Positions 1 through 64,000 of a stretch of DNA of 64,000 bases are shown here, piece by piece (position 1 is the first letter of the stretch; every line of letters starts with the position of its first letter). Under the pieces are notes generated by a model, which saw only the letters and a list, made by a program, of their open reading frames with translations, did not search any database and was not told the origin of the DNA. The DNA lies in NCBI RefSeq assembly GCF_013334205.1, contig NZ_CP054424.1, forward strand, positions 1,198,001 through 1,262,000, given 5' to 3'. Position numbers and translations under genes: made by a program. The DNA is from Rhodoferax sp. BAB1 (GTDB lineage Bacteria > Pseudomonadota > Gammaproteobacteria > Burkholderiales > Burkholderiaceae_C).

Positions 1-684
1 GTCGGCGCCACCCATACCGACGCGCTGGTGGCTGCCGTGAAAGCCCACCACGCCGATTACGGCGTGGCGCTGGACGGCGATGCCGACCGCCTGATGATGG
101 TCGATGCCACCGGCCGCCTGTACAACGGCGACGAGCTGCTCTACCTGATGGCCGACGACCGCCTGGGCCGTGACGAGCATGTGCCCGGCGTGGTGGGGAC
201 GCTGATGACGAACATGGCGGTGGAAGTGGCGCTGAAGAAACGCGGTGTGCAGTTCGTGCGCGCCAAGGTCGGCGACCGCTATGTGCTGGAAGAGCTGCAC
301 AAGCACAAATGGCTGCTGGGCGGCGAAGGTTCGGGCCACCTGCTGGCGCTGGACAAGCAGACCACCGGTGACGGCCTGGTCTCGGCCTTGCAGGTGCTGC
401 AGACCTGTGTGCGCAGCGGCCAGAGCATGGCGCAGCTGCTGGCGGGTGTCACGCTGTTCCCGCAGACCCTGATCAATGTGCGCCTGCAGCCGGGGCAGGA
501 CTGGAAGGCCAACACACGCCTGGCCGCGGAAACCCAGGCTGTCGAAGCCGAACTGGGGCAGACAGGCCGTGTACTGATCCGTGCCAGCGGCACCGAGCCG
601 CTGGTGCGCGTGATGGTGGAGGCGCGCGATGCGGCGCAGGCCCAGGCCTGTGCCGAACGGCTGGCCCAGACGCTGCGCGCCTGA
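1..684 (+). CDS. glmM: Phosphoglucosamine mutase GlmM, C-terminal part (5' truncated by window edge)
   Basis: The reading frame is open from base 1, so the gene begins before the window. The family interconverts glucosamine-6-phosphate and glucosamine-1-phosphate for UDP-GlcNAc, hence peptidoglycan and LPS. Visible signatures are the metal/sugar loop LDGDADR near the start of the fragment, GGEGSGH in the middle, and the phosphate-binding loop [11 protein letters not shown] close to the C-terminus. About 227 codons are present, roughly the C-terminal half of the usual ~445 residues. In many Burkholderiales glmM is followed directly by pstS; here about 23.5 kb separates them. Confidence 0.95.
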
Positions 685-695
685 GGTTCAGGGAT

Positions 696-1124
696 TCAGC
701 AATTGACGCGCCGACCCTGCGCGTCAATCACCACTTCGCCGTCTTCCTTGCTGAACGCGCCTTGCTGCGGCTGAGGCAGGATGTCGAGCACCTGTTCGGA
801 GGGCCGGCATAGCCGGGTGCCCAGCGGTGTGACGACGATGGGCCGGTTGATCAGGATCGGGTGGGCCAGCATGAAGTCGATCAACGCGTTGTCGGTCCAC
901 TTCACATGGTCCAGGTCCAACTCCTCGTAAGGAGTGTCCTTGCGGCGCAGCACATCCCGTACCGGCTTGCCCAGTGCAGCGATCAGCTGCACGAGTTCGG
1001 CCCGGCTCGGCGGTGTCTCCAGGTAGTGAATGACGCGGGGTTCGGTGCCCGTGTTGCGGATCAGGGCCAGTGTGTTGCGGGACGTTCCGCAATTCGGATT
1101 GTGATAGATCGTGATGTCGCTCAT
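696..1124 (-). CDS. arsC: Glutaredoxin-dependent arsenate reductase (ArsC, thioredoxin-fold type)
   Basis: A 142-residue protein beginning MSDITIYHNPNCGTSRNT, the classic N-terminus of the glutaredoxin-linked ArsC family. Cys12 in NPNCGTSR is the expected catalytic cysteine that attacks arsenate. The downstream RPIVVTPLGTRLCRP segment matches the conserved arginine region of the family. It reduces As(V) to As(III) in the cytoplasm for export. It is the last gene of the minus-strand ars operon, 12 bp after acr3. A second, unrelated arsenate reductase lies two genes upstream, so the operon carries both reductase families. Confidence 0.95.
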   Translation of the reverse strand: MSDITIYHNPNCGTSRNTLALIRNTGTEPRVIHYLETPPSRAELVQLIAALGKPVRDVLRRKDTPYEELDLDHVKWTDNALIDFMLAHPILINRPIVVTPLGTRLCRPSEQVLDILPQPQQGAFSKEDGEVVIDAQGRRVNC

Positions 1125-1136
1125 GACGCCTTCCTT

Positions 1137-2228
1137 TCACGCGCCCGTACGCTCGGTCCGCTCATACCAGCCCTTGGACTGGTTGACGACGCGCACCACC
1201 AGCAGCATCACCGGTACCTCGATCAGCACGCCCACGACAGTGGCCAGCGCGGCGCCTGAATGGAAGCCGAACAGACTGATGGCTGCGGCCACGGCGAGCT
1301 CGAAGAAGTTGGAGGCGCCGATCAGGGCCGAAGGGCAGGCGATCTCGTGCTTCTCCCCCACGGCACGGTTCAGCCAGTAGGCCAGGGCCGAGTTGAAGAG
1401 GACCTGGATCAGGATGGGCACGGCGAGCAGTGCGATGACCAGCGGCTGGCGCAGGATGGCCTCGCCCTGGAAGGCGAACAGCAGCACCAGGGTGGCCAGC
1501 AGGGCGGCAATGGACCAGGGACCGATGCGCGCCATGGCCGCATCGAAGTCGGCCTGGCCGCGCGCCAGCAGGGCTCGGCGCCAGAGCTGGGCGATGATGA
1601 CCGGCACCACGATGTAGAGCACGACCGAGGTCAGCAGCGTGTCCCAGGGCACCGTGATGGCCGACAGGCCCAGCAGCAGCGCGACCAGCGGCGCAAACGC
1701 GAAGACCATGATGCTGTCGTTCACGGCCACCTGCGTCAGCGTGAACAGCGGATTGCCGCCGGTCAATCGACTCCAGACAAAAACCATGGCCGTGCAGGGC
1801 GCGGCCGCCAGCAGGATCAGGCCGGCGATGTAGCTGTCGAGCTGGTCGGCCGGCAGCCAGGGCGCAAAGAGTTGCCGGATGAAGATCCAGCCCAGCAGAG
1901 CCATGGAAAAGGGCTTGACCAGCCAGTTGACGAACAGCGTGACGCCGATGCCCTTCACGTGCTGGCGCACCTCGTGCAGCGCGCCAAAGTCCACCTTGAC
2001 CAGCATGGGGATGATCATGACCCAGATCAGCAGCCCAACGGGCAGGTTCACCTGCGCCACTTCCATGCGGCCGATGGCCTGGAACAGTTGCGGTAGCAGC
2101 TGGCCGAGCGCGATGCCGGCCACGATGCACAGGAAGACCCAGATCGTCAGGTAGCGCTCGAATACGCTCATGGGTGCGCCGGCGGCCTGCTTGGCCGTCA
2201 CTTCACATTGCGCACTCATCTCAGGCAT
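1137..2228 (-). CDS. acr3: Arsenite efflux transporter, ACR3 family
   Basis: A 363-residue polytopic inner-membrane protein with about ten hydrophobic segments. The motif AAAPCTAMVFVWSRL carries the cysteine that is essential in ACR3 proteins. The family exports As(OH)3 using the membrane potential. The start overlaps the stop of the upstream LMW arsC by 8 bp, which suggests translational coupling. An alternative internal start exists at MSVFERYL, 19 codons in, which would remove the non-hydrophobic leader. Many databases label such genes arsB, but the sequence is ACR3-type rather than the twelve-helix ArsB type. Confidence 0.95.
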   Translation of the reverse strand: MPEMSAQCEVTAKQAAGAPMSVFERYLTIWVFLCIVAGIALGQLLPQLFQAIGRMEVAQVNLPVGLLIWVMIIPMLVKVDFGALHEVRQHVKGIGVTLFVNWLVKPFSMALLGWIFIRQLFAPWLPADQLDSYIAGLILLAAAPCTAMVFVWSRLTGGNPLFTLTQVAVNDSIMVFAFAPLVALLLGLSAITVPWDTLLTSVVLYIVVPVIIAQLWRRALLARGQADFDAAMARIGPWSIAALLATLVLLFAFQGEAILRQPLVIALLAVPILIQVLFNSALAYWLNRAVGEKHEIACPSALIGASNFFELAVAAAISLFGFHSGAALATVVGVLIEVPVMLLVVRVVNQSKGWYERTERTGA

Positions 2229-2727
2229 CCCGGGCCAGTGCGCGGGCGGAGGTCTGAATCAGCTGGCTGGCCAGTTTCTCCGGCGGCAGGCTGACCAGCA
2301 GGTCAAGGCGGCGCTTGATCGCCTGCAGGGTCAGGCGAAAGGCTTCCAGCCGCTGTTCCTCCGTGCCCTGGACCTCGGACGGGTCGGCATAGCCCCAGTG
2401 CGCCGTGGCCGGGTGGCCGGGCCAGATGGGACAGACCTCGCCGGCGGCGTTGTCGCAGACGGTGATGATCAGGTCCATCTGCGGTGCATCCGGCCGGGCG
2501 AATTCGTCCCAGCTCTTGCTGTAGAGGCCATCGGTGCTGATGCCCACGGCCTGTAGCGCCTTGAGACCCAGCGGGTTGGGCTGCTGGTTAGCGCGCGGGC
2601 TGCTGCCGGCGGACCAGGCCTTGAAGCGGCTGCCACCGATGTGGTTCAGCGTGGCTTCGGCCAGGATGCTGCGTGCCGAGTTGTGTGTGCAGAGGAAGAG
2701 GACGTTCAGGGGCGTCTTGTGGTTCAT
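2221..2727 (-). CDS. Arsenate reductase, low-molecular-weight phosphatase family
   Basis: 168 residues starting MNHKTPLNVLFLCTHNSARS. The CTHNSAR segment is the C-x5-R phosphatase-like loop that binds arsenate, and CDNAAGEVCP supplies the further cysteines expected in the ArsC/LMW-PTP arsenate reductase group. It converts As(V) to As(III). The frame is open further upstream, but the ATG at 2727 sits just before the conserved beta strand VLFLCTHN and just after the arsI-like stop, so I chose it. It overlaps acr3 by 8 bp. It is not homologous to the glutaredoxin-type ArsC at the end of the operon. Confidence 0.93.
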   Translation of the reverse strand: MNHKTPLNVLFLCTHNSARSILAEATLNHIGGSRFKAWSAGSSPRANQQPNPLGLKALQAVGISTDGLYSKSWDEFARPDAPQMDLIITVCDNAAGEVCPIWPGHPATAHWGYADPSEVQGTEEQRLEAFRLTLQAIKRRLDLLVSLPPEKLASQLIQTSARALARDA

Positions 2728-2753
2728 GTCGGTTCCGATGGGAAAACTGGGTT

Positions 2754-3254
2754 TCAGCAGCAGGCCTTGGCGCCGTTGGCCACCTGGGCGGATGTCGGTG
2801 CGCAGCAGCCGGCGCTCGCCACTTCGATCACCTTCTTCGGCGCACAGCAGGCACCGGCTTGCGGCGCGGCTTGATTCTTCTGGCTGAATACCGGGATGTT
2901 GTCCAGGGTGTGGAACTGCTCCCAGGCGATGCCCTGCGGGTCGGTCACCCAGTACTTGTCGCTGCGCGCATAGCAGCAGGTGGTTTCGCCCTCGTCCAGC
3001 AGGGCCATGTCGGCCTGCTCGGCCTGGGTCTTGAGGGCCTGCAGCTCCTCGGTCGATTCGACCTGGAAACCCAGGTGGTCGAGACCCGGCTTGTCTCCGC
3101 GTGTGGAGATGGCGAAATTCACCGGCGGATCCTGCAGCATCCACTTGGCGTAATCGTCTTCGGTGCGGGCCGGGGTCTGCTTGAACATGGCCGAATAGAA
3201 AGCGATGTTCCTGGCGAGATCTTCGACATGGAGGTGGACGTGAAAGCGTTTCAT
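2754..3254 (-). CDS. ArsI/CadI-family glyoxalase-fold protein with cysteine-rich tail (probable C-As lyase)
   Basis: 166 residues, vicinal oxygen chelate fold. His5 (RFHVH), His60 (GLDHLG) and Glu112 (WEQF) line up with the three metal ligands of ArsI, and the neighbouring pair Cys93-Cys94 in TTCCYA matches the cysteines that bind trivalent organoarsenicals there. ArsI cleaves the carbon-arsenic bond of methylarsenite and aromatic arsenicals with O2 and Fe(II). The C-terminal ~35 residues add three more CC pairs (ACCAP, GCCAP, ACC end), which looks like an extra As(III) or metal-binding tail. The ATG at 3254 was chosen because the domain begins there. The older family name is cadmium-induced protein CadI. 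Confidence 0.85.
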   Translation of the reverse strand: MKRFHVHLHVEDLARNIAFYSAMFKQTPARTEDDYAKWMLQDPPVNFAISTRGDKPGLDHLGFQVESTEELQALKTQAEQADMALLDEGETTCCYARSDKYWVTDPQGIAWEQFHTLDNIPVFSQKNQAAPQAGACCAPKKVIEVASAGCCAPTSAQVANGAKACC

Positions 3255-3286
3255 GGGGGCTCCTGGGAAAAGTAGGTGGGTGTCGA

Positions 3287-3640
3287 TCAGCAGGTGGCGC
3301 AGGCGGCCTTCTTGCTGCGCTTGGGGCTGATCTCGCAGGCGGCGCCCTGGCAGCAGTGCTCGGTCAGATAGGCCAGCAGGGCGTCCATCTGCGCAAAGTT
3401 CGCGCGGTACACCAGGTGCCGGCCATCGGGCTCGCTGCTGGCCAGGCCGGCATGCACCAGTTCCTTGAGGTGGAAGGAGAGGGCGCTCGGGCTGATGTCC
3501 AGCTGCACCGCCAGCAGGCCGGGCGTGAGCCCGGCGGGGCCGGCCACCACCAGCGCGCGGAAGGCGCGCAGGCGCTGGGCCTGGGCCAGCGCCGCCAGAG
3601 AGCGCAGGGCTTCGTTTTCGGTGGCCTTGGTTTTTTTCAT
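3287..3640 (-). CDS. arsR: ArsR-family arsenic-responsive repressor
   Basis: 117 residues with a winged helix-turn-helix (ISPSALSFHLKELVHAGL, residues ~49-66). It lacks the N-terminal ELCVCDL-type cysteine motif of the E. coli-type ArsR. It has Cys96, Cys97 and Cys102 in EHCCQGAAC, the same C-terminal arrangement used for As(III) sensing in the Acidithiobacillus-type ArsR, plus a terminal ACATC. It would repress the operon until As(III) binds. It is the first gene of the operon; a strong inverted repeat lies immediately upstream, and the predicted start point coincides with the ATG, so the mRNA may be leaderless. Confidence 0.93.
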   Translation of the reverse strand: MKKTKATENEALRSLAALAQAQRLRAFRALVVAGPAGLTPGLLAVQLDISPSALSFHLKELVHAGLASSEPDGRHLVYRANFAQMDALLAYLTEHCCQGAACEISPKRSKKAACATC

Positions 3641-3642
3641 GT

Positions 3643-3676
3643 TTCAATAATACTTGAAATATTGAATGAATGGCAA
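3643..3676 (-). promoter_or_regulatory. ars operon promoter and ArsR operator
   Basis: A perfect 7-bp inverted repeat TTCAATA (3643-3649) / TATTGAA (3660-3666) with a 10-bp spacer lies directly before arsR. On the minus strand a -35 like TTGCCA (3671-3676) and a -10 like TATTAT (3647-3652), 18 bp apart, overlap it. A repressor bound to the repeat would cover the -10 and spacer. The start point would fall at about 3640, the arsR ATG itself. Confidence 0.75.
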
Positions 3677-3699
3677 GACTCTCCGGATCCGGGTGATGG

Positions 3700-3739
3700 A
3701 TGTCATGGAGATGTCATGTGGGTGCCACAAAGACGTCAT
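3700..3739 (+). promoter_or_regulatory. Tandem Pho box (four 11-bp repeat units) before the gene at 3763
   Basis: Four 7-bp units start exactly 11 bp apart at 3700, 3711, 3722 and 3733: ATGTCAT, ATGTCAT, GTGCCAC and ACGTCAT. The PhoB consensus is CTGTCAT-N4-CTGTCAT, so three of the four units are close matches. The array ends 23 bp before the gene at 3763. It also lies within 60 bp of arsR on the other strand, so PhoB binding there could touch ars expression. Confidence 0.8.
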
Positions 3740-3762
3740 CAAGCCTGCTCACACTGCAAGCC

Positions 3763-4263
3763 ATGCAGGACTACGGCATCCCCACCCCCCGCGAAGCTGG
3801 CGAGACCCGGCCTGGCCCGGCCATGGGCCGGGAGGCCGGCCGCCTGCGCGATGCCGGCTGGTGGCCCGTGTTCCCGGGGGGCCAGGCGCTGCCGCAGCCT
3901 GCACGCACCCAGGTGCTGCATCACTGGGCGCTGAGCCCCGGGCAGCGCGCCGCCGGCCTGCTGTTCCAGCCGCTGGATGGCAACCCCCGCCACGGTGTGC
4001 TGGCCCTGTTCGTGGACGAGGGCGAGCTGCACGGCGCCATTGAGATCGTGGAGCGCCAGGGGCGCTGGCTGGTCATGCCCGACGGCCTGCGCGCCCGTAC
4101 CCTGGCCGTGGCGGCCATGGCGCGCTCAGGGGGACCGTCCTCGCTGCGCTCCAGCCTGGTGGGCACACCGGACCGGCGCTTCATCTTCTTCAACACCCAG
4201 GGCGACGGCGGCACGGCCACCCTGGTCGAGCGGCGCCGCGATGGAGGCACCGTCGTCACCTGA
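3763..4263 (+). CDS. Hypothetical protein under a predicted Pho box
   Basis: 166 residues from the ATG at 3763 (MQDYGIPTP); the frame extends upstream but would cover the Pho box array, so the shorter start is preferred. I do not recognise the family. There is no signal peptide or membrane segment. The second half looks like a compact beta-rich domain (GVLALFVDEGELHGAIE, then RRFIFFNTQGDGGTATLVER). It is followed by a strong terminator, so it is probably a single-gene transcript. A PhoB site immediately upstream and its position next to lipid-remodelling genes suggest a role in phosphate limitation, but nothing in the sequence gives a biochemical function. Confidence 0.7.
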   Translation: MQDYGIPTPREAGETRPGPAMGREAGRLRDAGWWPVFPGGQALPQPARTQVLHHWALSPGQRAAGLLFQPLDGNPRHGVLALFVDEGELHGAIEIVERQGRWLVMPDGLRARTLAVAAMARSGGPSSLRSSLVGTPDRRFIFFNTQGDGGTATLVERRRDGGTVVT

Positions 4264-4272
4264 CCTCTTGCG

Positions 4273-4297
4273 AGCCCCGCTGAGCCGGGGCTTTTTT
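4273..4297 (+). terminator. Rho-independent terminator after the gene at 3763
   Basis: Stem AGCCCCG (4273-4279) pairs with CGGGGCT (4286-4292) around a 6-base loop, followed by a run of T to 4297. It separates the small Pho-box gene from the olsB-like gene. Confidence 0.9.
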
Positions 4298-4340
4298 ACA
4301 CGCCAACCCGATTCACAGACATCACAAAAGGAGAGAAAAA

Positions 4341-5165
4341 ATGAAAGAACTGCCCAACCCCACCTTCCCGCTGTCTCCCGTTGCCATGCCTCGGGGGTCG
4401 CTTCACCGCCCTGATCAACCGGTCCCTGCGCAAGAGCGCGGCGGCATTGAAGTTTCGTGGGCGCGCCACCTCGATGAAGTCCGTGCGGCGCAGCGCCTGA
4501 GGCACGACATCTTCGCCGGCGAAATGGGCGCGCGCCTGTCCACCACGGTGCCTGGCCACGACGTGGACCTGTTCGACGACTACTGCGAGCACCTGCTGGT
4601 GCGTGACCAGGAGACGCAGCAGGTCATCGGTACCTACCGCGTGCTCACGCCCGAGCAGGCCCAGCGCATCGGCAGCACCTACAGCGAGCTGGAGTTTGAC
4701 CTGACGCGCCTGCGCCCCCTGCGCGAACGCATGGTGGAACTGGGTCGCAGCTGCGTGCACCCGGATTTCCGCCATGGCGGCGTCATCATGGCCCTGTGGG
4801 GGGCACTGGCCGAGTTCATGGTGCGCAACAAGCTCGACACCATGATCGGTTGCGCCAGCATCCCCATGCTGCACAACGGCGTGATCAGCGGTGACGTGGC
4901 GGCCAGCATCTGGCGCCAGGTGCGCGAGACCCATATGGCACCCATCGAGCACCAGGTCTGGCCGCGCCTGCCGCTGCCGGTCGACGAACTCGACAGCCAG
5001 CTGGACGTGGAGCCGCCGGCCCTGATCAAGGGTTACCTGCGCCTGGGCGCCAAGGTGCTGGGTGCCCCGGCCTGGGACCCGGACTTCAACAGCGCTGACC
5101 TGCCCATGCTGATGCGCATCGCTGATCTGCCGGCGCGTTACCGCAAGCACTTCTTCGGCGCCTGA
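4341..5165 (+). CDS. OlsB-like GNAT N-acyltransferase (ornithine lipid synthesis family)
   Basis: 274 residues. The segment ELGRSCVHPDFRHGG (about 133-147) and the preceding VIGTYRVL strand are typical of the OlsB/PF13444-type acyltransferases. These attach a 3-hydroxyacyl chain from acyl-ACP to the alpha-amino group of ornithine, the first step to the phosphate-free ornithine lipid. A good ribosome site (AAGGAGAG) lies upstream of the ATG. It overlaps the next gene in a TGATG-type junction and heads a three-gene operon with a PlcP-like phosphoesterase and an Agt-like glycosyltransferase. The partner acyltransferase OlsA is not in this window. Some family members have other hydroxyacyl acceptors, so the exact product is inferred. 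Confidence 0.75.
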   Translation: MKELPNPTFPLSPVAMPRGSLHRPDQPVPAQERGGIEVSWARHLDEVRAAQRLRHDIFAGEMGARLSTTVPGHDVDLFDDYCEHLLVRDQETQQVIGTYRVLTPEQAQRIGSTYSELEFDLTRLRPLRERMVELGRSCVHPDFRHGGVIMALWGALAEFMVRNKLDTMIGCASIPMLHNGVISGDVAASIWRQVRETHMAPIEHQVWPRLPLPVDELDSQLDVEPPALIKGYLRLGAKVLGAPAWDPDFNSADLPMLMRIADLPARYRKHFFGA

Positions 5166-6037
5166 TGAAGAGCGCGCTCGATCACCGCAGCAGCTGGCTG
5201 GGACAGGCCATGGCGCGCCAGGGGCATGAAGACGACCATGACGACGAGAAGGGCGGCGGCAAGCGCTACCGCGCCGTCTTCATCTCCGACCTGCACCTGG
5301 GCACCCCCGGCTGCCGTGCCGAGGACCTGCTGGACTTCCTCAAGGCCAGCTCCAGCGAGCACCTTTACCTGGTGGGCGACATCATCGACGGCTGGCAGTT
5401 GCGCCGGCGCTGGTACTGGCCGCAGGCGCACAACGACGTGGTGCAGAAGCTGCTGCGCCGCGCGCGCAAGGGCTGTCGTGTGGTCTTCGTACCGGGCAAC
5501 CACGACGAGTTCGCGCGCGGTTTCATCGGTCACCAGTTCGGCGGCATCGAGGTGGTGGACGATGCCGTGCACGTCACGGCCGACGGCAAGCGCCTGTGGG
5601 TCACGCACGGCGACTACTTCGACGGCGTGATCCAGTGCGCCAAGTGGCTGGCTTATGTGGGCGACAACCTCTACGAGTTCACGCTCAAGCTCAACCGCTA
5701 TCTCAACCACCTGCGCGCGAAGTTCGGCCTGCCTTACTGGTCGCTCTCGGCCTACCTCAAGCACAAGGTCAAGAAGGCGGTGAACTTCATCAGCGACTTC
5801 GAGCAGGCGGTGGCGCACGAGGCCAGGAAACGCGGCCACCAGGGCGTGGTCTGCGGCCACATCCACCACGCCGAGATCCGCGAGATCGAAGGCGTGCTCT
5901 ACTGCAACGACGGTGACTGGGTCGAAAGCCTGACGGCGCTGGTCGAGCACCACGACGGCCGGCTGGAGCTGCTGCGCTGGGGCGAGGCGGCACCGACCCA
6001 GGCCCTGCAGGCGGCCGTGCGCGCTGCCACCGCATGA
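5165..6037 (+). CDS. PlcP-like calcineurin-fold metallophosphoesterase (LpxH superfamily)
   Basis: 290 residues with the full two-metal motif set: SDLHLG (Asp42, His44), GDIIDGW (Asp72, Asp75), GNHDE (Asn112, His113), VTHGDYFD (His148) and CGHIHHAE (His232, His234). Databases usually name this family UDP-2,3-diacylglucosamine diphosphatase. However, the group that sits beside an Agt glycosyltransferase includes PlcP, a phospholipase C induced by phosphate starvation that releases diacylglycerol from phospholipids. The start overlaps the olsB-like stop and its own stop overlaps the glycosyltransferase start by 4 bp. I prefer the PlcP role because of the operon, the nearby Pho boxes and the extra N-terminal extension; LpxH activity cannot be excluded. 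Confidence 0.78.
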
Positions 6038-7119
6038 AGCTTGCGCTGGTTACCGATGCCTGGGAGCCCCAGGTCAACGGCGTGGTCACCACGCTGGTGG
6101 AACTGGTGCGTGAGGTGCGCCAGGCGGGGCATGAGGTCGAGGTCATCCACCCCGGCCAGTTCCGCACGCGCCCCTGCCCGGGTTACGCTGGTATCGACCT
6201 GGCGGTGCGGCCGCGCAAGGCGCTGGGCCAGCGGCTGGACGCGCTGGCGCCGCAGGCCATCCACATCGCGACCGAAGGCCCGCTGGGCTGGGCGGCACGG
6301 GCCTATTGCCTGAAGCACGGCCTGGCCTTCACCACCGCGTACCACACCCGTTTCCCGGAAATCCTGCAGGCCGCGCTGCGTGTCCCCTTGTCCTGGGGCT
6401 ACGCGCTCTTTCGCCACTTCCACCGTCCGTCCTCGGGGGTGCTGGTGCCCACGCAGGGTGTTCTGAACCTGCTGCAACAGCGTGGTTTCCGGAACCTGCG
6501 GTCCTGGACGCACGGCGTGGACCTGCGCCTCTTCCCCTACCAGGACGAGGTGCGACCGTATCCCGGGCTGCAGGATCTGCCCCGACCGGTGTCACTGTTC
6601 GTCGGGCGCGTCTCGTATGAAAAGAACATCGCGGCCTTCCTGCAGCTCGACGTACCGGGCGCCAAGATCGTCTGCGGCGTGGGGCCGCTGGAAGCCGCGC
6701 TCAAGGCGCGCTACCCGCAGGTGCACTGGCTGGGCATCCTGCCGCGGGCCGAGCTGGCACAGGTGTACGCTGCGGCCGATGTGTTTGTCATGCCCAGCCG
6801 CTCCGAAACCTTCGGCCTGGTCATGCTGGAGGCCATGGCCTGCGGCACGCCCGTGGCGGCCTACCCTGTGGATGGCCCGCTGGAGGTGCTGGGCCAGCAC
6901 GCCGGCCCGGCCCAGGGCGGGGTGCTGGACGAGGATCTGCAGCAGGCCTGGTACCAGGCCCAGGCCGTGCCGCGCCATGCGGCACGCCAGCGGGCCGAGG
7001 TGTTCAGCTGGGAACAGGCGGCAGAACAGTTCCTGGCCAGCCTGGTGCCGGTCCGGCAGGCCGGGCCCCTGAACGGGCCGCAGAAAAACACTGTCACACC
7101 ATTGTCATCTATGCTGTAA
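6034..7119 (+). CDS. Agt-like GT4 glycosyltransferase (probable diacylglycerol glycosyltransferase)
   Basis: 361 residues, GT-B fold. The N-terminal [16 protein letters not shown] loop resembles that of SQD2/Agt/MgtA-type lipid glycosyltransferases, and [17 protein letters not shown] carries the E-x7-E donor-site motif (about residues 255-270). In phosphate-starved bacteria Agt uses diacylglycerol released by PlcP and UDP-sugars to make mono- and glucuronosyl-diacylglycerol. Four-base overlap with the plcP-like gene argues for coupled translation. The 3' end overlaps the Pho box of ppk (7091-7108). A donor sugar, UDP-glucuronate, would come from ugd at 12292. Confidence 0.8.
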
Positions 7120-7131
7120 ACAATCTGTCAT
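7091..7131 (+). promoter_or_regulatory. Pho boxes before ppk
   Basis: Two pairs of 11-bp-spaced units: CTGTCAC (7091) with TTGTCAT (7102), then CTGTAAA (7114) with CTGTCAT (7125). The first pair is the better PhoB site. The second pair runs into the first possible ppk start codon at 7130, which favours the internal ATG at 7163 as the true start. Confidence 0.75.
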
Positions 7132-9241
7132 GACTTTGCAATCTTCCAGCCTGGATCCCGCCATGTCTGCCGAAAGCGCGCTACGCATCACCGTCCCGGT
7201 CCTGCTGGACCGGGACCAGAGCATCCTGGCCTTCAACTGGCGCGTGTTCGACTGGGCCTGCCGGCCCGAGGTGCCGCTGCTGGAGCGCCTGCGCTACCTG
7301 TGCATCGTCTCGTCCAACCTGGACGAATTCTTCGAGGTGCGGGCCGAACCCCATCTGAGCGCCAAGCAGGGCCAGGACCAGCAGGGGGTCTACACCGCGG
7401 CCTCCTTCGACGCCATGTCGGCAGCCATCCACACCCTGGTGGAGCGCCAGTACGCCCTCTACAACGACGAACTGATGCCAGCCTTCGAGAAACAGGGCAT
7501 CAAGATCATCTCGCACGGCGAGCGCAACACCGCCCAGCGGCGCTGGGTCAAGCAGTATTTCGAGCAGGAGGTGCGGCCCCTCCTGATCCCGGTGGGGCTG
7601 GACCCCTCGCACCCCTTCCCGCAGGTGGCCAACAAGTCGCTCAACTTCATCGTGCGCCTGGGCGGGCACGACGCCTTCGGTCGCGAGAACGACATCTCCA
7701 TCGTCAAGGTGCCGCGGGCCCTGCCGCGCCTGATCCGCCTGCCCGATTCCCTGTGCGGCAAGCGCCGGCTGTTTGTCTCGCTCTCCAGCGTGATCCGCGC
7801 CCACCTGGCCGAGCTGTTCCCCGGGCGCGAGATGAGCCAGTTCTCGCAGTTCCGCGTCACGCGCCACTCCGACCTGGCGGTGGACGAGGACGACGTCAAG
7901 AACCTGCGCACCGCGCTGCGCCAGGGCCTGCAGCACCGCCATTACGGCCAGGCGGTGCGGCTGGAGGTTTCCGCCGGCTGTTCGGAGTACCTGTCCGACT
8001 TCCTGCTGCGCCAGTTCGAACTGCCCGAAGGGGCGCTCTACCGAGTGCACGGCCCGGTGAACCTGGTGCGCCTGAACCAGCTGGTCGACCTGGTGGATGA
8101 ACCGCGCCTGCGCTTCCCGTCCTACAAGCCCTCCTACCCCGGCCAGCTGGTGAGCGGGCAGTCCATCTTCGAGCAGCTGCGGCGTGGCGACGTGATGATC
8201 CACCAGCCCTACGAAAGCTTCGACGGCGTCCTGGATTTCCTGCGCGAGGCCATCAACGACCCGCAGGTGCTGGCCATCAAGCAGACCATCTACCGCACCG
8301 GTGCCAACTCCGTGCTGATGGATCTGCTGCGCGAGGCCGTGCGCCGCGGCAAGGAAGTGACGGTGGTTCTGGAGCTCAAGGCGCGCTTCGACGAAGAGGT
8401 CAACATCAACTGGGCCGAGCAACTCGAATCGATCGGCGTGCAGGTGCTCTACGGCGTGGTCGGCCTCAAGACCCACGCCAAGATGATGCTGGTGACACGC
8501 CGCGAAGGCCGGCACTTCCGGCGTTACGCCCACCTCTCCACCGGCAACTACAACCCGATGACGGCGCGTTTTTACACCGACCTCAGCCACCTCACGGCGG
8601 ACGTGGGGCTGACGGCTGATATCGAACACGTCTTCGTGCACCTGGCCGGCCAGAGCCGCCTGCCGCGCCTCAAGCACCTGTGGGTGGCGCCCTTCCAGCT
8701 GCATCGCAAGCTGCTGGAAAAGATCGAAAGCCTGGGCGTCGCCGCCGCGGCCGGCCAGCCGGCGCGCATCGTCGCCAAGATGAACGCCCTGACCGACGAG
8801 GCCCTGATCCGCGCCCTCATCGCCGCCGGGCGCCAGGGCGTGAAGATCGACCTGATCGTGCGCGGCGCCTGCATGCTGCCCGCGCAGCTGCCGGGCCAGA
8901 CCACGAACATCCGTGTGCGCTCGCTGATCGGGCGTTTCCTCGAACATGCCCGCGTCTTCTATTTCCGCGCCGGCGAGACCGAGGACCTCTACCTCTCCAG
9001 TGCCGACTGGATGAACCGCAACATGCTGCGCCGGGTCGAACTGGCCTGGCCGGTGCTGGACCCGCTGCTGCGTCAGCGCATCGTCGACGAGTGCCTGGTG
9101 GCGGCCATGGGCGACACCCAGGGCAGCTGGGAGTTGCAGCCGGACGGCCGCTACACCAAAGTGGCGCCAGCGACGGGTCGTCCGGCCGTCAGCGCCCAGG
9201 ATGCCCTGATGGCGCGCTACGCACTGAGAGAACTCCGCTAG
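7130..9241 (+). CDS. ppk: Polyphosphate kinase 1
   Basis: 703 residues if started at 7130; the ATG at 7163 (MSAESALRITVP) is at least as likely because the Pho box array overlaps the first ATG. The enzyme forms polyphosphate from ATP through a phosphohistidine. SSNLDEFFEVR near residue 60 is a PPK1 hallmark, and LSTGNYNPMTARFYTD carries the conserved PLD-like region. Phosphohistidine region VGLKTHAKMMLV is present. It is followed without a gap by sixA. Expected location is the inner membrane/cytoplasm. Control by PhoB fits polyphosphate storage during renewed phosphate uptake. Confidence 0.95.
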   Translation: MTLQSSSLDPAMSAESALRITVPVLLDRDQSILAFNWRVFDWACRPEVPLLERLRYLCIVSSNLDEFFEVRAEPHLSAKQGQDQQGVYTAASFDAMSAAIHTLVERQYALYNDELMPAFEKQGIKIISHGERNTAQRRWVKQYFEQEVRPLLIPVGLDPSHPFPQVANKSLNFIVRLGGHDAFGRENDISIVKVPRALPRLIRLPDSLCGKRRLFVSLSSVIRAHLAELFPGREMSQFSQFRVTRHSDLAVDEDDVKNLRTALRQGLQHRHYGQAVRLEVSAGCSEYLSDFLLRQFELPEGALYRVHGPVNLVRLNQLVDLVDEPRLRFPSYKPSYPGQLVSGQSIFEQLRRGDVMIHQPYESFDGVLDFLREAINDPQVLAIKQTIYRTGANSVLMDLLREAVRRGKEVTVVLELKARFDEEVNINWAEQLESIGVQVLYGVVGLKTHAKMMLVTRREGRHFRRYAHLSTGNYNPMTARFYTDLSHLTADVGLTADIEHVFVHLAGQSRLPRLKHLWVAPFQLHRKLLEKIESLGVAAAAGQPARIVAKMNALTDEALIRALIAAGRQGVKIDLIVRGACMLPAQLPGQTTNIRVRSLIGRFLEHARVFYFRAGETEDLYLSSADWMNRNMLRRVELAWPVLDPLLRQRIVDECLVAAMGDTQGSWELQPDGRYTKVAPATGRPAVSAQDALMARYALRELR

Positions 9242-9703
9242 ATGGACCTGCTGCTGTGGCGTCACGCGGAAGCGCATGAGGCCCAGCCGGGTGGGGATGA
9301 CCTTGCGCGCGTGCTGACGCCGCGCGGCGAGAAACAGGCGGCCCGCATGGCGGCCTGGCTGGACCGCCAGCTGCCCGAGGGCGCGCGCATCCTGGCCAGC
9401 CCGGCACGGCGCACCGAACAGACCGCCATGGCACTGGGGCGCAAGTACAAGCTGCGCGAGGAGCTGGGGCCCGAAGCCACGGTGGAGCAGCTGCTGCAGC
9501 TCGTGCAGTGGCCCGATGGCCGCGGTGTCACCGTGGTGGTCGGGCACCAGCCCGTACTGGGCCAGACCATCGCCCGCCTGCTGGCCATCCACGGCAGCGA
9601 ATGCAGCGTGAAAAAAGGCGCGGTCTGGTGGCTGCGCCATCGCCTGCGCGACGGCGTGTCACAGACCACGCTGGTGTCGGTGCAGTCGCCCGACGTGCTG
9701 TAG
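9242..9703 (+). CDS. sixA: SixA-type histidine phosphatase
   Basis: 153 residues of the phosphoglycerate-mutase-like superfamily. LLWRHAEA contains the catalytic RH pair, LASPARRTEQTA supplies the second arginine, and VVVGHQP the second histidine. SixA removes phosphate from phosphohistidine in signalling or PTS proteins. The start codon follows the ppk stop directly, so the two are co-transcribed. The pairing with ppk, an enzyme that works through phosphohistidine, is common in this order. Confidence 0.88.
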   Translation: MDLLLWRHAEAHEAQPGGDDLARVLTPRGEKQAARMAAWLDRQLPEGARILASPARRTEQTAMALGRKYKLREELGPEATVEQLLQLVQWPDGRGVTVVVGHQPVLGQTIARLLAIHGSECSVKKGAVWWLRHRLRDGVSQTTLVSVQSPDVL

Positions 9704-9709
9704 GTCTGT

Positions 9710-10111
9710 TCAATCCTTTTTCGGGCGGCCCGTCTTGATCGAGGGCACCGCCTTGAGTGCAGACAGCAGGGTCTTGTCGCTCATGGCCGTCAGTGCCTTG
9801 ATGCCGGCACGCAGCAACTCGCTCTTCTTGCAAGGCTGTGCCAGCTTGGTGCAACGCTGTTTGAGTTCGGCCAGCGCCGCGTATTCGTCCTTGGGAATGG
9901 TGAAGCTGTCCCGCACCAGCTTGGGTTTCTTGGGCTTGAGCGCCTTGGCGGCTTGGGCTGCTTTCTTGGGCGCAGCGGTTTTGGCGCTGCCGGCCTTGGA
10001 CGCAGCCTTGCCGGCCGCGGATTTGGTAGGCGCTACTTTCCTGGCGGACTTGCTGACCGTCGGGGTCTTTTTGCGGGCTGCGGAAGAGGAGGGCGAGGCA
10101 GATTCTTGCAT
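9710..10111 (-). CDS. Lys/Ala-rich histone-H1-like protein with a C-terminal RHH-like domain
   Basis: 133 residues from the ATG at 10111 (MQESASPSSS). The first ~65 residues are a low-complexity tail of Lys, Ala, Ser and Pro resembling bacterial histone H1-like proteins. The rest (SFTIPKDEYAALAELKQR, then KKSELLRAGIKAL) has the strand-helix-helix pattern of ribbon-helix-helix DNA-binding proteins. It is probably a nucleoid-associated protein. A longer upstream frame exists but codes for an unlikely Cys-rich leader. It is convergent with sixA, with a 6-bp gap, and divergent from the EAL/GGDEF gene. Confidence 0.75.
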   Translation of the reverse strand: MQESASPSSSAARKKTPTVSKSARKVAPTKSAAGKAASKAGSAKTAAPKKAAQAAKALKPKKPKLVRDSFTIPKDEYAALAELKQRCTKLAQPCKKSELLRAGIKALTAMSDKTLLSALKAVPSIKTGRPKKD

Positions 10112-10221
10112 GAGCTTGAAGTCGTACGAGTTGGGACAAAAACAGTTTATATAGTTTGATGACCCGGCGCAATCACTGCCGATGCGTGCAATTTTCACGA
10201 AGTCACAAAAGAGAAATACTT

Positions 10222-10239
10222 TTGTCACGCGTCTGACAT
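10222..10239 (+). promoter_or_regulatory. Pho box before the EAL/GGDEF gene
   Basis: TTGTCAC (10222-10228) and CTGACAT (10233-10239) start 11 bp apart; they match the PhoB half-site at 5/7 and 6/7. The site ends 56 bp before the EAL/GGDEF start. Confidence 0.6.
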
Positions 10240-10295
10240 GGGAAGCCCGCACAGTGGCCCCTTGCCTGTTGTTGGGGCATCGCCTCTGAAATGGA

Positions 10296-12173
10296 ATGCT
10301 GGAAACCCTGTACGTTGCGACGCAGCATGCGCATGCTGCGCAGCGCCCGCCGATGATTGATCACGTCCGCCTTTTCACCCATCAGTTCCTGTCCGCCCTG
10401 AGCGGACGGGACGGCCCGCTGGCTCGCCTGATGCGCAGCGATGCCCTCCATCCGGTGTTCCAGCCCATCGTCGATCTCAAGAGCGCCACGGTGCACGCGC
10501 ACGAGGCGCTGATCCGCGGTCCCCAGGGCAGCCTGCTGCAGTCGGCCGATGCGCTGCTGTGCGCGGCCCAGGCCGAGGGCCTGCTCTACGAATTCGAGCT
10601 GTACTGCGTCTACGTGGCGCTGCGACAGTGGGGACAGCAGCACCAGCCGGGGCGGCTGTTCCTCAACATCAGCGCCCATGCACTGGAGCGGCTGGTGGCT
10701 GTGGACGGCACCCAGACGCTGGCGCGGGCCATGCGCACCCTGGAGGTGTCGCCGCGCATGGTGGTGCTGGAGATCACCGAGCACGAGCGCGTGCACGACA
10801 TGGACGGGCTGGTCGAGGTGGCCCGGGCGCTGCACGCCGTGGGCCTGGCGCTGGCACTCGACGACTTTGGCGACGGCCGCTCCAGCCTGCGCCTGTGGTC
10901 GCAGATCCGGCCCGACATCGTCAAGATCGACAAGTACTTCAGCCGCGACATCAGCTGCAGCGCCGACAAGCTCAAGACCCTGCAGGCCCTGCTGCAGATC
11001 GCCGATGTCTTCGGCACGGCCCTGGTGGCCGAGGGCATCGAGAACGAGGCCGACCTGCGCGTCATCCGCGATCTCGGTTTCAGCTACGGCCAGGGTTATT
11101 TCCTGGGCCGGCCCGACCGGGACGTGCCGTCCGACATGCTGCCCGCCGCCGCCCAGGTGCTGCACGACACGCGGGTGGCGGTGATGCCCGAGCAGCGTTA
11201 CGTGGCCCGCATGGGGCAGCTGCGCCATCTCTCCCTCATCCATGCGCCCGCGGTCGGACGCCACGCCAACAACGACGAGGTGGCCACCCTCTTCCAGGCC
11301 TATCCCGAGCTGCATGCCCTGGCCGTGGTGGACGATGAGCGCCCGCTGGCCATCATCAACCGCCAGCAGTTCATGGACCATTACGCCACCCTGTATTTCC
11401 GCGAGATCTTCGGCAAGAAGTCCTGCCTGCTGCACGCCAACCAGCAGCCGCGGCTGATCGAACGCAATCACGACATCGAGGAGCTGGTCGGCATCCTGAC
11501 CTCGCAGGACCAGCGCTACCTGAGCGACGGCTTCATCGTCACCGAGAACGGCCGCTACGTGGGCCTGGGCACCGGCGAACAGCTGGTGCGCTCGGTCACC
11601 GAACTGCGCCTGGAGGCGGCCCGCCACGCCAACCCGCTGACCTCGCTGCCGGGCAACATCCCGATCAGCCTGCACATCAAGCGCCTGATCGAGAGCCAGG
11701 GCGAGTTCGTCGCCTGCTACATCGACATGAACAATTTCAAGCCCTTCAACGACCAGTATGGCTACTGGCGCGGCGACGAGATGATCCGCCTGCTGGCGCA
11801 ACTGGCCGTGGCGCACAGCGATCCGCAGCGCGACTTCGTCGGCCATGTGGGGGGCGACGATTTCATGATCCTGTTCCAGAGCGACGACTGGGCGCAGCGC
11901 TGCGAGCGCATCGTTCAGGAGTTCGCCCAGCAGGCGCGCGAGCTCTTCGACGAGGCCGCCCGCCTGTGCGACGGCATCCATGCCGAGGACCGGCATGGTG
12001 TCATGCGCTTTTTCCCCTGCACCACGGTCTCCATCGGCGCGGTGCAGGTCGGGCGCCAGGCCTACCGCGACGCGGAGGAGGTGGCCACCCAGGCCGCGCT
12101 CGCCAAGCGCGAGGCCAAGGCTGCGGGCAACGGCCTGTTCGTGATGCCGCGGCGCGCGCCCGTTCCCGCCTGA
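10296..12173 (+). CDS. EAL-CBS-GGDEF c-di-GMP turnover protein
   Basis: 625 residues. An N-terminal EAL domain (about 45-285) retains the expected catalytic set: QPIVD, EALIRG, FLNIS, EITE, LDDFGDG, KIDK and AEGIE, so phosphodiesterase activity is likely. A middle region (about 300-440) resembles a CBS-domain pair, which often senses adenine nucleotides. A C-terminal GGDEF domain (about 445-610) has GGDDF in place of GGDEF; the Asp for Glu change may weaken or abolish cyclase activity. No membrane segments are seen. A second possible ATG lies at 10353 (MIDHVRL). A Pho box upstream suggests induction on phosphate starvation. Confidence 0.88.
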   Translation: MLETLYVATQHAHAAQRPPMIDHVRLFTHQFLSALSGRDGPLARLMRSDALHPVFQPIVDLKSATVHAHEALIRGPQGSLLQSADALLCAAQAEGLLYEFELYCVYVALRQWGQQHQPGRLFLNISAHALERLVAVDGTQTLARAMRTLEVSPRMVVLEITEHERVHDMDGLVEVARALHAVGLALALDDFGDGRSSLRLWSQIRPDIVKIDKYFSRDISCSADKLKTLQALLQIADVFGTALVAEGIENEADLRVIRDLGFSYGQGYFLGRPDRDVPSDMLPAAAQVLHDTRVAVMPEQRYVARMGQLRHLSLIHAPAVGRHANNDEVATLFQAYPELHALAVVDDERPLAIINRQQFMDHYATLYFREIFGKKSCLLHANQQPRLIERNHDIEELVGILTSQDQRYLSDGFIVTENGRYVGLGTGEQLVRSVTELRLEAARHANPLTSLPGNIPISLHIKRLIESQGEFVACYIDMNNFKPFNDQYGYWRGDEMIRLLAQLAVAHSDPQRDFVGHVGGDDFMILFQSDDWAQRCERIVQEFAQQARELFDEAARLCDGIHAEDRHGVMRFFPCTTVSIGAVQVGRQAYRDAEEVATQAALAKREAKAAGNGLFVMPRRAPVPA

Positions 12174-12208
12174 GCGGCGGGCGTGCGGTGCCGGCCCGCA
12201 GCCCGGGC

Positions 12209-12248
12209 CGGTCACTGATTGTTCACGGCGCCGACATGCCGCAGTCAC
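12209..12248 (+). promoter_or_regulatory. Tandem Pho box before ugd
   Basis: Units CGGTCAC (12209), TGTTCAC (12220), CCGACAT (12231) and CAGTCAC (12242) start exactly 11 bp apart. Three match the half-site at 5/7. The array ends 43 bp before the ugd ATG. Each unit is weaker than those before pstS, but the four-fold exact phasing is hard to explain otherwise. Confidence 0.6.
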
Positions 12249-12291
12249 ATGACGCTTCCATGATCGGGTGAACAACACTAGCGGGGTGACC

Positions 12292-13743
12292 ATGAAAGTA
12301 TCAGTGATCGGTGCGGGTTATGTGGGCCTGGTGACGGCAAGCTGTCTGGCCGACATGGGCCATGAGGTGGTCTGCATGGACAGCGACCCGCGGCGCGTGG
12401 AGCTGCTGCGCTCGGGCGTGGTGCCGATCTACGAGCCCGGGCTGGACGCCGTGATCCAGCGCAACACCCGCGACCAGCGCCTGTTCTTCACCACCCGCCT
12501 GCCCGATGCGCTGGAGGCCTGCGAGGTGCTGTTCATCGCCGTCGGCACACCGCCGAAGGAAGATGGCTCGGCCGATCTGGTCCACGTGCTGGCCGTGGCG
12601 CGCCAGGTGGGCCAGGCCATGTCGCGGCCCCTGGTCATCGTCAACAAATCCACGGTGCCCGTGGGCACGGCCGAGCGGGTCGAGGCGTTGATCACCGAAG
12701 CCCTGCAGGAGCGGGACCGCTCCGGACTGCCTTTCGCGGTGATCTCCAACCCCGAGTTCCTCAAGGAAGGTGCAGCCATCGACGACTTCATGCGTCCGGA
12801 TCGCATCGTCATCGGCCTGCCCACCGGGGCCCCCGGCGAGATGGCGCGTGCCGCCATGACACGGCTCTACGCCTCGCTCAACCGCCACCACGAGCGCACG
12901 GTCTGGATGGACGTGCGCAGCGCCGAGCTCACCAAGTACGCCGCCAACGCCATGCTGGCCACGCGCATCTCCTTCATGAACGAGATGGCCAACCTGGCCG
13001 ATCTGGTGGGCGCCGACGTGGACGCCATCCGCCGCGGCATCGGCAGCGACAGCCGCATCGGCCCGAGTTTCCTCTACGCGGGCACGGGTTACGGCGGCAG
13101 CTGTTTCCCCAAGGACACCCGCGCCCTGATGCAGACCGCGCAGCAGCACGGCAGCCAGATGCAGCTGGTGGACGCCACCGAGCGTGTCAACCAGGTGCAG
13201 CGCCAGGTGCTGTCGCGCCGTGTCATCGCGCATTTCGGCAGTGATCTGCACGGACGCCGTTTTGCCCTCTGGGGCCTGGCCTTCAAGCCGCAGACCGACG
13301 ACATGCGCGAGGCGCCCAGCCGCCACCTGATCCGCCAGCTCATCCTGCGCGGCGCCGAGGTGGTGGCGCACGACCCCGTGGCCATGGAGGCGGCGCAGGC
13401 CGTGCTGGCCGAGGACCTGGCCGACATTCCGCAGGGACTCTCACGCCTCAAGCTCGTGGGTGACGCGAACGCCGCCCTGGACGGCGCCGACGCCCTGCTG
13501 GTGGTGACGGAGTGGAAGCTCTTCCACAACCCCGACTTCGACCTGATACGCCAGGCCCTGCGCCATCCGCTCATCATCGACGGCCGCAACCTCTACGACC
13601 CGCAGCAGCTGCAGGCGCTGGGCATCGCCTACCAGGGCATAGGCCGGCGCAATGCGCTGGCAGAACAGGCCATCGCCGGCGCGGTCGGCATGGAGAGCCT
13701 GGCCCGGCCCGCTGCGCCGGCCCGCGCCATGGTGCATGTCTAG
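12292..13743 (+). CDS. ugd: UDP-glucose 6-dehydrogenase
   Basis: 483 residues from the ATG at 12292 (MKVSVIGAGYVGLV). GAGYVG is the Rossmann NAD-binding loop, and GYGGSCFPKDTRAL near residue 266 carries the catalytic cysteine. It oxidises UDP-glucose to UDP-glucuronate with two NAD+. A short in-frame extension to 12268 exists but lacks the fold. It overlaps lplT by 8 bp. With a Pho box upstream and two GT4 glycosyltransferases in the cluster, the likely use of UDP-glucuronate is glucuronosyl-diacylglycerol, although capsule or LPS precursors are possible. Confidence 0.95.
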   Translation: MKVSVIGAGYVGLVTASCLADMGHEVVCMDSDPRRVELLRSGVVPIYEPGLDAVIQRNTRDQRLFFTTRLPDALEACEVLFIAVGTPPKEDGSADLVHVLAVARQVGQAMSRPLVIVNKSTVPVGTAERVEALITEALQERDRSGLPFAVISNPEFLKEGAAIDDFMRPDRIVIGLPTGAPGEMARAAMTRLYASLNRHHERTVWMDVRSAELTKYAANAMLATRISFMNEMANLADLVGADVDAIRRGIGSDSRIGPSFLYAGTGYGGSCFPKDTRALMQTAQQHGSQMQLVDATERVNQVQRQVLSRRVIAHFGSDLHGRRFALWGLAFKPQTDDMREAPSRHLIRQLILRGAEVVAHDPVAMEAAQAVLAEDLADIPQGLSRLKLVGDANAALDGADALLVVTEWKLFHNPDFDLIRQALRHPLIIDGRNLYDPQQLQALGIAYQGIGRRNALAEQAIAGAVGMESLARPAAPARAMVHV

Positions 13744-15019
13744 GCAGTTACCGCGCGGCTTCGGGTGGCTCATGGCCACCCAGTTCCTTTCCTCGCTGGC
13801 CGACAACGCGCTGCTCATCGTCGCCATCGCCCACCTGCAGCACCTGGGCTCGCCGCTGTGGTGGGCGCCGCTGCTCAAGTTCGCCTTCACCCTGTCCTAC
13901 GTCTTCCTGGCGCCCTTCATCGGCGCCCTGGCCGACGCCGTCTGCAAGCGCAGCCTGATGGCCTGGATGAACGCCCTCAAGCTGCTGGGCGCACTGGCCC
14001 TGCTGTATGGCGTGCATCCCATGCTGGCCTTTGCCCTGGTGGGCCTGGGTGCCTCGGCCTATGCGCCGGCCAAGTACGGGCTGCTGACCGAAAGCGTGCC
14101 ACCGGCCGCGCTGGTGGCGGCCAATGGCTGGGTCGAATCGACGGTGGTGCTCTCCGTGCTGCTGGGCACGGTGCTGGGCGGCGTGCTGATCTCGCCGCTG
14201 TGGCTGGGCTCGGGCCCGGTTGGCTGGGCCACCACCCTGTGGCCGGTGGCGGCCGGCGCCTCCTCGCCCGCCCTGAACGTTTCCCTGCTGCTGGTCGTGT
14301 GCCTCTATGTCCTGTCCTCGCTGTGCAATCTGGCCATCGTGCCCAGCGGCCGGTCCTACCCGGCGCGTGACCGCGCGCCCGCGCGCATGCTGGCCGACTT
14401 CCGCCATGCCAACGCCTTGCTCTGGCGCGACCGCAGCGGCGGCCTGTCGCTGGCGGTCACCACCACCTTCTGGGGTATCGGGGCCATGCTGCAGTTCGCC
14501 GTGCTGCACTGGGGCGTGCAGGTGCTGGGCCTGAGCCTGGACCAGGCCGCCTACCTGCAGGCCATCGTCGCCGTCGGGGTGGTGGCGGGTGCGGTGCTGG
14601 TGGCCAGCCGCCTGCGCCTGCGCCATGCCACCAGTGTGCTGCCCCTGGGCCTGCTCATGGGCGGCTTGATGGCGCTCTCCGTCTGGGTGCCGGACTGGAC
14701 CTGGGCCGTGCCCTCGCTGCTGATGGTGGGTGCGCTGGGCGGCATGCTGGTGGTGCCCATGAACGCCCTGCTGCAGCACCGCGGCCACCGCCTGCTGACG
14801 GCGGGCCAGTCGATCGCCGTGCAGGGCTTCAACGAGAACCTCAGTGTCCTCGTCATGCTGGGGCTCTACGCCGGGCTGATCGCCCTGCAGGTACCGGTGC
14901 AACTCGTCATGGTGCTGGCCGGCCTGGGGTTGGCGGTCTTCATCGGGCGCAATCTCTGGCGTCGTCGCGGTGCGCGCGGGCGCCGTTCGCTGTTAGGCCA
15001 TCTGCTGCGGCGCGATTGA
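13736..15019 (+). CDS. lplT: LplT-like lysophospholipid transporter (MFS)
   Basis: 427 residues with about twelve hydrophobic segments. The N-terminal QFLSSLADNALLIVA resembles LplT, which flips lysophospholipids inward across the inner membrane for re-acylation. The ATG at 13736 lies within the last codons of ugd, so coupled translation is likely and the shared Pho box would control both. Its 3' end overlaps the convergent glycosyltransferase gene by 27 bp. In E. coli lplT pairs with aas; no aas is seen here. Confidence 0.85.
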   Translation: MSRQLPRGFGWLMATQFLSSLADNALLIVAIAHLQHLGSPLWWAPLLKFAFTLSYVFLAPFIGALADAVCKRSLMAWMNALKLLGALALLYGVHPMLAFALVGLGASAYAPAKYGLLTESVPPAALVAANGWVESTVVLSVLLGTVLGGVLISPLWLGSGPVGWATTLWPVAAGASSPALNVSLLLVVCLYVLSSLCNLAIVPSGRSYPARDRAPARMLADFRHANALLWRDRSGGLSLAVTTTFWGIGAMLQFAVLHWGVQVLGLSLDQAAYLQAIVAVGVVAGAVLVASRLRLRHATSVLPLGLLMGGLMALSVWVPDWTWAVPSLLMVGALGGMLVVPMNALLQHRGHRLLTAGQSIAVQGFNENLSVLVMLGLYAGLIALQVPVQLVMVLAGLGLAVFIGRNLWRRRGARGRRSLLGHLLRRD

Positions 15020-16222
15020 GGGCAGGCGCTCGTTGCCGGCCATGCTGCCGGCGATGGCCAGCTTCATGACACTCTCGATCTGCCCCACGATGCCGGCCCA
15101 GTCGTTCTGCCGTGCCGCGTCGCGTGCGGCGGCGCGCAGGCGCTGCCTCAGGCCGGCATCCTGGGCCAGTTCGGCGACCTGGCGTACAAAAGCTTCCTCG
15201 TCGTCCATAACGGCCAGCAGGCCGCTGCGACCCGGTGTGATGTTTTCCGAAGCGGCCGCGTAGTCATAGGCCAGCACGGCCAGGCCGCTGGCCATGGCTT
15301 CCAGCACCACATTGCCGAAAGTCTCGGTCTGGCTGGGGAAACCGAAGATGTCGGCGCTGGCGTAGTGCCGTGCCAGTTCCAGCCGGTCCAGCTGGCCCGT
15401 GAGGATGGCGTCGGGCGCCAGGGCCTGCAGCTCGGCGCGCATGGGGCCGTCACCCACGAGGACCAGCTTCAGCTCGGGCTGCACCAGCCTGGCCTGGGCA
15501 TAGGCGCGCACCAGCAGCGGCAGGTTTTTCTCGCGTGCCAGACGGCCCACACAGAGCAGCACGGGGGTGTCGGGCCCTACGCCCCAGGTCGCGCGCAGCG
15601 CCTCGTCACGGCGGGCCGGGTCGAAGATGCCGGTGTCCACGCCGCGCGCCACCACCTGCAGGCGTTCGAAGCCGGCTTCGTTCAGCCGTTCGGCCAGGCC
15701 GCGTGTGGGCACCATGGTGCACAGGGTCTGGTTATGGAAACGCCGCAGGTAGGCCATGATGGGCTTGCTCAGCCAGCCCATGCCGTAGTGGCTGCTGTAG
15801 GCGTGGAAATTGGTGCGGAAGTCCGAGGTGACGGGGATGCGCAGCTTGCGCGCCACACGCAGCGCCGACCAGCCCAGCGGCCCTTCGGTGGCGATGTGCA
15901 CCAGGTCCGGCCGCTTGAGCGTCCACAGCGGTTCCAGCTGGCGGCGCGAAGGCAGGCCCAGCTGCAGGTGCGGGTAACGCGGGATGGCCATGCCGCGCAT
16001 CAGCACGTCGCCCGAAGCACCCGGCGGGGCTTCGCTGGCCTGGCGTGGGCGCACCAGTTGCACCTGGTGGCCGCGCTCGCGCAGGCCCTCGACCACGCGC
16101 TGCAGCGTGAGGGCCACGCCGTTGATCTCCGGCGGGTAGGTCTCGGTGACGACGGCGATGCGCAGATGGGTCTGCGCCGGTGGCAGGTCTTCGACCAGGA
16201 TGTCGGTGGTGTCGGGTTTCAT
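14993..16222 (-). CDS. GT4 glycosyltransferase (second lipid-type glycosyltransferase)
   Basis: 409 residues, GT-B fold. AVVTETYPPEINGVALTL near residue 25 is characteristic of the SQD2/PimB/Agt-like GT4 group, and SQTETFGNVVLEAMASG gives the E-x7-E motif. It resembles the glycosyltransferase at 6034 and may extend the same glycolipid or use a different nucleotide sugar. A Pho box lies 65 bp upstream on the minus strand, and another unit pair (CTGTCAT, CTGAGAT; 16245-16262) is nearer. Acceptor and donor cannot be read from the sequence. Confidence 0.8.
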   Translation of the reverse strand: MKPDTTDILVEDLPPAQTHLRIAVVTETYPPEINGVALTLQRVVEGLRERGHQVQLVRPRQASEAPPGASGDVLMRGMAIPRYPHLQLGLPSRRQLEPLWTLKRPDLVHIATEGPLGWSALRVARKLRIPVTSDFRTNFHAYSSHYGMGWLSKPIMAYLRRFHNQTLCTMVPTRGLAERLNEAGFERLQVVARGVDTGIFDPARRDEALRATWGVGPDTPVLLCVGRLAREKNLPLLVRAYAQARLVQPELKLVLVGDGPMRAELQALAPDAILTGQLDRLELARHYASADIFGFPSQTETFGNVVLEAMASGLAVLAYDYAAASENITPGRSGLLAVMDDEEAFVRQVAELAQDAGLRQRLRAAARDAARQNDWAGIVGQIESVMKLAIAGSMAGNERLPSIAPQQMA

Positions 16223-16287
16223 GCGCCCATCTTGCGTCGCGTTTATCTCAGTTCGATGACAGCGTGGTATCGCGGCGTCGCAGGCCT

Positions 16288-16305
16288 GTGAAATTTTGAT
16301 GACGA
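16288..16305 (-). promoter_or_regulatory. Pho box before the second GT4 gene
   Basis: On the minus strand TCGTCAT and ATTTCAC start 11 bp apart (plus-strand 16299-16305 and 16288-16294). A further phased unit CTGCGAC follows. The distance to the gene start (65 bp) is nearly the same as for the aminotransferase Pho box. Confidence 0.55.
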
Positions 16306-16313
16306 GTCACCGA

Positions 16314-16331
16314 CTGTCATCGTTCTTTCAT
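16314..16331 (+). promoter_or_regulatory. Pho box before the Mpo1-like gene
   Basis: CTGTCAT (16314-16320, a perfect half-site) and CTTTCAT (16325-16331, 6/7) start 11 bp apart. The site lies 72 bp before the GTG start at 16404, and 8 bp from the oppositely oriented site for the glycosyltransferase gene. Confidence 0.75.
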
Positions 16332-16403
16332 GTGCTGGCCCGACCATGCCCCCAGGCGCAGCCTTGCTGCCCTTCCGTTTTCACGACACACCAAGGAGTC
16401 TTT

Positions 16404-17051
16404 GTGAGCCAATTCCTGCAAGCCCTCAAGGTCCAGCGCTGGGACGACCACCGCTACTACCACCACAGCCGCATCAACCAGTCCCTGCACCTGTTGAGCG
16501 CCATCTCCTTCCTGGTGGCCTATGCCTTCCTCTTCATCCAGCCGCCGGTGGCCGCGCTCATCGCCTGGCTGGTTTCCATGGTCTCGCGCCAGTCGGGCCA
16601 CTTCTTCTTCGAGCCCAAGGGCTACGACGAGGTGAACCAGGCCACGCACGAGTACAAGGAAGAGATCAAGGTGGGCTACAACCTGCAGCGCAAGGTGGTG
16701 CTCATGGCCGTCTGGGCCGGCCTGCCCGTGGTGCTCTGGCTGCAGCCGGACTTCTTCGGCCTGCTGGAGGCGCACACCCAGCCCAGCGGCTACGTGCTCA
16801 ACGTCGGCTGGCTCTGGCTCTGGCTGGGTGTGGGCGGTCTGGCCTTCCGCGTGCTGCAACTGGCCGTGAGCCAGAGCCTTTACACCGGCATCGTCTGGGC
16901 CACCAAGATCATCACCGACCCCTTCCACGACATCCTGCTCTACTGGAAGTCGCCGCTGTACCTGCTGCAGGGCGAACTGATCGCCAAGCCCGAGTACCTG
17001 CTCGAGGAACGTGCCGAGCACGAGGCCGAACTGGCCCGCCAGCAGGGCTGA
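16404..17051 (+). CDS. Mpo1-like (DUF962-type) membrane protein, possible 2-hydroxy fatty acid dioxygenase
   Basis: 215 residues from a GTG at 16404, which has a good ribosome site (AAGGAG) 5 bp before it; a longer in-frame ATG start at 16296 would run through the Pho box. Around residues 20-30 HHSRINQSLH, and near residue 68 RQSGHFFFE, match the H-x3-N-x3-H and GH-x-x-FE signatures of the DUF962/Mpo1 family. In yeast Mpo1 is an Fe(II) dioxygenase that shortens 2-hydroxy fatty acids. Four or five hydrophobic segments are present. The Pho box and lipid context suggest modification of fatty acyl chains during phosphate starvation. The family call rests on motif memory and should be tested. Confidence 0.6.
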   Translation: MSQFLQALKVQRWDDHRYYHHSRINQSLHLLSAISFLVAYAFLFIQPPVAALIAWLVSMVSRQSGHFFFEPKGYDEVNQATHEYKEEIKVGYNLQRKVVLMAVWAGLPVVLWLQPDFFGLLEAHTQPSGYVLNVGWLWLWLGVGGLAFRVLQLAVSQSLYTGIVWATKIITDPFHDILLYWKSPLYLLQGELIAKPEYLLEERAEHEAELARQQG

Positions 17052-17058
17052 AACCTTG

Positions 17059-17087
17059 AACCTGGTGCGGTGTCCCCGCACCAGGTT
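17059..17087. terminator. Bidirectional terminator hairpin
   Basis: A 12-bp perfect stem, AACCTGGTGCGG (17059-17070) and CCGCACCAGGTT (17076-17087), lies between the convergent Mpo1-like and aminotransferase genes. The T tracts are weak, so Rho may assist. Confidence 0.6.
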
Positions 17088-17099
17088 CTTGTCTCGTCC

Positions 17100-18746
17100 T
17101 CAGCGCCGCCACAGATGGCGCAGCATCTCCCGCAACAGCCCGCGCTTGATGGACTTGTTCGTCTGGCCCGGCGCCTGCCACCACCAGCCGTCCTGCTGCA
17201 TCTGGCGGGCAGCTGCCACACAACGTTCCAGCATGTCTTCGAAATCGGCATCCGTGAAGTTCAGGCTGAAGATGAAACGGCCCGTGCCCACCCAGCTCAG
17301 GGCCAGGCCATGATCGCGCAGGTAGTACTGCAGCATCCAGTTGTAGCGCGAGGGGCGGGTGTAGCTCAGCGTCCAGACGCTGCTCATGTTCGCCGCTTGC
17401 AGGGGCAGGCCCTCGGCCAGCATGCGGTTGTTGAAGCGTTCGCGCCGTCCGTCCCAGGTGCTGTCCAGATCCTGATAGATCGCGCCCACCTCGGGTGTAT
17501 CCAGCCGGCGCAGGAACTCGTTCATGGCCCCCATCACATAGGGGTGGGCGTTGAAGGTTCCGCGCGCAAAGCAGATGTCAGCGGGTTTGTCCTCGCGGAA
17601 GCGCTGCATCAGCGCCTTCTTGCCGCAGACCACACCCACCGGCAGGCCGCCGCCCAGGGTCTTGCCGTAGGTGACCAGATCGGCCTTGACGCCAAAGTAT
17701 TCCTGCGCGCCGCGCGCCGCCAGGCGGAAACCCAGAAACACCTCGTCGAAGATCAGCACGATGCCGCGCTCGGTGCAGACCTCGCGCAGCTGCTGCAGCC
17801 AGCGCGTGTAGGCCGCCCGGTCGTAGCCCGCGCTGCGGCTGCTGTCCAGCAAAGTGGAATCACCGGGTGCGTTCTTGTTGGGGTGCAGGGCCTGCAGGGG
17901 GTTGATGAGCACGCAGGCGATGTCGCGGCGCGTGCGCAGCACCTTGAGGGATGCTTCATGCATGTCGCGCAGGGTGTAGGTCTCGCGCGGGGGCAGGGGG
18001 TTGCCCGGGCCGGGTTGTACGTCTTCCCACCAGCCGTGATAGGCGCCGCAAAAACGCACCAGGTGGCGTTTGCCCGTGTGGTAACGCGCCAGGCGCACGG
18101 CCTGCATCACGGCCTCGGTGCCGCTCATGTGGAAAGACACGGCGTCCAGCCCGCTGATCTGCTGCAGCCGCGTCACGTTGTCAGCCACGCAGGGGTGGTA
18201 GGCGCCGAGCACGGGGCCCAGGTCCTGCGCAATGCGCGCACCCGCCGCGATGCAGGACTTGTAGAAGTCCATGCCCATGACGTTCACGCCGTAGGAGCCG
18301 GTGAGGTCGATGTAGCGGTTGCCGTCGATGTCCGTCACGCTCACGCCCTCGCTGGCCTGCACAAAACCGCCTACCTGCAGGTGCTGGCGCAGGTAAGGGC
18401 TGAACTGGTAGGGCACACGGTAGGCGCCGGTGAAACGCAGGTCCGGCAGGCCCTCGCGCGCCTCCTTGGTCATCGCGACAGACAAAGGCGCCTTGGCCTG
18501 CAAGCGGCCGGCCAGCGCCAGAAAGCTGGCGCGGCGCTGCTGCGCCACCGTGTCGGGCGCGCCGTCGCAGGCGTAGAAGGTGGCCTCGTCATAGGCGTAA
18601 CCCGGGATCCAGCGCGCCAGCCGCTTGGCCATGCGCGAATGCCCGGCCAGGGACGGGTGCTTGGCGCGCGAGAGTTCGAGCCGGCGTTTGAGCCAGGGCA
18701 GTGTGGCACCGGCAGCGCCGGCGATCCAGGCAAGTTCGTAAGTCAT
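17100..18746 (-). CDS. Class III PLP-dependent aminotransferase (HemL-like)
   Basis: 548 residues, about 100 more than glutamate-1-semialdehyde aminomutase because of an N-terminal extension. VSFHMSGTEAVMQAVRLAR is the cofactor phosphate region, FCGAYHGWWED the conserved tyrosine-histidine segment, LIFDEVFLGFR holds the PLP aspartate, and TYGKTLGGGLPVG the Schiff-base lysine. HemL itself is normally elsewhere, and the long N-terminus suggests another substrate. A three-unit Pho box lies 63 bp upstream on its strand, and psd diverges from it. A role in making an amino-containing headgroup or recycling ethanolamine-type amines under phosphate stress is a guess. Confidence 0.8.
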   Translation of the reverse strand: MTYELAWIAGAAGATLPWLKRRLELSRAKHPSLAGHSRMAKRLARWIPGYAYDEATFYACDGAPDTVAQQRRASFLALAGRLQAKAPLSVAMTKEAREGLPDLRFTGAYRVPYQFSPYLRQHLQVGGFVQASEGVSVTDIDGNRYIDLTGSYGVNVMGMDFYKSCIAAGARIAQDLGPVLGAYHPCVADNVTRLQQISGLDAVSFHMSGTEAVMQAVRLARYHTGKRHLVRFCGAYHGWWEDVQPGPGNPLPPRETYTLRDMHEASLKVLRTRRDIACVLINPLQALHPNKNAPGDSTLLDSSRSAGYDRAAYTRWLQQLREVCTERGIVLIFDEVFLGFRLAARGAQEYFGVKADLVTYGKTLGGGLPVGVVCGKKALMQRFREDKPADICFARGTFNAHPYVMGAMNEFLRRLDTPEVGAIYQDLDSTWDGRRERFNNRMLAEGLPLQAANMSSVWTLSYTRPSRYNWMLQYYLRDHGLALSWVGTGRFIFSLNFTDADFEDMLERCVAAARQMQQDGWWWQAPGQTNKSIKRGLLREMLRHLWRR

Positions 18747-18809
18747 GGTCTTTCGGTTTCCTTTTGGGCCGCCGTGTGTAACGACGATGACTCTTTGTAT
18801 TCAAACCAT

Positions 18810-18838
18810 TTGACAGCCTTGTGAAAACCAGATGACAT
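18810..18838 (-). promoter_or_regulatory. Pho box before the class III aminotransferase
   Basis: Reading the minus strand, ATGTCAT (18832-18838), TTTTCAC (18821-18827) and CTGTCAA (18810-18816) start 11 bp apart. The first unit overlaps the start codon of the divergent psd gene, so PhoB binding could also reduce psd expression. Confidence 0.75.
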
Positions 18839-19695
18839 TCAAAACATTCCGCGATCGCCTCCTGCAGCAGGAAGGCCTGAACTTCGTGCTTACCAACCGC
18901 CTGCCCCGCGTGGCGCTGACCCGCTTCATGGGCCGTTTCAGCAAGATCCGCCAGCCACTGGTGCGTGATGCCTCCATTGCTCTGTTCAAGTTCTTCGGCG
19001 ACCTGGACCTGAGCGAGGCGAAAAAACAGAGCTTCGACAGCCTGCACGACTGTTTTGTACGTGAACTCAAGGACGGTGCCCGGCCCTTCAACGCCGATCC
19101 CCGGGTGGTGTGTAGCCCCAGCGACGGCATCGTGGGCGGCCATGGCCGTATCGAAGGCGACGAACTGCTGCAGATCAAGGGCATGCCCTACAGCCTCACC
19201 GAGCTGCTGGGCAGCAAGGAACTGGCCGCGCAGCACCAGGGCGGCAGCTACGTCACTCTGCGCCTGCGCGCCAGCATGTACCACCGCTTCCATGCGCCGA
19301 CCGATTGCACCGTGAAACGCGTCACGCACATCCAGGGCGATATGTGGAACGTCAACCCCATCGCGCTCAAGCGCGTGCCCAGCCTCTACTGCCGCAACGA
19401 CCGTGCCGTGATTGAGGCTGAGTTGCCTTCAGGCCAGGCGCTGACCATCGTCCCCGTGGGTGCCATCCTGGTGGCCAGCGTACGCCTGCATTTCCTGGAC
19501 CTGAACCTGCACCATGACTACCGGGGCGAGCAGGTGATCGATTGCGATGCGACCCTGAAGCGAGGGCAGGAGATGGGCTGGTTCGAACACGGCTCGACCA
19601 TCGTGGTGCTGGCGCCGAAGGGGATGGAGTTGGTGGAGGGCCTGGAGACGGGAACGGAGGTGAGGGCGGGACAGGCCTTGCTGCGGCGGGTTTGA
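18832..19695 (+). CDS. psd: Phosphatidylserine decarboxylase proenzyme
   Basis: 287 residues, the usual length for the membrane-bound proteobacterial type. WFEHGSTIVVL near residue 245-255 contains the GST self-cleavage site that makes the pyruvoyl group, and SMYHRFHAP the conserved histidine. It decarboxylates phosphatidylserine to phosphatidylethanolamine at the inner membrane. The start codon lies inside the Pho box of the divergent aminotransferase gene. If PhoB represses psd from there, phosphatidylethanolamine synthesis would fall as phosphate-free lipids rise. Confidence 0.95.
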   Translation: MTFKTFRDRLLQQEGLNFVLTNRLPRVALTRFMGRFSKIRQPLVRDASIALFKFFGDLDLSEAKKQSFDSLHDCFVRELKDGARPFNADPRVVCSPSDGIVGGHGRIEGDELLQIKGMPYSLTELLGSKELAAQHQGGSYVTLRLRASMYHRFHAPTDCTVKRVTHIQGDMWNVNPIALKRVPSLYCRNDRAVIEAELPSGQALTIVPVGAILVASVRLHFLDLNLHHDYRGEQVIDCDATLKRGQEMGWFEHGSTIVVLAPKGMELVEGLETGTEVRAGQALLRRV

Positions 19696-19825
19696 GGAGG
19701 TTCCGGCCGCTGTCCGAGTACTGCCTAGTATGACGGCAACGTTACATTGCGGGGTTTCGCGGTTTGTTCGTCGCGTTGCCCTGCGCTATAGTCGCCAAAA
19801 TGGGGTTTGAATTTCCTATGCCCCG

Positions 19826-20194
19826 ATGAACTCTTGGGTCAACCCGATGATTCACCAATACATTCGAATCTTCTGCCTCGGATTGCTTCTCAGCCCACTG
19901 TCTGCCCTCGCCACTGACGTACAGCTGCTTTGCACGAAGACAAGCGGCCGCGGGATCTCCGAGTGGGTTGTCCGCATCTGGCTCTCCGATCGGTTGATGG
20001 TGGTCAATGACGTTGAATTGACGGGATACGATGTCGTCGGTTCGGAGATCATTGCCCACGACGAACGGGGCCGAGGAGTCACCACCTACAGTGTGAACAG
20101 GGTGAGCATGAGCTTCAACGTGATCTATGGCGTCAATCGCAACGGATTCGACGAAGCAAAGGGCACATGCCGGAAGGCAGAAAACAAGTTCTGA
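19826..20194 (+). CDS. Hypothetical secreted protein
   Basis: 122 residues with a convincing signal peptide (hydrophobic IFCLGLLLSPLSALA, cleavage after ALA near residue 30). The mature part is short, with two cysteines, and has lower G+C than its neighbours, which may indicate acquisition. No recognised domain. The second in-frame ATG (MIHQYIRIF, 7 codons later) is an equally good start. Confidence 0.6.
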   Translation: MNSWVNPMIHQYIRIFCLGLLLSPLSALATDVQLLCTKTSGRGISEWVVRIWLSDRLMVVNDVELTGYDVVGSEIIAHDERGRGVTTYSVNRVSMSFNVIYGVNRNGFDEAKGTCRKAENKF

Positions 20195-20250
20195 TTCTCT
20201 GCCGTTCAAAACCGGGTGTTGCTTTCCATCGCTGAGGTTCGGAAGCGGTT

Positions 20251-20558
20251 ATGTCTTTGTTCTGGGTGGTCTGCAGTGTGGTGGCCCAGCTGGGCTTGGC
20301 CATGTTGCTGTTTTGCTGGTGGCGTTCTCTGGTGGCGGGATCGCCAACCAGGACAACATCAGCAAAAATGTGATCCTGCTGCTCGACGTATTGCTGTATG
20401 TTTCGCCCCTCCTGTGTTTCATCAGCGCAGGTCTGATGATCCACGGGTATCTGTCGGGCGCATCGGCGTGCACCTACGGGTGGCATCTGCTGCCCCTGCC
20501 AACGGCCATCGCCTACCTGGTGTTTGCGATCTCGCTGAGCGGGTCTTCGGGGCGGTGA
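20251..20558 (+). pseudogene. Small membrane protein gene broken by a one-base frameshift
   Basis: From the ATG at 20251 a hydrophobic N-terminus is encoded (MSLFWVVCSVVAQLGLA, then MLLFCWW), but this frame stops at 20371-20373. In the neighbouring frame, from about 20338 to 20558, two more membrane segments follow (NVILLLDVLLYVSP, then YGWHLLPLPTAIAYLVF). Adding one base in the GGCGGG run near 20338 would join them into a ~103-residue, three-helix protein. Either the gene is inactivated or the base is a sequencing error. No family recognised. Confidence 0.5.
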
Positions 20559-20644
20559 GTCCCTGTATCGCGAAGTGCGGGTTTTGCCTCGCATCGTGAG
20601 TCGCTACTAGACTGCAGCGCCCCCATTTCCTGACGGCTTTCTCT

Positions 20645-21310
20645 ATGACCTTATCCCCTACCTCTTTGCCGCGCCGTCGCCTGCTGGCCATGTTGACGGC
20701 CATGGCAGCCGCCGCCATTTTGATTCCCGCCTGCAGCAAGCGCACCCCCAAGGCCCAGTCACTGCCCGCAGGCAGCACCGTGCTGACCCTTGGCGATTCG
20801 CTGACCTCCGGCGTCGGTGCCACGCCAGACACGGCTTACCCCGCAGTGCTCCAGTCCCTCACGGGCTGGCAGGTGGTGAACGGCGGCGTCTCGGGCGACA
20901 CCACAGCCCAGGCGCTGGCACGACTGCCTGGCCTGCTGCAGGAGCACCAGCCCGCGCTGGTCATCGTGAGCATCGGCGGCAATGACTTGCTGCGCCAGAT
21001 GAGCGCGGCCGGGGCCAAGGAAACGATCCGAGAGATCAGCCGAACCGCCAGCGCCAGTGGTGCCCAGGTGCTGCTGGTGGCGGTGCCCCAGGTCTCGCTG
21101 CTGGCGGCCGGCACGGGTAGCCTGAAAGACCACCCGCTGTACGCCGAACTGGCGGAGGAATTGAAACTGCCGCTGCACGCGGACGGCTGGGCCAGCGTGC
21201 TGTCCCAGCCCGGCCTGCGCGCCGACACCGTGCACGCCAACGCCCAAGGTTATCGCCAGTTCGCGCAAGGGCTGGCGCAGGCGCTGCGCCAAGTCGGGTG
21301 GCTGGTTTGA
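20645..21310 (+). CDS. SGNH-family esterase/thioesterase (TesA-like) lipoprotein
   Basis: 221 residues. All four SGNH blocks are visible: GDSLTSG (catalytic Ser), NGGVSGDTT (Gly), SIGGNDLLR (Asn) and DTVHANAQGY (Asp/His). The N-terminus has twin arginines and a hydrophobic stretch ending IPACSK, a plausible lipobox, so the enzyme is probably a membrane-anchored periplasmic lipoprotein rather than a soluble TesA. Family members hydrolyse acyl-CoA, aryl esters and lysophospholipids. The lipid context makes lysophospholipase activity attractive, but no Pho box is seen here. Confidence 0.85.
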   Translation: MTLSPTSLPRRRLLAMLTAMAAAAILIPACSKRTPKAQSLPAGSTVLTLGDSLTSGVGATPDTAYPAVLQSLTGWQVVNGGVSGDTTAQALARLPGLLQEHQPALVIVSIGGNDLLRQMSAAGAKETIREISRTASASGAQVLLVAVPQVSLLAAGTGSLKDHPLYAELAEELKLPLHADGWASVLSQPGLRADTVHANAQGYRQFAQGLAQALRQVGWLV

Positions 21311-21326
21311 CGGCAGGGGGTGCGGT

Positions 21327-22823
21327 TCAGCCCGCGCACTCCACCCGCAAGGCCCACGCCGTCTTCTGCCAGGCCTGCACTTCCTCCATCAGCAGGTAAG
21401 CCGACTGCGGGTACTTGGCGACCCAGTCGGTGCGGCAGTCGAGCTGCACCGCATGCCCGCCATCCCACTCGATCCGCAGGCCCTGCAGGTCCGGGTCGCG
21501 CCGGGCGTGGCAGAGGATGACGGCCAGGCGCAGGGCCAGCAGCTGCAGCACGAAGGCTGCGTCGTCGAACGCCAGGTCCAGCTTGCGCAGCTTGCCGCGG
21601 TGGCCCAGCACGAGCTGGCCCAGGCGGTGCAGTTCGTTCATAGTGAAACCGGCGGCGTCGGCGTTGTCCAGGATGTAGGCGCCGTGCTTGTGGTAGTCGC
21701 TGTGCGAGATGGCGCTGCCGATCTCATGCAGCTGCGCGGCCCAGCCCAGCTTGCGCAGGGCGCGTTCCAGTTCCTCGGGTTCGCCCGGGCCGGCCAGCTG
21801 GCGCAGCAGGTGGTGCGCCACCTTGCGCACGCGCTGGGCCTGGGTCGGGTCGGCGTTGAAGTTGCGCGCCAGGCGCAGCACGCTGGTACTGCGCTGGTCG
21901 CTCTGTTCGTGCTCGCGATCCAGCAGGTCGTACAGGGCACCGTGGCGCAGCGCGCCCTGGGCCACGTGCATTTCCTCGATGCCCAGCAGCGAGAAGAGGG
22001 CGCGCAGCACGCTGACACCGCCGCCGATGACGGCGCGCCGGTCGTCCTTCATGCCGTCGATGCGCAGGCGCTCGGCGCTGCCGGCCTTGAGCAGGCGCTC
22101 CAGCAGCCAGTCCAGGCCCTCCTGCGTGATCAGGCCCTCGGCCCAGCCGGCGGCCTGCAGCACGTCGCCCACGGCGCCCACCGTGCCGGAGGAGCCGTAG
22201 GCCACATCCCAGTCTTCGCGGCGGCAACTGGTGAGGGCTTCATCGAGCACGGCCTGGGCCGCCACCTCGGCGGTCTCGAAGGCCTCGGCGCTGAAAACGC
22301 CTGCGGGGAAATAACGCATGGACCAGGCCACGCTGCCCACACGGTAGGAGTCCATGAAACGCGGGCGGTAACCCTGGCCCAGGATGAGTTCGGTGGAGCG
22401 CCCGCCGATGTCCACCACCAGGCGGCGCTCGTCGGATTGCGGCAGCAGGTGGGCCACGCCCTGGTAGATCAGGCGCGCTTCCTCGCGGCCGGAGATGACG
22501 TCGATGGGAAAACCCAGGATCTTCTGGGCGCGCTCCAAGAAGACCTCGCGGTTGCGCGCTTCGCGCAGGGTCTGGGTGGCGACGGCGCGCACCTGGATTT
22601 TCCTGAAACCGGCCAGGCGTTCGGCAAAACGGCCCAGGCAGTCCCAGCCGCGCTGCATGGCTTCTTCGCCCAGGTTGCGGTCTTCATCCAGGCCGTTGCC
22701 CTGGCGCACGGTTTCCTTGAGGTATTCGCGGCGCTTGAGCAGGCCGTGGTCGAGTTGTGCGATTTCAAGCCGGAAGCTGTTGGAGCCCAGGTCGATGGCG
22801 GCGAGTTCGGTTCCGTTTTTCAT
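21327..22823 (-). CDS. ppx: Exopolyphosphatase (Ppx/GppA family)
   Basis: 498 residues. AAIDLGSNSFRLEIAQ at the N-terminus is the actin-fold phosphate-1 motif, VVDIGGRSTELILG the phosphate-2 motif, and the C-terminal half is the HD-like helical domain. The length matches Ppx (about 510). It removes terminal phosphate from polyphosphate and may also cleave pppGpp. In related genomes ppk and ppx are near phoR; here they flank the inserted gene cluster on its pst side. It is 43 bp downstream of the solute-binding gene on the same strand. Confidence 0.9.
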   Translation of the reverse strand: MKNGTELAAIDLGSNSFRLEIAQLDHGLLKRREYLKETVRQGNGLDEDRNLGEEAMQRGWDCLGRFAERLAGFRKIQVRAVATQTLREARNREVFLERAQKILGFPIDVISGREEARLIYQGVAHLLPQSDERRLVVDIGGRSTELILGQGYRPRFMDSYRVGSVAWSMRYFPAGVFSAEAFETAEVAAQAVLDEALTSCRREDWDVAYGSSGTVGAVGDVLQAAGWAEGLITQEGLDWLLERLLKAGSAERLRIDGMKDDRRAVIGGGVSVLRALFSLLGIEEMHVAQGALRHGALYDLLDREHEQSDQRSTSVLRLARNFNADPTQAQRVRKVAHHLLRQLAGPGEPEELERALRKLGWAAQLHEIGSAISHSDYHKHGAYILDNADAAGFTMNELHRLGQLVLGHRGKLRKLDLAFDDAAFVLQLLALRLAVILCHARRDPDLQGLRIEWDGGHAVQLDCRTDWVAKYPQSAYLLMEEVQAWQKTAWALRVECAG

Positions 22824-22866
22824 GCGCGAGGCTTTTGGGGACGCAGGGATCGTACCTTGTCCCGGG

Positions 22867-24009
22867 TCATCCCAGGATACGGCCGTTGGCGCCCAGCATG
22901 CTTTGTGTCACGTAGGCGCTGGTACGCCGCTGCGACTGGAAGCTGATGCGAAAGCCGGCCAGGTCCAGCACGCTGCGCTTCTGGAAGGCCTGCAGCACCT
23001 GGGCCCGTGTGGCCGCGGGCTCCAGGCCCAGCAGCACCTCTTGGGCATAACGCGCTGCAATGTAGCCGGCCAGGCTCTGGGGGGTGGGCGGTTCGTCGAA
23101 CAGGCGCGTCAGCGTTTCGCGGTAGGCGCGCACGATGGGCAGGCTGGAGGTGACCATGGGCACGACCTGGGTGGCCATGACGGGGGTGTTGCGCGACTGG
23201 CCCAGCTGGTTGAGGGTCTGCAGGTTGACGTCGGCCAGGCCGATGACGTAACGCTGGCGGTCCTGCTGTTCCAGTCCCAGGGTGAACTGGGCCAGCTCCG
23301 GCGTGCCGCCGATGAAGAGCAGGATGGCCGGGGTCTGCGGCGTGAGCCTGCGGCCCAGTTGCTGCAGGGGCCCATTGGGGGCGTAGGGGGCGAGCCGCAA
23401 GCCGAGGTCACGGGCAATGCGGCTGACTTCCGGGTGGTAGAGCACCTGCTCCGGGGCCGAGGCGTAGACCACCCCCAGCTCGGCCACGCCGATCACCGAC
23501 AGCGAGCGCAGGGCGTGGGCGATCTGCTCCTGGCGGGAGGCAAAGATGGGAAAGGTCCGCTCGGCGCCGGCGATCACGTCCTGATGCAGCCAGGGCGCGA
23601 CGTGGGCGATGTCCAGCGCCTCCTGGCCCAGCAGTTGGACCAGGCTGGCCGCGGTGCGGTCGCCGGCCGTGCCGCACAAGGCCAGGCACTGGGGGCTGGC
23701 ACGCACGCTGTCCAGGGCCTGGCGCAGGCTGGCCGGGCTGCCATCGACCTCCAGCACGGTGTGCTGGACGGGGCGGCCGCGCATGCCGCCGCGGGCATTG
23801 AAGTCCTGCCAGGCGGCGCGCGAACCGATCAGGAAGTCGCGCGAGACGTCCAGCTGGCTGGCCGAAATATCCACGATCTGGACGATTTCCGGGGCGCGGG
23901 GGGAGGGCGTGGCGACTTTCTGGGCCTGGACGGGCAGCGCGGGCAGCAGGGCGCCGAGCGTGGCGCCGAGCAGGAGCCGGCGCCGTGGCGGGCAGGTGGG
24001 TGAGGGCAT
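22867..24009 (-). CDS. ABC transporter solute-binding protein, LivK/Peripla_BP_6 type, under a Pho box
   Basis: 380 residues with a signal peptide (RRRLLLGATLGALLPALPVQA; the arginines make Tat export possible). The mature part shows the type I periplasmic-binding fold (EIVQIVDISASQLDVSRDF, LALCGTAGDRTAASL, PVMATQVVPMV). LivK-like proteins usually bind branched-chain amino acids, amides or urea. No permease or ATPase gene adjoins it. A four-unit Pho box lies on its strand 43 bp upstream, facing away from the pstS promoter, so its ligand may be a phosphate- or nitrogen-containing organic compound released in phosphate starvation. That is inference. Confidence 0.8.
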   Translation of the reverse strand: MPSPTCPPRRRLLLGATLGALLPALPVQAQKVATPSPRAPEIVQIVDISASQLDVSRDFLIGSRAAWQDFNARGGMRGRPVQHTVLEVDGSPASLRQALDSVRASPQCLALCGTAGDRTAASLVQLLGQEALDIAHVAPWLHQDVIAGAERTFPIFASRQEQIAHALRSLSVIGVAELGVVYASAPEQVLYHPEVSRIARDLGLRLAPYAPNGPLQQLGRRLTPQTPAILLFIGGTPELAQFTLGLEQQDRQRYVIGLADVNLQTLNQLGQSRNTPVMATQVVPMVTSSLPIVRAYRETLTRLFDEPPTPQSLAGYIAARYAQEVLLGLEPAATRAQVLQAFQKRSVLDLAGFRISFQSQRRTSAYVTQSMLGANGRILG

Positions 24010-24052
24010 CGTGTTTGGCAGAGGGGAAAGCGGCCCAGCTTAGGCAGGCCTC

Positions 24053-24092
24053 ATGACTTTTTCGCGAATACTTCATGTCTTTTTCATGACAG
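24053..24092 (-). promoter_or_regulatory. Tandem Pho box before the LivK-type gene
   Basis: On the minus strand CTGTCAT (24086-24092, perfect), AAGACAT (24075-24081), TATTCGC (24064-24070) and AAGTCAT (24053-24059) start 11 bp apart. The array ends 43 bp before the start codon at 24009. Confidence 0.75.
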
Positions 24093-24128
24093 AATTGCGA
24101 ATGCGCCAGCTTGGGGTTGTTGCAGTTG

Positions 24129-24146
24129 ATGTCACACGGTTGACAT
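24129..24146 (+). promoter_or_regulatory. Pho box before pstS
   Basis: ATGTCAC (24129-24135) and TTGACAT (24140-24146) start 11 bp apart, 51 bp before the pstS ATG, followed by an A-rich stretch. This is the expected position for the pst operon and serves as the internal reference for the other sites. Confidence 0.85.
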
Positions 24147-24197
24147 AAAAGCTTCTTAAAGTTTGCCCATCTCCAACCAACCCTTTAGGAGCTTTTG

Positions 24198-25241
24198 ATG
24201 ACAACGACTTTCAAGCAAGCCCTGCTCAGCCTGTCGGCTGTGGCCCTGCTGGCCGGTAGCAGCCTGGCTTCCGCCCAGGACGTGACCGGTGCCGGCGCCA
24301 GCTTCCCGGCGCCTGTCTACGCCAAGTGGGCTTCCGAGTACAACAAGGCCACCGGCATCAAGATCAACTACCAGTCGGTCGGCTCCGGTGCCGGCATCCG
24401 CCAGATCGACGCCAAGACCGTTGATTTCGGCGCCTCCGACATGCCGCTGACCGACGACGTGCTGGCCAAGAAGGGCCAGATGCAGTTCCCCACCGTCATG
24501 GGCGGTACCGTGGCCGTGGTGAACATCAAGGGCATCGCCCCGGGCCAGCTCAAGCTGACCGGCACGGTGCTGGCTGACATCTACCTGGGCAAGATCACCA
24601 AGTGGAACGACAAGGCCATCACCAGCCTGAACCCCGGCGTGGACCTGCCTGACGCCGCCATCGCCCCGGTGCGCCGCGCCGACGGTTCCGGCACCACCTT
24701 CGGTTTCACCAACTACCTGAGCCAGGTCAGCCCCGAGTGGAAGGAAAAGGTCGGTGAAGGCACCGCCGTGAACTGGCCAGTGGGCGCCGGCGGCAAGGGC
24801 AACGAGGGCGTCTCCGCCTTCGTCGGCCGTCTGCCCAACTCCATCGGTTACGTCGAGTTCGCCTACGCCAAGCAGAACAAGATGGCGCACACCCAGCTGC
24901 AGAACCGCGATGGCGTGTTCGTCCAGCCCAGCGACGACAGCTTCAAGGCTGCCGCTGCCGGCGCCGACTGGGACAAGACCTTCTTCCAGATCCTGGGCAA
25001 CAAGCCGGGCAAGAATGCCTGGCCCATCACCAGCGCCACCTTCATCCTGATGCACAAGGTGCAGGACAAGCCGGCCAATGCCGCCCAGACCCTGAAGTTC
25101 TTCCAGTGGGTCTACAAGAACGGCGACACCATGGCCAGCGACCTGGAATATGTGCCCATGCCCGCCAGCGTGAAGGCCGCCATCGAGAAGTCCTGGAGCC
25201 AGATCAAGGACGCCTCGGGCAAGCCCGTCGCCTATAAGTAA
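24198..25241 (+). CDS. pstS: Phosphate-binding periplasmic protein PstS
   Basis: 347 residues from the ATG at 24198, preceded by AGGAG at 24187-24191. A Sec signal peptide ends at SLASAQD. VTGAGASFPAPVYAKW is the typical mature N-terminus, and RRADGSGTTFGFTNYLS the phosphate-binding loop. It captures phosphate in the periplasm for the PstCAB importer. It opens the pstSCAB-phoUBR transcription unit and has a Pho box upstream. Its distance from glmM differs from the compact glmM-pstS order of many relatives. Confidence 0.98.
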   Translation: MTTTFKQALLSLSAVALLAGSSLASAQDVTGAGASFPAPVYAKWASEYNKATGIKINYQSVGSGAGIRQIDAKTVDFGASDMPLTDDVLAKKGQMQFPTVMGGTVAVVNIKGIAPGQLKLTGTVLADIYLGKITKWNDKAITSLNPGVDLPDAAIAPVRRADGSGTTFGFTNYLSQVSPEWKEKVGEGTAVNWPVGAGGKGNEGVSAFVGRLPNSIGYVEFAYAKQNKMAHTQLQNRDGVFVQPSDDSFKAAAAGADWDKTFFQILGNKPGKNAWPITSATFILMHKVQDKPANAAQTLKFFQWVYKNGDTMASDLEYVPMPASVKAAIEKSWSQIKDASGKPVAYK

Positions 25242-25265
25242 GCAGAGAGAAAGCGCCAGTACGCC

Positions 25266-26231
25266 ATGAGTTCACTCCCGTCCGCTCCCCGGTCCCGCAC
25301 CGGTGCCTGGTTCGATGCCCTGTTCGGCTGGCTGGCCCAGGGGGCGGCGTGGGTGACTCTGGCGCTGCTGGCCAGCATCATTGCCTCCCTGATGGTCGGC
25401 GCCTGGCCGGCCATCGAACGTTATGGCCTGGGTTTCCTGACCAGCCCGGTATGGGACCCGGTGCAGGAAAATTTTGGCGGCCTGGTGATGATCTATGGCA
25501 CCCTGGCCACCTCTTTCATCGCCTTGCTGATCGCCGTGCCGGTGAGTTTCGGCATCGCCCTGTTTCTGACCGAGATGTGTCCGGCCTGGCTCAAGCGCCC
25601 GCTGGGCACCGCCATTGAATTGCTGGCTGCCGTGCCCTCCATCGTGTATGGCATGTGGGGCCTGCTGGTCTTCGGTCCCATCCTGGCCACCTATGTACAG
25701 GTGCCGCTGCAGAAGCTGTTCGCCGGCGTCCCCTACCTGGGCGCCCTGGTGTCGGGGCCACCGGTGGGTATCGGCATCCTGTCGGCCGGCATCATCCTGG
25801 CCATCATGATCATTCCCTTCATCGCCGCCGTGATGCGCGATGTGTTCGAGGTCACGCCACCCCTGCTCAAGGAGTCGGCCTACGGCCTGGGCTCCACCAC
25901 CTGGGAGGTGGTCTCCAAGGTGGTGCTGCCCTATACCAAGGCCGGTGTGGTCGGCGGCATCATGCTCGGCCTGGGCCGCGCCCTGGGCGAGACCATGGCG
26001 GTCACCTTCGTCATTGGCAACATGAACCAGCTCGACACGCTGAGCCTGTTCGATGCGGCCAACAGCATCACCTCGGCCCTGGCCAACGAGTTCGCCGAGG
26101 CCGCCGCCGGCATCCACCAGGCTTCGCTGATCTACCTGGGCCTGGTGCTGTTTTTCATCACCTTTGTCGTGCTGACCCTGTCCAAGCTGCTGCTGCAACA
26201 ACTCAAGAAGAGCGAAGGCGCCAAGTCATGA
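25266..26231 (+). CDS. pstC: Phosphate ABC transporter permease PstC
   Basis: 321 residues, six predicted membrane helices. The cytoplasmic coupling loop ([21 protein letters not shown] region) and [17 protein letters not shown] are typical of PstC. It forms the inner-membrane channel with PstA. The gene follows pstS by 24 bp and overlaps pstA by 4 bp (ATGA). Confidence 0.97.
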
Positions 26232-27085
26232 ACGCGCAAGACCAGATCCGCAGCCGCGCCTTCCAGCGCCGCAAGCGTGTCAACTTCCTGGCCCTGGCGC
26301 TGTCCATGGGCGCCATGGCCTTCGGCCTGTTCTGGCTGTTCTGGATCCTCTGGGAAACCTTCCGCCTGGGCCTGGATGGCCTGGTGTGGGCCACCGTGAC
26401 GCAGATGACCCCGCCGCCCAACGAGGCGGGCGGCATCGCCAACGCCATCTACGGCTCCTTCCTCATGGTCATGCTCGCCACCTTCGTGGGCACGCCCATC
26501 GGCATCATGGCAGGCATCTACCTGGCCGAGTACGAGCCCAAGGGCTGGCTGGCCGAGGTGACGCGTTTTGTCAACGACATCCTGCTGTCGGCGCCTTCCA
26601 TCGTGATCGGCCTGTTCGTTTATGCGGTGGTGGTGACGCGTTTCAAGTCCTTCTCCGGCTGGGCCGGCGTGATGGCGCTGGCGCTGATCGTGATCCCGGT
26701 CGTCATCCGCACCACCGAAAACATGCTGCAGCTGGTGCCCGCCGCCATGCGCGAGGCGGCCTATGCGCTGGGCACGCCCAAGTGGAAGGTGATCCTGATG
26801 ATCACCCTGCGCGCCGCGCGCGCCGGTGTGGTCACCGGTGTGCTGCTGGCCGTGGCGCGCATTTCGGGCGAGACGGCGCCGCTGCTGTTCACGGCGCTGA
26901 GCAACCAGTTCTGGACCTCGAATCTGTCGGATCCGATGGCCAGCCTGCCGGTCACCATTTTCAAGTTCGCCATGAGTCCTTACGAAAACTGGCAGCAGCT
27001 GGCCTGGGCCGGCGTGCTGCTGATCACCGTGACCGTGCTCGGACTCAACATCATTGCGCGCGTGCTGACGCGCCACAAGGGCTGA
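26228..27085 (+). CDS. pstA: Phosphate ABC transporter permease PstA
   Basis: 285 residues with about six membrane helices. The coupling loop is [17 protein letters not shown], and [17 protein letters not shown] matches the conserved PstA segment. It pairs with PstC and is energised by PstB. The start overlaps pstC, which suggests translational coupling. An intergenic gap of 40 bp precedes the chosen pstB start. Confidence 0.97.
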
Positions 27086-27125
27086 CGACGTGTACACCAG
27101 CGAATACTCTCCTGCAAGGCAAAAC

Positions 27126-27911
27126 ATGGAACCGATTTCCAACCCGGCCGACACGCCTGCCCCGAAGATCTCGGTGCGCAAGCTGGATTTCTTCTACGGG
27201 AAATTCCACGCGCTCAAGAACATCAACCTGGACATCCCGCAGAACAAGGTGACGGCCTTCATCGGCCCGTCCGGCTGCGGCAAGTCCACCCTGCTGCGGG
27301 TCTTCAACCGCATGTTCGAGCTGTACCCGGACCAGCGTGCCCAGGGCGAGGTGCTGCTCGACGGCGAGAATCTGCTGACCAGCAAGCAGGACGTGGCCCT
27401 GCTGCGCGCCAAGGTGGGCATGGTGTTCCAGAAGCCGACGCCCTTTCCCATGTCCATCTTCGACAACATCGCCTTCGGCATCAAGCTGTTCGAATCGCTC
27501 AGCGCCACCGATCTGGAAGAGCGCGTCGAATGGGCGCTGCGCAAGGCCGCGCTGTGGAACGAGGTCAAGGACAAGCTCAAGCAGAGCGGCTCCAGCCTGT
27601 CGGGTGGCCAGCAGCAGCGCCTGTGCATCGCACGCGGCATTGCCATCAAGCCCGAGGTGATCCTGCTCGACGAGCCCTGTTCCGCGCTGGACCCGATCTC
27701 CACTGCCAAGATCGAGGAGCTGATCACCGAGCTCAAGGACGACTACACCGTGGTGATCGTCACGCACAACATGCAGCAGGCGGCCCGCTGCAGCGACTAC
27801 ACGGCCTATATGTACCTGGGCGACCTGGTGGAGTTCGGCTCCACCGAGCAGATGTTCTTCAAGCCCACGCGCAAGGAGACCGAGGACTACATAACCGGGA
27901 GGTTCGGATGA
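27126..27911 (+). CDS. pstB: Phosphate ABC transporter ATPase PstB
   Basis: 261 residues from the ATG at 27126 ([11 protein letters not shown]); a GTG at 27090 is an alternative. Walker [10 protein letters not shown], signature LSGGQQQRL, Walker [13 protein letters not shown], and H-loop VIVTHNM are intact. It powers phosphate import. The last codons (YITGRFG then stop) are supplied by sequence at the edge of an 85-bp insertion; the original 3' end (YITGRFG then TAA) survives at 27978-28003. The protein is therefore intact despite the insertion. Confidence 0.97.
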
Positions 27912-27984
27912 ACCGAGCAGTTATGCAGCGGTGCAGGCTAACTTCGCGCAGCGAAGTTAAGCGCAGCGGCCGTAACCACTACAT
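27886..27984. repeat. 85-bp insertion with 7-bp flanking duplication at the pstB 3' end
   Basis: ACTACAT occurs at 27886-27892 and again at 27978-27984, with 85 bp between. The left copy leads into a new ITGRFG-stop end for pstB, the right copy leads into the old one. The insert contains a perfect hairpin, TAACTTCGC (27939-27947) and GCGAAGTTA (27951-27959) with a 3-base loop. The features fit a MITE-like or REP-like mini-element; no open reading frame or clear terminal inverted repeats are present. Confidence 0.6.
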
Positions 27985-28015
27985 CACCGGCCGCTTCGGT
28001 TAAGGAGGAAATGAA

Positions 28016-28717
28016 ATGCCCGACAAACACCTATCCACGCAGTTCGACAGCGAACTGAGTTCCGTTTCCAGCCGCGTCATGGAGATGGGCGGCCTGGTCG
28101 AAGCCCAGCTGCAACAGGCCGTCCAGGCCCTGGCCCGGCTCAATATCGAATCGGCCCAGCAGGTGGTCGAGCTGGAGCACCGTGTCAACGCCATGGAGAT
28201 CGAGCTCGACCACGAGATTTCCTCCATCATCGGGCGCCGTCAGCCCACCGCGCGCGATCTGCGCCTGCTGATGGCCATTTCCAAGACGGTCGCCAACCTG
28301 GAGCGCGCCGGCGACGAGGCCGAGAAGATGGCGCGCATGGTGCTGTCCATCATCCATGCCGGTGCGCCGCGCGCCATGCCGGCCTCCGAGCTGCGCACGG
28401 CCTCCGATCTGGCCGCGGGCCAGCTGCGCAAGGCGCTGGACGCCTTCGCCCGGCTCGACACGACCACTGCGGTGGCCATCCTGAAGGAAGACGATCTGAT
28501 CGACAAGGAGTTCGACAGCTTCGTGCGCGTGCTGATCACCTACATGATGGAAGACCCCCGCACCATCTCGCCCAGCCTGGACCTGCTGTTCCTGGCCAAG
28601 GCCATCGAGCGTGTCGGCGACCATGCCAAGAATATTGCGGAACTCATCATCTACATCGTCAAGGGGGCTGACGTGCGGCACGCCTCCATCGAAGAAATCG
28701 AGTCGGTACTCAAATGA
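28016..28717 (+). CDS. phoU: Phosphate signalling regulator PhoU
   Basis: 233 residues, all-helical, two PhoU repeats each with the metal-binding type sequences (VANLERAGDEAEKMA near residue 100, and KAIERVGDHAKNIAELI near residue 200). It links PstB transport state to PhoR so that the Pho regulon is off in excess phosphate. Strong ribosome site (TAAGGAGG) before the ATG. The stop overlaps the phoB start by 4 bp. The small insertion lies between pstB and phoU and might change their relative expression. Confidence 0.97.
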   Translation: MPDKHLSTQFDSELSSVSSRVMEMGGLVEAQLQQAVQALARLNIESAQQVVELEHRVNAMEIELDHEISSIIGRRQPTARDLRLLMAISKTVANLERAGDEAEKMARMVLSIIHAGAPRAMPASELRTASDLAAGQLRKALDAFARLDTTTAVAILKEDDLIDKEFDSFVRVLITYMMEDPRTISPSLDLLFLAKAIERVGDHAKNIAELIIYIVKGADVRHASIEEIESVLK

Positions 28718-29427
28718 AGCAACCTGCGGTCCTGGTGGTGGAAGACGAGCCGGCGATCGCCGAGCTGATCGCTGTCAACCTGCGCCACAACGGTTTCCAG
28801 CCGACGGTGGCCCCCGATGGCCAGGTGGCGCAGCGCGAGATCGACGCGGTGCTGCCCGACCTGGTGCTGCTGGACTGGATGCTGCCCGGCGAGAGCGGCC
28901 TGACCCTGGCACGCCGCTGGCGCAATGATCCGCGGACCAAGGCCGTCCCCATCATCATGCTGACCGCCCGCGGCGACGAGGCAGATCGCGTGGCCGGCCT
29001 GGATGCCGGAGCCGACGACTACATGGCCAAGCCCTTTTCCACCAAGGAAATGCTGGCACGCATCCGTGCCGTGCTGCGCCGGCGCGCCCCCGAGCAGGGG
29101 GCCGTGACGCTGGAGATCGGCCGCCTCAAGCTGGACACGGCTACGCACCGTGTGAGTTATGCGGAGCAGGCGCTCAAGCTCGGGCCGACCGAGTTCAAGC
29201 TGCTGCAGTACCTGATGAGCCACGCCGAGCGCGTGCACAGCCGCGGCCAGCTGCTCGACAAGGTCTGGGGCGACCACGTGTTCATCGAGGAGCGCACGGT
29301 GGACGTGCATATCAAGCGCCTGCGCGAGGCGCTGGGCGAAGCCGCTGCCATGGTGGAGACCGTGCGTGGCGCCGGTTACCGCCTGTCGGCACAACCCGCA
29401 CCGGCAACCGTCGCGCTGCGGGGCTGA
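28714..29427 (+). CDS. phoB: Phosphate response regulator PhoB
   Basis: 237 residues. The receiver domain has the phosphoacceptor aspartate in LVLLDWMLPGESG and the lysine in YMAKPFS; the C-terminal OmpR-type winged helix ends GAGYRLS. It binds the Pho boxes mapped in this window when phosphorylated by PhoR. It is encoded between phoU and phoR in one operon. Confidence 0.97.
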   Translation: MKQPAVLVVEDEPAIAELIAVNLRHNGFQPTVAPDGQVAQREIDAVLPDLVLLDWMLPGESGLTLARRWRNDPRTKAVPIIMLTARGDEADRVAGLDAGADDYMAKPFSTKEMLARIRAVLRRRAPEQGAVTLEIGRLKLDTATHRVSYAEQALKLGPTEFKLLQYLMSHAERVHSRGQLLDKVWGDHVFIEERTVDVHIKRLREALGEAAAMVETVRGAGYRLSAQPAPATVALRG

Positions 29428-29461
29428 GGATCAAGCACCCGTCCGTGGGGACGCCGGTTTC

Positions 29462-30799
29462 ATGCTCCTGCAGCTCGTTCTTTTTCTGCTGATCCAGTGC
29501 CTGGGCGCTGTCGTCGGCATGTGGCTGGCGCCCGAGGCCCTGCAGATCCGCGGGGCCCTGGCCGGCATGCTGGTCGCCGGCCTGCTCTGGGTGCTGGTCG
29601 ATTTCACGCGCGGCCTGCGGGTGCTGCAGTGGTTGCGCAACGGCGACGTCTCGGATGTGCCGCTCAAGCTGGGCCTGTGGGGTGAAGTGGCCGAGCGCGC
29701 GCGCCGGCTGGTGCGCCAGCGCGAGCAGGAAACGCGCGACAGCGATCGCCGCCTGCAGAATTTCCTGGCGGCCTTGCAGGCATCCCCCAACGGGGTGGTG
29801 CTGCTGGACGCGCAGGGCCGGATCGAATGGTTCAACCAGACGGCCGCCAGCCACTTCGGCCTGGAGACCGGGCGGGACCTGCTGCAGCACATGGTCAATC
29901 TGGTGCGCAATCCGGCGTTCACGGCCTATGTGGGCGGGACCAGCCACGAGGCCAGTGTCGTCATGCAGGGGCGCGCCCACAGCAGCGCCCACCCGTCGCG
30001 CATTTCGGTGCACCTGCACGACTACGGCGAAGGCCGGCGTCTGCTCCTGTCGCGTGATGTCACCATGTTCGAGCAGGCCGAGGCCATGCGACGCGACTTC
30101 GTTGCCAACGTCTCGCACGAGATCCGCACGCCGCTGACCGTGCTCTCGGGTTTTGTCGAGACCCTGCAGACCCTGACGCTGGACGCCACCGAGCGCGCCC
30201 GTTACCTGGACCTGATGGCGCAGCAGGCCAGCCGCATGCAGTCCCTGGTGAGCGACCTGCTGATGCTCTCGCGCCTCGAAGGCAGCCCGCTGCCCGGGGC
30301 CGGCGAATGGTCGTCGCTGCCCGTACTGACGGGCCAGGTGGAACAGGAGGCGCAAGTGCTCTCGGCCGTGCTCAACCCGCCCATGACCGGCCCGGCCCAG
30401 TGCCTGAACTTCGAGGCGGCACCCCCGCGCGAACTGTCGGGCATGCCCAGCGAGCTGCACAGCGCGTTGTCCAACCTGGTCAGCAATGCCGTGCGTTACA
30501 CGCCGGCCGGCGGCGAGGTGCGCTGCGGCTGGCTCGAGCACGGGGACGGCCGCATCGAGTTCTACGTGCAGGACAGCGGCCCGGGCATCGCGCCCGAACA
30601 CATTCCGCGCCTGACCGAGCGCTTCTACCGCGTGGACCGCAGCCGTTCGCGCGACACCGGCGGCACCGGCCTGGGCCTGGCCATCGTCAAGCACGTGGCG
30701 CAGCGCCATGGCGCGGAGCTGCGCATCGAGAGCACGCCGGGCAAGGGCTCGCGTTTTGCCATCGTCTTTCCGGCCAGCCGGGTGCGCCCGTTGTCCTAG
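29462..30799 (+). CDS. phoR: Phosphate sensor histidine kinase PhoR
   Basis: 445 residues from the ATG at 29462, at the start of the first membrane segment (MLLQLVLFLLIQ); the frame is open to 29366 but without membrane-like sequence. Two close membrane helices, a PAS domain (residues ~100-210, NGVVLLDAQGRIEWFNQ), the phosphorylated histidine in NVSHEIRTPL, and the ATPase motifs NLVSNAVRYTP, DSGPGIAPEH and GGTGLGLAIVKH are all present. It phosphorylates PhoB under phosphate limitation. Confidence 0.95.
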   Translation: MLLQLVLFLLIQCLGAVVGMWLAPEALQIRGALAGMLVAGLLWVLVDFTRGLRVLQWLRNGDVSDVPLKLGLWGEVAERARRLVRQREQETRDSDRRLQNFLAALQASPNGVVLLDAQGRIEWFNQTAASHFGLETGRDLLQHMVNLVRNPAFTAYVGGTSHEASVVMQGRAHSSAHPSRISVHLHDYGEGRRLLLSRDVTMFEQAEAMRRDFVANVSHEIRTPLTVLSGFVETLQTLTLDATERARYLDLMAQQASRMQSLVSDLLMLSRLEGSPLPGAGEWSSLPVLTGQVEQEAQVLSAVLNPPMTGPAQCLNFEAAPPRELSGMPSELHSALSNLVSNAVRYTPAGGEVRCGWLEHGDGRIEFYVQDSGPGIAPEHIPRLTERFYRVDRSRSRDTGGTGLGLAIVKHVAQRHGAELRIESTPGKGSRFAIVFPASRVRPLS

Positions 30800-30842
30800 C
30801 GCCGGGCAGCGCCGCCGCCGCAGGCCGGCCCATGGGCAACTG

Positions 30843-32015
30843 TCACCGGGACTTGCCGGGGTCCTTCACGTCGGGCAGGGTGGAGATCTCCACGTTGTAG
30901 AGCTGGCCCTTGCGCCGTTCCACGCGGCGGATGTAGATGTTGTGCACGACATCACGCGTCTGGGCGTCGATGTACATGGGGCCGCGCGGGCTCTCGAAGA
31001 TCTGTCCCTTCATGGCTGCCAGCAGGGCATCGCCCCCGGTGTCGCCCTTGGTCGCCTTGAGCGCTTCGTAGATCACGCGCATGCCGTCGTAGGCGCCGAC
31101 GGCCATGAAATTGGGCCGCGCGCCGTTGTAGGCCTTCTGGTAGGCCTCGACGAATTTCTGGTTGACCGCCGAGTCGTGCGCGGCCGAGTAGTGGTGCGCG
31201 GTGACCACGCCCAGGGCCACGTCGCCCATGCTGTTGAGGAGGTCGTCGTCGGTCACGCTGCCCTCGGCGATCATGCGGATGCCGGCCTTGTCCAGGCCGC
31301 GCTCGGCGAACTGCTTCATCAGGGCCGAGCCCACGCCCGAGGGGACAAAGGTGAAGAGGGCGTCGGGCTGGAGGTCGCGCACCTTCTGCAGGAAAGGCGC
31401 GAAGTCCGGGTTGCGCAGCGGCACGCGCAGGGTCTCGATCACGGTGCCGCCGTTGGCCATGAACTGATCCTTGAAGTATTTCTCGGAGTCGACACCGGGC
31501 GCATAGTCGGTGACCAGGCTCACCACTTTTCTGATGTTGTTTTTCCAGGCCCAGTCGGCCAGCGCGGTCACCACCTGGGGCACGGTGAAGCTGCTGCGCA
31601 CGATATAGGGCGAAGCGTTCGTGATGCTGGAGGTGGCCGCCGACATGACCACCATGGGTGTCTTGGCCTGGGTAGCGATCGGCGCAGTCGCGAAGGCCTG
31701 GGGCGTCAGCCCGAAGCCGGCCAGCACGTGGACTTTCTCGTTGACGATCAGCTCCTGGGCCAGGCGTTTGGTGATGTCCGGCACGCCCGTGTCGTCCCGC
31801 ACGATCAGCACCACCTTCCTGCCGGCCACGGTGCTGCCGTGCAGGGCCATGTACAGGCGCGCCGCGGATTCAAGCTGTTTGCCGGTGGACGTGAAGGGGC
31901 CGGTCAGCGGCAGCAGCAGGCCGATCCTGAAGCTGTTGTCCTGCGCCAGCGCGTTACCGGCGCCACAGCTCAGGCCCAGTGCGGCGAGTGCGGAAAGGAA
32001 ATGGCGTTTGTCCAT
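30843..32015 (-). CDS. Branched-chain amino acid type ABC solute-binding protein (LivK-like)
   Basis: 390 residues from the ATG at 32015, with AGGAG just upstream; a signal peptide ends at GNALAQD. The mature part starts NSFRIGLLLPLTGPFTSTGK, typical of Peripla_BP_6 proteins. It should bind an amino acid or an aromatic/amide ligand in the periplasm. No transporter genes adjoin it. It is convergent with phoR, and no Pho box is visible upstream. Confidence 0.88.
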   Translation of the reverse strand: MDKRHFLSALAALGLSCGAGNALAQDNSFRIGLLLPLTGPFTSTGKQLESAARLYMALHGSTVAGRKVVLIVRDDTGVPDITKRLAQELIVNEKVHVLAGFGLTPQAFATAPIATQAKTPMVVMSAATSSITNASPYIVRSSFTVPQVVTALADWAWKNNIRKVVSLVTDYAPGVDSEKYFKDQFMANGGTVIETLRVPLRNPDFAPFLQKVRDLQPDALFTFVPSGVGSALMKQFAERGLDKAGIRMIAEGSVTDDDLLNSMGDVALGVVTAHHYSAAHDSAVNQKFVEAYQKAYNGARPNFMAVGAYDGMRVIYEALKATKGDTGGDALLAAMKGQIFESPRGPMYIDAQTRDVVHNIYIRRVERRKGQLYNVEISTLPDVKDPGKSR

Positions 32016-32127
32016 GTTGCGTCTCCTGATCGTTGTGATGAGCGGGGGCGGTTGTGCGGATCCGGCATCTTCCGCCCCGCGCTTGCAGAGCATAACGCGG
32101 GCCGCCCACAGGCCGGGGCCCCGGGTC

Positions 32128-33474
32128 TCAGCCGGGCCGGCGCTCGCGGCGCAGCACCTGCCAAATCATGGTCCAGAAGGTCAGGGCCGCCAGGGCCAGC
32201 GCGGCGGCACCGGCCATCCAGAAGGCGGCTGGCGTCTGCAGTGCCGGCCAGGGGCCGAGGCCGCGGTAGGCCAGCAGATAACCGCCGTACAGGCCCAGGC
32301 CCCAGAGCAGCACGCCGTAGATCAGGAACGGCGTGAAGGTGATGCGCCAGCAGCGCAGCACGAAGACGGCCAAGGCCTGCAGGCCGTCGAAGAGGTGGTA
32401 GATCGCGGTCCAGAACAGCAGGGGCACGGCCAGGGCCACCACCTCCGGGCTGCTGGCATACACCGCCGCCAGCGGGGCGCGCACGGCGATCAGCGTGGCG
32501 GCCAGCAGGACCGCACTGCCCGCCACGAGCCCGAAGCCCACGCCCACCGCATGACGCGCCCGCGCCGGCTGGCCCGCGCCCAGCCAGTAGCTGGTGCGCG
32601 CGCTGGTGGCAATGCCGATGGCCAGCGGCACCATGTAGAGCACGGCGGCCAGGTTGGCGGCGATCTGGTGGCTGGCCGCGGCCGTGGTGCCCAGGCGGGC
32701 CACGAACAGGGCCATCAGCGTGAAGGAGGTGACCTCGATCAGGATGGTCAGGCCGCTGGGCACCCCCAGGCGGGCAAAGGCGGCCAGCACTTTCCAGTCG
32801 GGCCGGCCGGGCGATGACCACAGCCGGTAAGGCGCATACAGGGGGCGTGTGCGCAGCAGCCACAGGGCCAGGGACAGCATGGCCAGGTGCACGGCCAGGG
32901 TGGCCCAGGCGCAGCCTTCGGCACCCCGGGCCTCCAGGCCCAGGCCGCCGAAGGCGAACCAGATGGAGAGGGGCACCTTGACGGCCAGCGAACCCAGTTG
33001 CAGCCAGGTGACCAGCTGCGGTTTGCCCAGGCTCTGGTTGAAGGTGCTGTAGAGCCGGAACATCAGCGCGGCCGGCAGGGCCAGGGCCAGCACGCCCAGG
33101 TAGGCCAGCACCTCGGCACGCAGCGCCACCGGCACGTCGGCCCAGTCGAGCAGGAAACCGGGGTTGAGCAGGATGGACAGGCCGACCAGCACCAGCGCCA
33201 GCCAGAGGTACAGCGCCTGGCGCAAGGAGTGTCCTAGTTGCGCCGGTTGGCGCGCCCCGTGCAGTTCCGAAAAGACAGGGAGCAGGGCCTGCAGCACGCT
33301 CATCAGCCCGACGTACACACTCATGTAGATGGCCGAACCGACGGAGAGCGCGGCCAGCGAGGCCTCGGCATAACGGCCGGCGACGATGGTGTCGGTCACG
33401 CCATAGGCCATGGTGGCCAGCTGGCCCACCAGCACGGTGCCGGCATGGCGCGCGATGGTCTTGAACTCGGGCAC
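32128..33474 (-). CDS. MATE-family efflux transporter
   Basis: 448 residues, about twelve membrane helices. The repeated halves of the NorM-type fold can be seen (QLATMAYGVTDTIVAGRYAE near the start and TLMALFVARLGTTAAASHQ in the second half). It exports drugs or metabolites with Na+ or H+. The gene is 4 bp downstream of the ArnT-like gene, so they form an operon. Confidence 0.9.
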   Translation of the reverse strand: MPEFKTIARHAGTVLVGQLATMAYGVTDTIVAGRYAEASLAALSVGSAIYMSVYVGLMSVLQALLPVFSELHGARQPAQLGHSLRQALYLWLALVLVGLSILLNPGFLLDWADVPVALRAEVLAYLGVLALALPAALMFRLYSTFNQSLGKPQLVTWLQLGSLAVKVPLSIWFAFGGLGLEARGAEGCAWATLAVHLAMLSLALWLLRTRPLYAPYRLWSSPGRPDWKVLAAFARLGVPSGLTILIEVTSFTLMALFVARLGTTAAASHQIAANLAAVLYMVPLAIGIATSARTSYWLGAGQPARARHAVGVGFGLVAGSAVLLAATLIAVRAPLAAVYASSPEVVALAVPLLFWTAIYHLFDGLQALAVFVLRCWRITFTPFLIYGVLLWGLGLYGGYLLAYRGLGPWPALQTPAAFWMAGAAALALAALTFWTMIWQVLRRERRPG

Positions 33475-33478
33475 GGGC

Positions 33479-35194
33479 TCAGCGCGGGGCGGGGGGCTCG
33501 GCGCTCAGCCGGCGGAAGACCACCACGCCGTCGTCACCCGGACGCGGGTGGTCCAGTGCCGCCCGGGTCTGCCATTGGCTGGCGCTGACGATTTCCGGGG
33601 TCTGGCGCAGGATGTCATGGTTGACCACCAGCCAGTCGCAGCGTGCGCTGTCCGACATCGGCTCCAGCCTTTGCGGGGCATGCATCTGCAGTGCCGCCAG
33701 CTGGGCGCGCGTGAGGCCGAAGTAGGCCAGGCAGTCCGAGGGCTGGATGACGTGTTGCAGGCGCTGCACCAGGGGGGCGTAGCTGCGTGCGTGGTTGAGC
33801 GCTGGCATCCACAGCGTGGTGAGCAGCAGCCAGCACAGGGCCGCGCCGCCCGCGGGCAGCACCATGCTTTTCCAGAGGGCGGCACGGTGCCGGCCGATGC
33901 GCCATTTCACCAGCCAGCCCCAGGCCAGGGTGGCCAGGGTGGCAAAGAGGAAGGGCAGGATGATGAAACGCGGTTCGAAGCCAGGCAGCAGCTTGGCCAC
34001 GTTGGCCGCGGGTTGCGGCGGCGTGCCGGTCAGCATGGCGATCCATACCACCCAGATGACGAGGGCGCAGCCGGTGAAGAACAGCAGCGTGAACCAGTCG
34101 ATCAGCGCCGACAGGCTGCGGCCCAGCGTGGGCAGGGCAAAGGCGGCCAGCGTGGCCAGGGCCGGCAGGGCCAGCAACAGGGCACGGTCGCCGGCCGGGG
34201 TGATGAGCATGGCACCCACGGTGATCAGCGTGTACCACAGCGGCAGCGAAAGGTGGCGGCTGGGGCGGCGGTCGAAGAGCTGGCGGCGCCAGCGCCACAG
34301 GGTCCACAGCACCAGGGGCCAGAGGGGCCAGGTGAACCACAGCAGCAGGCGGCCCAGGCTTTGCCAGGACGTCGCGCTGGCCGGCAGGCCGATGCGCCAT
34401 CGCCAGAGATCGAGGGCCGAGGCCAGCACGGTGATGAAGACCGTCAGCGCGAACAATCGCCACAGGCCGCGACGGTGCCGGCGCGGATCTTCCTGCGCCT
34501 GGCGGCGGTCCATCGCATGGGTGGCCAGGCCGCCCACAGCCAGCAGCAGGGCCATGGACGGGCCGCCCGAGAGTGTCAGGCCGGTCAGTCCGGCCAGGGC
34601 CGCCAGGGCCGGTGTCCAGCGCCGGTAAGGCAGGGCGGCGAAGGCATAAAAGCTCAGCGCGACAAAACAGAGCTGGGCCAGCGCCGGTGTGGTCTCGTGC
34701 GAAAGCTGGGCCAGGCCCAGGCTGGCGATGAAGGCCAGCAGGCCGCCGTCGGCCATGGCGCGGGCGTAATCGTTGGGGCGCGCTTCGCCGCCGAAGGCGA
34801 AGGCAACGGGCTGGGCCAGCGGGCTGCGCGCAAGGTAGTAGATGCCGTACCAGACCGCCAGCAGCGTGAGCGCGAGCAGGGCGATGAAGGGCAGGCGGGC
34901 CGCGAAACCTGGCTGGATCCAGCCCGGCGCGAGTTGCAGGGCCCAGGCCCCCAGCCAGTAGGGCAGCAGGCCGTCCACGTCGGGCGGCATGCCCAGCAGG
35001 GTGGGCGCCAGCCAGTCGGTGCGACCGGCGGCCAGTTCGGCCATGTAGCCGTAGGCCGTGATGTCGGCGCTGCGCCAGGGAGTGCGCCCGATGAAGCCGG
35101 GCAGCACATAGGCCAGGGCGAAGAGCCAGAGCGCGAAGTGCGGCAGGCGGCGCACGGCGCCCTGGGGGACGATGGCGGGGCTGGGCTGGTTCAC
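33479..35194 (-). CDS. Polytopic membrane protein, ArnT/PMT-like glycosyltransferase family
   Basis: 571 residues with about twelve hydrophobic segments. GRTPWRSADITAYGYMAE near residue 35 has the early acidic residue in the first periplasmic loop seen in ArnT-like GT-C enzymes, and a soluble C-terminal ~100 residues (CDWLVVNHDILRQ). Such enzymes transfer sugars from polyprenyl-phosphate carriers in the periplasm. It is widespread in Burkholderiales as an uncharacterised gene next to rpmE2/rho. The specific substrate is unknown. Confidence 0.7.
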   Translation of the reverse strand: MNQPSPAIVPQGAVRRLPHFALWLFALAYVLPGFIGRTPWRSADITAYGYMAELAAGRTDWLAPTLLGMPPDVDGLLPYWLGAWALQLAPGWIQPGFAARLPFIALLALTLLAVWYGIYYLARSPLAQPVAFAFGGEARPNDYARAMADGGLLAFIASLGLAQLSHETTPALAQLCFVALSFYAFAALPYRRWTPALAALAGLTGLTLSGGPSMALLLAVGGLATHAMDRRQAQEDPRRHRRGLWRLFALTVFITVLASALDLWRWRIGLPASATSWQSLGRLLLWFTWPLWPLVLWTLWRWRRQLFDRRPSRHLSLPLWYTLITVGAMLITPAGDRALLLALPALATLAAFALPTLGRSLSALIDWFTLLFFTGCALVIWVVWIAMLTGTPPQPAANVAKLLPGFEPRFIILPFLFATLATLAWGWLVKWRIGRHRAALWKSMVLPAGGAALCWLLLTTLWMPALNHARSYAPLVQRLQHVIQPSDCLAYFGLTRAQLAALQMHAPQRLEPMSDSARCDWLVVNHDILRQTPEIVSASQWQTRAALDHPRPGDDGVVVFRRLSAEPPAPR

Positions 35195-35210
35195 GCTGGG
35201 ATCATGCCGG

Positions 35211-35247
35211 AAAAAAACAAGGGCAGCACGGCGTACCGGGCTGCCCT
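35211..35247 (-). terminator. Rho-independent terminator after rpmE2
   Basis: On the minus strand AGGGCAGC (35240-35247) pairs with GCTGCCCT (35220-35227), followed by TT, G and a run of seven T (35211-35217). Confidence 0.85.
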
Positions 35248-35269
35248 GGGCTGGAAAACAGCGGCCAGA

Positions 35270-35527
35270 TTACTTGGCGGCGGTCTTGCCGAAGCGGTTG
35301 CGGAATTTCTCCACGCGGCCGCCCATGTTGTCCACCGACTTCTGGGTGCCGGTGTAGAAGGGGTGCGACTCGCTGGAGGTGTCCAGCTTGAAGAGCGGCA
35401 GTTCGCGGCCGTCTTCCATCTTGATCATTTCCTTGGCGTTGGCGCAGGAACGGGTCACGAACTTGAAACCGTTGGACAGGTCCACGAAGCAGACTTCGCG
35501 GTAGTTCGGGTGGATGCCTTCTTTCAT
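35270..35527 (-). CDS. rpmE2: Ribosomal protein bL31, type B
   Basis: 85 residues ([16 protein letters not shown]). The length and single Cys in place of the zinc-binding CxxC pair mark the type B, zinc-free paralogue, which can replace type A L31 when zinc is scarce. A promoter with TATAAT is visible upstream, and a terminator downstream, so it may be a single-gene unit. Confidence 0.97.
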
Positions 35528-35591
35528 GATTCTTCCTCTAGGTGCGGGAGCCGGCCTGGACCATCCAGACTACTTTCCGCGAAAAACGAGA

Positions 35592-35621
35592 ATTATACAA
35601 GCAAATCAAGGACTTGCGCAA
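35592..35621 (-). promoter_or_regulatory. Promoter of rpmE2
   Basis: On the minus strand a perfect -10 TATAAT (35592-35597) is preceded by a -35-like TTGCGC (35616-35621) with an 18-bp spacer. It lies 65 bp before the rpmE2 start, in the gap after rho. No Zur-like palindrome is evident. Confidence 0.65.
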
Positions 35622-35626
35622 TCTGA

Positions 35627-36889
35627 TCAGCCGCCGCGGCGCATCATGTCGAAGAACTCGTTGTTGTTCTTAGTGGCGCGCATCTGCTTGAGCACCATTT
35701 CCATGGATTCGATCTCGTCCATGTTGTAGAGGAACTGGCGCAGGATGCGGGTTTTCTGCAGGATTTCGGGCTGCAGCAGCAGCTCTTCGCGGCGGGTGCC
35801 GCTGCGGTTGAGCTGGATGGAGGGGAACACGCGCTTTTCGTAAAGGCGGCGGTCCAGGTGGATTTCGCTGTTGCCCGTGCCCTTGAATTCTTCAAAGATC
35901 ACTTCGTCCATGCGGCTGCCGGTATCGACCAGGGCCGTGGCGATGATGGTCAGCGAGCCGCCTTCTTCCACGTTGCGCGCCGCGCCCAGGAAACGCTTGG
36001 GGCGTTGCAGGGCGTTGGCGTCCACACCACCGGTCAGCACCTTGCCGGAGGAGGGCACGACGTTGTTGTAGGCCCGGGCCAGGCGGGTGATGGAGTCCAA
36101 CAGGATCACCACGTCCTTCTTCAGCTCGACCAGGCGCTTGGCCCGCTCGATCACCATCTCGGCCACGTGCACGTGGCGGGCGGCGGGTTCGTCGAAGGTG
36201 GAGGCAATCACCTCGCCCTTGACGGTGCGCTGCATCTCGGTCACTTCTTCCGGACGCTCGTCGATCAGCAGCACCATCAGGTAGCTGTCGGGGTAGTTGG
36301 CCGAGATGGCGTGCGCGATGTGCTGCATCATCACGGTCTTGCCGCTCTTGGGCTGCGCCACGATCAGGGCGCGCTGGCCCTTGCCGATGGGGGCGATGAT
36401 GTCGATGACACGGCCGGTGATGTTTTCCTCGCCCTTGATGTCCTGTTCCAGCTTCATCTGCACCTTGGGGAACAGCGGCGTCAGGTTCTCGAACATCACC
36501 TTGTGCTTGTTGGTCTCGGGCGAGCCGCCGTTGACCTTCTCCAGCTTGTTCAGGGCAAAGTAGCGTTCGCCGTCCTTGGGGGTGCGGACTTCGCCTTCGA
36601 TCATGTCGCCGGTGTGCAGGTTGAAACGGCGCACCTGGCTGGGACTGATGTAGATGTCGTCGGTGCTGGCGGTGTAGCTCGAATCCGGGCTGCGCAGGAA
36701 ACCGAAACCGTCGGGCAGGATTTCCAGCACACCGTCGGCAAACACCTGTTCACCGGTCTTGGCGCGCTTCTTGATGATGGCGAACATCAGCTCCTGCTTG
36801 CGCATGCGGCCGGTGTTCTCGATCTCAAGCTCTTCGGCCTGCTTGAGGATTTCAGAGACGTGCAGTACCTTGAGTTCGTTTAAGTGCAT
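35627..36889 (-). CDS. rho: Transcription termination factor Rho
   Basis: 420 residues, the usual length. The N-terminal RNA-binding domain starts [21 protein letters not shown], the Walker A is [10 protein letters not shown], and the Q/R loops [20 protein letters not shown] and [20 protein letters not shown] are intact. It ends transcription of untranslated RNA. It follows trxA on the same strand after a terminator. Confidence 0.98.
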
Positions 36890-37018
36890 GGATGGAGCCC
36901 CAGTGGGGAGTGGCTATCGATCGGGGGGAGGTGGGACTGAGCAGACGCCGGGGTCTTGCCAGCCGGGAACTCGAACCGGTTCAGGACGGAACCGGCGATT
37001 GCTGGTGATTATGACAGG

Positions 37019-37054
37019 AAAAAGGGCCGCCGCGCAGTATTGCGTCGGCGGCCC
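37019..37054 (-). terminator. Rho-independent terminator after trxA
   Basis: On the minus strand GGGCCGCCG (37046-37054) pairs with CGGCGGCCC (37024-37032), with a short inner stem, followed by five T (37019-37023). Confidence 0.9.
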
Positions 37055-37078
37055 CTGTTGAGCGCGGGTTGGGCGGCT

Positions 37079-37411
37079 TCAGGCCAGTTGCTGGTCGATG
37101 AAGGCGGTCAGCTGGGCCTTGCTCATGGCGCCGACCTTGGTGGCGGCGAGCTGGCCACCCTTGAAGATCATCAGCGTGGGAATGCCGCGGATGCCGAACT
37201 TGGCCGGGATGTCCCGGTTCTCGTCCACGTTCATCTTGGCGACCTGCAGCTTGCCCTGGTAGGTGCCGGCCACTTCGTCCAGCACGGGGGCGATCATCTT
37301 GCAGGGGCCGCACCACTCGGCCCAGTAGTCGACCAGCACGGGTTGGCTGGATTTGAGGACGTCGCTTTCGAAGGACGCGTCGGAAACATGCTTGATCAGG
37401 TCGCTGGCCAT
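37079..37411 (-). CDS. trxA: Thioredoxin
   Basis: 110 residues with the active site [10 protein letters not shown] and the cis-proline segment [11 protein letters not shown]. It is the general dithiol reductant. The gene order trxA-rho-rpmE2 is typical of the Burkholderiales. Divergent from the addB-like gene with 47 bp between starts. Confidence 0.97.
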
Positions 37412-37458
37412 TGAGGGCTCCTTGGTCTATGAGGCAATGCGGCTACAGTTGCGGGATT

Positions 37459-39981
37459 GTGACAGAAACCACGGAATTCCGTTGGCAGCAGTGGCTTTCC
37501 GGCATCAGTTCGCACATGCGTGCGCGTGGCGCGCATCCGGCGCGCACCGTGGTCCTGCTGCCCTATGCCCAGCTCATGCCGCAGGCAACGCGCCTGTGGG
37601 CCCGACTGCACCCCGACGGCTTCGCGCCGCGTTTCGAGACCACGCAGAACTGGTGCCGCAGCCTGGGCGGGCACAGCCCGGCGCCCACTGACCTCAGCTT
37701 CGATCCCGCACTCGACGTGCTCACGGCGCATGCCCTGCTGGAGCAGAGCGGTCTGCGCGAGCAGGCCGAGGTGGCCACGCCGCTCCTGCTGGACTCGGCG
37801 CGCGAACTGGCGTCGCTGGCTGCGGCCGTGCCGCCCCCGCAGCGCGCTGCCTGGGGGCAGCGTGCACGTGCGGCCGCCTTGACGGGGCTGGAGGCTGACG
37901 CGCTGGCGCTCGAAGCGCGCGTGGCCCAGGTGGCGGTGGCCTGGGCTGCCAATTCTTCCTATCCCAGTGATGTGCTTTTTTCATCGCGTGTGATCGAATC
38001 CGTGGACGCCCTCATCGTGGTGCCGGGCTTGCAGCCCGATCCCTTGCCGGCGGGCCTGTTGCCGGTCTGGGGCGAGCGCCTGCTGGTCCTGGATCTGGCG
38101 GTCAGCCAGACGACGGCACCGTTGCTGGCCTTTCATGAGGCCGAGGACGCGCCGGACGAGGCGCTGCGTGCGGCGGCCTGTGTGCTGCGTCATCTCGAAG
38201 CCGGCCGTACCCCTGTGGCCGTTGCCGTGATCGACCGTGCGCTCACACGCCGCGTGCGCGCCATGCTGGCGAGCCATGGTGTGCAGATGCGTGACGAGAC
38301 GGGCTGGAAGCTCTCCACCAGCCGTGCCGGCGCGCAGCTCATGGGCGCCTTGCGCGCCGCAGCCTGGAACGCGAGCAGCGACCTGGTGCTGGACTGGCTC
38401 AAGCATGCGCCGGCCTGTGAAACGCAGGCGCTGCGTGAACTCGAAGCCGCGCTGCGCCGCCGGCCCCAGCGGGCCTGGCGCCATGTGCCGGACACGCTGG
38501 ACGTACGCGCGCCCTCGGCCCTGCCCGAACTGCTGCAGCGCATCGAAGCCTGGCGCGCACCGCTGCAGGGCACGCGCACCCTGGCCCAGTGGCTGCCGGT
38601 CTTGCGTGATTTGCTGCAGGCTACGGGGCAGTGGGCGCTGCTGCAGGATGACCTGGCCGGCGCCGGGGTGCTGGTCGCCTTGCGGCTGGACGCCGTCGCG
38701 GCCTTGCCCGCGGAGGCGCCCTGGGCGCGCCGCCGCCTGGGCCTGAGCGATTTCACGCGCTGGGTGGACCAGGTGCTGGAGTCCGCGAGCTTCAAGCCCG
38801 AGTACCCGGCGCAGGAGCAGGTGGTGCTGTTGCCGCTGGCACAGATGCTGGGACGTGAATTTGCGGCCGTGGTCCTGCCCGGCTGCGATGAGCAGCGCCT
38901 GCCGACCTCGCCCGACCCGGGTGGCTTGTGGACGGCGGCGCAGCGTGCCGCGCTGGGCCTGCCTGTGCGCGAGGCGCTGGAGGCCGCCCTGCGTGCAGCC
39001 TGGCACGACGCCTTGTCGCGACCCCAAGTGGATGTGCTCTGGCGGCGCAGCGACGACGGCGGCGAGCCTCTGCTCGCAAGCCCGCTGGTCCAGCTGGCGC
39101 AGGCCGGGCAGGAAAGCACGCTGCCCGCCGCAGACCCGCTGATGACGCGCACGCTGAGCGCTGCGCCCGTGCATCAACCCGCACCGGCTGCTGCCGGGCT
39201 GGCTCTGAGCCGGATCTCGGCCAGCGCCTACCAGGACTTGCGCCACTGCCCCTACCGTTATTTCGGCCTGCGCCTGCTGGGATTGCGCGAAGCCGAGGAG
39301 ATCGAGGGTGAGCTCGACAAGCGCGACTTCGGTCTCTGGCTGCACGGCGTGCTGCAGCGGTTCCATGCTGAACTGGACCGGTCGGGTGCCGACCGGGCGC
39401 AGCGCCGCCTCTGGCTCGATGCCGCGGCCACCGAGGAAGCGCAGGCCCAGCGCCTGGCCGAGGACGAGTTCCTGCCCTACCAGGCGGCCTGGCCCCGCAT
39501 GCGCGAGGGCTACCTGGACTGGCTGGCCGGACACGAGCTCGATGGCTGGTCCTATGTCGATGGCGAAAGCGATGCCGAGCAGCCGCTGGGCTCGTTGACG
39601 CTTTTCGGCCGCATCGACCGCATCGACCAGGGGCAGGGCGGCGTGAGCCTGCTGATCGACTACAAGACCGAGCCCCAGCAGGTCACACGCGGGCGTATCG
39701 GCGAGCCCCTGGAGGACACACAACTGGCGTTTTATGCGGCCCTGCGGTCGGAGGACACCTTGCGTGCGGCCTATGTCAATGTGGGTGAGCGTGAGGGTTG
39801 TCGCACTTATGAGCAGGAGGATGTGGTGGCGGTGCGGGATGCCTTGATTGAGGGCTTGCTTGGTGAGCTGGGACGCATTGCTGCAGGCGCGGTTTTGCCG
39901 GCGCTTGGTGAAGGCAAGGTTTGTGAGACTTGTGCGGCGCGTGGTTTGTGTCGTAAGGATTTTTGGGGTGGTGGGTCATGA
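37459..39981 (+). CDS. AddB-like PD-(D/E)XK nuclease subunit (RecB-family exonuclease)
   Basis: About 840 residues from a GTG at 37459 (VTETTEFRWQQW), chosen because the trxA promoter region lies upstream. The C-terminal nuclease domain has GRIDRIDQG and LLIDYKT, and cysteines in CPYRYFG and CETCAARGLC form the likely iron-sulfur cluster of AddB proteins. With AddA it would process double-strand ends for RecA. The last ~200 bp (from 39780) shift sharply in codon use towards T in the third position, just before the palindromic element that separates it from addA. Confidence 0.85.
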   Translation: MTETTEFRWQQWLSGISSHMRARGAHPARTVVLLPYAQLMPQATRLWARLHPDGFAPRFETTQNWCRSLGGHSPAPTDLSFDPALDVLTAHALLEQSGLREQAEVATPLLLDSARELASLAAAVPPPQRAAWGQRARAAALTGLEADALALEARVAQVAVAWAANSSYPSDVLFSSRVIESVDALIVVPGLQPDPLPAGLLPVWGERLLVLDLAVSQTTAPLLAFHEAEDAPDEALRAAACVLRHLEAGRTPVAVAVIDRALTRRVRAMLASHGVQMRDETGWKLSTSRAGAQLMGALRAAAWNASSDLVLDWLKHAPACETQALRELEAALRRRPQRAWRHVPDTLDVRAPSALPELLQRIEAWRAPLQGTRTLAQWLPVLRDLLQATGQWALLQDDLAGAGVLVALRLDAVAALPAEAPWARRRLGLSDFTRWVDQVLESASFKPEYPAQEQVVLLPLAQMLGREFAAVVLPGCDEQRLPTSPDPGGLWTAAQRAALGLPVREALEAALRAAWHDALSRPQVDVLWRRSDDGGEPLLASPLVQLAQAGQESTLPAADPLMTRTLSAAPVHQPAPAAAGLALSRISASAYQDLRHCPYRYFGLRLLGLREAEEIEGELDKRDFGLWLHGVLQRFHAELDRSGADRAQRRLWLDAAATEEAQAQRLAEDEFLPYQAAWPRMREGYLDWLAGHELDGWSYVDGESDAEQPLGSLTLFGRIDRIDQGQGGVSLLIDYKTEPQQVTRGRIGEPLEDTQLAFYAALRSEDTLRAAYVNVGEREGCRTYEQEDVVAVRDALIEGLLGELGRIAAGAVLPALGEGKVCETCAARGLCRKDFWGGGS

Positions 39982-40008
39982 AGGTTGATTGCTTGCGCAG
40001 TTTTGTAA

Positions 40009-40496
40009 CCCCCCCCTATCCCCCCCGCCCCTGAGCACGCGCGGTCGCGCGTGCGGGGCGTATCCCCACCCATTGGTGCGCAACGGCAGTGCCGTTGCTT
40101 GGCACCCCCGCCGGGGCGGGAAGGGGGAGCCGGATTTGGCTTCTGGTTTCTGGATACGCTTCTATGACGCCAAGGTCGCCACCGCTTCTTGCTCGCCTGC
40201 ACTCCAGGCCAACGGTCGTAGTAAACATGAAGTGCTTGGCACACCAAGGGCTGGTCGCTGTGCGCCAGCGATCGAGCCCTTGACTACGACCGTCGCCTTG
40301 AAGTCTCGGCGTGAAGATGCAGGCCGCGGCGCTGGCGTTGTAGGAGCGTGGCCGGCGCGACGAAACAAAATCGGGCTCCCCTTCCCGCCCCGGCGGGGGT
40401 GCCAAGCAACGGCACTGCCGTTGCGCACCAATGGGTGGGGATACGCCCCGCACGCGCAAAGCGCGTGCTTTGGGGCGGGGGGGATAGGGGGGGGAA
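40009..40496. repeat. Palindromic element with a perfect 80-bp inverted repeat between addB and addA
   Basis: The stretch between addB and addA (39982-40524) has no convincing gene. 40047-40126 is perfectly repeated in inverted orientation at 40378-40457, and similarity continues outwards to about 40009 and 40496 and inwards for some bases. Each arm contains its own hairpins: GCAACGGC/GCCGTTGC, GCACGCGC/GCGCGTGC and C-rich/G-rich runs. The 250-bp centre also holds a shorter inverted pair, ACGGTCGTAGT and ACTACGACCGT, and both halves can be read as related peptides, so the whole looks like two diverged copies of one unit head to head. Probably a REP/MITE-type mobile element. Confidence 0.75.
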
Positions 40497-40524
40497 GAAT
40501 CACCCCTGCGGGAGGCAACACAAA

Positions 40525-43500
40525 ATGAGCCAACCCGCCTACGAACACAACGGCACCTCAGTCGTCAGAGAAGACTTCTACAAAATCGCCTGCGACCCGA
40601 ACCGTCACGTCGCGGTCGAAGCCTGTGCCGGCGCCGGCAAGACCTGGATGCTGGTCTCGCGCATCCTGCGGGCCCTGCTCGAAGGTGCGGCGCCGCAGGA
40701 GATCCTGGCCATCACCTTCACCAAAAAGGCCGCGGGCGAGATGCGCCAGCGCCTGATGGAATGGCTCGAACAATTCGCTCACGGGAGTGATGAAGAGCTG
40801 CAGGAAGAACTGCGCATCCGCGGCGTCGATGCCAGGCGCATTCCTGCGCTGATCGAGCCTCTGCGCGGTTTGCACCGGCAACTGCTGGGCCAGGGCCGCA
40901 CGGTGCAGATCCGCACCTTTCACAGCTGGTTCGCGGCCCTGTTGCGCAACGCGCCGCTGTCGGTGCTCGACCAGCTCGGCTTGCCGGCGGCCTACGACCT
41001 GCTGGAGCAGGATGCGCCGGCCATCGCCCAGGTCTGGCGTCCCTTCCAGGCCCGCTTGCTGCGTGAGCCCGAGGCACGGGCCGACTACGAGGCCCTGGTC
41101 GCCACCCACGGCCGCAGCCAGACCGAGAAGGCGCTGGAGGGGGCCTTGCAGCGGCGGGTGGAGTTCACGCTGGCCGATGCGGCCGGGGTGCCCGCGGCGT
41201 CGGTGCCACCGGCGGGTGAGCTGTACATTGAATTTGGCGGCCTCGACACACCGGCGCAATGGCTGCTGCAGGCGGTTGTGCGCGAACGTTGGCTGACGCG
41301 CGCCAGCCTTCTGGGACAGGAGAAGAACAAGACGCCGCAAAAGGCCGCGGCAGCGGTGGTCGATGCCTATGCCTTGCTGGATGCCGCGGCGAGTCCTGAG
41401 CAGTTGGACGAGGCCCTGCAGACCCTGCGAGCCGGCTTTTTTGTCAAGGATGAAGACCGCCTGACGCAGCATCTGCTGAAAGTGGGCGCGGCGCAGGAGG
41501 CCGAGCCCGAACTGCAGCGCCTCTGTGCGGCCCAGCAGCAGCACGAGGCCTGGCTGTACCAGCAGCGCCTCACAAGGCTGAGCCGGATCCTGATTCAGGA
41601 GTACGCCGCCCTCAAGCGCGAGCGCGGCTGGGTGGACATGAGCGATGTGGAGCGTTCGGCGCTGTACCTGCTCAAGGATGCCGAGCTCAGTGGCTGGATC
41701 CAGGAGCGGCTGGACGCGCGCACGCGCCACCTGCTGATCGACGAGTTCCAGGACACCAACCCCCTGCAATGGCAGGCCCTGCATGCCTGGCTCGGCGGCT
41801 ACGCGGGCAGCGGCGGCGGCGCCGAGGCGCCCCGGCTTTTCATCGTGGGCGACCCCAAGCAGAGCATCTACCGTTTCCGCCGCGCCGAGCCCCAGGTCTT
41901 CAAGGCCGCGCAGTCCTTTGTGCGTGAACTGGGCGGTGAACTGCTGAGCTGCGACCACACCCGGCGCAATGCCCCCGCCGTGCTGGACCTGGTCAACACC
42001 ACTCTGGGCCAGGCGCGCGAGGCCGGCGAGTACGAGGACTTCCGCGCGCACAGCACCGAGTCGGACCAGGCCGGTGTCGTGCTGGCCCTGCCCGTGATCC
42101 TGCGGCCCGAGAAGGATAAAAAAGAGGCGGCCACCGAGTGGCGCGACAGCCTCGTGACCCCGCGCCACACCCTGGAAGACACACTGCGTGAACTCGAATG
42201 CCGCCAGGCGGCGCGCTGGATCGCCACGCAGATCGGGGCCGGTGTGTTGCCGCAGGACATCATGGTGCTGGCCCGCAAGCGCGACCGCCTCAGCGCCATG
42301 GAGGCCGAATTGCGCACCCTGGGCATCCCGGCCCTGCAGCCCTTGAAAACCGATCTGGGTGCAGCGCCCGAGGTGCAGGGCCTGGTGGCCCTGCTGGATG
42401 TACTGGTCTCGCCTGCGCATGACCTCTCGCTGGCCCGTGCGCTCAGGTCACCGCTGTTCAGCCTGGGGGATGTGGCCCTGGTCGAAATCGCCTTGCGCCA
42501 GCGGACACAACGCCGGCCCTGGTTCGAATTGCTGCAACAAGAGGGTTGGTCGTCCGAGCTCGAAGGCGTGGGGGTGCGGCTGTTACGCTGGCAGCAGTGG
42601 GTGGCCAGCCTGCCGCCGCACGATGCCCTGCACGCCATTTTCGAGGACGGCGACGTGCTGGCCCGTTTTGTCGCGGCGGCACCGGCGACGCTGCGCGCCG
42701 GGGTGCGTGCCAGCCTGCTGGCCCTGCTGAACGCGGCACTGCAGATCGATGGCGGACGTTACGCCACGCCCTACGCCTTGGTCCGCGCCTTGCGCGCGGG
42801 CGGGGTGCCGGCGCCGCAGATGGCGGCGCCGCAGGCCGTGCAGTTGCTGACCGTGCATGGCGCCAAGGGCCTGGAGGCCGAGCTGGTGCTGTTGCTGGAC
42901 ACCGATGCGCCGCCGCCGCCGGCCGAGACCATGGGCGTGCTGCTCGACTGGCCGGGGGAAGCCGAAGTGCCGCAGGGTTTTGTATTTCTCGCCAGCGAAA
43001 GCAGGGTGCCGGCCAGCGTGCGGACTGCCCTGGCGCGGGAAGAAGGTGAGCGTCAGCGTGAAGAGCTCAATGCCCTGTATGTCGCGCTGACGCGCGCCCG
43101 GCGGGGTCTGGTGCTGTCGTCCGTGGCGCCGCATCGGGACAGCGGCCGCAGCTGGTGGCAGCGACTGTTGCCGGGCTGCACCGCCCTGCCTGTGGAGGCG
43201 CTGGCCGTGACGGGCGGGACGCCCCATGTCGAAGACACGGCCATCACCCTGTCCGTGCTGCCCGACGTGTATTTCGAAGCGCCCCGTGTGCCGGCCGCCG
43301 AGGTCGACGACAGTCCCGAGGCGCGCGTCGGCTCGGCCATGCACCGCCTGCTCGAATGGGCCGTGCTCGATGCCCGGGATGTGGACCCGGGCCAGGTGGA
43401 GCGGGTCATGGCAGAGTTCCTGCTCAATACTGAGGAGGCCCGCCGGGCCGCGTCCATGGCGCGGCGCATCCTGCAAGGCGAGGGCGCCTGGGCCTGGCGT

Positions 43501-43758
43501 TCTGCCGAGCTGTTCTGGCAGGGCAACGAGGTACCGGTGACCCTGCAGGGCAACGTGCGCCGCATCGACCGCCTGGTGCAGCGCAAGGATGGCAGCTGGT
43601 GGGTGCTGGACTACAAGTCGGCAGCGCAGCCGCAGGGCCGCGAGGACTTGCAGTCGCAACTGCGTGATTACCGCCTGGCGGTGCAGGCGGCCAGCCCGGG
43701 CGAGACGGTGCGGGCGGCGTTCCTGAGCGCCTTGGGCACCCTGGAAGAGATTGAATGA
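40525..43758 (+). CDS. AddA-like UvrD-family helicase-nuclease
   Basis: 1077 residues from the ATG at 40525, with GGAGG at 40511-40515. Helicase motifs in order: ACAGAGKTW (I), AITFTKKAAGEM (Ia), LIDEFQDTNPLQW (II), VGDPKQSIYRFR (III), LTVHGAKGLEAELV (V), and ALTRARRGLVLS (VI). The C-terminal DYKSAAQP is the nuclease motif. It works with the AddB-like protein in double-strand break repair. A long open frame upstream to 40348 runs through the palindromic element and is not used. The stop overlaps the next gene by 4 bp. Confidence 0.9.
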   Translation: MSQPAYEHNGTSVVREDFYKIACDPNRHVAVEACAGAGKTWMLVSRILRALLEGAAPQEILAITFTKKAAGEMRQRLMEWLEQFAHGSDEELQEELRIRGVDARRIPALIEPLRGLHRQLLGQGRTVQIRTFHSWFAALLRNAPLSVLDQLGLPAAYDLLEQDAPAIAQVWRPFQARLLREPEARADYEALVATHGRSQTEKALEGALQRRVEFTLADAAGVPAASVPPAGELYIEFGGLDTPAQWLLQAVVRERWLTRASLLGQEKNKTPQKAAAAVVDAYALLDAAASPEQLDEALQTLRAGFFVKDEDRLTQHLLKVGAAQEAEPELQRLCAAQQQHEAWLYQQRLTRLSRILIQEYAALKRERGWVDMSDVERSALYLLKDAELSGWIQERLDARTRHLLIDEFQDTNPLQWQALHAWLGGYAGSGGGAEAPRLFIVGDPKQSIYRFRRAEPQVFKAAQSFVRELGGELLSCDHTRRNAPAVLDLVNTTLGQAREAGEYEDFRAHSTESDQAGVVLALPVILRPEKDKKEAATEWRDSLVTPRHTLEDTLRELECRQAARWIATQIGAGVLPQDIMVLARKRDRLSAMEAELRTLGIPALQPLKTDLGAAPEVQGLVALLDVLVSPAHDLSLARALRSPLFSLGDVALVEIALRQRTQRRPWFELLQQEGWSSELEGVGVRLLRWQQWVASLPPHDALHAIFEDGDVLARFVAAAPATLRAGVRASLLALLNAALQIDGGRYATPYALVRALRAGGVPAPQMAAPQAVQLLTVHGAKGLEAELVLLLDTDAPPPPAETMGVLLDWPGEAEVPQGFVFLASESRVPASVRTALAREEGERQREELNALYVALTRARRGLVLSSVAPHRDSGRSWWQRLLPGCTALPVEALAVTGGTPHVEDTAITLSVLPDVYFEAPRVPAAEVDDSPEARVGSAMHRLLEWAVLDARDVDPGQVERVMAEFLLNTEEARRAASMARRILQGEGAWAWRSAELFWQGNEVPVTLQGNVRRIDRLVQRKDGSWWVLDYKSAAQPQGREDLQSQLRDYRLAVQAASPGETVRAAFLSALGTLEEIE

Positions 43759-45101
43759 CAAGAGAACGAATGACAACAGAACAGAAAAAACGCGTGGTGG
43801 TGATCGGTGGCGGCCCGGCCGGCCTGATGGCGGCCGAGGTCCTGGTCGAGGCGGGTCTGGCCGTGGACCTCTTCGATGCCATGCCCTCGGTCGGGCGCAA
43901 GTTCCTGCTGGCCGGCAAGGGCGGTTTGAACCTCACGCACTCCGAGCCGGTCGACCGTTTTGCCGAGCGTTATGGCACACGCCGCACGCAGATCGAGGGC
44001 CTGCTGGGCAGTTTCGGTGCCTTGCAGCTGCGCGAGTGGGCGCAGGGGCTGGGTATCGAAACTTTCGTCGGCAGCTCGGGCCGCGTGTTCCCCAAGGACA
44101 TGAAGGCCGCGCCCCTGCTGCGCGCCTGGCTGCAGCGCCTGCGCCATCCGTCCCAAGGCGGGCCGGGGGTGGTTTTCCACATGCGGCACCGCTGGATCGG
44201 CTGGGCCGACGATGGCCGTACCTTGCGCTTCGAATCGCCCGAGGGAGACGTGGCCGTGCAGGCCGATGCCGTGGTGCTGGCCCTGGGCGGTGGCAGCTGG
44301 GCCCGGCTGGGCTCGAACGGCGCCTGGGTGCCCCTGCTGGCCGCGCGTGGTGTGGCGGTGGCGCCGCTTTTGCCGGCGAATTGCGGTTTCGACGTGAGCG
44401 TGCAGCGTGAGCTGCCGCCCCAGGGGCAGGTGCTGCCCGTGCAGGCGGTGCCCGTCCCCGCAGGCTGGAGCGAATTTTTTGCCAGCCGGTATGCGGGCCA
44501 GCCCTTCAAGACGGTGTCCATTTCCTTCAGGAACACGCAGGGTCAGACCTTCCAGCGCAAGGGCGAGTTCGTCGCCACGGCCACCGGCGTGGAAGGCAGC
44601 CTGATCTACGCCGCCTCCAGCCTGCTGCGCGAGGAGATCATCCGCAGCGGCCACGCCACGCTGACGCTGGACCTGCTGCCCGACATGACGGCCGAACGCG
44701 TGCTGGCCGAGGTGATGCACCCGCGCGGTTCGCGGTCGCTCTCCAGCCACCTCAAGAGCCGGCTGGGCATCGAGGGCATCAAGGCGGCCGTCTTGCACGA
44801 GCTGCTGGGCAAGGAGGACATGCACGACAGCCACAAGCTCGCGGCTGCCCTCAAGGCCTTGCCGCTGCAGCTGGTGGCCGCTCGCCCCATCGACGAGGCC
44901 ATCAGCAGTGCCGGTGGCGTGCTGTTCGAGGTGCTGGACGAACACCTGATGTGCGAGGCCCTGCCGGGTCTGTTCTGCGCGGGCGAGATGCTGGACTGGG
45001 AGGCGCCCACCGGCGGTTACCTGCTCACGGCCTGTCTGGCCAGCGGCAGGAAGGCGGGCGAGGGCGTGCGGCGTTACCTGGCCTCCCCACGTTCAACTTA
45101 G
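43755..45101 (+). CDS. FAD-dependent HI0933-like/TIGR03862-type flavoprotein
   Basis: 448 residues. VVVIGGGPAGLMAAEVL is the dinucleotide-binding loop, SVGRKFLLAGKGGLNLTHSE the family signature, and EMLDWEAPTGGYLLTACLASG the C-terminal FAD-binding motif. The enzymatic role is not known. The ATG at 43755 overlaps addA; a second ATG at 43770 (MTTEQ) is possible. Confidence 0.88.
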   Translation: MTRERMTTEQKKRVVVIGGGPAGLMAAEVLVEAGLAVDLFDAMPSVGRKFLLAGKGGLNLTHSEPVDRFAERYGTRRTQIEGLLGSFGALQLREWAQGLGIETFVGSSGRVFPKDMKAAPLLRAWLQRLRHPSQGGPGVVFHMRHRWIGWADDGRTLRFESPEGDVAVQADAVVLALGGGSWARLGSNGAWVPLLAARGVAVAPLLPANCGFDVSVQRELPPQGQVLPVQAVPVPAGWSEFFASRYAGQPFKTVSISFRNTQGQTFQRKGEFVATATGVEGSLIYAASSLLREEIIRSGHATLTLDLLPDMTAERVLAEVMHPRGSRSLSSHLKSRLGIEGIKAAVLHELLGKEDMHDSHKLAAALKALPLQLVAARPIDEAISSAGGVLFEVLDEHLMCEALPGLFCAGEMLDWEAPTGGYLLTACLASGRKAGEGVRRYLASPRST

Positions 45102-45108
45102 GACGACC

Positions 45109-45354
45109 ATGCCCGCCAACGAAATCAAGGTGACCTCGGCCGGTGTGGTGGCCGGCAAGGAACTGCTGATCCCCACGGGTGAGCAGGGGCCGACCCTGCC
45201 CCATGTCCAGGACTGGGTGACCAGCCGGCTCAAGGCGAAGTCACCCGTGAAGGATGTCAGTGCGGCCGTGCTGGTGAAAGGCATCAAGCAGTGGGCAGCC
45301 TACGAGGAGAAGGCGGGGGGCAGGAAGATCCGGACCGTCTTCAAGATCACGTAG
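45109..45354 (+). CDS. Small hypothetical protein
   Basis: 81 residues, basic, no signal peptide or membrane segment (MPANEIKVTSAGVVAGKE, ending TVFKIT). It starts 7 bp after the flavoprotein stop and is probably co-transcribed. Family not recognised. The coding appearance (third-position G/C, plausible composition) supports a real gene. Confidence 0.6.
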   Translation: MPANEIKVTSAGVVAGKELLIPTGEQGPTLPHVQDWVTSRLKAKSPVKDVSAAVLVKGIKQWAAYEEKAGGRKIRTVFKIT

Positions 45355-45361
45355 GCCGGGA

Positions 45362-45404
45362 ATTTCTGCGTCACCTGCAGGGAAGACTTCCAGGTGACAG
45401 AAAT
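45362..45404. other. Strong hairpin downstream of the 4.5S RNA gene
   Basis: ATTTCTG-CG-TCACCTG (45362-45377) pairs with CAGGTGA-CAGAAAT (45391-45404), leaving a 13-base loop. It lacks a T tract on either strand. A second, shorter hairpin (GGGAAACCC 45430-45438 and GGGGTTCCC 45449-45457) is closer to the RNA gene. They may be processing or Rho-linked stop signals for the flanking transcripts. Confidence 0.45.
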
Positions 45405-45467
45405 CGGACGACCCATCGGTCCAATGTGCGGGAAACCCTCATCAACATGGGGTTCCCTCTGAATGAG

Positions 45468-45566
45468 GTGACGGACCTCGACCCCGGCACTGGCTCCACA
45501 GTTAGGGCTGCTTGGTTCCCCACCTGACCCGGTTGGCCGCTTCACCATGCGGGAAGGCCCGTCGCT
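45468..45566 (-). ncRNA. ffs: 4.5S signal recognition particle RNA
   Basis: On the minus strand the loop region GGGTCAGGTGGGGAACCAAG then CAGCCCTAAC matches the SRP RNA apical domain (E. coli has GGTCAGGTCCGGAAGGAAGC then AGCC). TTCCCGCA before it and GTGCCGGGG after it correspond to the flanking helix, and GACGGGCCT at the 5' end pairs with AGGTCCGTC at the 3' end. The ends are therefore set at about 45566 and 45468, roughly 99 nt. The RNA binds Ffh and targets membrane proteins. It diverges from dnaX. Exact ends may differ by a few bases. Confidence 0.85.
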
Positions 45567-45647
45567 TTGTATTGTAAGGGCTGGGGGCCGAACTTAAAGG
45601 CCGCCAGTCCAGAAAAATCGGCACGGCCCACACGTAGAATCCAGCGC

Positions 45648-47492
45648 ATGTCCTATCTCGTGCTCGCGCGCAAATACCGGCCGAAAAGCTTCACCGAAAT
45701 GGTGGGGCAGGAGCACGTGGTGCGGGCGCTGGGCAATGCGTTGCAGACGGGACGCCTGCACCATGCCTACCTGTTCACCGGCACGCGTGGCGTGGGCAAG
45801 ACCACGGTCTCGCGCATCCTGGCCAAGTCGCTCAACTGCGTGGGCCCGGACGGCTCAGGCGGCATCACCGACCAGCCCTGCGGCGTCTGCCAGGCCTGTA
45901 CCGACATCGATTCAGGTCGTTTCGTGGACTACACCGAGCTCGACGCCGCCTCCAACCGCGGTGTGGACGAGGTCCAGGCCCTGCTGGAGCAGGCGGTCTA
46001 CAAGCCGGTGCAGGGCCGCTTCAAGGTCTTCATGATCGACGAAGTCCACATGCTCTCGAACACGGCTTTCAACGCCATGCTCAAGACGCTGGAAGAGCCG
46101 CCCGAGTACCTCAAGTTCGTGCTGGCCACGACCGACCCGCAGAAAGTGCCGGTCACGGTGCTGTCGCGCTGCCTGCAGTTCAACCTGCGGCCCATGGCAC
46201 CCGAGACCGTGCTGGAGCATCTGGTCAAGGTGCTGGCCGCCGAGAACGTGCATGCCGAGCCGGCGGCGCTTCGCCTGATCGCGCGCGCGGCGCGTGGCTC
46301 CATGCGCGATGCGCTCTCCCTGACCGACCAGGCCATTGCCTTCGGCTCGGGCCAGCTGCAGGTCGACACGGTGCGCCAGATGCTGGGCAGCGTGGACCGC
46401 TCGCACGTCTTCAAGCTCATCGATGCCCTGGCGCAGGGCGATGGCAAGTCCGTGGTGGAAACCTCGGAGACGCTGCGCGTCAACGGCCTGAGTGCCGCCT
46501 CCACGCTGGAGGAGATGAGTGTGGTGCTGCAGCGCATGGCCGTGCTGCAGGCTGTGCCCGACAGTGCCGATGAATCCGATCCCGAGGCGGCCGAGACCGC
46601 GCGCCTGGCCGCCTTGCTGCCGGCCGACGAGACACAGCTGCTCTACAGCCTGTGCCTGCACGGACGCGGCGAACTGGGCCTGGCGCCCGACGAATATGCC
46701 GCGTTGACCATGGTGCTGCTGCGCCTGCTGGCCTTCAAGCCCGGCGCGCTGCCGCCTGGCGGAACGGCTGAAAAAAAAACACTGAAAACGCCTGAGGCCG
46801 CCGCGCGGCCCCAGCCCGTGATGGCGGCAGCGCAGGCCGCCGCGCCCAGGCCGCTGTCTGCTGCGCCGACACCGCCGGTGGCAGCACGTCCCATCGCAGC
46901 ACCCGCCGCCCGCCCAGCCGGCGCCACGCCGCCGGGCCAGGTGCTGTCCGTGGCGGATGACGAACATCCCGCGCAGCCTGCCAAGCCTGTGACCGCCATG
47001 CAGTCCGCCCAGGTGGTGGCCGTGCCCGTGCGGGTGGCCCCCGAATCGCGCGCCGACCTGCCCGCGCCCGGTGCGCCCCTGGTGCCGACCGAGGAGGGGG
47101 GCTACTGGCACCAGGTGGTGCGCGGCCTCGTGGCCAGCGAGGCCGTGACGGCCCTGGTGCGCGAACTGGCCTTGCAATCACAGCTGGTGGCGCGCGATGC
47201 CGACCAGTGGCTGCTGCGTGTGGAACGCGAGTCACTCAACTCGGCTTCCAGCCGTGAACGCCTGCAGGCGGCCCTGCAGGCCGCCGGGCATGCCGTGACC
47301 CTGGCCGTGGAGATCGGCCGCGTGGGCGACAGCCCGGCCCGGCGCAATGCCGCCATCGCGGAAGAGAAGCAGCTGGCAGCGGAAAAGCTCATCCAGGAAG
47401 ACCCCTTTGTGCAGGCCATGATGCGCGACTTCGGCGCGAAAATCGTGCCCGGCAGCATCAAGCCCATCGAACCGAATAGTCAACCGAAATAA
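45648..47492 (+). CDS. dnaX: DNA polymerase III subunits tau and gamma
   Basis: 614 residues from the ATG at 45648 ([15 protein letters not shown]). Walker [10 protein letters not shown], zinc module [21 protein letters not shown], Walker [11 protein letters not shown], and sensor 1 [17 protein letters not shown] mark the clamp-loader ATPase. Residues ~375-490 are a Pro/Ala linker, and the C-terminal ~130 residues are the tau part that holds the polymerase. At 46771-46779 a run of nine A occurs at codon ~375; both shifted frames stop within a few codons, so slippage would give a short gamma form of ~380 residues. Confidence 0.97.
46771..46779 (+). promoter_or_regulatory. Nine-A slippage tract in dnaX
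   Basis: The zero-frame codons here are GAA AAA AAA ACA. In the -1 frame a TGA is reached at 46793-46795 after NTENA; in the +1 frame a TGA is reached at 46783-46785. The tract lies exactly at the junction of the ATPase part and the linker, as do the gamma sites of E. coli (ribosomal frameshift) and Thermus (polymerase slippage on nine A). Confidence 0.7.
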
Positions 47493-47500
47493 GGAACACC

Positions 47501-47833
47501 ATGTTCAACAAAGGACAACTCGCCGGCCTCATGAAACAGGCCCAGGCCATGCAGGACAACCTCAAGAAGGCGCAGGACGAACTGGCCTTCATCGAAGTCA
47601 CGGGTGAGTCGGGCGCCGGCCTGGTCAAGGTGGTCATGACCTGCAAGCACGACGTCAAGCGCATCACCATCGATCCCAGCCTGCTGGCCGAGGACAAGGA
47701 CATGCTGGAAGACCTGGTGGCCGCGGCCTTCAACGCAGCGGTGCGCAAGGCCGAGGAAACCAGCCAGGAGAAGATGGGCAAACTCACGGCAGGGATGCCC
47801 GGATTGCCGGGCGGCATGAAATTCCCCTTCTGA
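47501..47833 (+). CDS. ybaB: YbaB/EbfC-family nucleoid-associated protein
   Basis: 110 residues ([20 protein letters not shown]). The coiled N-terminus and central [18 protein letters not shown] are typical. It binds DNA as a dimer. The dnaX-ybaB-recR order is conserved in most bacteria, and the gene lies 8 bp after dnaX. Confidence 0.95.
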
Positions 47834-47836
47834 TTC

Positions 47837-48427
47837 GTGTCCGACGCCCACTCCCTCGACGCGCTGATCCAGGCCCTGCGCCGGTTGCCGGGCGTGGGCG
47901 TGAAGTCGGCCTCGCGCATGGCCTTTCACCTGCTGCAGCATGACCGCGAGGGCGCGCAGCTCCTCTCGCGGGCCTTGCAGGAGGCGGCCAGCAGCGTGCG
48001 CCACTGCACGCGTTGCCATACCTTCAGCGAGGCCGAGGTCTGCCCGACCTGCCTGGACCCGGCACGCGACGCCAGCAAGCTCTGTGTGGTGGAGACACCG
48101 GCCGACCAGATGGCGCTGGAGCGCACCGGGGCCTACAAGGGCCTGTACTACGTGCTCATGGGCAAGCTCAGTCCGCTCGACGGCATCGGTCCGCGCGACA
48201 TCGGGCTGAAGCAGCTGTTCGAGCGTGCCAGCGACGGCTCGGTGCGCGAGGTCATCCTGGCCACCAACTTCACGGCCGAGGGCGAGACCACGGCGCACGT
48301 GATCGCCGAGGCGCTCAAGGTGCGCGGTGTGGCCTTCACGCGGCTGGCACGCGGTGTACCCATCGGCAGCGAACTGGAGTACGTGGACCTGGGCACCATC
48401 GCCCATGCCCTGGTGGACCGGCGATAA
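47837..48427 (+). CDS. recR: Recombination mediator RecR
   Basis: 196 residues from a GTG at 47837. The helix-hairpin-helix [16 protein letters not shown], the zinc finger [16 protein letters not shown], and the TOPRIM segment [17 protein letters not shown] are present. With RecO/RecF it loads RecA at gaps. It begins 3 bp after the ybaB stop. Confidence 0.97.
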
Positions 48428-48480
48428 TCCGCCGCAGATTTCGAAAGCCCTGCGACCCATCCCCTTCCGACAAAAACATC

Positions 48481-48894
48481 ATGACTTTTGCCCGCTTCAC
48501 CCTGGCCTACTGGTGTGTCCTGATCGCCGCGCTGCTGCCCATCGTCTGTGCCTGGATCGCCAAGTCCGGCATGGTGGGCAAGCCCCGGCGCGAAGGCGGT
48601 TACGACAACGACAACCCGCGGGCCTGGCTGGCGAAGCAGACCGACTGGCGGGCCCGTGCGCATGCAGCGCAGCAGAACAGCTTCGAGGCGCTGCCCCTTT
48701 TCATCGGGGCGGTCATCATCGCCCACCAGCTGGGCGCCCACCAGGCGCGGCTGGACGTGCTGGCCTTTCTCTTCGTCTTCCTGCGCCTGTTCTACATCAT
48801 GGCCTACGTCGCGGGCATGGGCACGGTGCGTTCCGTGGTCTGGGCCGTGGGTCTGGCCGTCAACGTGGCCATCCTTTTCCTGGGTTATCGCTGA
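48481..48894 (+). CDS. MAPEG-family membrane protein
   Basis: 137 residues, four hydrophobic segments. WRARAHAAQQNSFEALPLFIGAVI is the MAPEG signature (conserved Asn-x-x-Glu). Homologues are membrane-bound glutathione-dependent enzymes of eicosanoid or detoxification metabolism; the bacterial role is usually unknown. It follows recR by 53 bp and is closed by a terminator. Confidence 0.88.
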   Translation: MTFARFTLAYWCVLIAALLPIVCAWIAKSGMVGKPRREGGYDNDNPRAWLAKQTDWRARAHAAQQNSFEALPLFIGAVIIAHQLGAHQARLDVLAFLFVFLRLFYIMAYVAGMGTVRSVVWAVGLAVNVAILFLGYR

Positions 48895-48937
48895 GTTGCA
48901 GGGCGGCGGCGCTGCCCGGTTTTTCTTTTTAGGTGTA

Positions 48938-48973
48938 AACCCGCTCGGGATGTTTCCCGATGCGGGTTTTTTT
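48938..48973 (+). terminator. Rho-independent terminator after the MAPEG gene
   Basis: AACCCGC plus TCGGGA (48938-48950) pair with TCCCGA plus GCGGGTT (48955-48968), followed by a run of T to 48973. Confidence 0.9.
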
Positions 48974-49030
48974 GCGTCTTGATAGGCTGGGAACACCAAG
49001 AAACCTGTTCGAGTTCCGGGAGTCATCAAA

Positions 49031-50077
49031 ATGAGCACACATCACATCAACCGCCGTCAGTTCACGGCCGCCGCCGCCCTGGCGGCCTCCTCGCTGGCCG
49101 CACCGGCCCTGCGGGCCCAGGGCCCCCTGGAAAAAAACAAGGTGGCCATCGCCGTTGGTGGCAAGGCCTCCTTTTATTACCTGCCGCTGACCATCGCCGA
49201 GCAGCTGGGCTACTTCAAGGCCGAGGGCCTGGAGGTCGAGATCAGCGACTTCTCGGGGGGCGCACGCGCGCTGCAGGCCGTGGTGGGCGGCTCGGCCGAC
49301 GTGGTCAGCGGTGCCTACGAGCACACCATCAACCTGCAGAACAAGGGCCAGATGTTCCAGGCCTTCGTGCTGCAGGGGCGCGCGCCCCAGATCGCGTTGG
49401 GCGTGTCGACCAAGACCCTGCCCAACTACAAGTCGGTGGCCGATCTGCGTGGCAAGAAGATCGGCGTGACGGCGCCGGGATCGTCCACCAACATGATGGC
49501 CAACCTGGTGCTTTCGCGTGCCGGCCTCAAGGCGAGCGACGTGAGTTTCATCGGCGTGGGAACTTCGGCCGGGGCACTGGCGGCACTGCGCTCGGGACAG
49601 ATCGATGCCATGAGCAACATCGACCCGGTCATGACCATGCTGGAGCAGAAGGGGGATGTGCGCATCGTCGTGGACACGCGCACGCTCAAGGGCACACGGG
49701 CGGTCTTTGGCGGCCCCATGCCGGCGGGCTGCCTGTATGCGCCGATGGCTTTCCTGCAGAAGCACCCGAACACCGCCCAGGCCCTGACCAATGCCATGGT
49801 GCATGCGCTCAAGTGGCTGCAGACGGCCGGCCCCAGCGACATCATCAAGACCGTGCCCGAGGCCTATCTGCTGGGTGACCGCGGGCTCTACCTGGCCTCC
49901 TTCGAGAAGGTGCGCGAGGCCATCGCCCTCGACGGTGTTTTCCCCGAAGAAGGCGGCAGGACGGCGCTGCGTGCGCTGGCCAGCTTCGACGCCACGCTCA
50001 AGGCCGACAAGATCGACCTGTCCAGGACCTGGACCAACCAGTTCGCCGCCCAGGCCAAGGCCAGGTTCAAGGCCTGA
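49031..50077 (+). CDS. NitT/TauT-type ABC solute-binding protein
   Basis: 348 residues with a twin-arginine-like signal (NRRQFTAAAALAASSLAAPALRAQ). The mature start VAIAVGGKASFYYLPLTIAEQLGYF is typical of the SsuA/TauA/NMT1 group, which binds sulfonates, nitrate or thiamine precursors. The ATPase and permease genes lie 1.4 kb downstream, separated by two lipoprotein genes on the same strand, so the five may form one operon. The ligand is not predictable from the sequence. Confidence 0.88.
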   Translation: MSTHHINRRQFTAAAALAASSLAAPALRAQGPLEKNKVAIAVGGKASFYYLPLTIAEQLGYFKAEGLEVEISDFSGGARALQAVVGGSADVVSGAYEHTINLQNKGQMFQAFVLQGRAPQIALGVSTKTLPNYKSVADLRGKKIGVTAPGSSTNMMANLVLSRAGLKASDVSFIGVGTSAGALAALRSGQIDAMSNIDPVMTMLEQKGDVRIVVDTRTLKGTRAVFGGPMPAGCLYAPMAFLQKHPNTAQALTNAMVHALKWLQTAGPSDIIKTVPEAYLLGDRGLYLASFEKVREAIALDGVFPEEGGRTALRALASFDATLKADKIDLSRTWTNQFAAQAKARFKA

Positions 50078-50226
50078 ACTGGTCGCAGCCCACGGCCGGG
50101 CGCAGGCGTGTTTCCCGGCCGGTGTTTTCTGGTATATCGTTCACGGGTTTTTCGGTGGGGCGCAGGCGTGTGATTGACGGTCGCCGTTGCCCTGTCTGTG
50201 CATCTACCGTCAGCAGGGGGATTTCC

Positions 50227-50787
50227 ATGGTCGAACGTGTTCGGCGCCTGTTTTTGCTTGCATCAGCTGCATGTCTCGTCGCTTGCGGGTCCGGCTCCAT
50301 CGGACCGGAGCGCGATATCAACGACCCGGGCAATTCACTGGTCTTCGCCTACGTCGACATGTCCGAGGCGCCCACCAAGATCGATGGCGCCAGCCTCAAG
50401 CCCCAGGGGGAACCGGGGTACTGGCACATGAACGTGGCCAAGGACGGCCAGTTGCTGAGCCAGCCCTACCTGCCGCCGGGTTCGTACCAGATGGCCTCCC
50501 TCGAAGGCTCGGGCTTTTTTGCGGGCAACAACGTCTACAGCTTCCCGACCTACGGCCGCAACCAGACCGCCGTGCGGATCCAGAAACCCGGCATCTACTT
50601 CATGGGGGCCTACCGGTATGCCAAGGTCAAGACCGGCATGTTCGAGGCGGGCAAGTTCGCCATCGAGCGGGTCAATTCGCCTTCTGAGGTCGAGTTGCTG
50701 CAGCGCCTGCAGAAAGAGGACTGGGTCAAGGGCACGCAGTGGGAGGCCCGCCTGCGCAACCGCATCGCGGAGCTGGGCAGGAAATGA
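50227..50787 (+). CDS. Hypothetical lipoprotein
   Basis: 186 residues from the ATG at 50227, preceded by a G-rich ribosome site. The signal peptide ends SAACLVACGSG, giving a lipidated cysteine at about residue 20. The mature part is probably an all-beta domain (VFAYVDMSEAPTKIDGASL, PGSYQMASLEGSGFF). Family not recognised. The stop overlaps the start of the next lipoprotein gene by 4 bp. The preceding 149 bp hold a 14-bp direct repeat (GGCGCAGGCGTGT near 50099 and 50159). Confidence 0.75.
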   Translation: MVERVRRLFLLASAACLVACGSGSIGPERDINDPGNSLVFAYVDMSEAPTKIDGASLKPQGEPGYWHMNVAKDGQLLSQPYLPPGSYQMASLEGSGFFAGNNVYSFPTYGRNQTAVRIQKPGIYFMGAYRYAKVKTGMFEAGKFAIERVNSPSEVELLQRLQKEDWVKGTQWEARLRNRIAELGRK

Positions 50788-51419
50788 GCATGAACCGCAT
50801 GTCATCTGTGTACCGCCTGGCCTGGGCCGGCGTCGCCGCCCTGCTGCTGACGGCTTGCGTGCCGACCAGCCGCATCCAGCCGGTCGAGAAGCTGGCCGAT
50901 CTGCCTTCCGGTGACGTCGTGCTGGTCGGCCGCATCGAACTCGATCCCCCCCTCAAAGCCGGGGAGCAGAAGCTGAGCAAACGTTATGCGGAGTACGAGC
51001 GCCTGGCCCTGGTGATCGTGGACGAGGAGCCGCGCGAGATGGACCGCCTGGGCCTGGGTGACATGAAACAGCGCATCAACGCGCCCCTGGGCCAGAATTT
51101 CTTTGTCCATCATCCGGCCCGGCCTTTCTACATCCTGAAGTCCTGGGTCGTGATGCAGGCCGAGATCAAGGTCCAGTCCCCCAATGCGCGCATGGAAGAC
51201 CCTCTTGCGCCCCTGCAAGGCCTTTTTCGGGTCGACGTGCGGCCAGGCGACAAGGCGGTGTACATCGGCACCATCCGCTACCACCGCGATGAATTCTTTG
51301 GCACCACCAAAGTGGTGGTCCGCGACGATCACGCTGCCGCCAACGCCGAATTCCAGCGTCGCTTCGGCACGGGTCTGAGCCTGCGCAAGTCCCTGGCCGT
51401 TCCTGTGGCCCGACGCTGA
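50784..51419 (+). CDS. Hypothetical lipoprotein
   Basis: 211 residues from the ATG at 50784; lipobox LLLTACVP with cysteine at about residue 25. The rest resembles the previous lipoprotein in layout (an early GDVVLVGRIELDPPL strand pair and KAVYIGTIRYHRDEFFG later), so the two may be distant paralogues. Four-base overlap with the upstream gene; 13 bp to the ATPase gene. No known domain. Confidence 0.75.
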   Translation: MSMNRMSSVYRLAWAGVAALLLTACVPTSRIQPVEKLADLPSGDVVLVGRIELDPPLKAGEQKLSKRYAEYERLALVIVDEEPREMDRLGLGDMKQRINAPLGQNFFVHHPARPFYILKSWVVMQAEIKVQSPNARMEDPLAPLQGLFRVDVRPGDKAVYIGTIRYHRDEFFGTTKVVVRDDHAAANAEFQRRFGTGLSLRKSLAVPVARR

Positions 51420-51432
51420 GACGCCGGATCGC

Positions 51433-52254
51433 ATGTCCCCAGGTTCTCCCCACGCGCTGGAGTTGCTGGACATCAGCTGCACCTTTGCGGGTGCAGCAGG
51501 CGGGCCGTCCTATACCGCCGTGGCCGACACCACCTTGCGCGTGGCCGCCGGTGAGTTTGTCTCCGTGGTCGGGCCCACCGGCTGCGGCAAGTCCACCCTG
51601 CTCAACGTCGGTGCCGGTCTGCTGGCGCCCAGTGCCGGCGAAGTGCGTGTGTTCGGTCAGCCCTTGCAAGGCCTGAACCGGCGCGCCGGCTACATGTTCC
51701 AGACCGAGGCCCTGCTGCCCTGGCGCAGCGCGCTCGACAACGTGATGCTGGGCCTGCAGTACCGTGGAGTGCCGGACGCCGAGGCCCGCGCGCAGGCGCT
51801 GGACTGGCTTGCCCGGGTGGGACTGGGCGGTTTCGGCGACCGATACCCGCACCAGCTCTCGGGCGGCATGCGCAAGCGCACCGCGCTGGCCCAGACCCTG
51901 GCGCTGGACCCCGACATCATCCTGATGGACGAGCCCTTCAGCGCCCTGGACATCCAGACGCGCCAGTTGATGGAGGACGAGGTGCTGGAGCTGTGGAGCG
52001 CGAAGAAGAAGGCGGTGCTGTTCATCACGCACGACCTGGACGAAGCCATCGCCATGAGCGACCGCGTGGTGGTGCTGTCGGCCGGGCCGGCCACGCGGCC
52101 GATCGGCGAGTTCAGCATCGACCTGGTCCGTCCGCGCAATGTGGCCGAGGTGCGGGCGACACCACGTTTCATCGAGCTGCACACGCAGATCTGGAACGTG
52201 TTGCGCGAGGAGGTTCTCAAGGGCTACCAGCAGCAATTGAAGAAAGCGGCCTGA
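51433..52254 (+). CDS. NitT/TauT-type ABC transporter ATPase
   Basis: 273 residues: Walker A GPTGCGKST, Q-loop MFQTEALLPWRSALDNV, signature LSGGMRKRTALAQTLAL, Walker B IILMDEPFSALD, H-loop FITHDLDEAIAMSDRV. It energises the permease encoded next. Function follows the solute-binding protein at 49031. Confidence 0.93.
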   Translation: MSPGSPHALELLDISCTFAGAAGGPSYTAVADTTLRVAAGEFVSVVGPTGCGKSTLLNVGAGLLAPSAGEVRVFGQPLQGLNRRAGYMFQTEALLPWRSALDNVMLGLQYRGVPDAEARAQALDWLARVGLGGFGDRYPHQLSGGMRKRTALAQTLALDPDIILMDEPFSALDIQTRQLMEDEVLELWSAKKKAVLFITHDLDEAIAMSDRVVVLSAGPATRPIGEFSIDLVRPRNVAEVRATPRFIELHTQIWNVLREEVLKGYQQQLKKAA

Positions 52255-52255
52255 G

Positions 52256-53101
52256 ATGACGGTGTGGCAACGCTTCAAGCCCCACGCCGGCAACCTGCGC
52301 CTGTGGCAGTTGGGCGTGCTGCTGCTGTTCCTGGGCCTGTGGCAGCTGGCCTCAAGCGATGCGCAACTGGCCTTTTTCCTGGGGGAGCCCATCAAGGTGG
52401 CCGGGCGCATCTGGTCCTGGTTCCTGCCCTGGGCTGTGCCCCCAAATGTGCTCTTCCCCGATGGCTTGAATGGCAACGCCGACATCTACCGACACCTGGG
52501 CACCACGCTGCTGGAGACCTTTCTGGCCTTCGGCATCGGCACCGTGCTGGGCCTGGCCTGCGGCCTGTGGCTGGCGCTGTCGCCCCTGGCCAGCGCCATC
52601 CTCGATCCCTACATCAAGGCGGCCAATGCCATGCCGCGCGTGATCCTGGCGCCCATCTTCGCCATGTGGTTCGGCCTGGGGATCTGGAGCAAGGTGGCGC
52701 TGGCCGTGACCCTGGTGTTTTTCATCGTCTTCTTCAACGTCTACCAGGGCGTGCGCGAGGTCAGCCCGGTGGTGCTGGCCAATGCGCGCATGCTGGGTGC
52801 CAACCAGCGCCAGTTGCTGCGCACCGTCTACCTGCCCAGTGCCACGGCCTGGGTCTTCTCCAGCCTGCACACCTCGGTGGGCCTGGCTTTCGTGGGGGCG
52901 GTGGTGGGCGAGTACCTGGGTTCGGCGCGGGGGGTGGGTTACCTGATCCTGCAGGCCGAGGGAACCTTTGATGTCAACACGGTGTTCGCCGGCATCGTGG
53001 TGCTGACCGCATTTGCGCTCCTGCTCGACGGCCTGGTGGGGCGCATCGAGCGCCACCTCATGAAGTGGCAGCCGCGCGCAGGCGAGACGCAGAAACTCTG
53101 A
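52256..53101 (+). CDS. NitT/TauT-type ABC transporter permease
   Basis: 281 residues, about six membrane helices. The coupling loop region (NARMLGANQRQLLRTVYLPSA) and FVGAVVGEYLGSARGVGYLI are typical of SsuC/TauC permeases. The gene starts 1 bp after the ATPase stop. It is convergent with mltD. Confidence 0.93.
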   Translation: MTVWQRFKPHAGNLRLWQLGVLLLFLGLWQLASSDAQLAFFLGEPIKVAGRIWSWFLPWAVPPNVLFPDGLNGNADIYRHLGTTLLETFLAFGIGTVLGLACGLWLALSPLASAILDPYIKAANAMPRVILAPIFAMWFGLGIWSKVALAVTLVFFIVFFNVYQGVREVSPVVLANARMLGANQRQLLRTVYLPSATAWVFSSLHTSVGLAFVGAVVGEYLGSARGVGYLILQAEGTFDVNTVFAGIVVLTAFALLLDGLVGRIERHLMKWQPRAGETQKL

Positions 53102-53125
53102 GCGGCCTGGGCTGCGGCTGGTGGC

Positions 53126-54577
53126 CTACATGAACACCACGACCTTGTCGCCGGGCTTGAAGCTGGCTTTCTCGCTGACCTTGTTCCAGCGGGCCACGGC
53201 ACTGACGGGCAGGCGGTAGCGCTGGGCAATGTTGGCCACCGTGTCACCGCGCCGGCCGACCTTGAGCACGGTACGGCGTGTTCCGCTGGCCGTGCGCGCA
53301 GTCTGCTCTCGCGCGAGATGCAGTTGACCGTTGTCGGCGATGCGCTCGGTCACGTCGCGCACCTGGCTGGCTGGGCGTGGCACCAGCAGGGTGGAGCCGG
53401 CGCGGATCAGCATGCGCGGCGGGATGCGGTTGACGTAGCGCAAGTCGGCTTCGCTCATCTTCACGCGTCGGGCCGCTTCGTCCGGTTTCATGGTGGTGGG
53501 CGCGATCCAGACCGTCCAGCTGGAGAGGCGTGTACCGGCGTAGGCGTCCAGGTTGCGCTGGAAGATGGCGGCGTTGTCCCAGGGCAGCAGGATCTGCGGC
53601 GTTCCCGCGGCCAGGATCACCGGCCGGTGCATCGAGGGGTTGAGCGCCTTGAAGTCTTCCAGTGGCACCTCGGCCAGCTTGGCGGCCAGCGCGACGTCGA
53701 TGTCACGCGTGATGGTGACGCTGTCGAAGTAAGGGTGGTTTTCGATCACCGGGAGCTTGACGCCGAAGGCGTCCGGCCGGGCCACGATGTTCTTCATGGC
53801 CTGCAGCTTGGGGATGTAGTAGCGCGTCTCCATGGGCATCTTCAGGTCCAGGTAGCTGGTACCTTTGCCGCTGCGCTGGTTCTTGGCGATGGCGCGTCCC
53901 ACGCTGCCTTCCCCCCAGTTGTAGGAGGCCAGCGCCAGATGCCAGTCGCCGAACATGCCGTACAGGCGCTCCAGGTAGTCCAGCGCGGCCTGGGTGGAGG
54001 CGAGCACATCGCGCCGGTCGTCGCGAAACGCATTCTGCTTGAGCTGGTAGAGCTTGCCGGTGCTGGGGATGAATTGCCACATGCCGGCGGCGCGGGCGTG
54101 CGAGTAGGCCTGCGGGTTGTAGGCGCTCTCGATGAAGGGCAGCAGGGCCAGCTCGGTGGGCAGGCCACGCAGTTCCAGTTCCTCGACGATGTGGAACAGG
54201 TACTTGCGCGAGCGCTCGGCCATGTTCTCCAGCTCCGCGGGGCGGGCGGCGTACCACTGCTCGCGGCCCGGCACGAGCTCGCTTTCCAGGTCGCTCATGG
54301 CAAAACCGCGGCGGATGCGCTCCCACAGGTCGGTGGGCGCCGTCATCGCCGCCACCGGACGGGGTGCGGGCTCCTGCGAGTCGATGGGCGTCAGGGCACC
54401 CGCCGGGTATTCGGGCTGATGGCTGGGCGACGGCGGCGGGCTGTACGCAGGACTGACGGCGGCGGTGGGGGGCGTTTCCTGGGCCGGGTTGGCCGAGGTG
54501 TCGCCGGGGCCGATGCTGGCGCAACCACCCAGCGCAAGGAACAGACCGGCCAGGGCGGCGTAACTGAAAAGCTTCAT
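53126..54577 (-). CDS. mltD: Membrane-bound lytic murein transglycosylase D-like lipoprotein
   Basis: 483 residues from the ATG at 54577; lipobox LALGGCAS. The transglycosylase domain carries [19 protein letters not shown] with the catalytic glutamate and [14 protein letters not shown]. Two LysM-type modules follow; the last ([15 protein letters not shown]) ends the protein. It cleaves peptidoglycan glycan strands in the periplasm. Its start overlaps the gloB stop by 4 bp. Confidence 0.93.
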
Positions 54578-55341
54578 TTGAACTGGTTTTTCCATTCGCG
54601 CAGGGCGGCGAAGATGCTGATCTCGTCGCTGGCTGCCGCTCTGGCCAGAACGGCACGGGTGACAGCAGGCTGGCGCGAGCGCAGGAAGGGGTTGATGTCG
54701 CGTTCGACGGCGATGGTCGAGGGCAGGGTGGGCTGCTGGCGTGCCCGCAGCGCTTCGCACTGCCGGCTGTAGTCCTGCAGTGCGGCGTTGTCGGGTTCGA
54801 CGGCGCGCGCAAAACGCAGGTTGCCCAGCGTGTATTCATGGGCGCAGCACACGCGTGTGCTGCCGGGCAGGGCGGCCAGGCGGTCCAGCGAGGCCAGCAT
54901 CTGCGCCGGCGTGCCTTCGAACAGGCGGCCACAGCCACCGGAGAACAGCGTATCGCCGCAGAACAGCAGGGGCTGGCCATCGCAATCTGATGTGTACCAG
55001 GCGATGTGGCCGGCGGTGTGGCCGGGCACATCGAGCACGGTGAAGTGCAGGCCCAGCAGGTCCAGCGTGTCACCGTCCTGGAAGCGCTGCAAGGGCTCGG
55101 GCATCTGCTCGCCCGCCGGGCCGTAGACGACGGCACCGGTGGCCGCGCGCAGCTCGTCCACGCCGCCGACGTGGTCGGCATGGTGGTGGGTGACTAGAAT
55201 CGCCTTGAGTTGCAGGCCCAGGGTCTGCAGCGCCTGCAACACCGGTTGCTCATCACCGGGGTCGACGACCAGAGCCTGGCGCCCGTCATGCAGCATCCAG
55301 ATGTAGTTGTCGTCGAAGGCGGGCAATGGAAGCAGTGTCAT
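54574..55341 (-). CDS. gloB: Hydroxyacylglutathione hydrolase (glyoxalase II)
   Basis: 255 residues. The metallo-beta-lactamase motif [11 protein letters not shown], then HTAGHIAWY and [10 protein letters not shown], hold the two-zinc ligands. It hydrolyses S-lactoylglutathione from methylglyoxal detoxification. Its start codon overlaps the start codon of the divergent methyltransferase by two bases. Confidence 0.96.
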
Positions 55342-56137
55342 GAATGAGGGAATTATAGGTTTGCAGGACTGGTTTGAGACCCCGGCCGGGTCTTATCTGT
55401 TGGCATGGGAGCAACAGCAGTTCGATCGCCTGGTGGTCGACATCTTCGGTTACCACGCCCTGCAGCTGGGCCTGCCCGCGCTGGATGCGCTGGCAGCCAA
55501 CCGCATGTCGCACCGCTGGCTGGCCACCAGCCATGCCGTGCCCCCCGGGGCCGCGAATGCGCGCTCAGCCTTGCTGAGCGACTATGCGGCCTTGCCCTTT
55601 CCCGAGGCCAGCCTGGACCTGGTGGCCTTGCCGCACACACTGGACAGCCACCCCGACCCGCATGCCACCTTGCGCGAGGTGGCGCGGGTGCTGGTGCCGG
55701 GCGGGCGCGTCGTGCTCAGCGGTTTTAATCCCCTCAGTCTGTGGGGGCTGCGACAGCGGCGCGAGCGCCTGTGCCGGCGTTTCAATCTGGGCACCTGCCT
55801 GCTGCCTGAGCCGCTGGAGTTCATCGGCTACTGGCGCCAGCGCGACTGGTTGCGCCTGCTGGATTTCGAGGTCGAGGTCAGTCATCACGGTGCCTACCGG
55901 CCGCTGCTGGGCAGCGACAAGTGGCTCAAGCGCTGGAGCTGGATGGACCGAGCCGGTGCGCGCTGGTGGCCTTACTTCGGTGCGGCCTACTTCCTGGTGG
56001 CGGTCAAGCGCGTGCACGGTGTGCGCCTGCTGGAGCCAGCCTGGAAGAAGGTCGGCAGCAAGGCCACGGGCACGGTGCCGCTGGTGCGCCGCAGCAGCGA
56101 CAATCACGTCCACACGAGCAATGGAAACCACGAGTGA
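55340..56137 (+). CDS. Class I SAM-dependent methyltransferase
   Basis: 265 residues from the ATG at 55340. [17 protein letters not shown] and [27 protein letters not shown] are the typical motifs IV-V of a UbiE-like Methyltransf_11 domain. The substrate is unknown. The start shares two bases with that of gloB on the other strand, and the stop overlaps rnhA by 4 bp. The gloB-methyltransferase-rnhA arrangement is common in this order. Confidence 0.88.
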
Positions 56138-56574
56138 ACACAGTCGAGATTTATACCGATGGCGCCTGCAAGGGCAACCCCGGCCCGGGCGGATGGGGCG
56201 TGCTGCTGAAATCCGGCGGCGTGGAGAAGGAGCTGTTCGGCGGTGAGCGCGAAACCACCAACAACCGCATGGAGATGCTGGCCGTGATCATGGCGCTGGA
56301 GTCGCTCAAGCGGCCCTGCCACGTGATCCTGCACGCCGACAGCCAGTACGTGCTCAAGGGCATCACCGAGTGGCTGGCCGGCTGGAAGGCCCGAGGCTGG
56401 AAAACGGCGGCCAAGCAGCCGGTGAAGAACGTGGACCTGTGGCAGCGGCTCGATGCACTGGTGGCGGGGGCGGGCCACCGCATCGAGTGGCGCTGGGTCA
56501 AGGGCCATGACGGCGATCCGGGCAACGAGCGGGCCGATGCGCTGGCCAACCGCGGCGTGGCCCGGGTTTTGTAA
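56134..56574 (+). CDS. rnhA: Ribonuclease HI
   Basis: 146 residues from a GTG at 56134. The catalytic residues are in [12 protein letters not shown] (Asp), NRMEMLAVI (Glu), LHADSQYV (Asp) and [14 protein letters not shown] (His, Asp). It removes RNA from RNA:DNA hybrids. Overlaps the methyltransferase stop. Confidence 0.97.
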
Positions 56575-56705
56575 AGTTCCTGCAAAGCGTCCCTGCCGGG
56601 GAGAAGACCTGCGGGTATTGCGCATGCAGAAGCAGCGCGGGACTGTTACATTCAGCAGCAGTCCTGCTCTGTCGAGCGGGTGACCGAACGATAGTCGATT
56701 CATCC

Positions 56706-57845
56706 ATGGCCTCCAAATATCTCTACCCTGTGGTTGCCGTCGTCGGCATCGCTGCGGCGTCCACGGCCGCCTGGTGGTACCAGAGCAAACCATCGGCGCC
56801 GGCGGCAGCCAGCCGCGCCAGTGCCGGCCCGGCCGCAGGGGGCGCGCCCGCTGCCGGGGGCCCCGCGCGGCCGGTCACGGTGGAGGTGGCCAAGGTCCAG
56901 GTGGTGAAGCTGGTCAATGATGTGCAGGCCGTGGGCAGCCTGCGTTCGCGCCAGGGCGTGATGCTGCGCCCCGAGGTCAGCGGGCGCATCACCCAGCTCA
57001 ATTTCCGTGACGGCGAGCGCGTGCGCAAGGGCCAGTTGCTGGTGCAGTTCGACGACCAGCTGCAACTGGCGCAGATCAAGCAGAGCCAGGCCGAGCTGTC
57101 CATTGCCCAGGCCAACCACAAGCGCAACCAGGAGCTGCTGGCGCAGAACTTCGTCAGCCAGCGCTCCCTGGACGAGAGCGCGGCCAACCTGGAGGTGGCG
57201 CAGGCCAAGCTGGCGCTGGCGCAGGCCACGGCGGCACGCCTGAAGATCCTGGCGCCTTTTGACGGCATCGCCGGCATCCGCAACGTCAACGTGGGCGACT
57301 ACCTGAAAGACGGTACCGACATCGTCAACCTGGAAGACATCGACACCGTCTACGTCGACTACCGCCTGCCCGAGCGTTACCAGACGCAGGTCCGCTCCGG
57401 GCAGCGGGCCACGGTCGAGCTGGACGCCTTGCCGGGGCGCAGGTTCGAGGCGCGGGTGCAGGCCGTCGATCCGCTGATCGATGCCAATGGGCGTTCCGTC
57501 GGCGTGCGCGCCAGCATCACCAACCAGCAACTCCAGCTGCGTCCGGGCATGTTTGCGCGGGTGAGCACCGTGTTCGGCGTGCGCGAAAAGGCCCTGGTGA
57601 TCCCGGAGGAGGCCATCGTGCCGCAGGCGGGACGGCAGTTCGTCATGAAGCTGGTGCCGGGTCCCGACAACGACACCCTGGTGTCGCAGCGTGTGCCGGT
57701 CAAGGTCGGTATCCGCCGTCCGGGCCAGGTCGAGATCCTCGAAGGGCTCAAGGAGGGGGACACCGTGGTCACGGCCGGCCAGCAGCGCCTGCAGCGCGAC
57801 GGCAGTCCGGTCCGGGTGATGGAACTGAACCGCCCGGTGAACTGA
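56706..57845 (+). CDS. RND efflux periplasmic adaptor (membrane fusion protein)
   Basis: 379 residues. An N-terminal anchor helix is followed by a Pro/Ala-rich linker, a lipoyl-like half (VMLRPEVSGRITQLNFRDG), a helical hairpin (~115-165) and the second lipoyl half (KILAPFDGIAGIRNVNVGD). It connects the RND pump encoded next to an outer-membrane channel. No channel gene is present downstream, so TolC-type proteins from elsewhere would be used. Confidence 0.93.
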   Translation: MASKYLYPVVAVVGIAAASTAAWWYQSKPSAPAAASRASAGPAAGGAPAAGGPARPVTVEVAKVQVVKLVNDVQAVGSLRSRQGVMLRPEVSGRITQLNFRDGERVRKGQLLVQFDDQLQLAQIKQSQAELSIAQANHKRNQELLAQNFVSQRSLDESAANLEVAQAKLALAQATAARLKILAPFDGIAGIRNVNVGDYLKDGTDIVNLEDIDTVYVDYRLPERYQTQVRSGQRATVELDALPGRRFEARVQAVDPLIDANGRSVGVRASITNQQLQLRPGMFARVSTVFGVREKALVIPEEAIVPQAGRQFVMKLVPGPDNDTLVSQRVPVKVGIRRPGQVEILEGLKEGDTVVTAGQQRLQRDGSPVRVMELNRPVN

Positions 57846-57864
57846 ACAGGCCTCTGGAGTCACC

Positions 57865-60800
57865 ATGCAACTGCCCGAAATTGCGATCCGCCGCCCGGTG
57901 TTCGCCACCGTGCTCTCGCTGCTGGTGCTGCTGATCGGCGCGGTGAGCTTCACCAAGCTGCCGGTGCGCGAGTACCCGAAGATCGACGAACCGGTGGTGA
58001 CCGTCACGGTGCGTTATGCCGGTGCCTCGGCCGAGGTGGTGGAGTCCCAGGTGGCCAAGCCGCTGGAAGACTCGATTGCTGGCATCGACGCGGTGGACGT
58101 CCTCACCTCGATCTCGCGTGCCGAGCAGGCGCAGATCACCGTGCGTTTCCGTCTGGAAAAAGACGCCGATGCCGCCGCCGCCGAGGTGCGCGACCGCACC
58201 GCGCGCGTGCGCAACAAGCTGCCGCAGGCCATCGACGAGCCGGTCATCGCCAAGGTGGAGGCCGATGCCTTCCCCGTCATCTGGCTGGCCTTCTCCAGCG
58301 ACACGCACACGCCGCTGCAGCTCAACGAACTGATCAACCGTGTGGTCAAGCCGCGTCTGCAGACGGTCAGCGGCGCCGCCGACGTGCGCATCTTCGGCGA
58401 GCGCAAGTACGCCATGCGGGTCTGGCTGGACCCGGACCGCCTGGCCGCCTACAAGCTGACCACGCAGGACGCCGAGGACGCGATTCGCCGCAGCAATCTG
58501 GAAGTGCCGGCCGGTCGCATCGAAAGCCGCCAGCGCGAGTTCTCCGTGACCTCCAACACCGATCTGATGAAACCGGCCCAGTTCGGCGAGATCGTGATCC
58601 GCACCGTCAACGGCTTCCCGGTCAAGCTGCGTGACGTGGCGCGCATCGAGGAGGGTGCCGCCGAGGAGCGCACCTCGGTGCGCATCAACGGTCGCCCGGC
58701 CATCTCCGCCGGTGTGATCCGCCAGGCCACGGCCAACCCGCTGGAGCTCAGCCAGGGCGTGCGCGAGATGCTGCCCAGGCTGGAGGCCGACCTGCCCAAG
58801 GGCATCACCATCACCATTGCCAACGACAACTCGGTCTTCATCGACCGCTCGATCAAGAACGTGTTCACCACCATCCTGGAAGCGGTGCTGCTGGTGGCCC
58901 TGGTGATCTTTGTCTTCCTGCGCACCCTGCGCGCCTCCATCATTCCCATCGTCACCATCCCGGTCAGCCTGATCGGCACCTTCGCCCTGATGGCGCTGGC
59001 CGGTTTCACCGTCAACACCCTGACCCTGCTGGCCCTGGTGCTGGCCATTGGCCTGGTGGTGGACGACGCCATCGTGGTGCTGGAGAACATCTACCGCCAC
59101 ATCGAGGAAGGCATGGAGCCCTTCAGTGCCGCCATCAAGGGGGCCAAAGAGGTGGGCTTCGCCGTGGTGGCCATGACCTTGACGCTGGCCGCCGTCTACG
59201 CGCCGCTGGCCTTCACGCCGGGGCGCACCGGCCGTCTGTTCGTCGAATTCGCCCTCGCGCTGGCGGGTGCGGTGATCGTCTCGGGCTTCATCGCCCTGAC
59301 GCTCTCGCCCATGATGTGCTCGCGGCTGCTCAAGCACAATCCCAACCCCTCCTTCTTCGACCGCTGGATGGAGCTGCGTCTGACGGCGCTGAGCAATGGC
59401 TACGAGCGGCTGCTGCGGCGCGTGTTGGGCATGCGCTGGCTGGTGCTGGCGGTGATGGCCGGTGTGGTGCTGGCCATCGCTGCCGTGCTGCCGGGCATGA
59501 AACGCGAGCTGGCGCCGCTGGAAGACCGCGGTGTGATCCTCAACGTGATCAATGCGCCCGACGGCGCCACCATGGCCTACACCGACAAGTACGCCAGTGC
59601 CATCGAGAAGATCGGCAGCCAGTACCCGGAGTTCGACCGGGTTTTTGTCGTGCTCGGCAATCCGACCGTCAGCCAGGCCAACGTGACCCTGCGCGCCGTC
59701 GACTGGGACGAACGCAAGCGCACCACGCTGGAGATGGCGCGCGAGATGCAGCCCCGCATTGCCGCGCTGCCGGGGGTGGCGGCCTTTCCCATCACCCCGC
59801 CTTCGCTGGGCCAGGGTTTCCGCGAGCGGCCGGTGAACTTCGTCATCCTGACCTCCGAGAGTTATGAGAACCTGAACCAGGTGGTGCGCCAGTTCCTCGA
59901 CGAGATCGCCAGGAATCCGGGCATCCAGGGGGCCGACGTGGATCTGCGGCTGAACAAGCCCGAACTGAAGATCGACGTGAACCGCGAAAAGGCCTCGGAC
60001 CTGGGGGTCGGCGTGGATGCCGTGGCGCGCGCCGTCGAGACCATGCTGGGCGGTCGCCTGGTGACACGTTACAAGAAGGGCGGTGACCAGTACGACGTGA
60101 TCGTGCAGACCCAGTCCCTGGGGCGCGACACACCCGATGACATCGAGCGCATCTTCGTGCGCGGCCGCAACGACACCATGATCCCGCTGGCCTCGCTGGT
60201 CACGGTGCGTGAATCGGTGTCGCCGCGCGAGCTCAACCACTTCAGCCAGCGCCGTGCAGTCACCATCACCGCCAATCTGGCGCCTGACTACTCCCTGGGG
60301 CAGGCGCTCGATTTCCTGGACCAGGTCAGTGCCCGGGTGCTCAAGCCCGGTTACACCACCGATCTGAACGGCACCTCGCGCGAGTTCAGGAACTCGCAGG
60401 GCTCGCTCACCATCGTCTTCGTGCTGGCCCTGCTGTTCATCTTCCTGGTGCTGGCCGCGCAGTTCGAGAGCTTCGTCGATCCGCTGGTCATCATGCTCTC
60501 GGTCCCGCTGTCCATGATAGGCGCGCTGCTGGCGCTGAAATTGAGCAACGGCTCGCTCAACGTCTATTCGCAGATCGGCCTGATCACGCTGGTGGGACTG
60601 ATCACCAAGCACGGCATCCTGATCGTCGAGTTCGCCAACCAGATGCGCGAGCAGGGCCTGGACATGGTCGAGGCCGTGGTCAAGGCCTCCAGCCAGCGCC
60701 TGCGTCCCATCCTGATGACCACCGGCGCCATGGTGCTCGGTGCCCTGCCACTGGCCTTGTCCACCGGGGCAGGGGCCGAGAGCCGCATCCAGATCGGCTG

Positions 60801-60954
60801 GGTCATCGTGGGCGGCATGACGCTGGGCACGCTGCTGACCATCTTCGTCGTGCCCACCATGTACACCCTGCTGGCGCGCAAGCACGCGCCCGGGGCCGAC
60901 AAGCGCACGGTCAGCGAGGCCGCAGCGCACGAAGCCGAGCTGGTCGCCAAGTAG
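57865..60954 (+). CDS. RND multidrug efflux permease (HAE1 type)
   Basis: 1029 residues, twelve membrane helices with two large periplasmic loops. LPVREYPKIDEPVVTVTVRY matches the AcrB-family start; VVDDAIVVLENIYRH has the paired proton-relay aspartates in helix 4, and ITKHGILIVEFANQMRE the matching lysine segment. The family exports hydrophobic drugs or solvents by proton antiport. Likely in an operon with the adaptor, 19 bp apart. Confidence 0.95.
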   Translation: MQLPEIAIRRPVFATVLSLLVLLIGAVSFTKLPVREYPKIDEPVVTVTVRYAGASAEVVESQVAKPLEDSIAGIDAVDVLTSISRAEQAQITVRFRLEKDADAAAAEVRDRTARVRNKLPQAIDEPVIAKVEADAFPVIWLAFSSDTHTPLQLNELINRVVKPRLQTVSGAADVRIFGERKYAMRVWLDPDRLAAYKLTTQDAEDAIRRSNLEVPAGRIESRQREFSVTSNTDLMKPAQFGEIVIRTVNGFPVKLRDVARIEEGAAEERTSVRINGRPAISAGVIRQATANPLELSQGVREMLPRLEADLPKGITITIANDNSVFIDRSIKNVFTTILEAVLLVALVIFVFLRTLRASIIPIVTIPVSLIGTFALMALAGFTVNTLTLLALVLAIGLVVDDAIVVLENIYRHIEEGMEPFSAAIKGAKEVGFAVVAMTLTLAAVYAPLAFTPGRTGRLFVEFALALAGAVIVSGFIALTLSPMMCSRLLKHNPNPSFFDRWMELRLTALSNGYERLLRRVLGMRWLVLAVMAGVVLAIAAVLPGMKRELAPLEDRGVILNVINAPDGATMAYTDKYASAIEKIGSQYPEFDRVFVVLGNPTVSQANVTLRAVDWDERKRTTLEMAREMQPRIAALPGVAAFPITPPSLGQGFRERPVNFVILTSESYENLNQVVRQFLDEIARNPGIQGADVDLRLNKPELKIDVNREKASDLGVGVDAVARAVETMLGGRLVTRYKKGGDQYDVIVQTQSLGRDTPDDIERIFVRGRNDTMIPLASLVTVRESVSPRELNHFSQRRAVTITANLAPDYSLGQALDFLDQVSARVLKPGYTTDLNGTSREFRNSQGSLTIVFVLALLFIFLVLAAQFESFVDPLVIMLSVPLSMIGALLALKLSNGSLNVYSQIGLITLVGLITKHGILIVEFANQMREQGLDMVEAVVKASSQRLRPILMTTGAMVLGALPLALSTGAGAESRIQIGWVIVGGMTLGTLLTIFVVPTMYTLLARKHAPGADKRTVSEAAAHEAELVAK

Positions 60955-60996
60955 TCAGCGAGTCAGCGCCCCGGGCCATGCCGCACAATCAGCGGC

Positions 60997-63504
60997 ATGA
61001 GCCTGCCCTCCACCGATGACCCCGGCCTGAGTTCCGCCGAAGCCGCGCGTCGCCTGGCCGAAGACGGCCCCAATGCCCTGCCGGGCGACGGCGGCCGCAG
61101 CTGGTTGCACATCGTGCGCGAGACCGTGCGCGACCCCATGTTCTCCCTGCTGCTGGCCGCCGCCGGCCTCTACCTGCTGCTGGGCGAGTTGCAGGAGAGC
61201 CTGAGCCTGGCGCTCATGGTGTGCGTGGTGATCGGCCTGACGCTCTACCAGGAAGGCAAGACGGAGCGCGCCATCCAGGCGCTGCGCGACCTGTCCAGCC
61301 CGCGCGCACGTGTCATCCGCGACGGCCAGGCGCAGACCCTGGCCGGCCGTGAACTGGTACGCGGTGACCTTTTGCTGCTGGCCGAAGGCGACCGCGTGGC
61401 AGCCGATGCCCAGTTGCTCTCGACCGGCGAGTTGCAGGTGGACGAATCCCTGCTCACGGGCGAGTCGGTGCCGGTCAGCAAGAACGCGCAGGCGCCGGCG
61501 CTGCATGCCGGCACGCTGGTGGTGCAGGGGCAGGGTCTGGCGCGTGTGAGCGCCACCGGGCCGCGCAGCCAGATGGGCCAGATCGGTCACGCGCTGCAGA
61601 CCGTGCAGGCCGAGGAATCGCCGCTGCGGCGCCAGACCCGCAGCCTGGTGCACCGGCTGGCCTGGCTGGGCCTGGGCTTGTGCCTGCTGCTGGTGCTCAT
61701 CCAGGGGCTGTCCAGCGGTGACTGGCTGCAGGCCCTGCTGGCCGGCATTGCCCTGGCCATTGCGATGATGCCCGAGGAGTTCACGGTGGTGCTGACCGTG
61801 TTGCCGGCGCTGGGGGCCTGGCGACTCTCGCACCAGCAGGTGCTGACGCGCCGTATCGCGGCCATCGAGACCCTGGGCGCGACCTCGGTGCTGTGCGTGG
61901 ACAAGACCGGTACGCTGACCCAGAACCGCATGCGCGTGGCCAGTCTGCATGCGGGCGGCGCCGAACTGGTGCTGGACGGAGTGCCGCGCAGCGATTTGCC
62001 CGAGGACTTCCATGAACTCGTGGAATACGCCATCCTGGCCAGCCGCATCGACCCCTACGATCCGATGGAGCAGGCCTTCCATGCCCTGGGCCGGCAGTTT
62101 CTGGCGCAGACCGAGCATCTGCACGCCCGCTGGTCACTGGTGCATGAATACGCGCTGACACCGGAGTTGCGGGCCATGGCCCATGTCTGGAAAGGCGAAG
62201 CGCAGGATTTCCACGTGGTGGCGGCCAAGGGCTCACCCGAGGCCATCGTCGATCTCTGCCATCTCGATACGCCACGTCGGGCTGAGGTGGCCGCTGCCGC
62301 CGATGCCATGGCCGCACGCGGCCTGCGCGTGCTGGGCGTGGCGCAGGCCCGGCATCCCGGCCCGCCCTGGCCGGCTGGCGAGCATGACTTCAACTTCCAG
62401 TTCATCGGCCTGCTGGGCCTGGCGGACCCGCTGCGTGAGGAAATCCCGCAGGCCGTGCGCGAATGCCGCGAGGCCGGCATCCGCGTGGTGATGATCACCG
62501 GCGACTACCCGGTCACGGCGCGCGCCATTGCACGCCAGGCCGGACTGGATGCGCAGGAGGTGCTCAGCGGCGACGAACTCGAGCGCTTGCCGGATGCCGA
62601 ACTGCAGCAGCGCCTGCGCACGGCCAGCATCTGCGCGCGCATCACACCGGCCCAGAAGCTGCGCATCGTGCAGGCCCTGCAGGCCACGGGTGCGGTGGTG
62701 GCCATGACGGGCGACGGCGTCAACGATGCGCCGGCCCTCAAGGCGGCGCACGTGGGCGTGGCCATGGGGGCACGCGGTACGGATGTGGCGCGCGAGGCGG
62801 CGGCCATCGTGCTGGTGGACGACAACTTTGCCTCCATCGTGCGTGCCGTGCGCCAGGGCCGGCGCATCTTCGGCAACCTGCGCAAGTCCATGAGCTACAT
62901 CATGGCGGTGCACGTGCCCATCGCCGGCATGGCGCTGCTGCCGCTCTTGCTGGGCTGGCCCATCGTGCTGTTTCCCATGCACATCGCGCTGCTGGAGCTG
63001 GCCATCGACCCGGCCTGCGCCATGGTGTTCGAGAACGAGCCGGCCGACGAGGACGTGATGCAGCATCCGCCACGCGACCCGGCCGCCCCGCTGTTCGCCG
63101 GCGGCACGCTGGTGCAGGCGGTGCTGCAGGGCCTGGGTGTGCTGGCTGCGGTGCTGGGTGCCTACCTCTGGGGGACGCGGGAACTGGACGAAGCGCAGGC
63201 GCGTTCGCTGGCTTTCAGCACCCTGGTGCTGGGCAACCTGGCGCTGATCGTCTCCAACCGCGCCGGCCCGCGCGGCTTGCTGGCCTCGTTGTGGGTGCCC
63301 AACGGCATGCTGTGGGGCGTCATGGTCTTCACGCTGGGGCTGCTGGCCCTCGCGCTCTACCTGCCGCCACTGACCGGCGTGTTGCACATGGCGCCGCTGT
63401 CAGCGGGGCTGCTGGCCCTGGCGGCCGCTGCGGCCGCAGCCTGTGTGGTATGGTTTCAGGGACTGAACCACCTCATGAAGAACCTGCGCGTGCGAGGCCC
63501 ATGA
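60997..63504 (+). CDS. Cation-transporting P-type ATPase (Ca2+-ATPase-like)
   Basis: 835 residues. Actuator loop LLTGESVPVSKN, phosphorylation site CVDKTGTLTQNRM, membrane ion-site IAMMPEEFTVVLTV, and hinge MTGDGVNDAPALKAAHVGVAMG are intact. The PEEF at helix 4 points to the PMCA/SERCA-like bacterial group that exports Ca2+ or related ions, rather than heavy-metal CPx types. The stop overlaps the next gene by 4 bp. Confidence 0.9.
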   Translation: MSLPSTDDPGLSSAEAARRLAEDGPNALPGDGGRSWLHIVRETVRDPMFSLLLAAAGLYLLLGELQESLSLALMVCVVIGLTLYQEGKTERAIQALRDLSSPRARVIRDGQAQTLAGRELVRGDLLLLAEGDRVAADAQLLSTGELQVDESLLTGESVPVSKNAQAPALHAGTLVVQGQGLARVSATGPRSQMGQIGHALQTVQAEESPLRRQTRSLVHRLAWLGLGLCLLLVLIQGLSSGDWLQALLAGIALAIAMMPEEFTVVLTVLPALGAWRLSHQQVLTRRIAAIETLGATSVLCVDKTGTLTQNRMRVASLHAGGAELVLDGVPRSDLPEDFHELVEYAILASRIDPYDPMEQAFHALGRQFLAQTEHLHARWSLVHEYALTPELRAMAHVWKGEAQDFHVVAAKGSPEAIVDLCHLDTPRRAEVAAAADAMAARGLRVLGVAQARHPGPPWPAGEHDFNFQFIGLLGLADPLREEIPQAVRECREAGIRVVMITGDYPVTARAIARQAGLDAQEVLSGDELERLPDAELQQRLRTASICARITPAQKLRIVQALQATGAVVAMTGDGVNDAPALKAAHVGVAMGARGTDVAREAAAIVLVDDNFASIVRAVRQGRRIFGNLRKSMSYIMAVHVPIAGMALLPLLLGWPIVLFPMHIALLELAIDPACAMVFENEPADEDVMQHPPRDPAAPLFAGGTLVQAVLQGLGVLAAVLGAYLWGTRELDEAQARSLAFSTLVLGNLALIVSNRAGPRGLLASLWVPNGMLWGVMVFTLGLLALALYLPPLTGVLHMAPLSAGLLALAAAAAAACVVWFQGLNHLMKNLRVRGP

Positions 63505-64000
63505 AACGCTACCGGCCCAGGCTGGCCCGGCGCCCGCGCCTGCATGCCTTCATCGTGGCCGGTGTGGGCGCAGGCCTGGGCCTGTTGGTCTTTGTCCTGT
63601 TCCTGGCGCGGGGCCAGCTGCAGCAGATCGACGAGACCCAGTGGTCCCTGAGCCGCAAGATCCAGGGCATCACCAACGACACCCGCAACGTCCTGCGCCG
63701 GCTCAACGAGCACCACTCCCCCGACTGCAGCGACGCCAATCTGCGGCTGCTGCGCCAGGAGATCTTCCACTCGACCCACCTCGGCGACCTGGGTGTCTTC
63801 GACGAGCAGCAGCGGCTGGTCTGCACCACGGTCATGGGGGTGCTGCCACGGCCGGTGCGCCTGCCGCCGCCGGACGCCATCGTGCGCACCCCCCAGGGCG
63901 AGGAGCACGCCCTGTATTTCAACCTGCCCCTGCTGGTGGCCGATATGCGCGTGCGGGCCATGGTGGCCCGTTCCGGGCGCTACAACGTGGTGGTGATCCC
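63501..64000 (+). CDS. CSS-motif sensor protein, N-terminal part (probable EAL phosphodiesterase, cut by window edge)
   Basis: The first 166 codons are present. A membrane helix (AFIVAGVGAGLGLLVFVLFL) is followed by a periplasmic domain with SPDCSDANLRLLRQEIF and LGVFDEQQRLVCTT. This is the CSS-motif sensor that usually precedes an EAL domain; its cysteines respond to periplasmic redox state. The EAL part would lie beyond the window. Confidence 0.8.
   Translation, partial: MKRYRPRLARRPRLHAFIVAGVGAGLGLLVFVLFLARGQLQQIDETQWSLSRKIQGITNDTRNVLRRLNEHHSPDCSDANLRLLRQEIFHSTHLGDLGVFDEQQRLVCTTVMGVLPRPVRLPPPDAIVRTPQGEEHALYFNLPLLVADMRVRAMVARSGRYNVVVI

Follow-up and report, generated by a model that had tools for sequence, protein, structure and literature searches.

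A probable composite phosphate-starvation locus in Rhodoferax sp. BAB1 contains a conserved psd-AT3-mpoL gene set

The genes for a second phosphatidylserine decarboxylase (psd2), a class III aminotransferase (AT3), and an Mpo1-like protein (mpoL), with or without a GT4 glycosyltransferase gene, form a conserved gene set in its own right. This core often lies beside phosphorus-free-lipid or phosphate genes and carries Pho boxes in part of its range. In the freshwater bacterium Rhodoferax sp. BAB1, it is found within the 64-kb stretch of DNA analyzed here (the window). Judging from gene content and Pho boxes, it likely belongs to a PhoB-controlled lipid-remodeling module, and the region as a whole is probably a composite phosphate-starvation locus under PhoB. 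That the module makes a new amino-lipid is a tentative proposal. Membrane lipids that contain no phosphate help bacteria of fresh water, soil, and the sea to cope with little phosphorus, and to our knowledge few routes to them are known.

Genes and Pho boxes of the window

Pfam and NCBIfam scans confirmed the preliminary description of this DNA as regards glmM, the OlsB- and PlcP-like proteins, the GT4s, ppk, the SixA-like protein, ugd, LplT, the aminotransferase, psd, ppx, and pst-pho. Pho boxes were searched as the direct repeat CTGTCAT-N4-CTGTCAT in 11-bp phase, and matches were scored out of 14. The features, in window coordinates, are as follows.

696..3640, minus: ars operon, encoding ArsC, ACR3/SBF, LMWP-type ArsC, and ArsR (PF03960, PF01758, PF01451, PF12840/PF01022)
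3700..3728, plus: Pho box 1, ATGTCAT-GGAG-ATGTCAT, 12/14 with a 10/14 continuation
3763..4263, plus: hypA, 166 aa, first gene behind Pho box 1
4341..5165, plus: OlsB-like N-acyltransferase (GNAT, Acetyltransf_5; PF13444, 120.8 bits)
5165..6037, plus: PlcP-like metallophosphoesterase (PF12850/PF00149)
6034..7119, plus: agt1, Agt-like GT4 glycosyltransferase (PF00534/PF13439)
7091..7142, plus: Pho box 2, three overlapping matches (7091, 7114, 7125) running from the 3' end of agt1 into the ppk frame
7130..9703, plus: ppk and SixA-like phosphatase
10222..10239, plus: Pho box 3, 11/14, upstream of the EAL-GGDEF gene
10296..12173, plus: EAL-GGDEF protein (c-di-GMP signaling; PF00563, 148.6 bits; PF00990, 54.2 bits)
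12268..13743, plus: ugd, UDP-glucose dehydrogenase type (TIGR03026, 424.6 bits; cut-off, 189.8)
13754..15019, plus: LplT-like lysophospholipid transporter (NF008397, 454.5 bits, above the cut-off of 297)
14993..16222, minus: agt2, second GT4 glycosyltransferase
16245..16262, minus: Pho box 4, 12/14, oriented towards agt2
16314..16331, plus: Pho box 5, 13/14, the window's best, oriented towards mpoL
16404..17051 (real frame), plus: mpoL, Mpo1/DUF962-like helical (membrane) protein, 215 aa
17100..18746, minus: AT3, class III PLP aminotransferase (PF00202, 117.9 bits, above the cut-off of 30.5)
18810..18838, minus: weak Pho-box-like repeat between AT3 and psd2, 10/14, insignificant alone
18832..19695, plus: psd2, phosphatidylserine decarboxylase (TIGR00163, 177.5 bits, above the cut-off of 111.75)
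20645..21310, plus: GDSL lipase (TesA-like; PF13472, 81.7 bits), without Pho box
21327..22823, minus: ppx (PF02541, 245.8 bits), without Pho box
22867..24009, minus: periplasmic binding protein (Peripla_BP_6, 59.7 bits)
24075..24092 (minus, 11/14) and 24129..24146 (plus, 10/14): Pho-box matches in the gap between the binding protein gene and pstS
24195..30799, plus: pstS-pstC-pstA-pstB-phoU-phoB-phoR (PhoB TIGR02154, 329.6 bits; cut-off, 296.2)

The OlsB-like protein missed both NCBIfam OlsB equivalog cut-offs (150.7 vs 350 bits and 146.7 vs 320 bits), the SixA-like phosphatase fell short of TIGR00249 (68.6 vs 74.5 bits), and the ugd product scored below the cut-off of the TuaD model; ugd is the sole match of its kind in its own genome at E <= 1e-10. 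psd2 is the second of two Psd genes in the genome, the two being 36% alike. hypA matched no Pfam or NCBIfam model; its eight extracted orthologues are 165 to 166 aa long, and weak 39% matches occur in G004, G024, and G002. The ars operon, whose LMWP-type ArsC has a long N-terminal extension, was missing from the earlier gene list; its 5' end and Pho box 1 lie in a common intergenic region. A terminator-like hairpin with a T-run was seen by eye 3' of hypA (about 4272-4297). The plcP-like gene adjoins agt1; the box that might serve this unit precedes hypA, two genes and this hairpin upstream. Pho box 2 overlaps the 5' end of the ppk frame, pointing to a ppk start near 7163 instead of 7130.

Across the window, nine matches scored at least 11/14, eight of them within 3700-24146 at six promoters. 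At 12/14 or better, the 11-bp spacing gave five matches, compared with 0 or 1 for spacings of 8-10 and 12-16 bp. Nine phased sites had been described in this region; the 11-bp phase is indeed above chance, but nine is reached only by counting 10/14 matches (3711, 18810/18821, 24086, and 24129), and at 10/14 or better the 35 matches at 11 bp are indistinguishable from chance (14-32 at other spacings). A genome-wide scan (3.82 Mb), which would have refuted the description had such sites been frequent elsewhere, did not do so: 129 matches have at most three mismatches, compared with 54 for the reversed pattern, and five of the 14 with at most two mismatches lie inside 3700-24146, which is 0.5% of the genome. 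The binomial P values for enrichment in the island, 8e-9 (5/14) and 6e-7 (8/129), are optimistic, as overlapping matches were counted as independent. Just two matches in the genome have one mismatch, the mpoL box and one upstream of phoX; the latter is the strongest outside the island and is overlapped by a second match. The same motif thus stands at undoubted pho genes, namely phoX in this genome and pstS in the same genus (8/9 upstream regions); the window's own plus-strand pstS match is just 10/14.

In genomes of the same genus, presumably Hylemonella, boxes are kept at hypA/arsR (Pho box 1 in 9/9 hypA and 13/13 arsR upstream regions), ppk, the EAL-GGDEF gene (Pho box 3 in 11/16 at 11 bp vs 0-1 at other spacings), agt2/mpoL (Pho box 5 in 8/9 mpoL regions), and pstS. 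At ppk, Pho box 2 scores in 13/17 regions at 11 bp, but also in 10/17 at 12 bp and 6 at 9 bp; the Peripla_BP_6 gene has a box in 4/9. With phased boxes above chance, shared with phoX, and mostly kept in the genus, the proposed PhoB-type control is supported. The idea that each member has its own site is not: same-genus upstream regions contain no box at plcP (0/17), lplT (0/10), ppx (0/11), or the GDSL gene (0/6), and nearly none at ugd (1/8) or AT3 and psd (1/9). Some of the genes lacking a box may belong to operons; no evidence supports counting ppx or the GDSL gene in the regulon.

Recurrent backbone, added block, and conserved core

Gene order in the family does not support the earlier picture of a single island inserted between glmM and pstS, pointing instead to a recurrent backbone and a separate added block. 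glmM and phoB share a contig in 32 of 40 family genomes, at distances of 4.6-5.6 kb (11 genomes), 7.9 kb (1), 10-29 kb (16), and at least 59 kb (4). Fourteen of the 16 long intervals were fetched, the remaining two being the window itself and G002. They contain olsB (13), ppk (13), sixA and ppx (14), plcP with agt1 (6), and ars genes (7). Because the backbone olsB-(plcP-agt1)-ppk-sixA-ppx recurs between glmM and pst in the family, only the block ugd-lplT-agt2-mpoL-AT3-psd-GDSL looks like an addition. Within the genus, G009, G004, G024, G002, and G015 have the backbone and lack the block at this place. G003 and G008 carry olsB-plcP-ppk-EALGGDEF-lplT-agt2-mpoL-AT3-psd together, with neither glmM nor pstS detected in the 40 kb of DNA fetched.

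Among 200 genomes of the order, AT3 occurs in 23 (E <= 1e-100) and mpoL in 24 (E <= 1e-20), and 23 of the 24 genomes carrying either carry both. psd and mpoL adjoin AT3 in 21/21 fetched order loci, and a GT4 whose best match is agt2 lies near the triad in 18/21. We further searched 80 loci chosen by AT3 for island proteins and recurrent clusters, finding psd in 77, mpoL in 75, agt2 in 70, lplT in 42, plcP in 26, ugd in 23, olsB in 11, PhoX in 11, and PPK2 in 9. The set occurs in loci titled Limnohabitans, Hydrogenophaga, Curvibacter, Variovorax, and Paucibacter, and psd-AT3-mpoL is also present in other proteobacterial classes. In one lineage, AT3, a 902-aa GT4-containing protein, psd, and mpoL follow each other on one strand.

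The association with plcP is narrower. plcP matches at E <= 1e-50 occur in 99/200 order genomes, comprising 21/23 with AT3 vs 78/177 without (Fisher P = 1e-5), and two of the 23 genomes with AT3 have no plcP match. In 14 of the 21 order genomes with both, plcP lies within 20 kb of AT3. It is near the triad in just 2/27 loci of the phylum sample, so the link between plcP and the triad depends on Burkholderiales, with a few Gammaproteobacteria.

In two genomes of the class, more distantly related, AT3 and mpoL are fused as one protein of 738-742 aa. Both fusion genes adjoin plcP, agt1, DUF3419, which we take to be the BtaA family, and a methyltransferase, presumably BtaB; one also adjoins phoU-pst. 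The homologues listed for the fusion protein, 120 counting the query, each cover at least 92% of its length, and fusions are also named from Binatia. Psd was not found beside both fusions and in L231, where the contig ends.

Pho boxes accompany the core beyond this genome, with parts of this evidence being weak. The agt2/mpoL region has a box in 44/72 loci at 11 bp vs 1-9/72 at other spacings, and in 11/16 vs 0-2 in a second sample. The psd/AT3 region scores at least 11/14 in 32/76 loci; in a second order sample, its 6/21 at 11 bp is barely above 4/21 at 9 bp. All 10 AT3 upstream regions from one genus of a different class carry the box at 11 bp, compared with 0/10 at spacings of 8-10 and 12-14 bp. 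For mpoL, 21 mixed distant loci gave 4/19 at 11 bp and equally 4/19 at 14 bp, and neither fusion gene has an upstream match of at least 11/14. In the g489 genus, mpoL has a box in 1/10 at 11 bp, yet 9/10 score at the meaningless 14-bp spacing; inherited chance matches can inflate box counts among related genomes. Conserved adjacency, fusion, and Pho boxes in other lineages bear out the view that the aminotransferase, the Mpo1-like gene, psd, and the second GT4 belong to the program; the lipid theme of the earlier description is upheld as well. We found no paper tying AT3, mpoL, psd2, and GT4 together.

AT3, mpoL, and a candidate route

AT3 has a conserved N-terminal extension of about 110 aa and a YGKT motif containing K362. 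D334, E335, and K362 are invariant across 18 sequences; we take K362 to be the PLP lysine and D334/E335 the DE motif. By both sequence and fold, its best solved relative is the aminotransferase domain of mycosubtilin synthase (PDB 6kfm, 6kfu), although the margin in the fold match is small (MycA, E 2.6e-27, vs HemL, 7.4e-25). AT3 thus appears to resemble this domain more than HemL. AT3 falls short of the HemL/GSA aminomutase model (TIGR00713, 168.1 bits vs a cut-off of 527.3); a HemL lies elsewhere in the genome (582.8 bits, above the cut-off). One source labels many AT3 proteins "glutamate-1-semialdehyde 2,1-aminomutase," a name that the new reading would correct. The MycA domain aminates a beta-ketothioester (PMC3870968).

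The Mpo1-like call for mpoL is plausible and weak. Each of the 12 members aligned matches PF06127 at E <= 10, the best value being 6.7e-5, whereas the window protein stays below the gathering score (19.8 vs 24 bits). The match covers residues 16-70, the region holding the invariant histidines; D14, D15, H16, H20, N25, Q26, H29, R62, Q63, G65, H66, and E70 are the same in all 10 sequences compared, free or fused. The predicted structure (pLDDT 82.9) matched no solved fold (best PDB match, E 1.3).

Under low phosphate, PhoB would switch on PlcP, which would cut phospholipids to diacylglycerol. To this the GT4s would add glucose, or glucuronate made available by ugd; the OlsB-like enzyme would begin an amino lipid, and Ppk would bank phosphate. 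Our new proposal joins mpoL and AT3 in a single two-step unit. First, the Mpo1-like membrane protein would form a carbonyl on a lipid or acyl substrate by oxygen-dependent oxidation; AT3 would then convert this by transamination into an amine. The product would be one more phosphorus-free amino(glyco)lipid, taking the place of phosphatidylethanolamine, and Psd2 could feed or process the phosphatidylserine/ethanolamine pool. AT3 and mpoL might then be the catalytic halves of an unrecognized pathway, controlled by PhoB, through which Proteobacteria make a new class of phosphorus-free amino-lipids, running beside PlcP-Agt, ornithine-lipid, and betaine-lipid synthesis. We regard this route as possible rather than probable, and the order of its steps as more speculative still.

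It is unlikely that the block instead salvages or degrades PlcP and lipase products (head groups, lysolipids, fatty acids). LplT, which scores above its cut-off and lies near the core in 42/80 loci, would recycle lysolipids with the GDSL lipase; mpoL would shorten hydroxy fatty acids, as yeast Mpo1 acts in fatty-acid alpha-oxidation; and Psd2, which yields phosphatidylethanolamine if working as named, would refill that pool. AT3 would handle an amine such as phosphoethanolamine, but the solved structures closest to it are of biosynthetic aminotransferases, the PDB matches listed (60 of 83 sequences) name no phospholyase, and the fusions sit among lipid-making genes. Rather improbable is a role in modifying a cell-surface glycolipid, with lipid A or an outer-membrane glycolipid receiving an amino sugar and the phosphate tie reflecting charge balance rather than phosphorus saving. 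The adjacency of GT4 and aminotransferase, including the one-strand array with the 902-aa protein, fits this role, as does the presence of a C-6' sugar aminotransferase among the relatives of AT3, which however, at 79.7 bits, is a much poorer match than the acyl-thioester type at 153.6 bits. Least credible is that only known PlcP-Agt and OlsB remodeling operates and that AT3, mpoL, and psd2 are unrelated neighbors parked near pst: five same-genus genomes have the backbone alone and lplT, ppx, and GDSL lack boxes, but the block travels with its partners in G003 and G008, where neither glmM nor pstS was detected in the 40 kb fetched, AT3 and mpoL co-occur in 23 of the 24 genomes with either, and boxes accompany the block in other genera and AT3 in a different class.

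Comparison with known systems

The PlcP-Agt renovation system of Pseudomonas aeruginosa (PA3219, PA3218, and PA0842) has PlcP and one GT4 in an operon, a second GT4 elsewhere, promoters with the Pho box consensus CTGTCATNNNNCTGTCAT, and one glucose and one glucuronate lipid as products (PMC8528852). The window resembles it in having plcP next to a GT4, a second GT4 apart, and Pho boxes in the region; it differs in that this second GT4 gene is grouped with ugd, psd2, AT3, and mpoL and has ppk and pst nearby, whereas the passages cited for Pseudomonas aeruginosa mention no aminotransferase or Mpo1-like gene. With Burkholderiales olsB genes that have putative Pho boxes, the window shares an olsB-like gene, unlike them in that its only good box precedes hypA rather than olsB directly and that the protein is below the OlsB equivalog cut-offs. 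A resemblance to betaine-lipid synthesis lies in the DUF3419-type genes beside the fusions, with plcP and agt1, whereas DUF3419 is absent from the Pfam matches of the scanned window proteins, where AT3 and mpoL are separate genes.

mpoL resembles Mpo1/DUF962 in its weak profile match; unlike that family, it has 215 aa vs a 95-position profile, scores below the cut-off, and is tied to an aminotransferase. AT3, closest to a domain of mycosubtilin synthase A, differs from that PKS/NRPS in being free-standing, with its own N-terminal extension, among lipid genes. The module offers a short testable gene list (AT3, mpoL, psd2, and agt2), and if it makes a lipid, the product may already be among the unassigned masses of environmental lipid data. 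What is new here is the AT3-mpoL pair, adjoining or fused, as a proposed lipid-replacement unit.

Pho boxes in the window, the genome and the genus

Genes in the window were called from open reading frames, codon-position G+C and Pfam/NCBIfam matches, and Pho boxes were scored out of 14 as two CTGTCAT units, with spacings of 8 to 16 bp compared across the 64 kb. The 11-bp spacing gave nine matches of at least 11/14 and five of at least 12/14, versus two to four and none or one, respectively, at other spacings, confirming the exact 11-bp phase noted in the preliminary description. Eight of the nine fall within 3700-24146 (the island), spread over six promoters. A genome-wide scan for frequent sites elsewhere did not refute the proposed island: of 14 matches with at most two mismatches in the 3.82-Mb single-contig genome, five lie in these 20 kb. 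With up to three mismatches, the genome holds 129 matches versus 54 for the reversed pattern. The two one-mismatch sites are the box of the Mpo1-like gene mpoL in the island and a site upstream of phoX (PF05787, 448.8 bits), where a second match overlaps it. Outside the island, a match with at most two mismatches also precedes an ABC transporter ATPase gene. The remaining outside matches lie within genes or before genes without a clear phosphate tie, such as adenylate kinase; chance may therefore account for several of the 14. A desaturase/AurF-like gene (PF03405, 28.2 bits; fetched locus L014:1557-2414, near 3516762 of the genome) has a match at the same threshold in its upstream gap and is a possible further regulon member.

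Upstream regions from the window and 16 genomes of its genus, which we take to be Hylemonella (Comamonadaceae), were scored at spacings of 8 to 14 bp.

Same-genus upstream regions (up to 17 sequences) with a match of at least 11/14 at 11 bp. AT3, class III aminotransferase; agt1 and agt2, GT4 glycosyltransferases; PBP6, Peripla_BP_6 periplasmic binding protein
hypA: 9/9
arsR (region common with hypA): 13/13
ppk: 13/17 (yet also 10 at 12 bp and 6 at 9 bp)
EAL-GGDEF: 11/16
mpoL: 8/9
pstS: 8/9
agt2: 8/13; agt1: 3/13 (counts mixed by GT4 cross-matching where one GT4 is missing)
PBP6: 4/9
olsB: 4/15 (equally 4 at 12 bp)
ugd: 1/8; AT3: 1/9; psd: 1/9
plcP: 0/17; sixA: 0/14; lplT: 0/10; phoU: 0/10; phoB: 0/10

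In G009, G004, G024 and G002, what matches agt2 is in fact agt1, and the converse holds in G017, G020, G023, G008 and G003. We ruled out ppx and the GDSL lipase gene as box-bearing members (0/11 and 0/6 upstream regions). The likely transcription units are hypA(-olsB-plcP-agt1), ppk-sixA, EAL-GGDEF(-ugd-lplT), agt2, mpoL, and pstS onwards. By eye, a terminator-like hairpin follows hypA, so that olsB expression from the hypA-side box would require read-through. The first gene behind this conserved box, hypA (3763-4263, 166 aa), has no family match; the eight orthologues extracted are each 165-166 aa long.

Gene order between glmM and the pst genes

Both glmM and phoB lie on the same contig in 32 of 40 family genomes. 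The distance between them is 4.6-5.6 kb in 11 of these, 7.9 kb in a single genome, 10-29 kb in 16, including the window and G002, and at least 59 kb in four. We examined 14 of the 16 long intervals (the window and G002 apart; G241 and G260 in part), with G251 and G261 as short comparators. All 14 contain sixA and ppx, while olsB and ppk are each present in 13 (exceptions G255 and G248, respectively), plcP with agt1 in six (G230, G252, G260, G225, G248 and G258) and ars genes in seven (G257, G230, G252, G260, G255, G248 and G258); none of these was found in the two short intervals. The island had been described as a single insertion between glmM and pstS, which does not fit the near-constant presence of olsB, ppk, sixA and ppx in long intervals. 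What stands is an insertion-like block, ugd-lplT-agt2-mpoL-AT3-psd-GDSL, between sixA and ppx in some Hylemonella.

The block occupies this place in G016, G014, G010, G013 and G017, preceded by EAL-GGDEF in all except G017; G020 and G023 have its first part before their contigs end. A shorter version without ugd and GDSL occurs in G003 and G008, around which neither glmM nor pstS was detected in the 40 kb examined. The block is not at the sixA-ppx place in G009, G004, G024, G002 and G015; contigs from G005, G021 and G022 do not reach far enough to judge. Its Mpo1-like gene was placed as follows.

16404-17051, mpoL, likely start GTG at 16404, within the frame 16296-17051

The alternative frame 16346-17059 between agt2 and AT3 was rejected: orthologue extractions were erratic (92-807 aa), and codon composition favours the 16296-17051 frame. 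Same-genus tblastn mapping used the rejected frame, yet marked the place; later counts use 16404-17051.

Several side observations concern this locus. After plcP, agt1 was not detected in G017, G020, G023, G003 and G008 (loci L069, L071, L074, L083 and L079), which keep agt2; only agt1 is at the locus in G009, G004, G024 and G002, and the stretch of G015 has neither GT4. Given genomes with agt2 alone and others with agt1 alone, the two behave as if partly redundant. The ars operon (696-3640) adjoins the first Pho box through a common intergenic region, and because arsenate is a phosphate mimic, this pairing may be functional. In G010 (L065/L066), the genes found where pst normally lies show low identity, just 31-34% for pstC and pstA and 60% for pstB, and no pstS was matched, whereas its phoU-phoB-phoR reach 73-85%; its phosphate transporter seems to have been replaced. 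Two short reading frames, 9735-10154 and 19826-20194, match no family and are atypical in codon composition; in relatives, tblastn matches the former at 48-74% in the corresponding position. A plasmid search with pst-pho DNA gave, among the matches listed, only short ones in the pstB part.

The psd-AT3-mpoL core beyond the genus

An AT3 alignment used to scan named genomes yielded 579 loci, of which we analyzed the best 80, many on contigs that end early. Near AT3, these contain psd in 77, mpoL in 75, agt2 in 70, lplT in 42, plcP in 26, ugd in 23, olsB in 11 and ppk in 7; pst genes occur in 3-14, where pstB also matches other ABC ATPases. Typically the genes run psd(<) AT3(>) mpoL(<) agt2(>) lplT(<), with adjacent genes on opposite strands rather than in an operon. 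Two neighbours outside the island's gene list recur near AT3 among these 80 loci in other Burkholderiales.

PhoX near AT3, 11/80: L108, L109, L111, L112, L120, L129, L132, L136, L144, L152, L162
PPK2 near AT3, 9/80: L113, L122, L123, L134, L140, L151, L159, L168, L169

Three other recurring neighbours, APH, ExbD and a TRAP transporter (7/80 each), led no further. Among the named matches closest to the window's aminotransferase and Mpo1-like proteins are Hylemonella and Curvibacter entries.

Of 200 sampled genomes of the order, 23 have AT3 (E <= 1e-100) and 24 have mpoL (E <= 1e-20); both occur in 23, and mpoL without AT3 solely in G085. Besides the window's own, 22 genomes have AT3, and 21 loci represent them (G036, the 22nd, is outside these): psd and mpoL are next to AT3 in 21/21, and a GT4 best matching agt2 is nearby in 18/21, differently placed in two. 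Further, plcP (E <= 1e-50) occurs in 99 of the 200, namely 21/23 with AT3 versus 78/177 without (Fisher P = 1.0e-5, kinship ignored); in 14 of the 21 genomes having both, the two genes are no more than 20 kb apart. The psd of the block is the genome's second; it shares 36% identity with the other copy, versus 62-63% with the psd that adjoins AT3 in a genus of another class.

The linkage extends beyond the order (class, phylum and order samples overlap, some genomes being in more than one). Eight of 377 class-sample genomes have AT3 (E <= 1e-80), and six of the eight do not belong to the order. Two of the six encode AT3 and mpoL in a single open frame, 742 aa long in one (L233:8265-10493) and 738 aa in the other (L234:8507-10723). 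Both fusions adjoin DUF3419, methyltransferase, plcP and agt1 genes, one also lying beside phoU-pstB-pstA-pstC and the other beside an alkaline phosphatase gene. Among the matches listed there are at least 120 fusion homologues, including the query's own record, each covering at least 92% of the fusion; some are assigned by name to Candidatus Binatia, Gammaproteobacteria and Burkholderiales. The first of the four unfused loci packs ars genes, plcP, agt2, AT3, mpoL, a PhoX match (33.1 bits), psd, phoU and pstB into 16 kb, together with a two-acyltransferase protein of the OlsF type. The second has phoU, ppk, plcP, agt1, AT3 and mpoL, the third agt1, mpoL, AT3 and psd, and the fourth, on one strand, AT3, a 902-aa GT4-containing protein, psd and mpoL.

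L232:9844-12552, 902 aa, with a GT4 domain at the C-terminus and a histidine-rich, PHP-like part (by eye, no Pfam match) at the N-terminus

This protein may substitute for PlcP and Agt together. In the phylum sample, AT3 (fusion query, E <= 1e-70) occurs in 28 of 397 genomes; outside the window, mpoL, free or fused, is near AT3 in 26/27 loci (the single exception is a 4.4-kb contig), psd in 25/27, a GT4 in 21/27 (some just 25-31% identical) and plcP in 2/27.

Pho boxes accompany the core at part of its loci. Between the divergent agt2 and mpoL, 44/72 regions of the 80-locus set have a match of at least 11/14 at 11 bp, versus 1-9/72 at other spacings (7-16) and 1.4 in mononucleotide shuffles; between psd and AT3 the count is 32/76, versus 0-8 and 0.3. 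The coding-sequence control, covering AT3 and mpoL, gave 0/80 and 0/76. In the order sample, the agt2-mpoL region has 11/16 versus 0-2 at other spacings, and the psd-AT3 region 6/21 versus 4/21 at 9 bp. In g489, a genus of the same phylum and another class (n=10), AT3 has an upstream box in 10/10, up to 13/14, versus 0/10 at other spacings (8-14), and the GT4 gene in 9/10, with 3/10 at 13 bp; mpoL has one in 1/10 at 11 bp but 9/10 at 14 bp. A chance match can thus be inherited, making within-genus counts nearly one observation. For the first 21 distant loci, the AT3 upstream region matches in 5/21 versus 0-1 at other spacings, that of mpoL in 4/19 at both 11 and 14 bp, and that of plcP in 1/5. 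Upstream of the two fused genes there is no match of at least 11/14 at 11 bp.

Enzymes of the core and a proposed lipid route

AT3 residues D334, E335 and K362 are invariant in 18 sequences. Assignment to the heme-pathway enzyme HemL was rejected, as AT3 falls below the HemL cut-off and a HemL above it is encoded elsewhere in the genome. Its best solved relative, in sequence (153.6 bits; best HemL, 135.1 bits) as well as in fold (E 2.6e-27; HemL, 7.4e-25), is the aminotransferase domain of mycosubtilin synthase. The structure model has a helix at residues 3-28, of moderate confidence and hydrophobic by eye, which could place AT3 at the membrane. The mpoL model is helical, and the protein's likeness to Mpo1 is weak; a fold search with the model gave no PDB match better than E 1.3. 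Across ten sequences, free and fused, D14, D15, H16, H20, N25, Q26, H29, R62, Q63, G65, H66 and E70 are invariant, a set that would suit a metal site.

Beside the observed gene content, boxes, linkage and fusion, we infer a route in which mpoL would produce a carbonyl that AT3 would aminate, yielding an amino(glyco)lipid that would replace phosphatidylethanolamine. Within this mechanism, the part of the second Psd is the weakest point. We found no description of the AT3-mpoL-psd2 part in the open-licence literature searched, and the accessible portion of a serpentinite lipid paper (PMC10667739) does not mention Hydrogenophaga or PlcP. PhoB-controlled lipid replacement itself is already known. 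In the available excerpt of PMC8528852, PlcP under phosphate stress makes diacylglycerol, which two GT4 enzymes glycosylate with glucose or glucuronate, and in that of PMC3870968, the mycosubtilin synthase domain aminates an ACP-bound beta-ketothioester.
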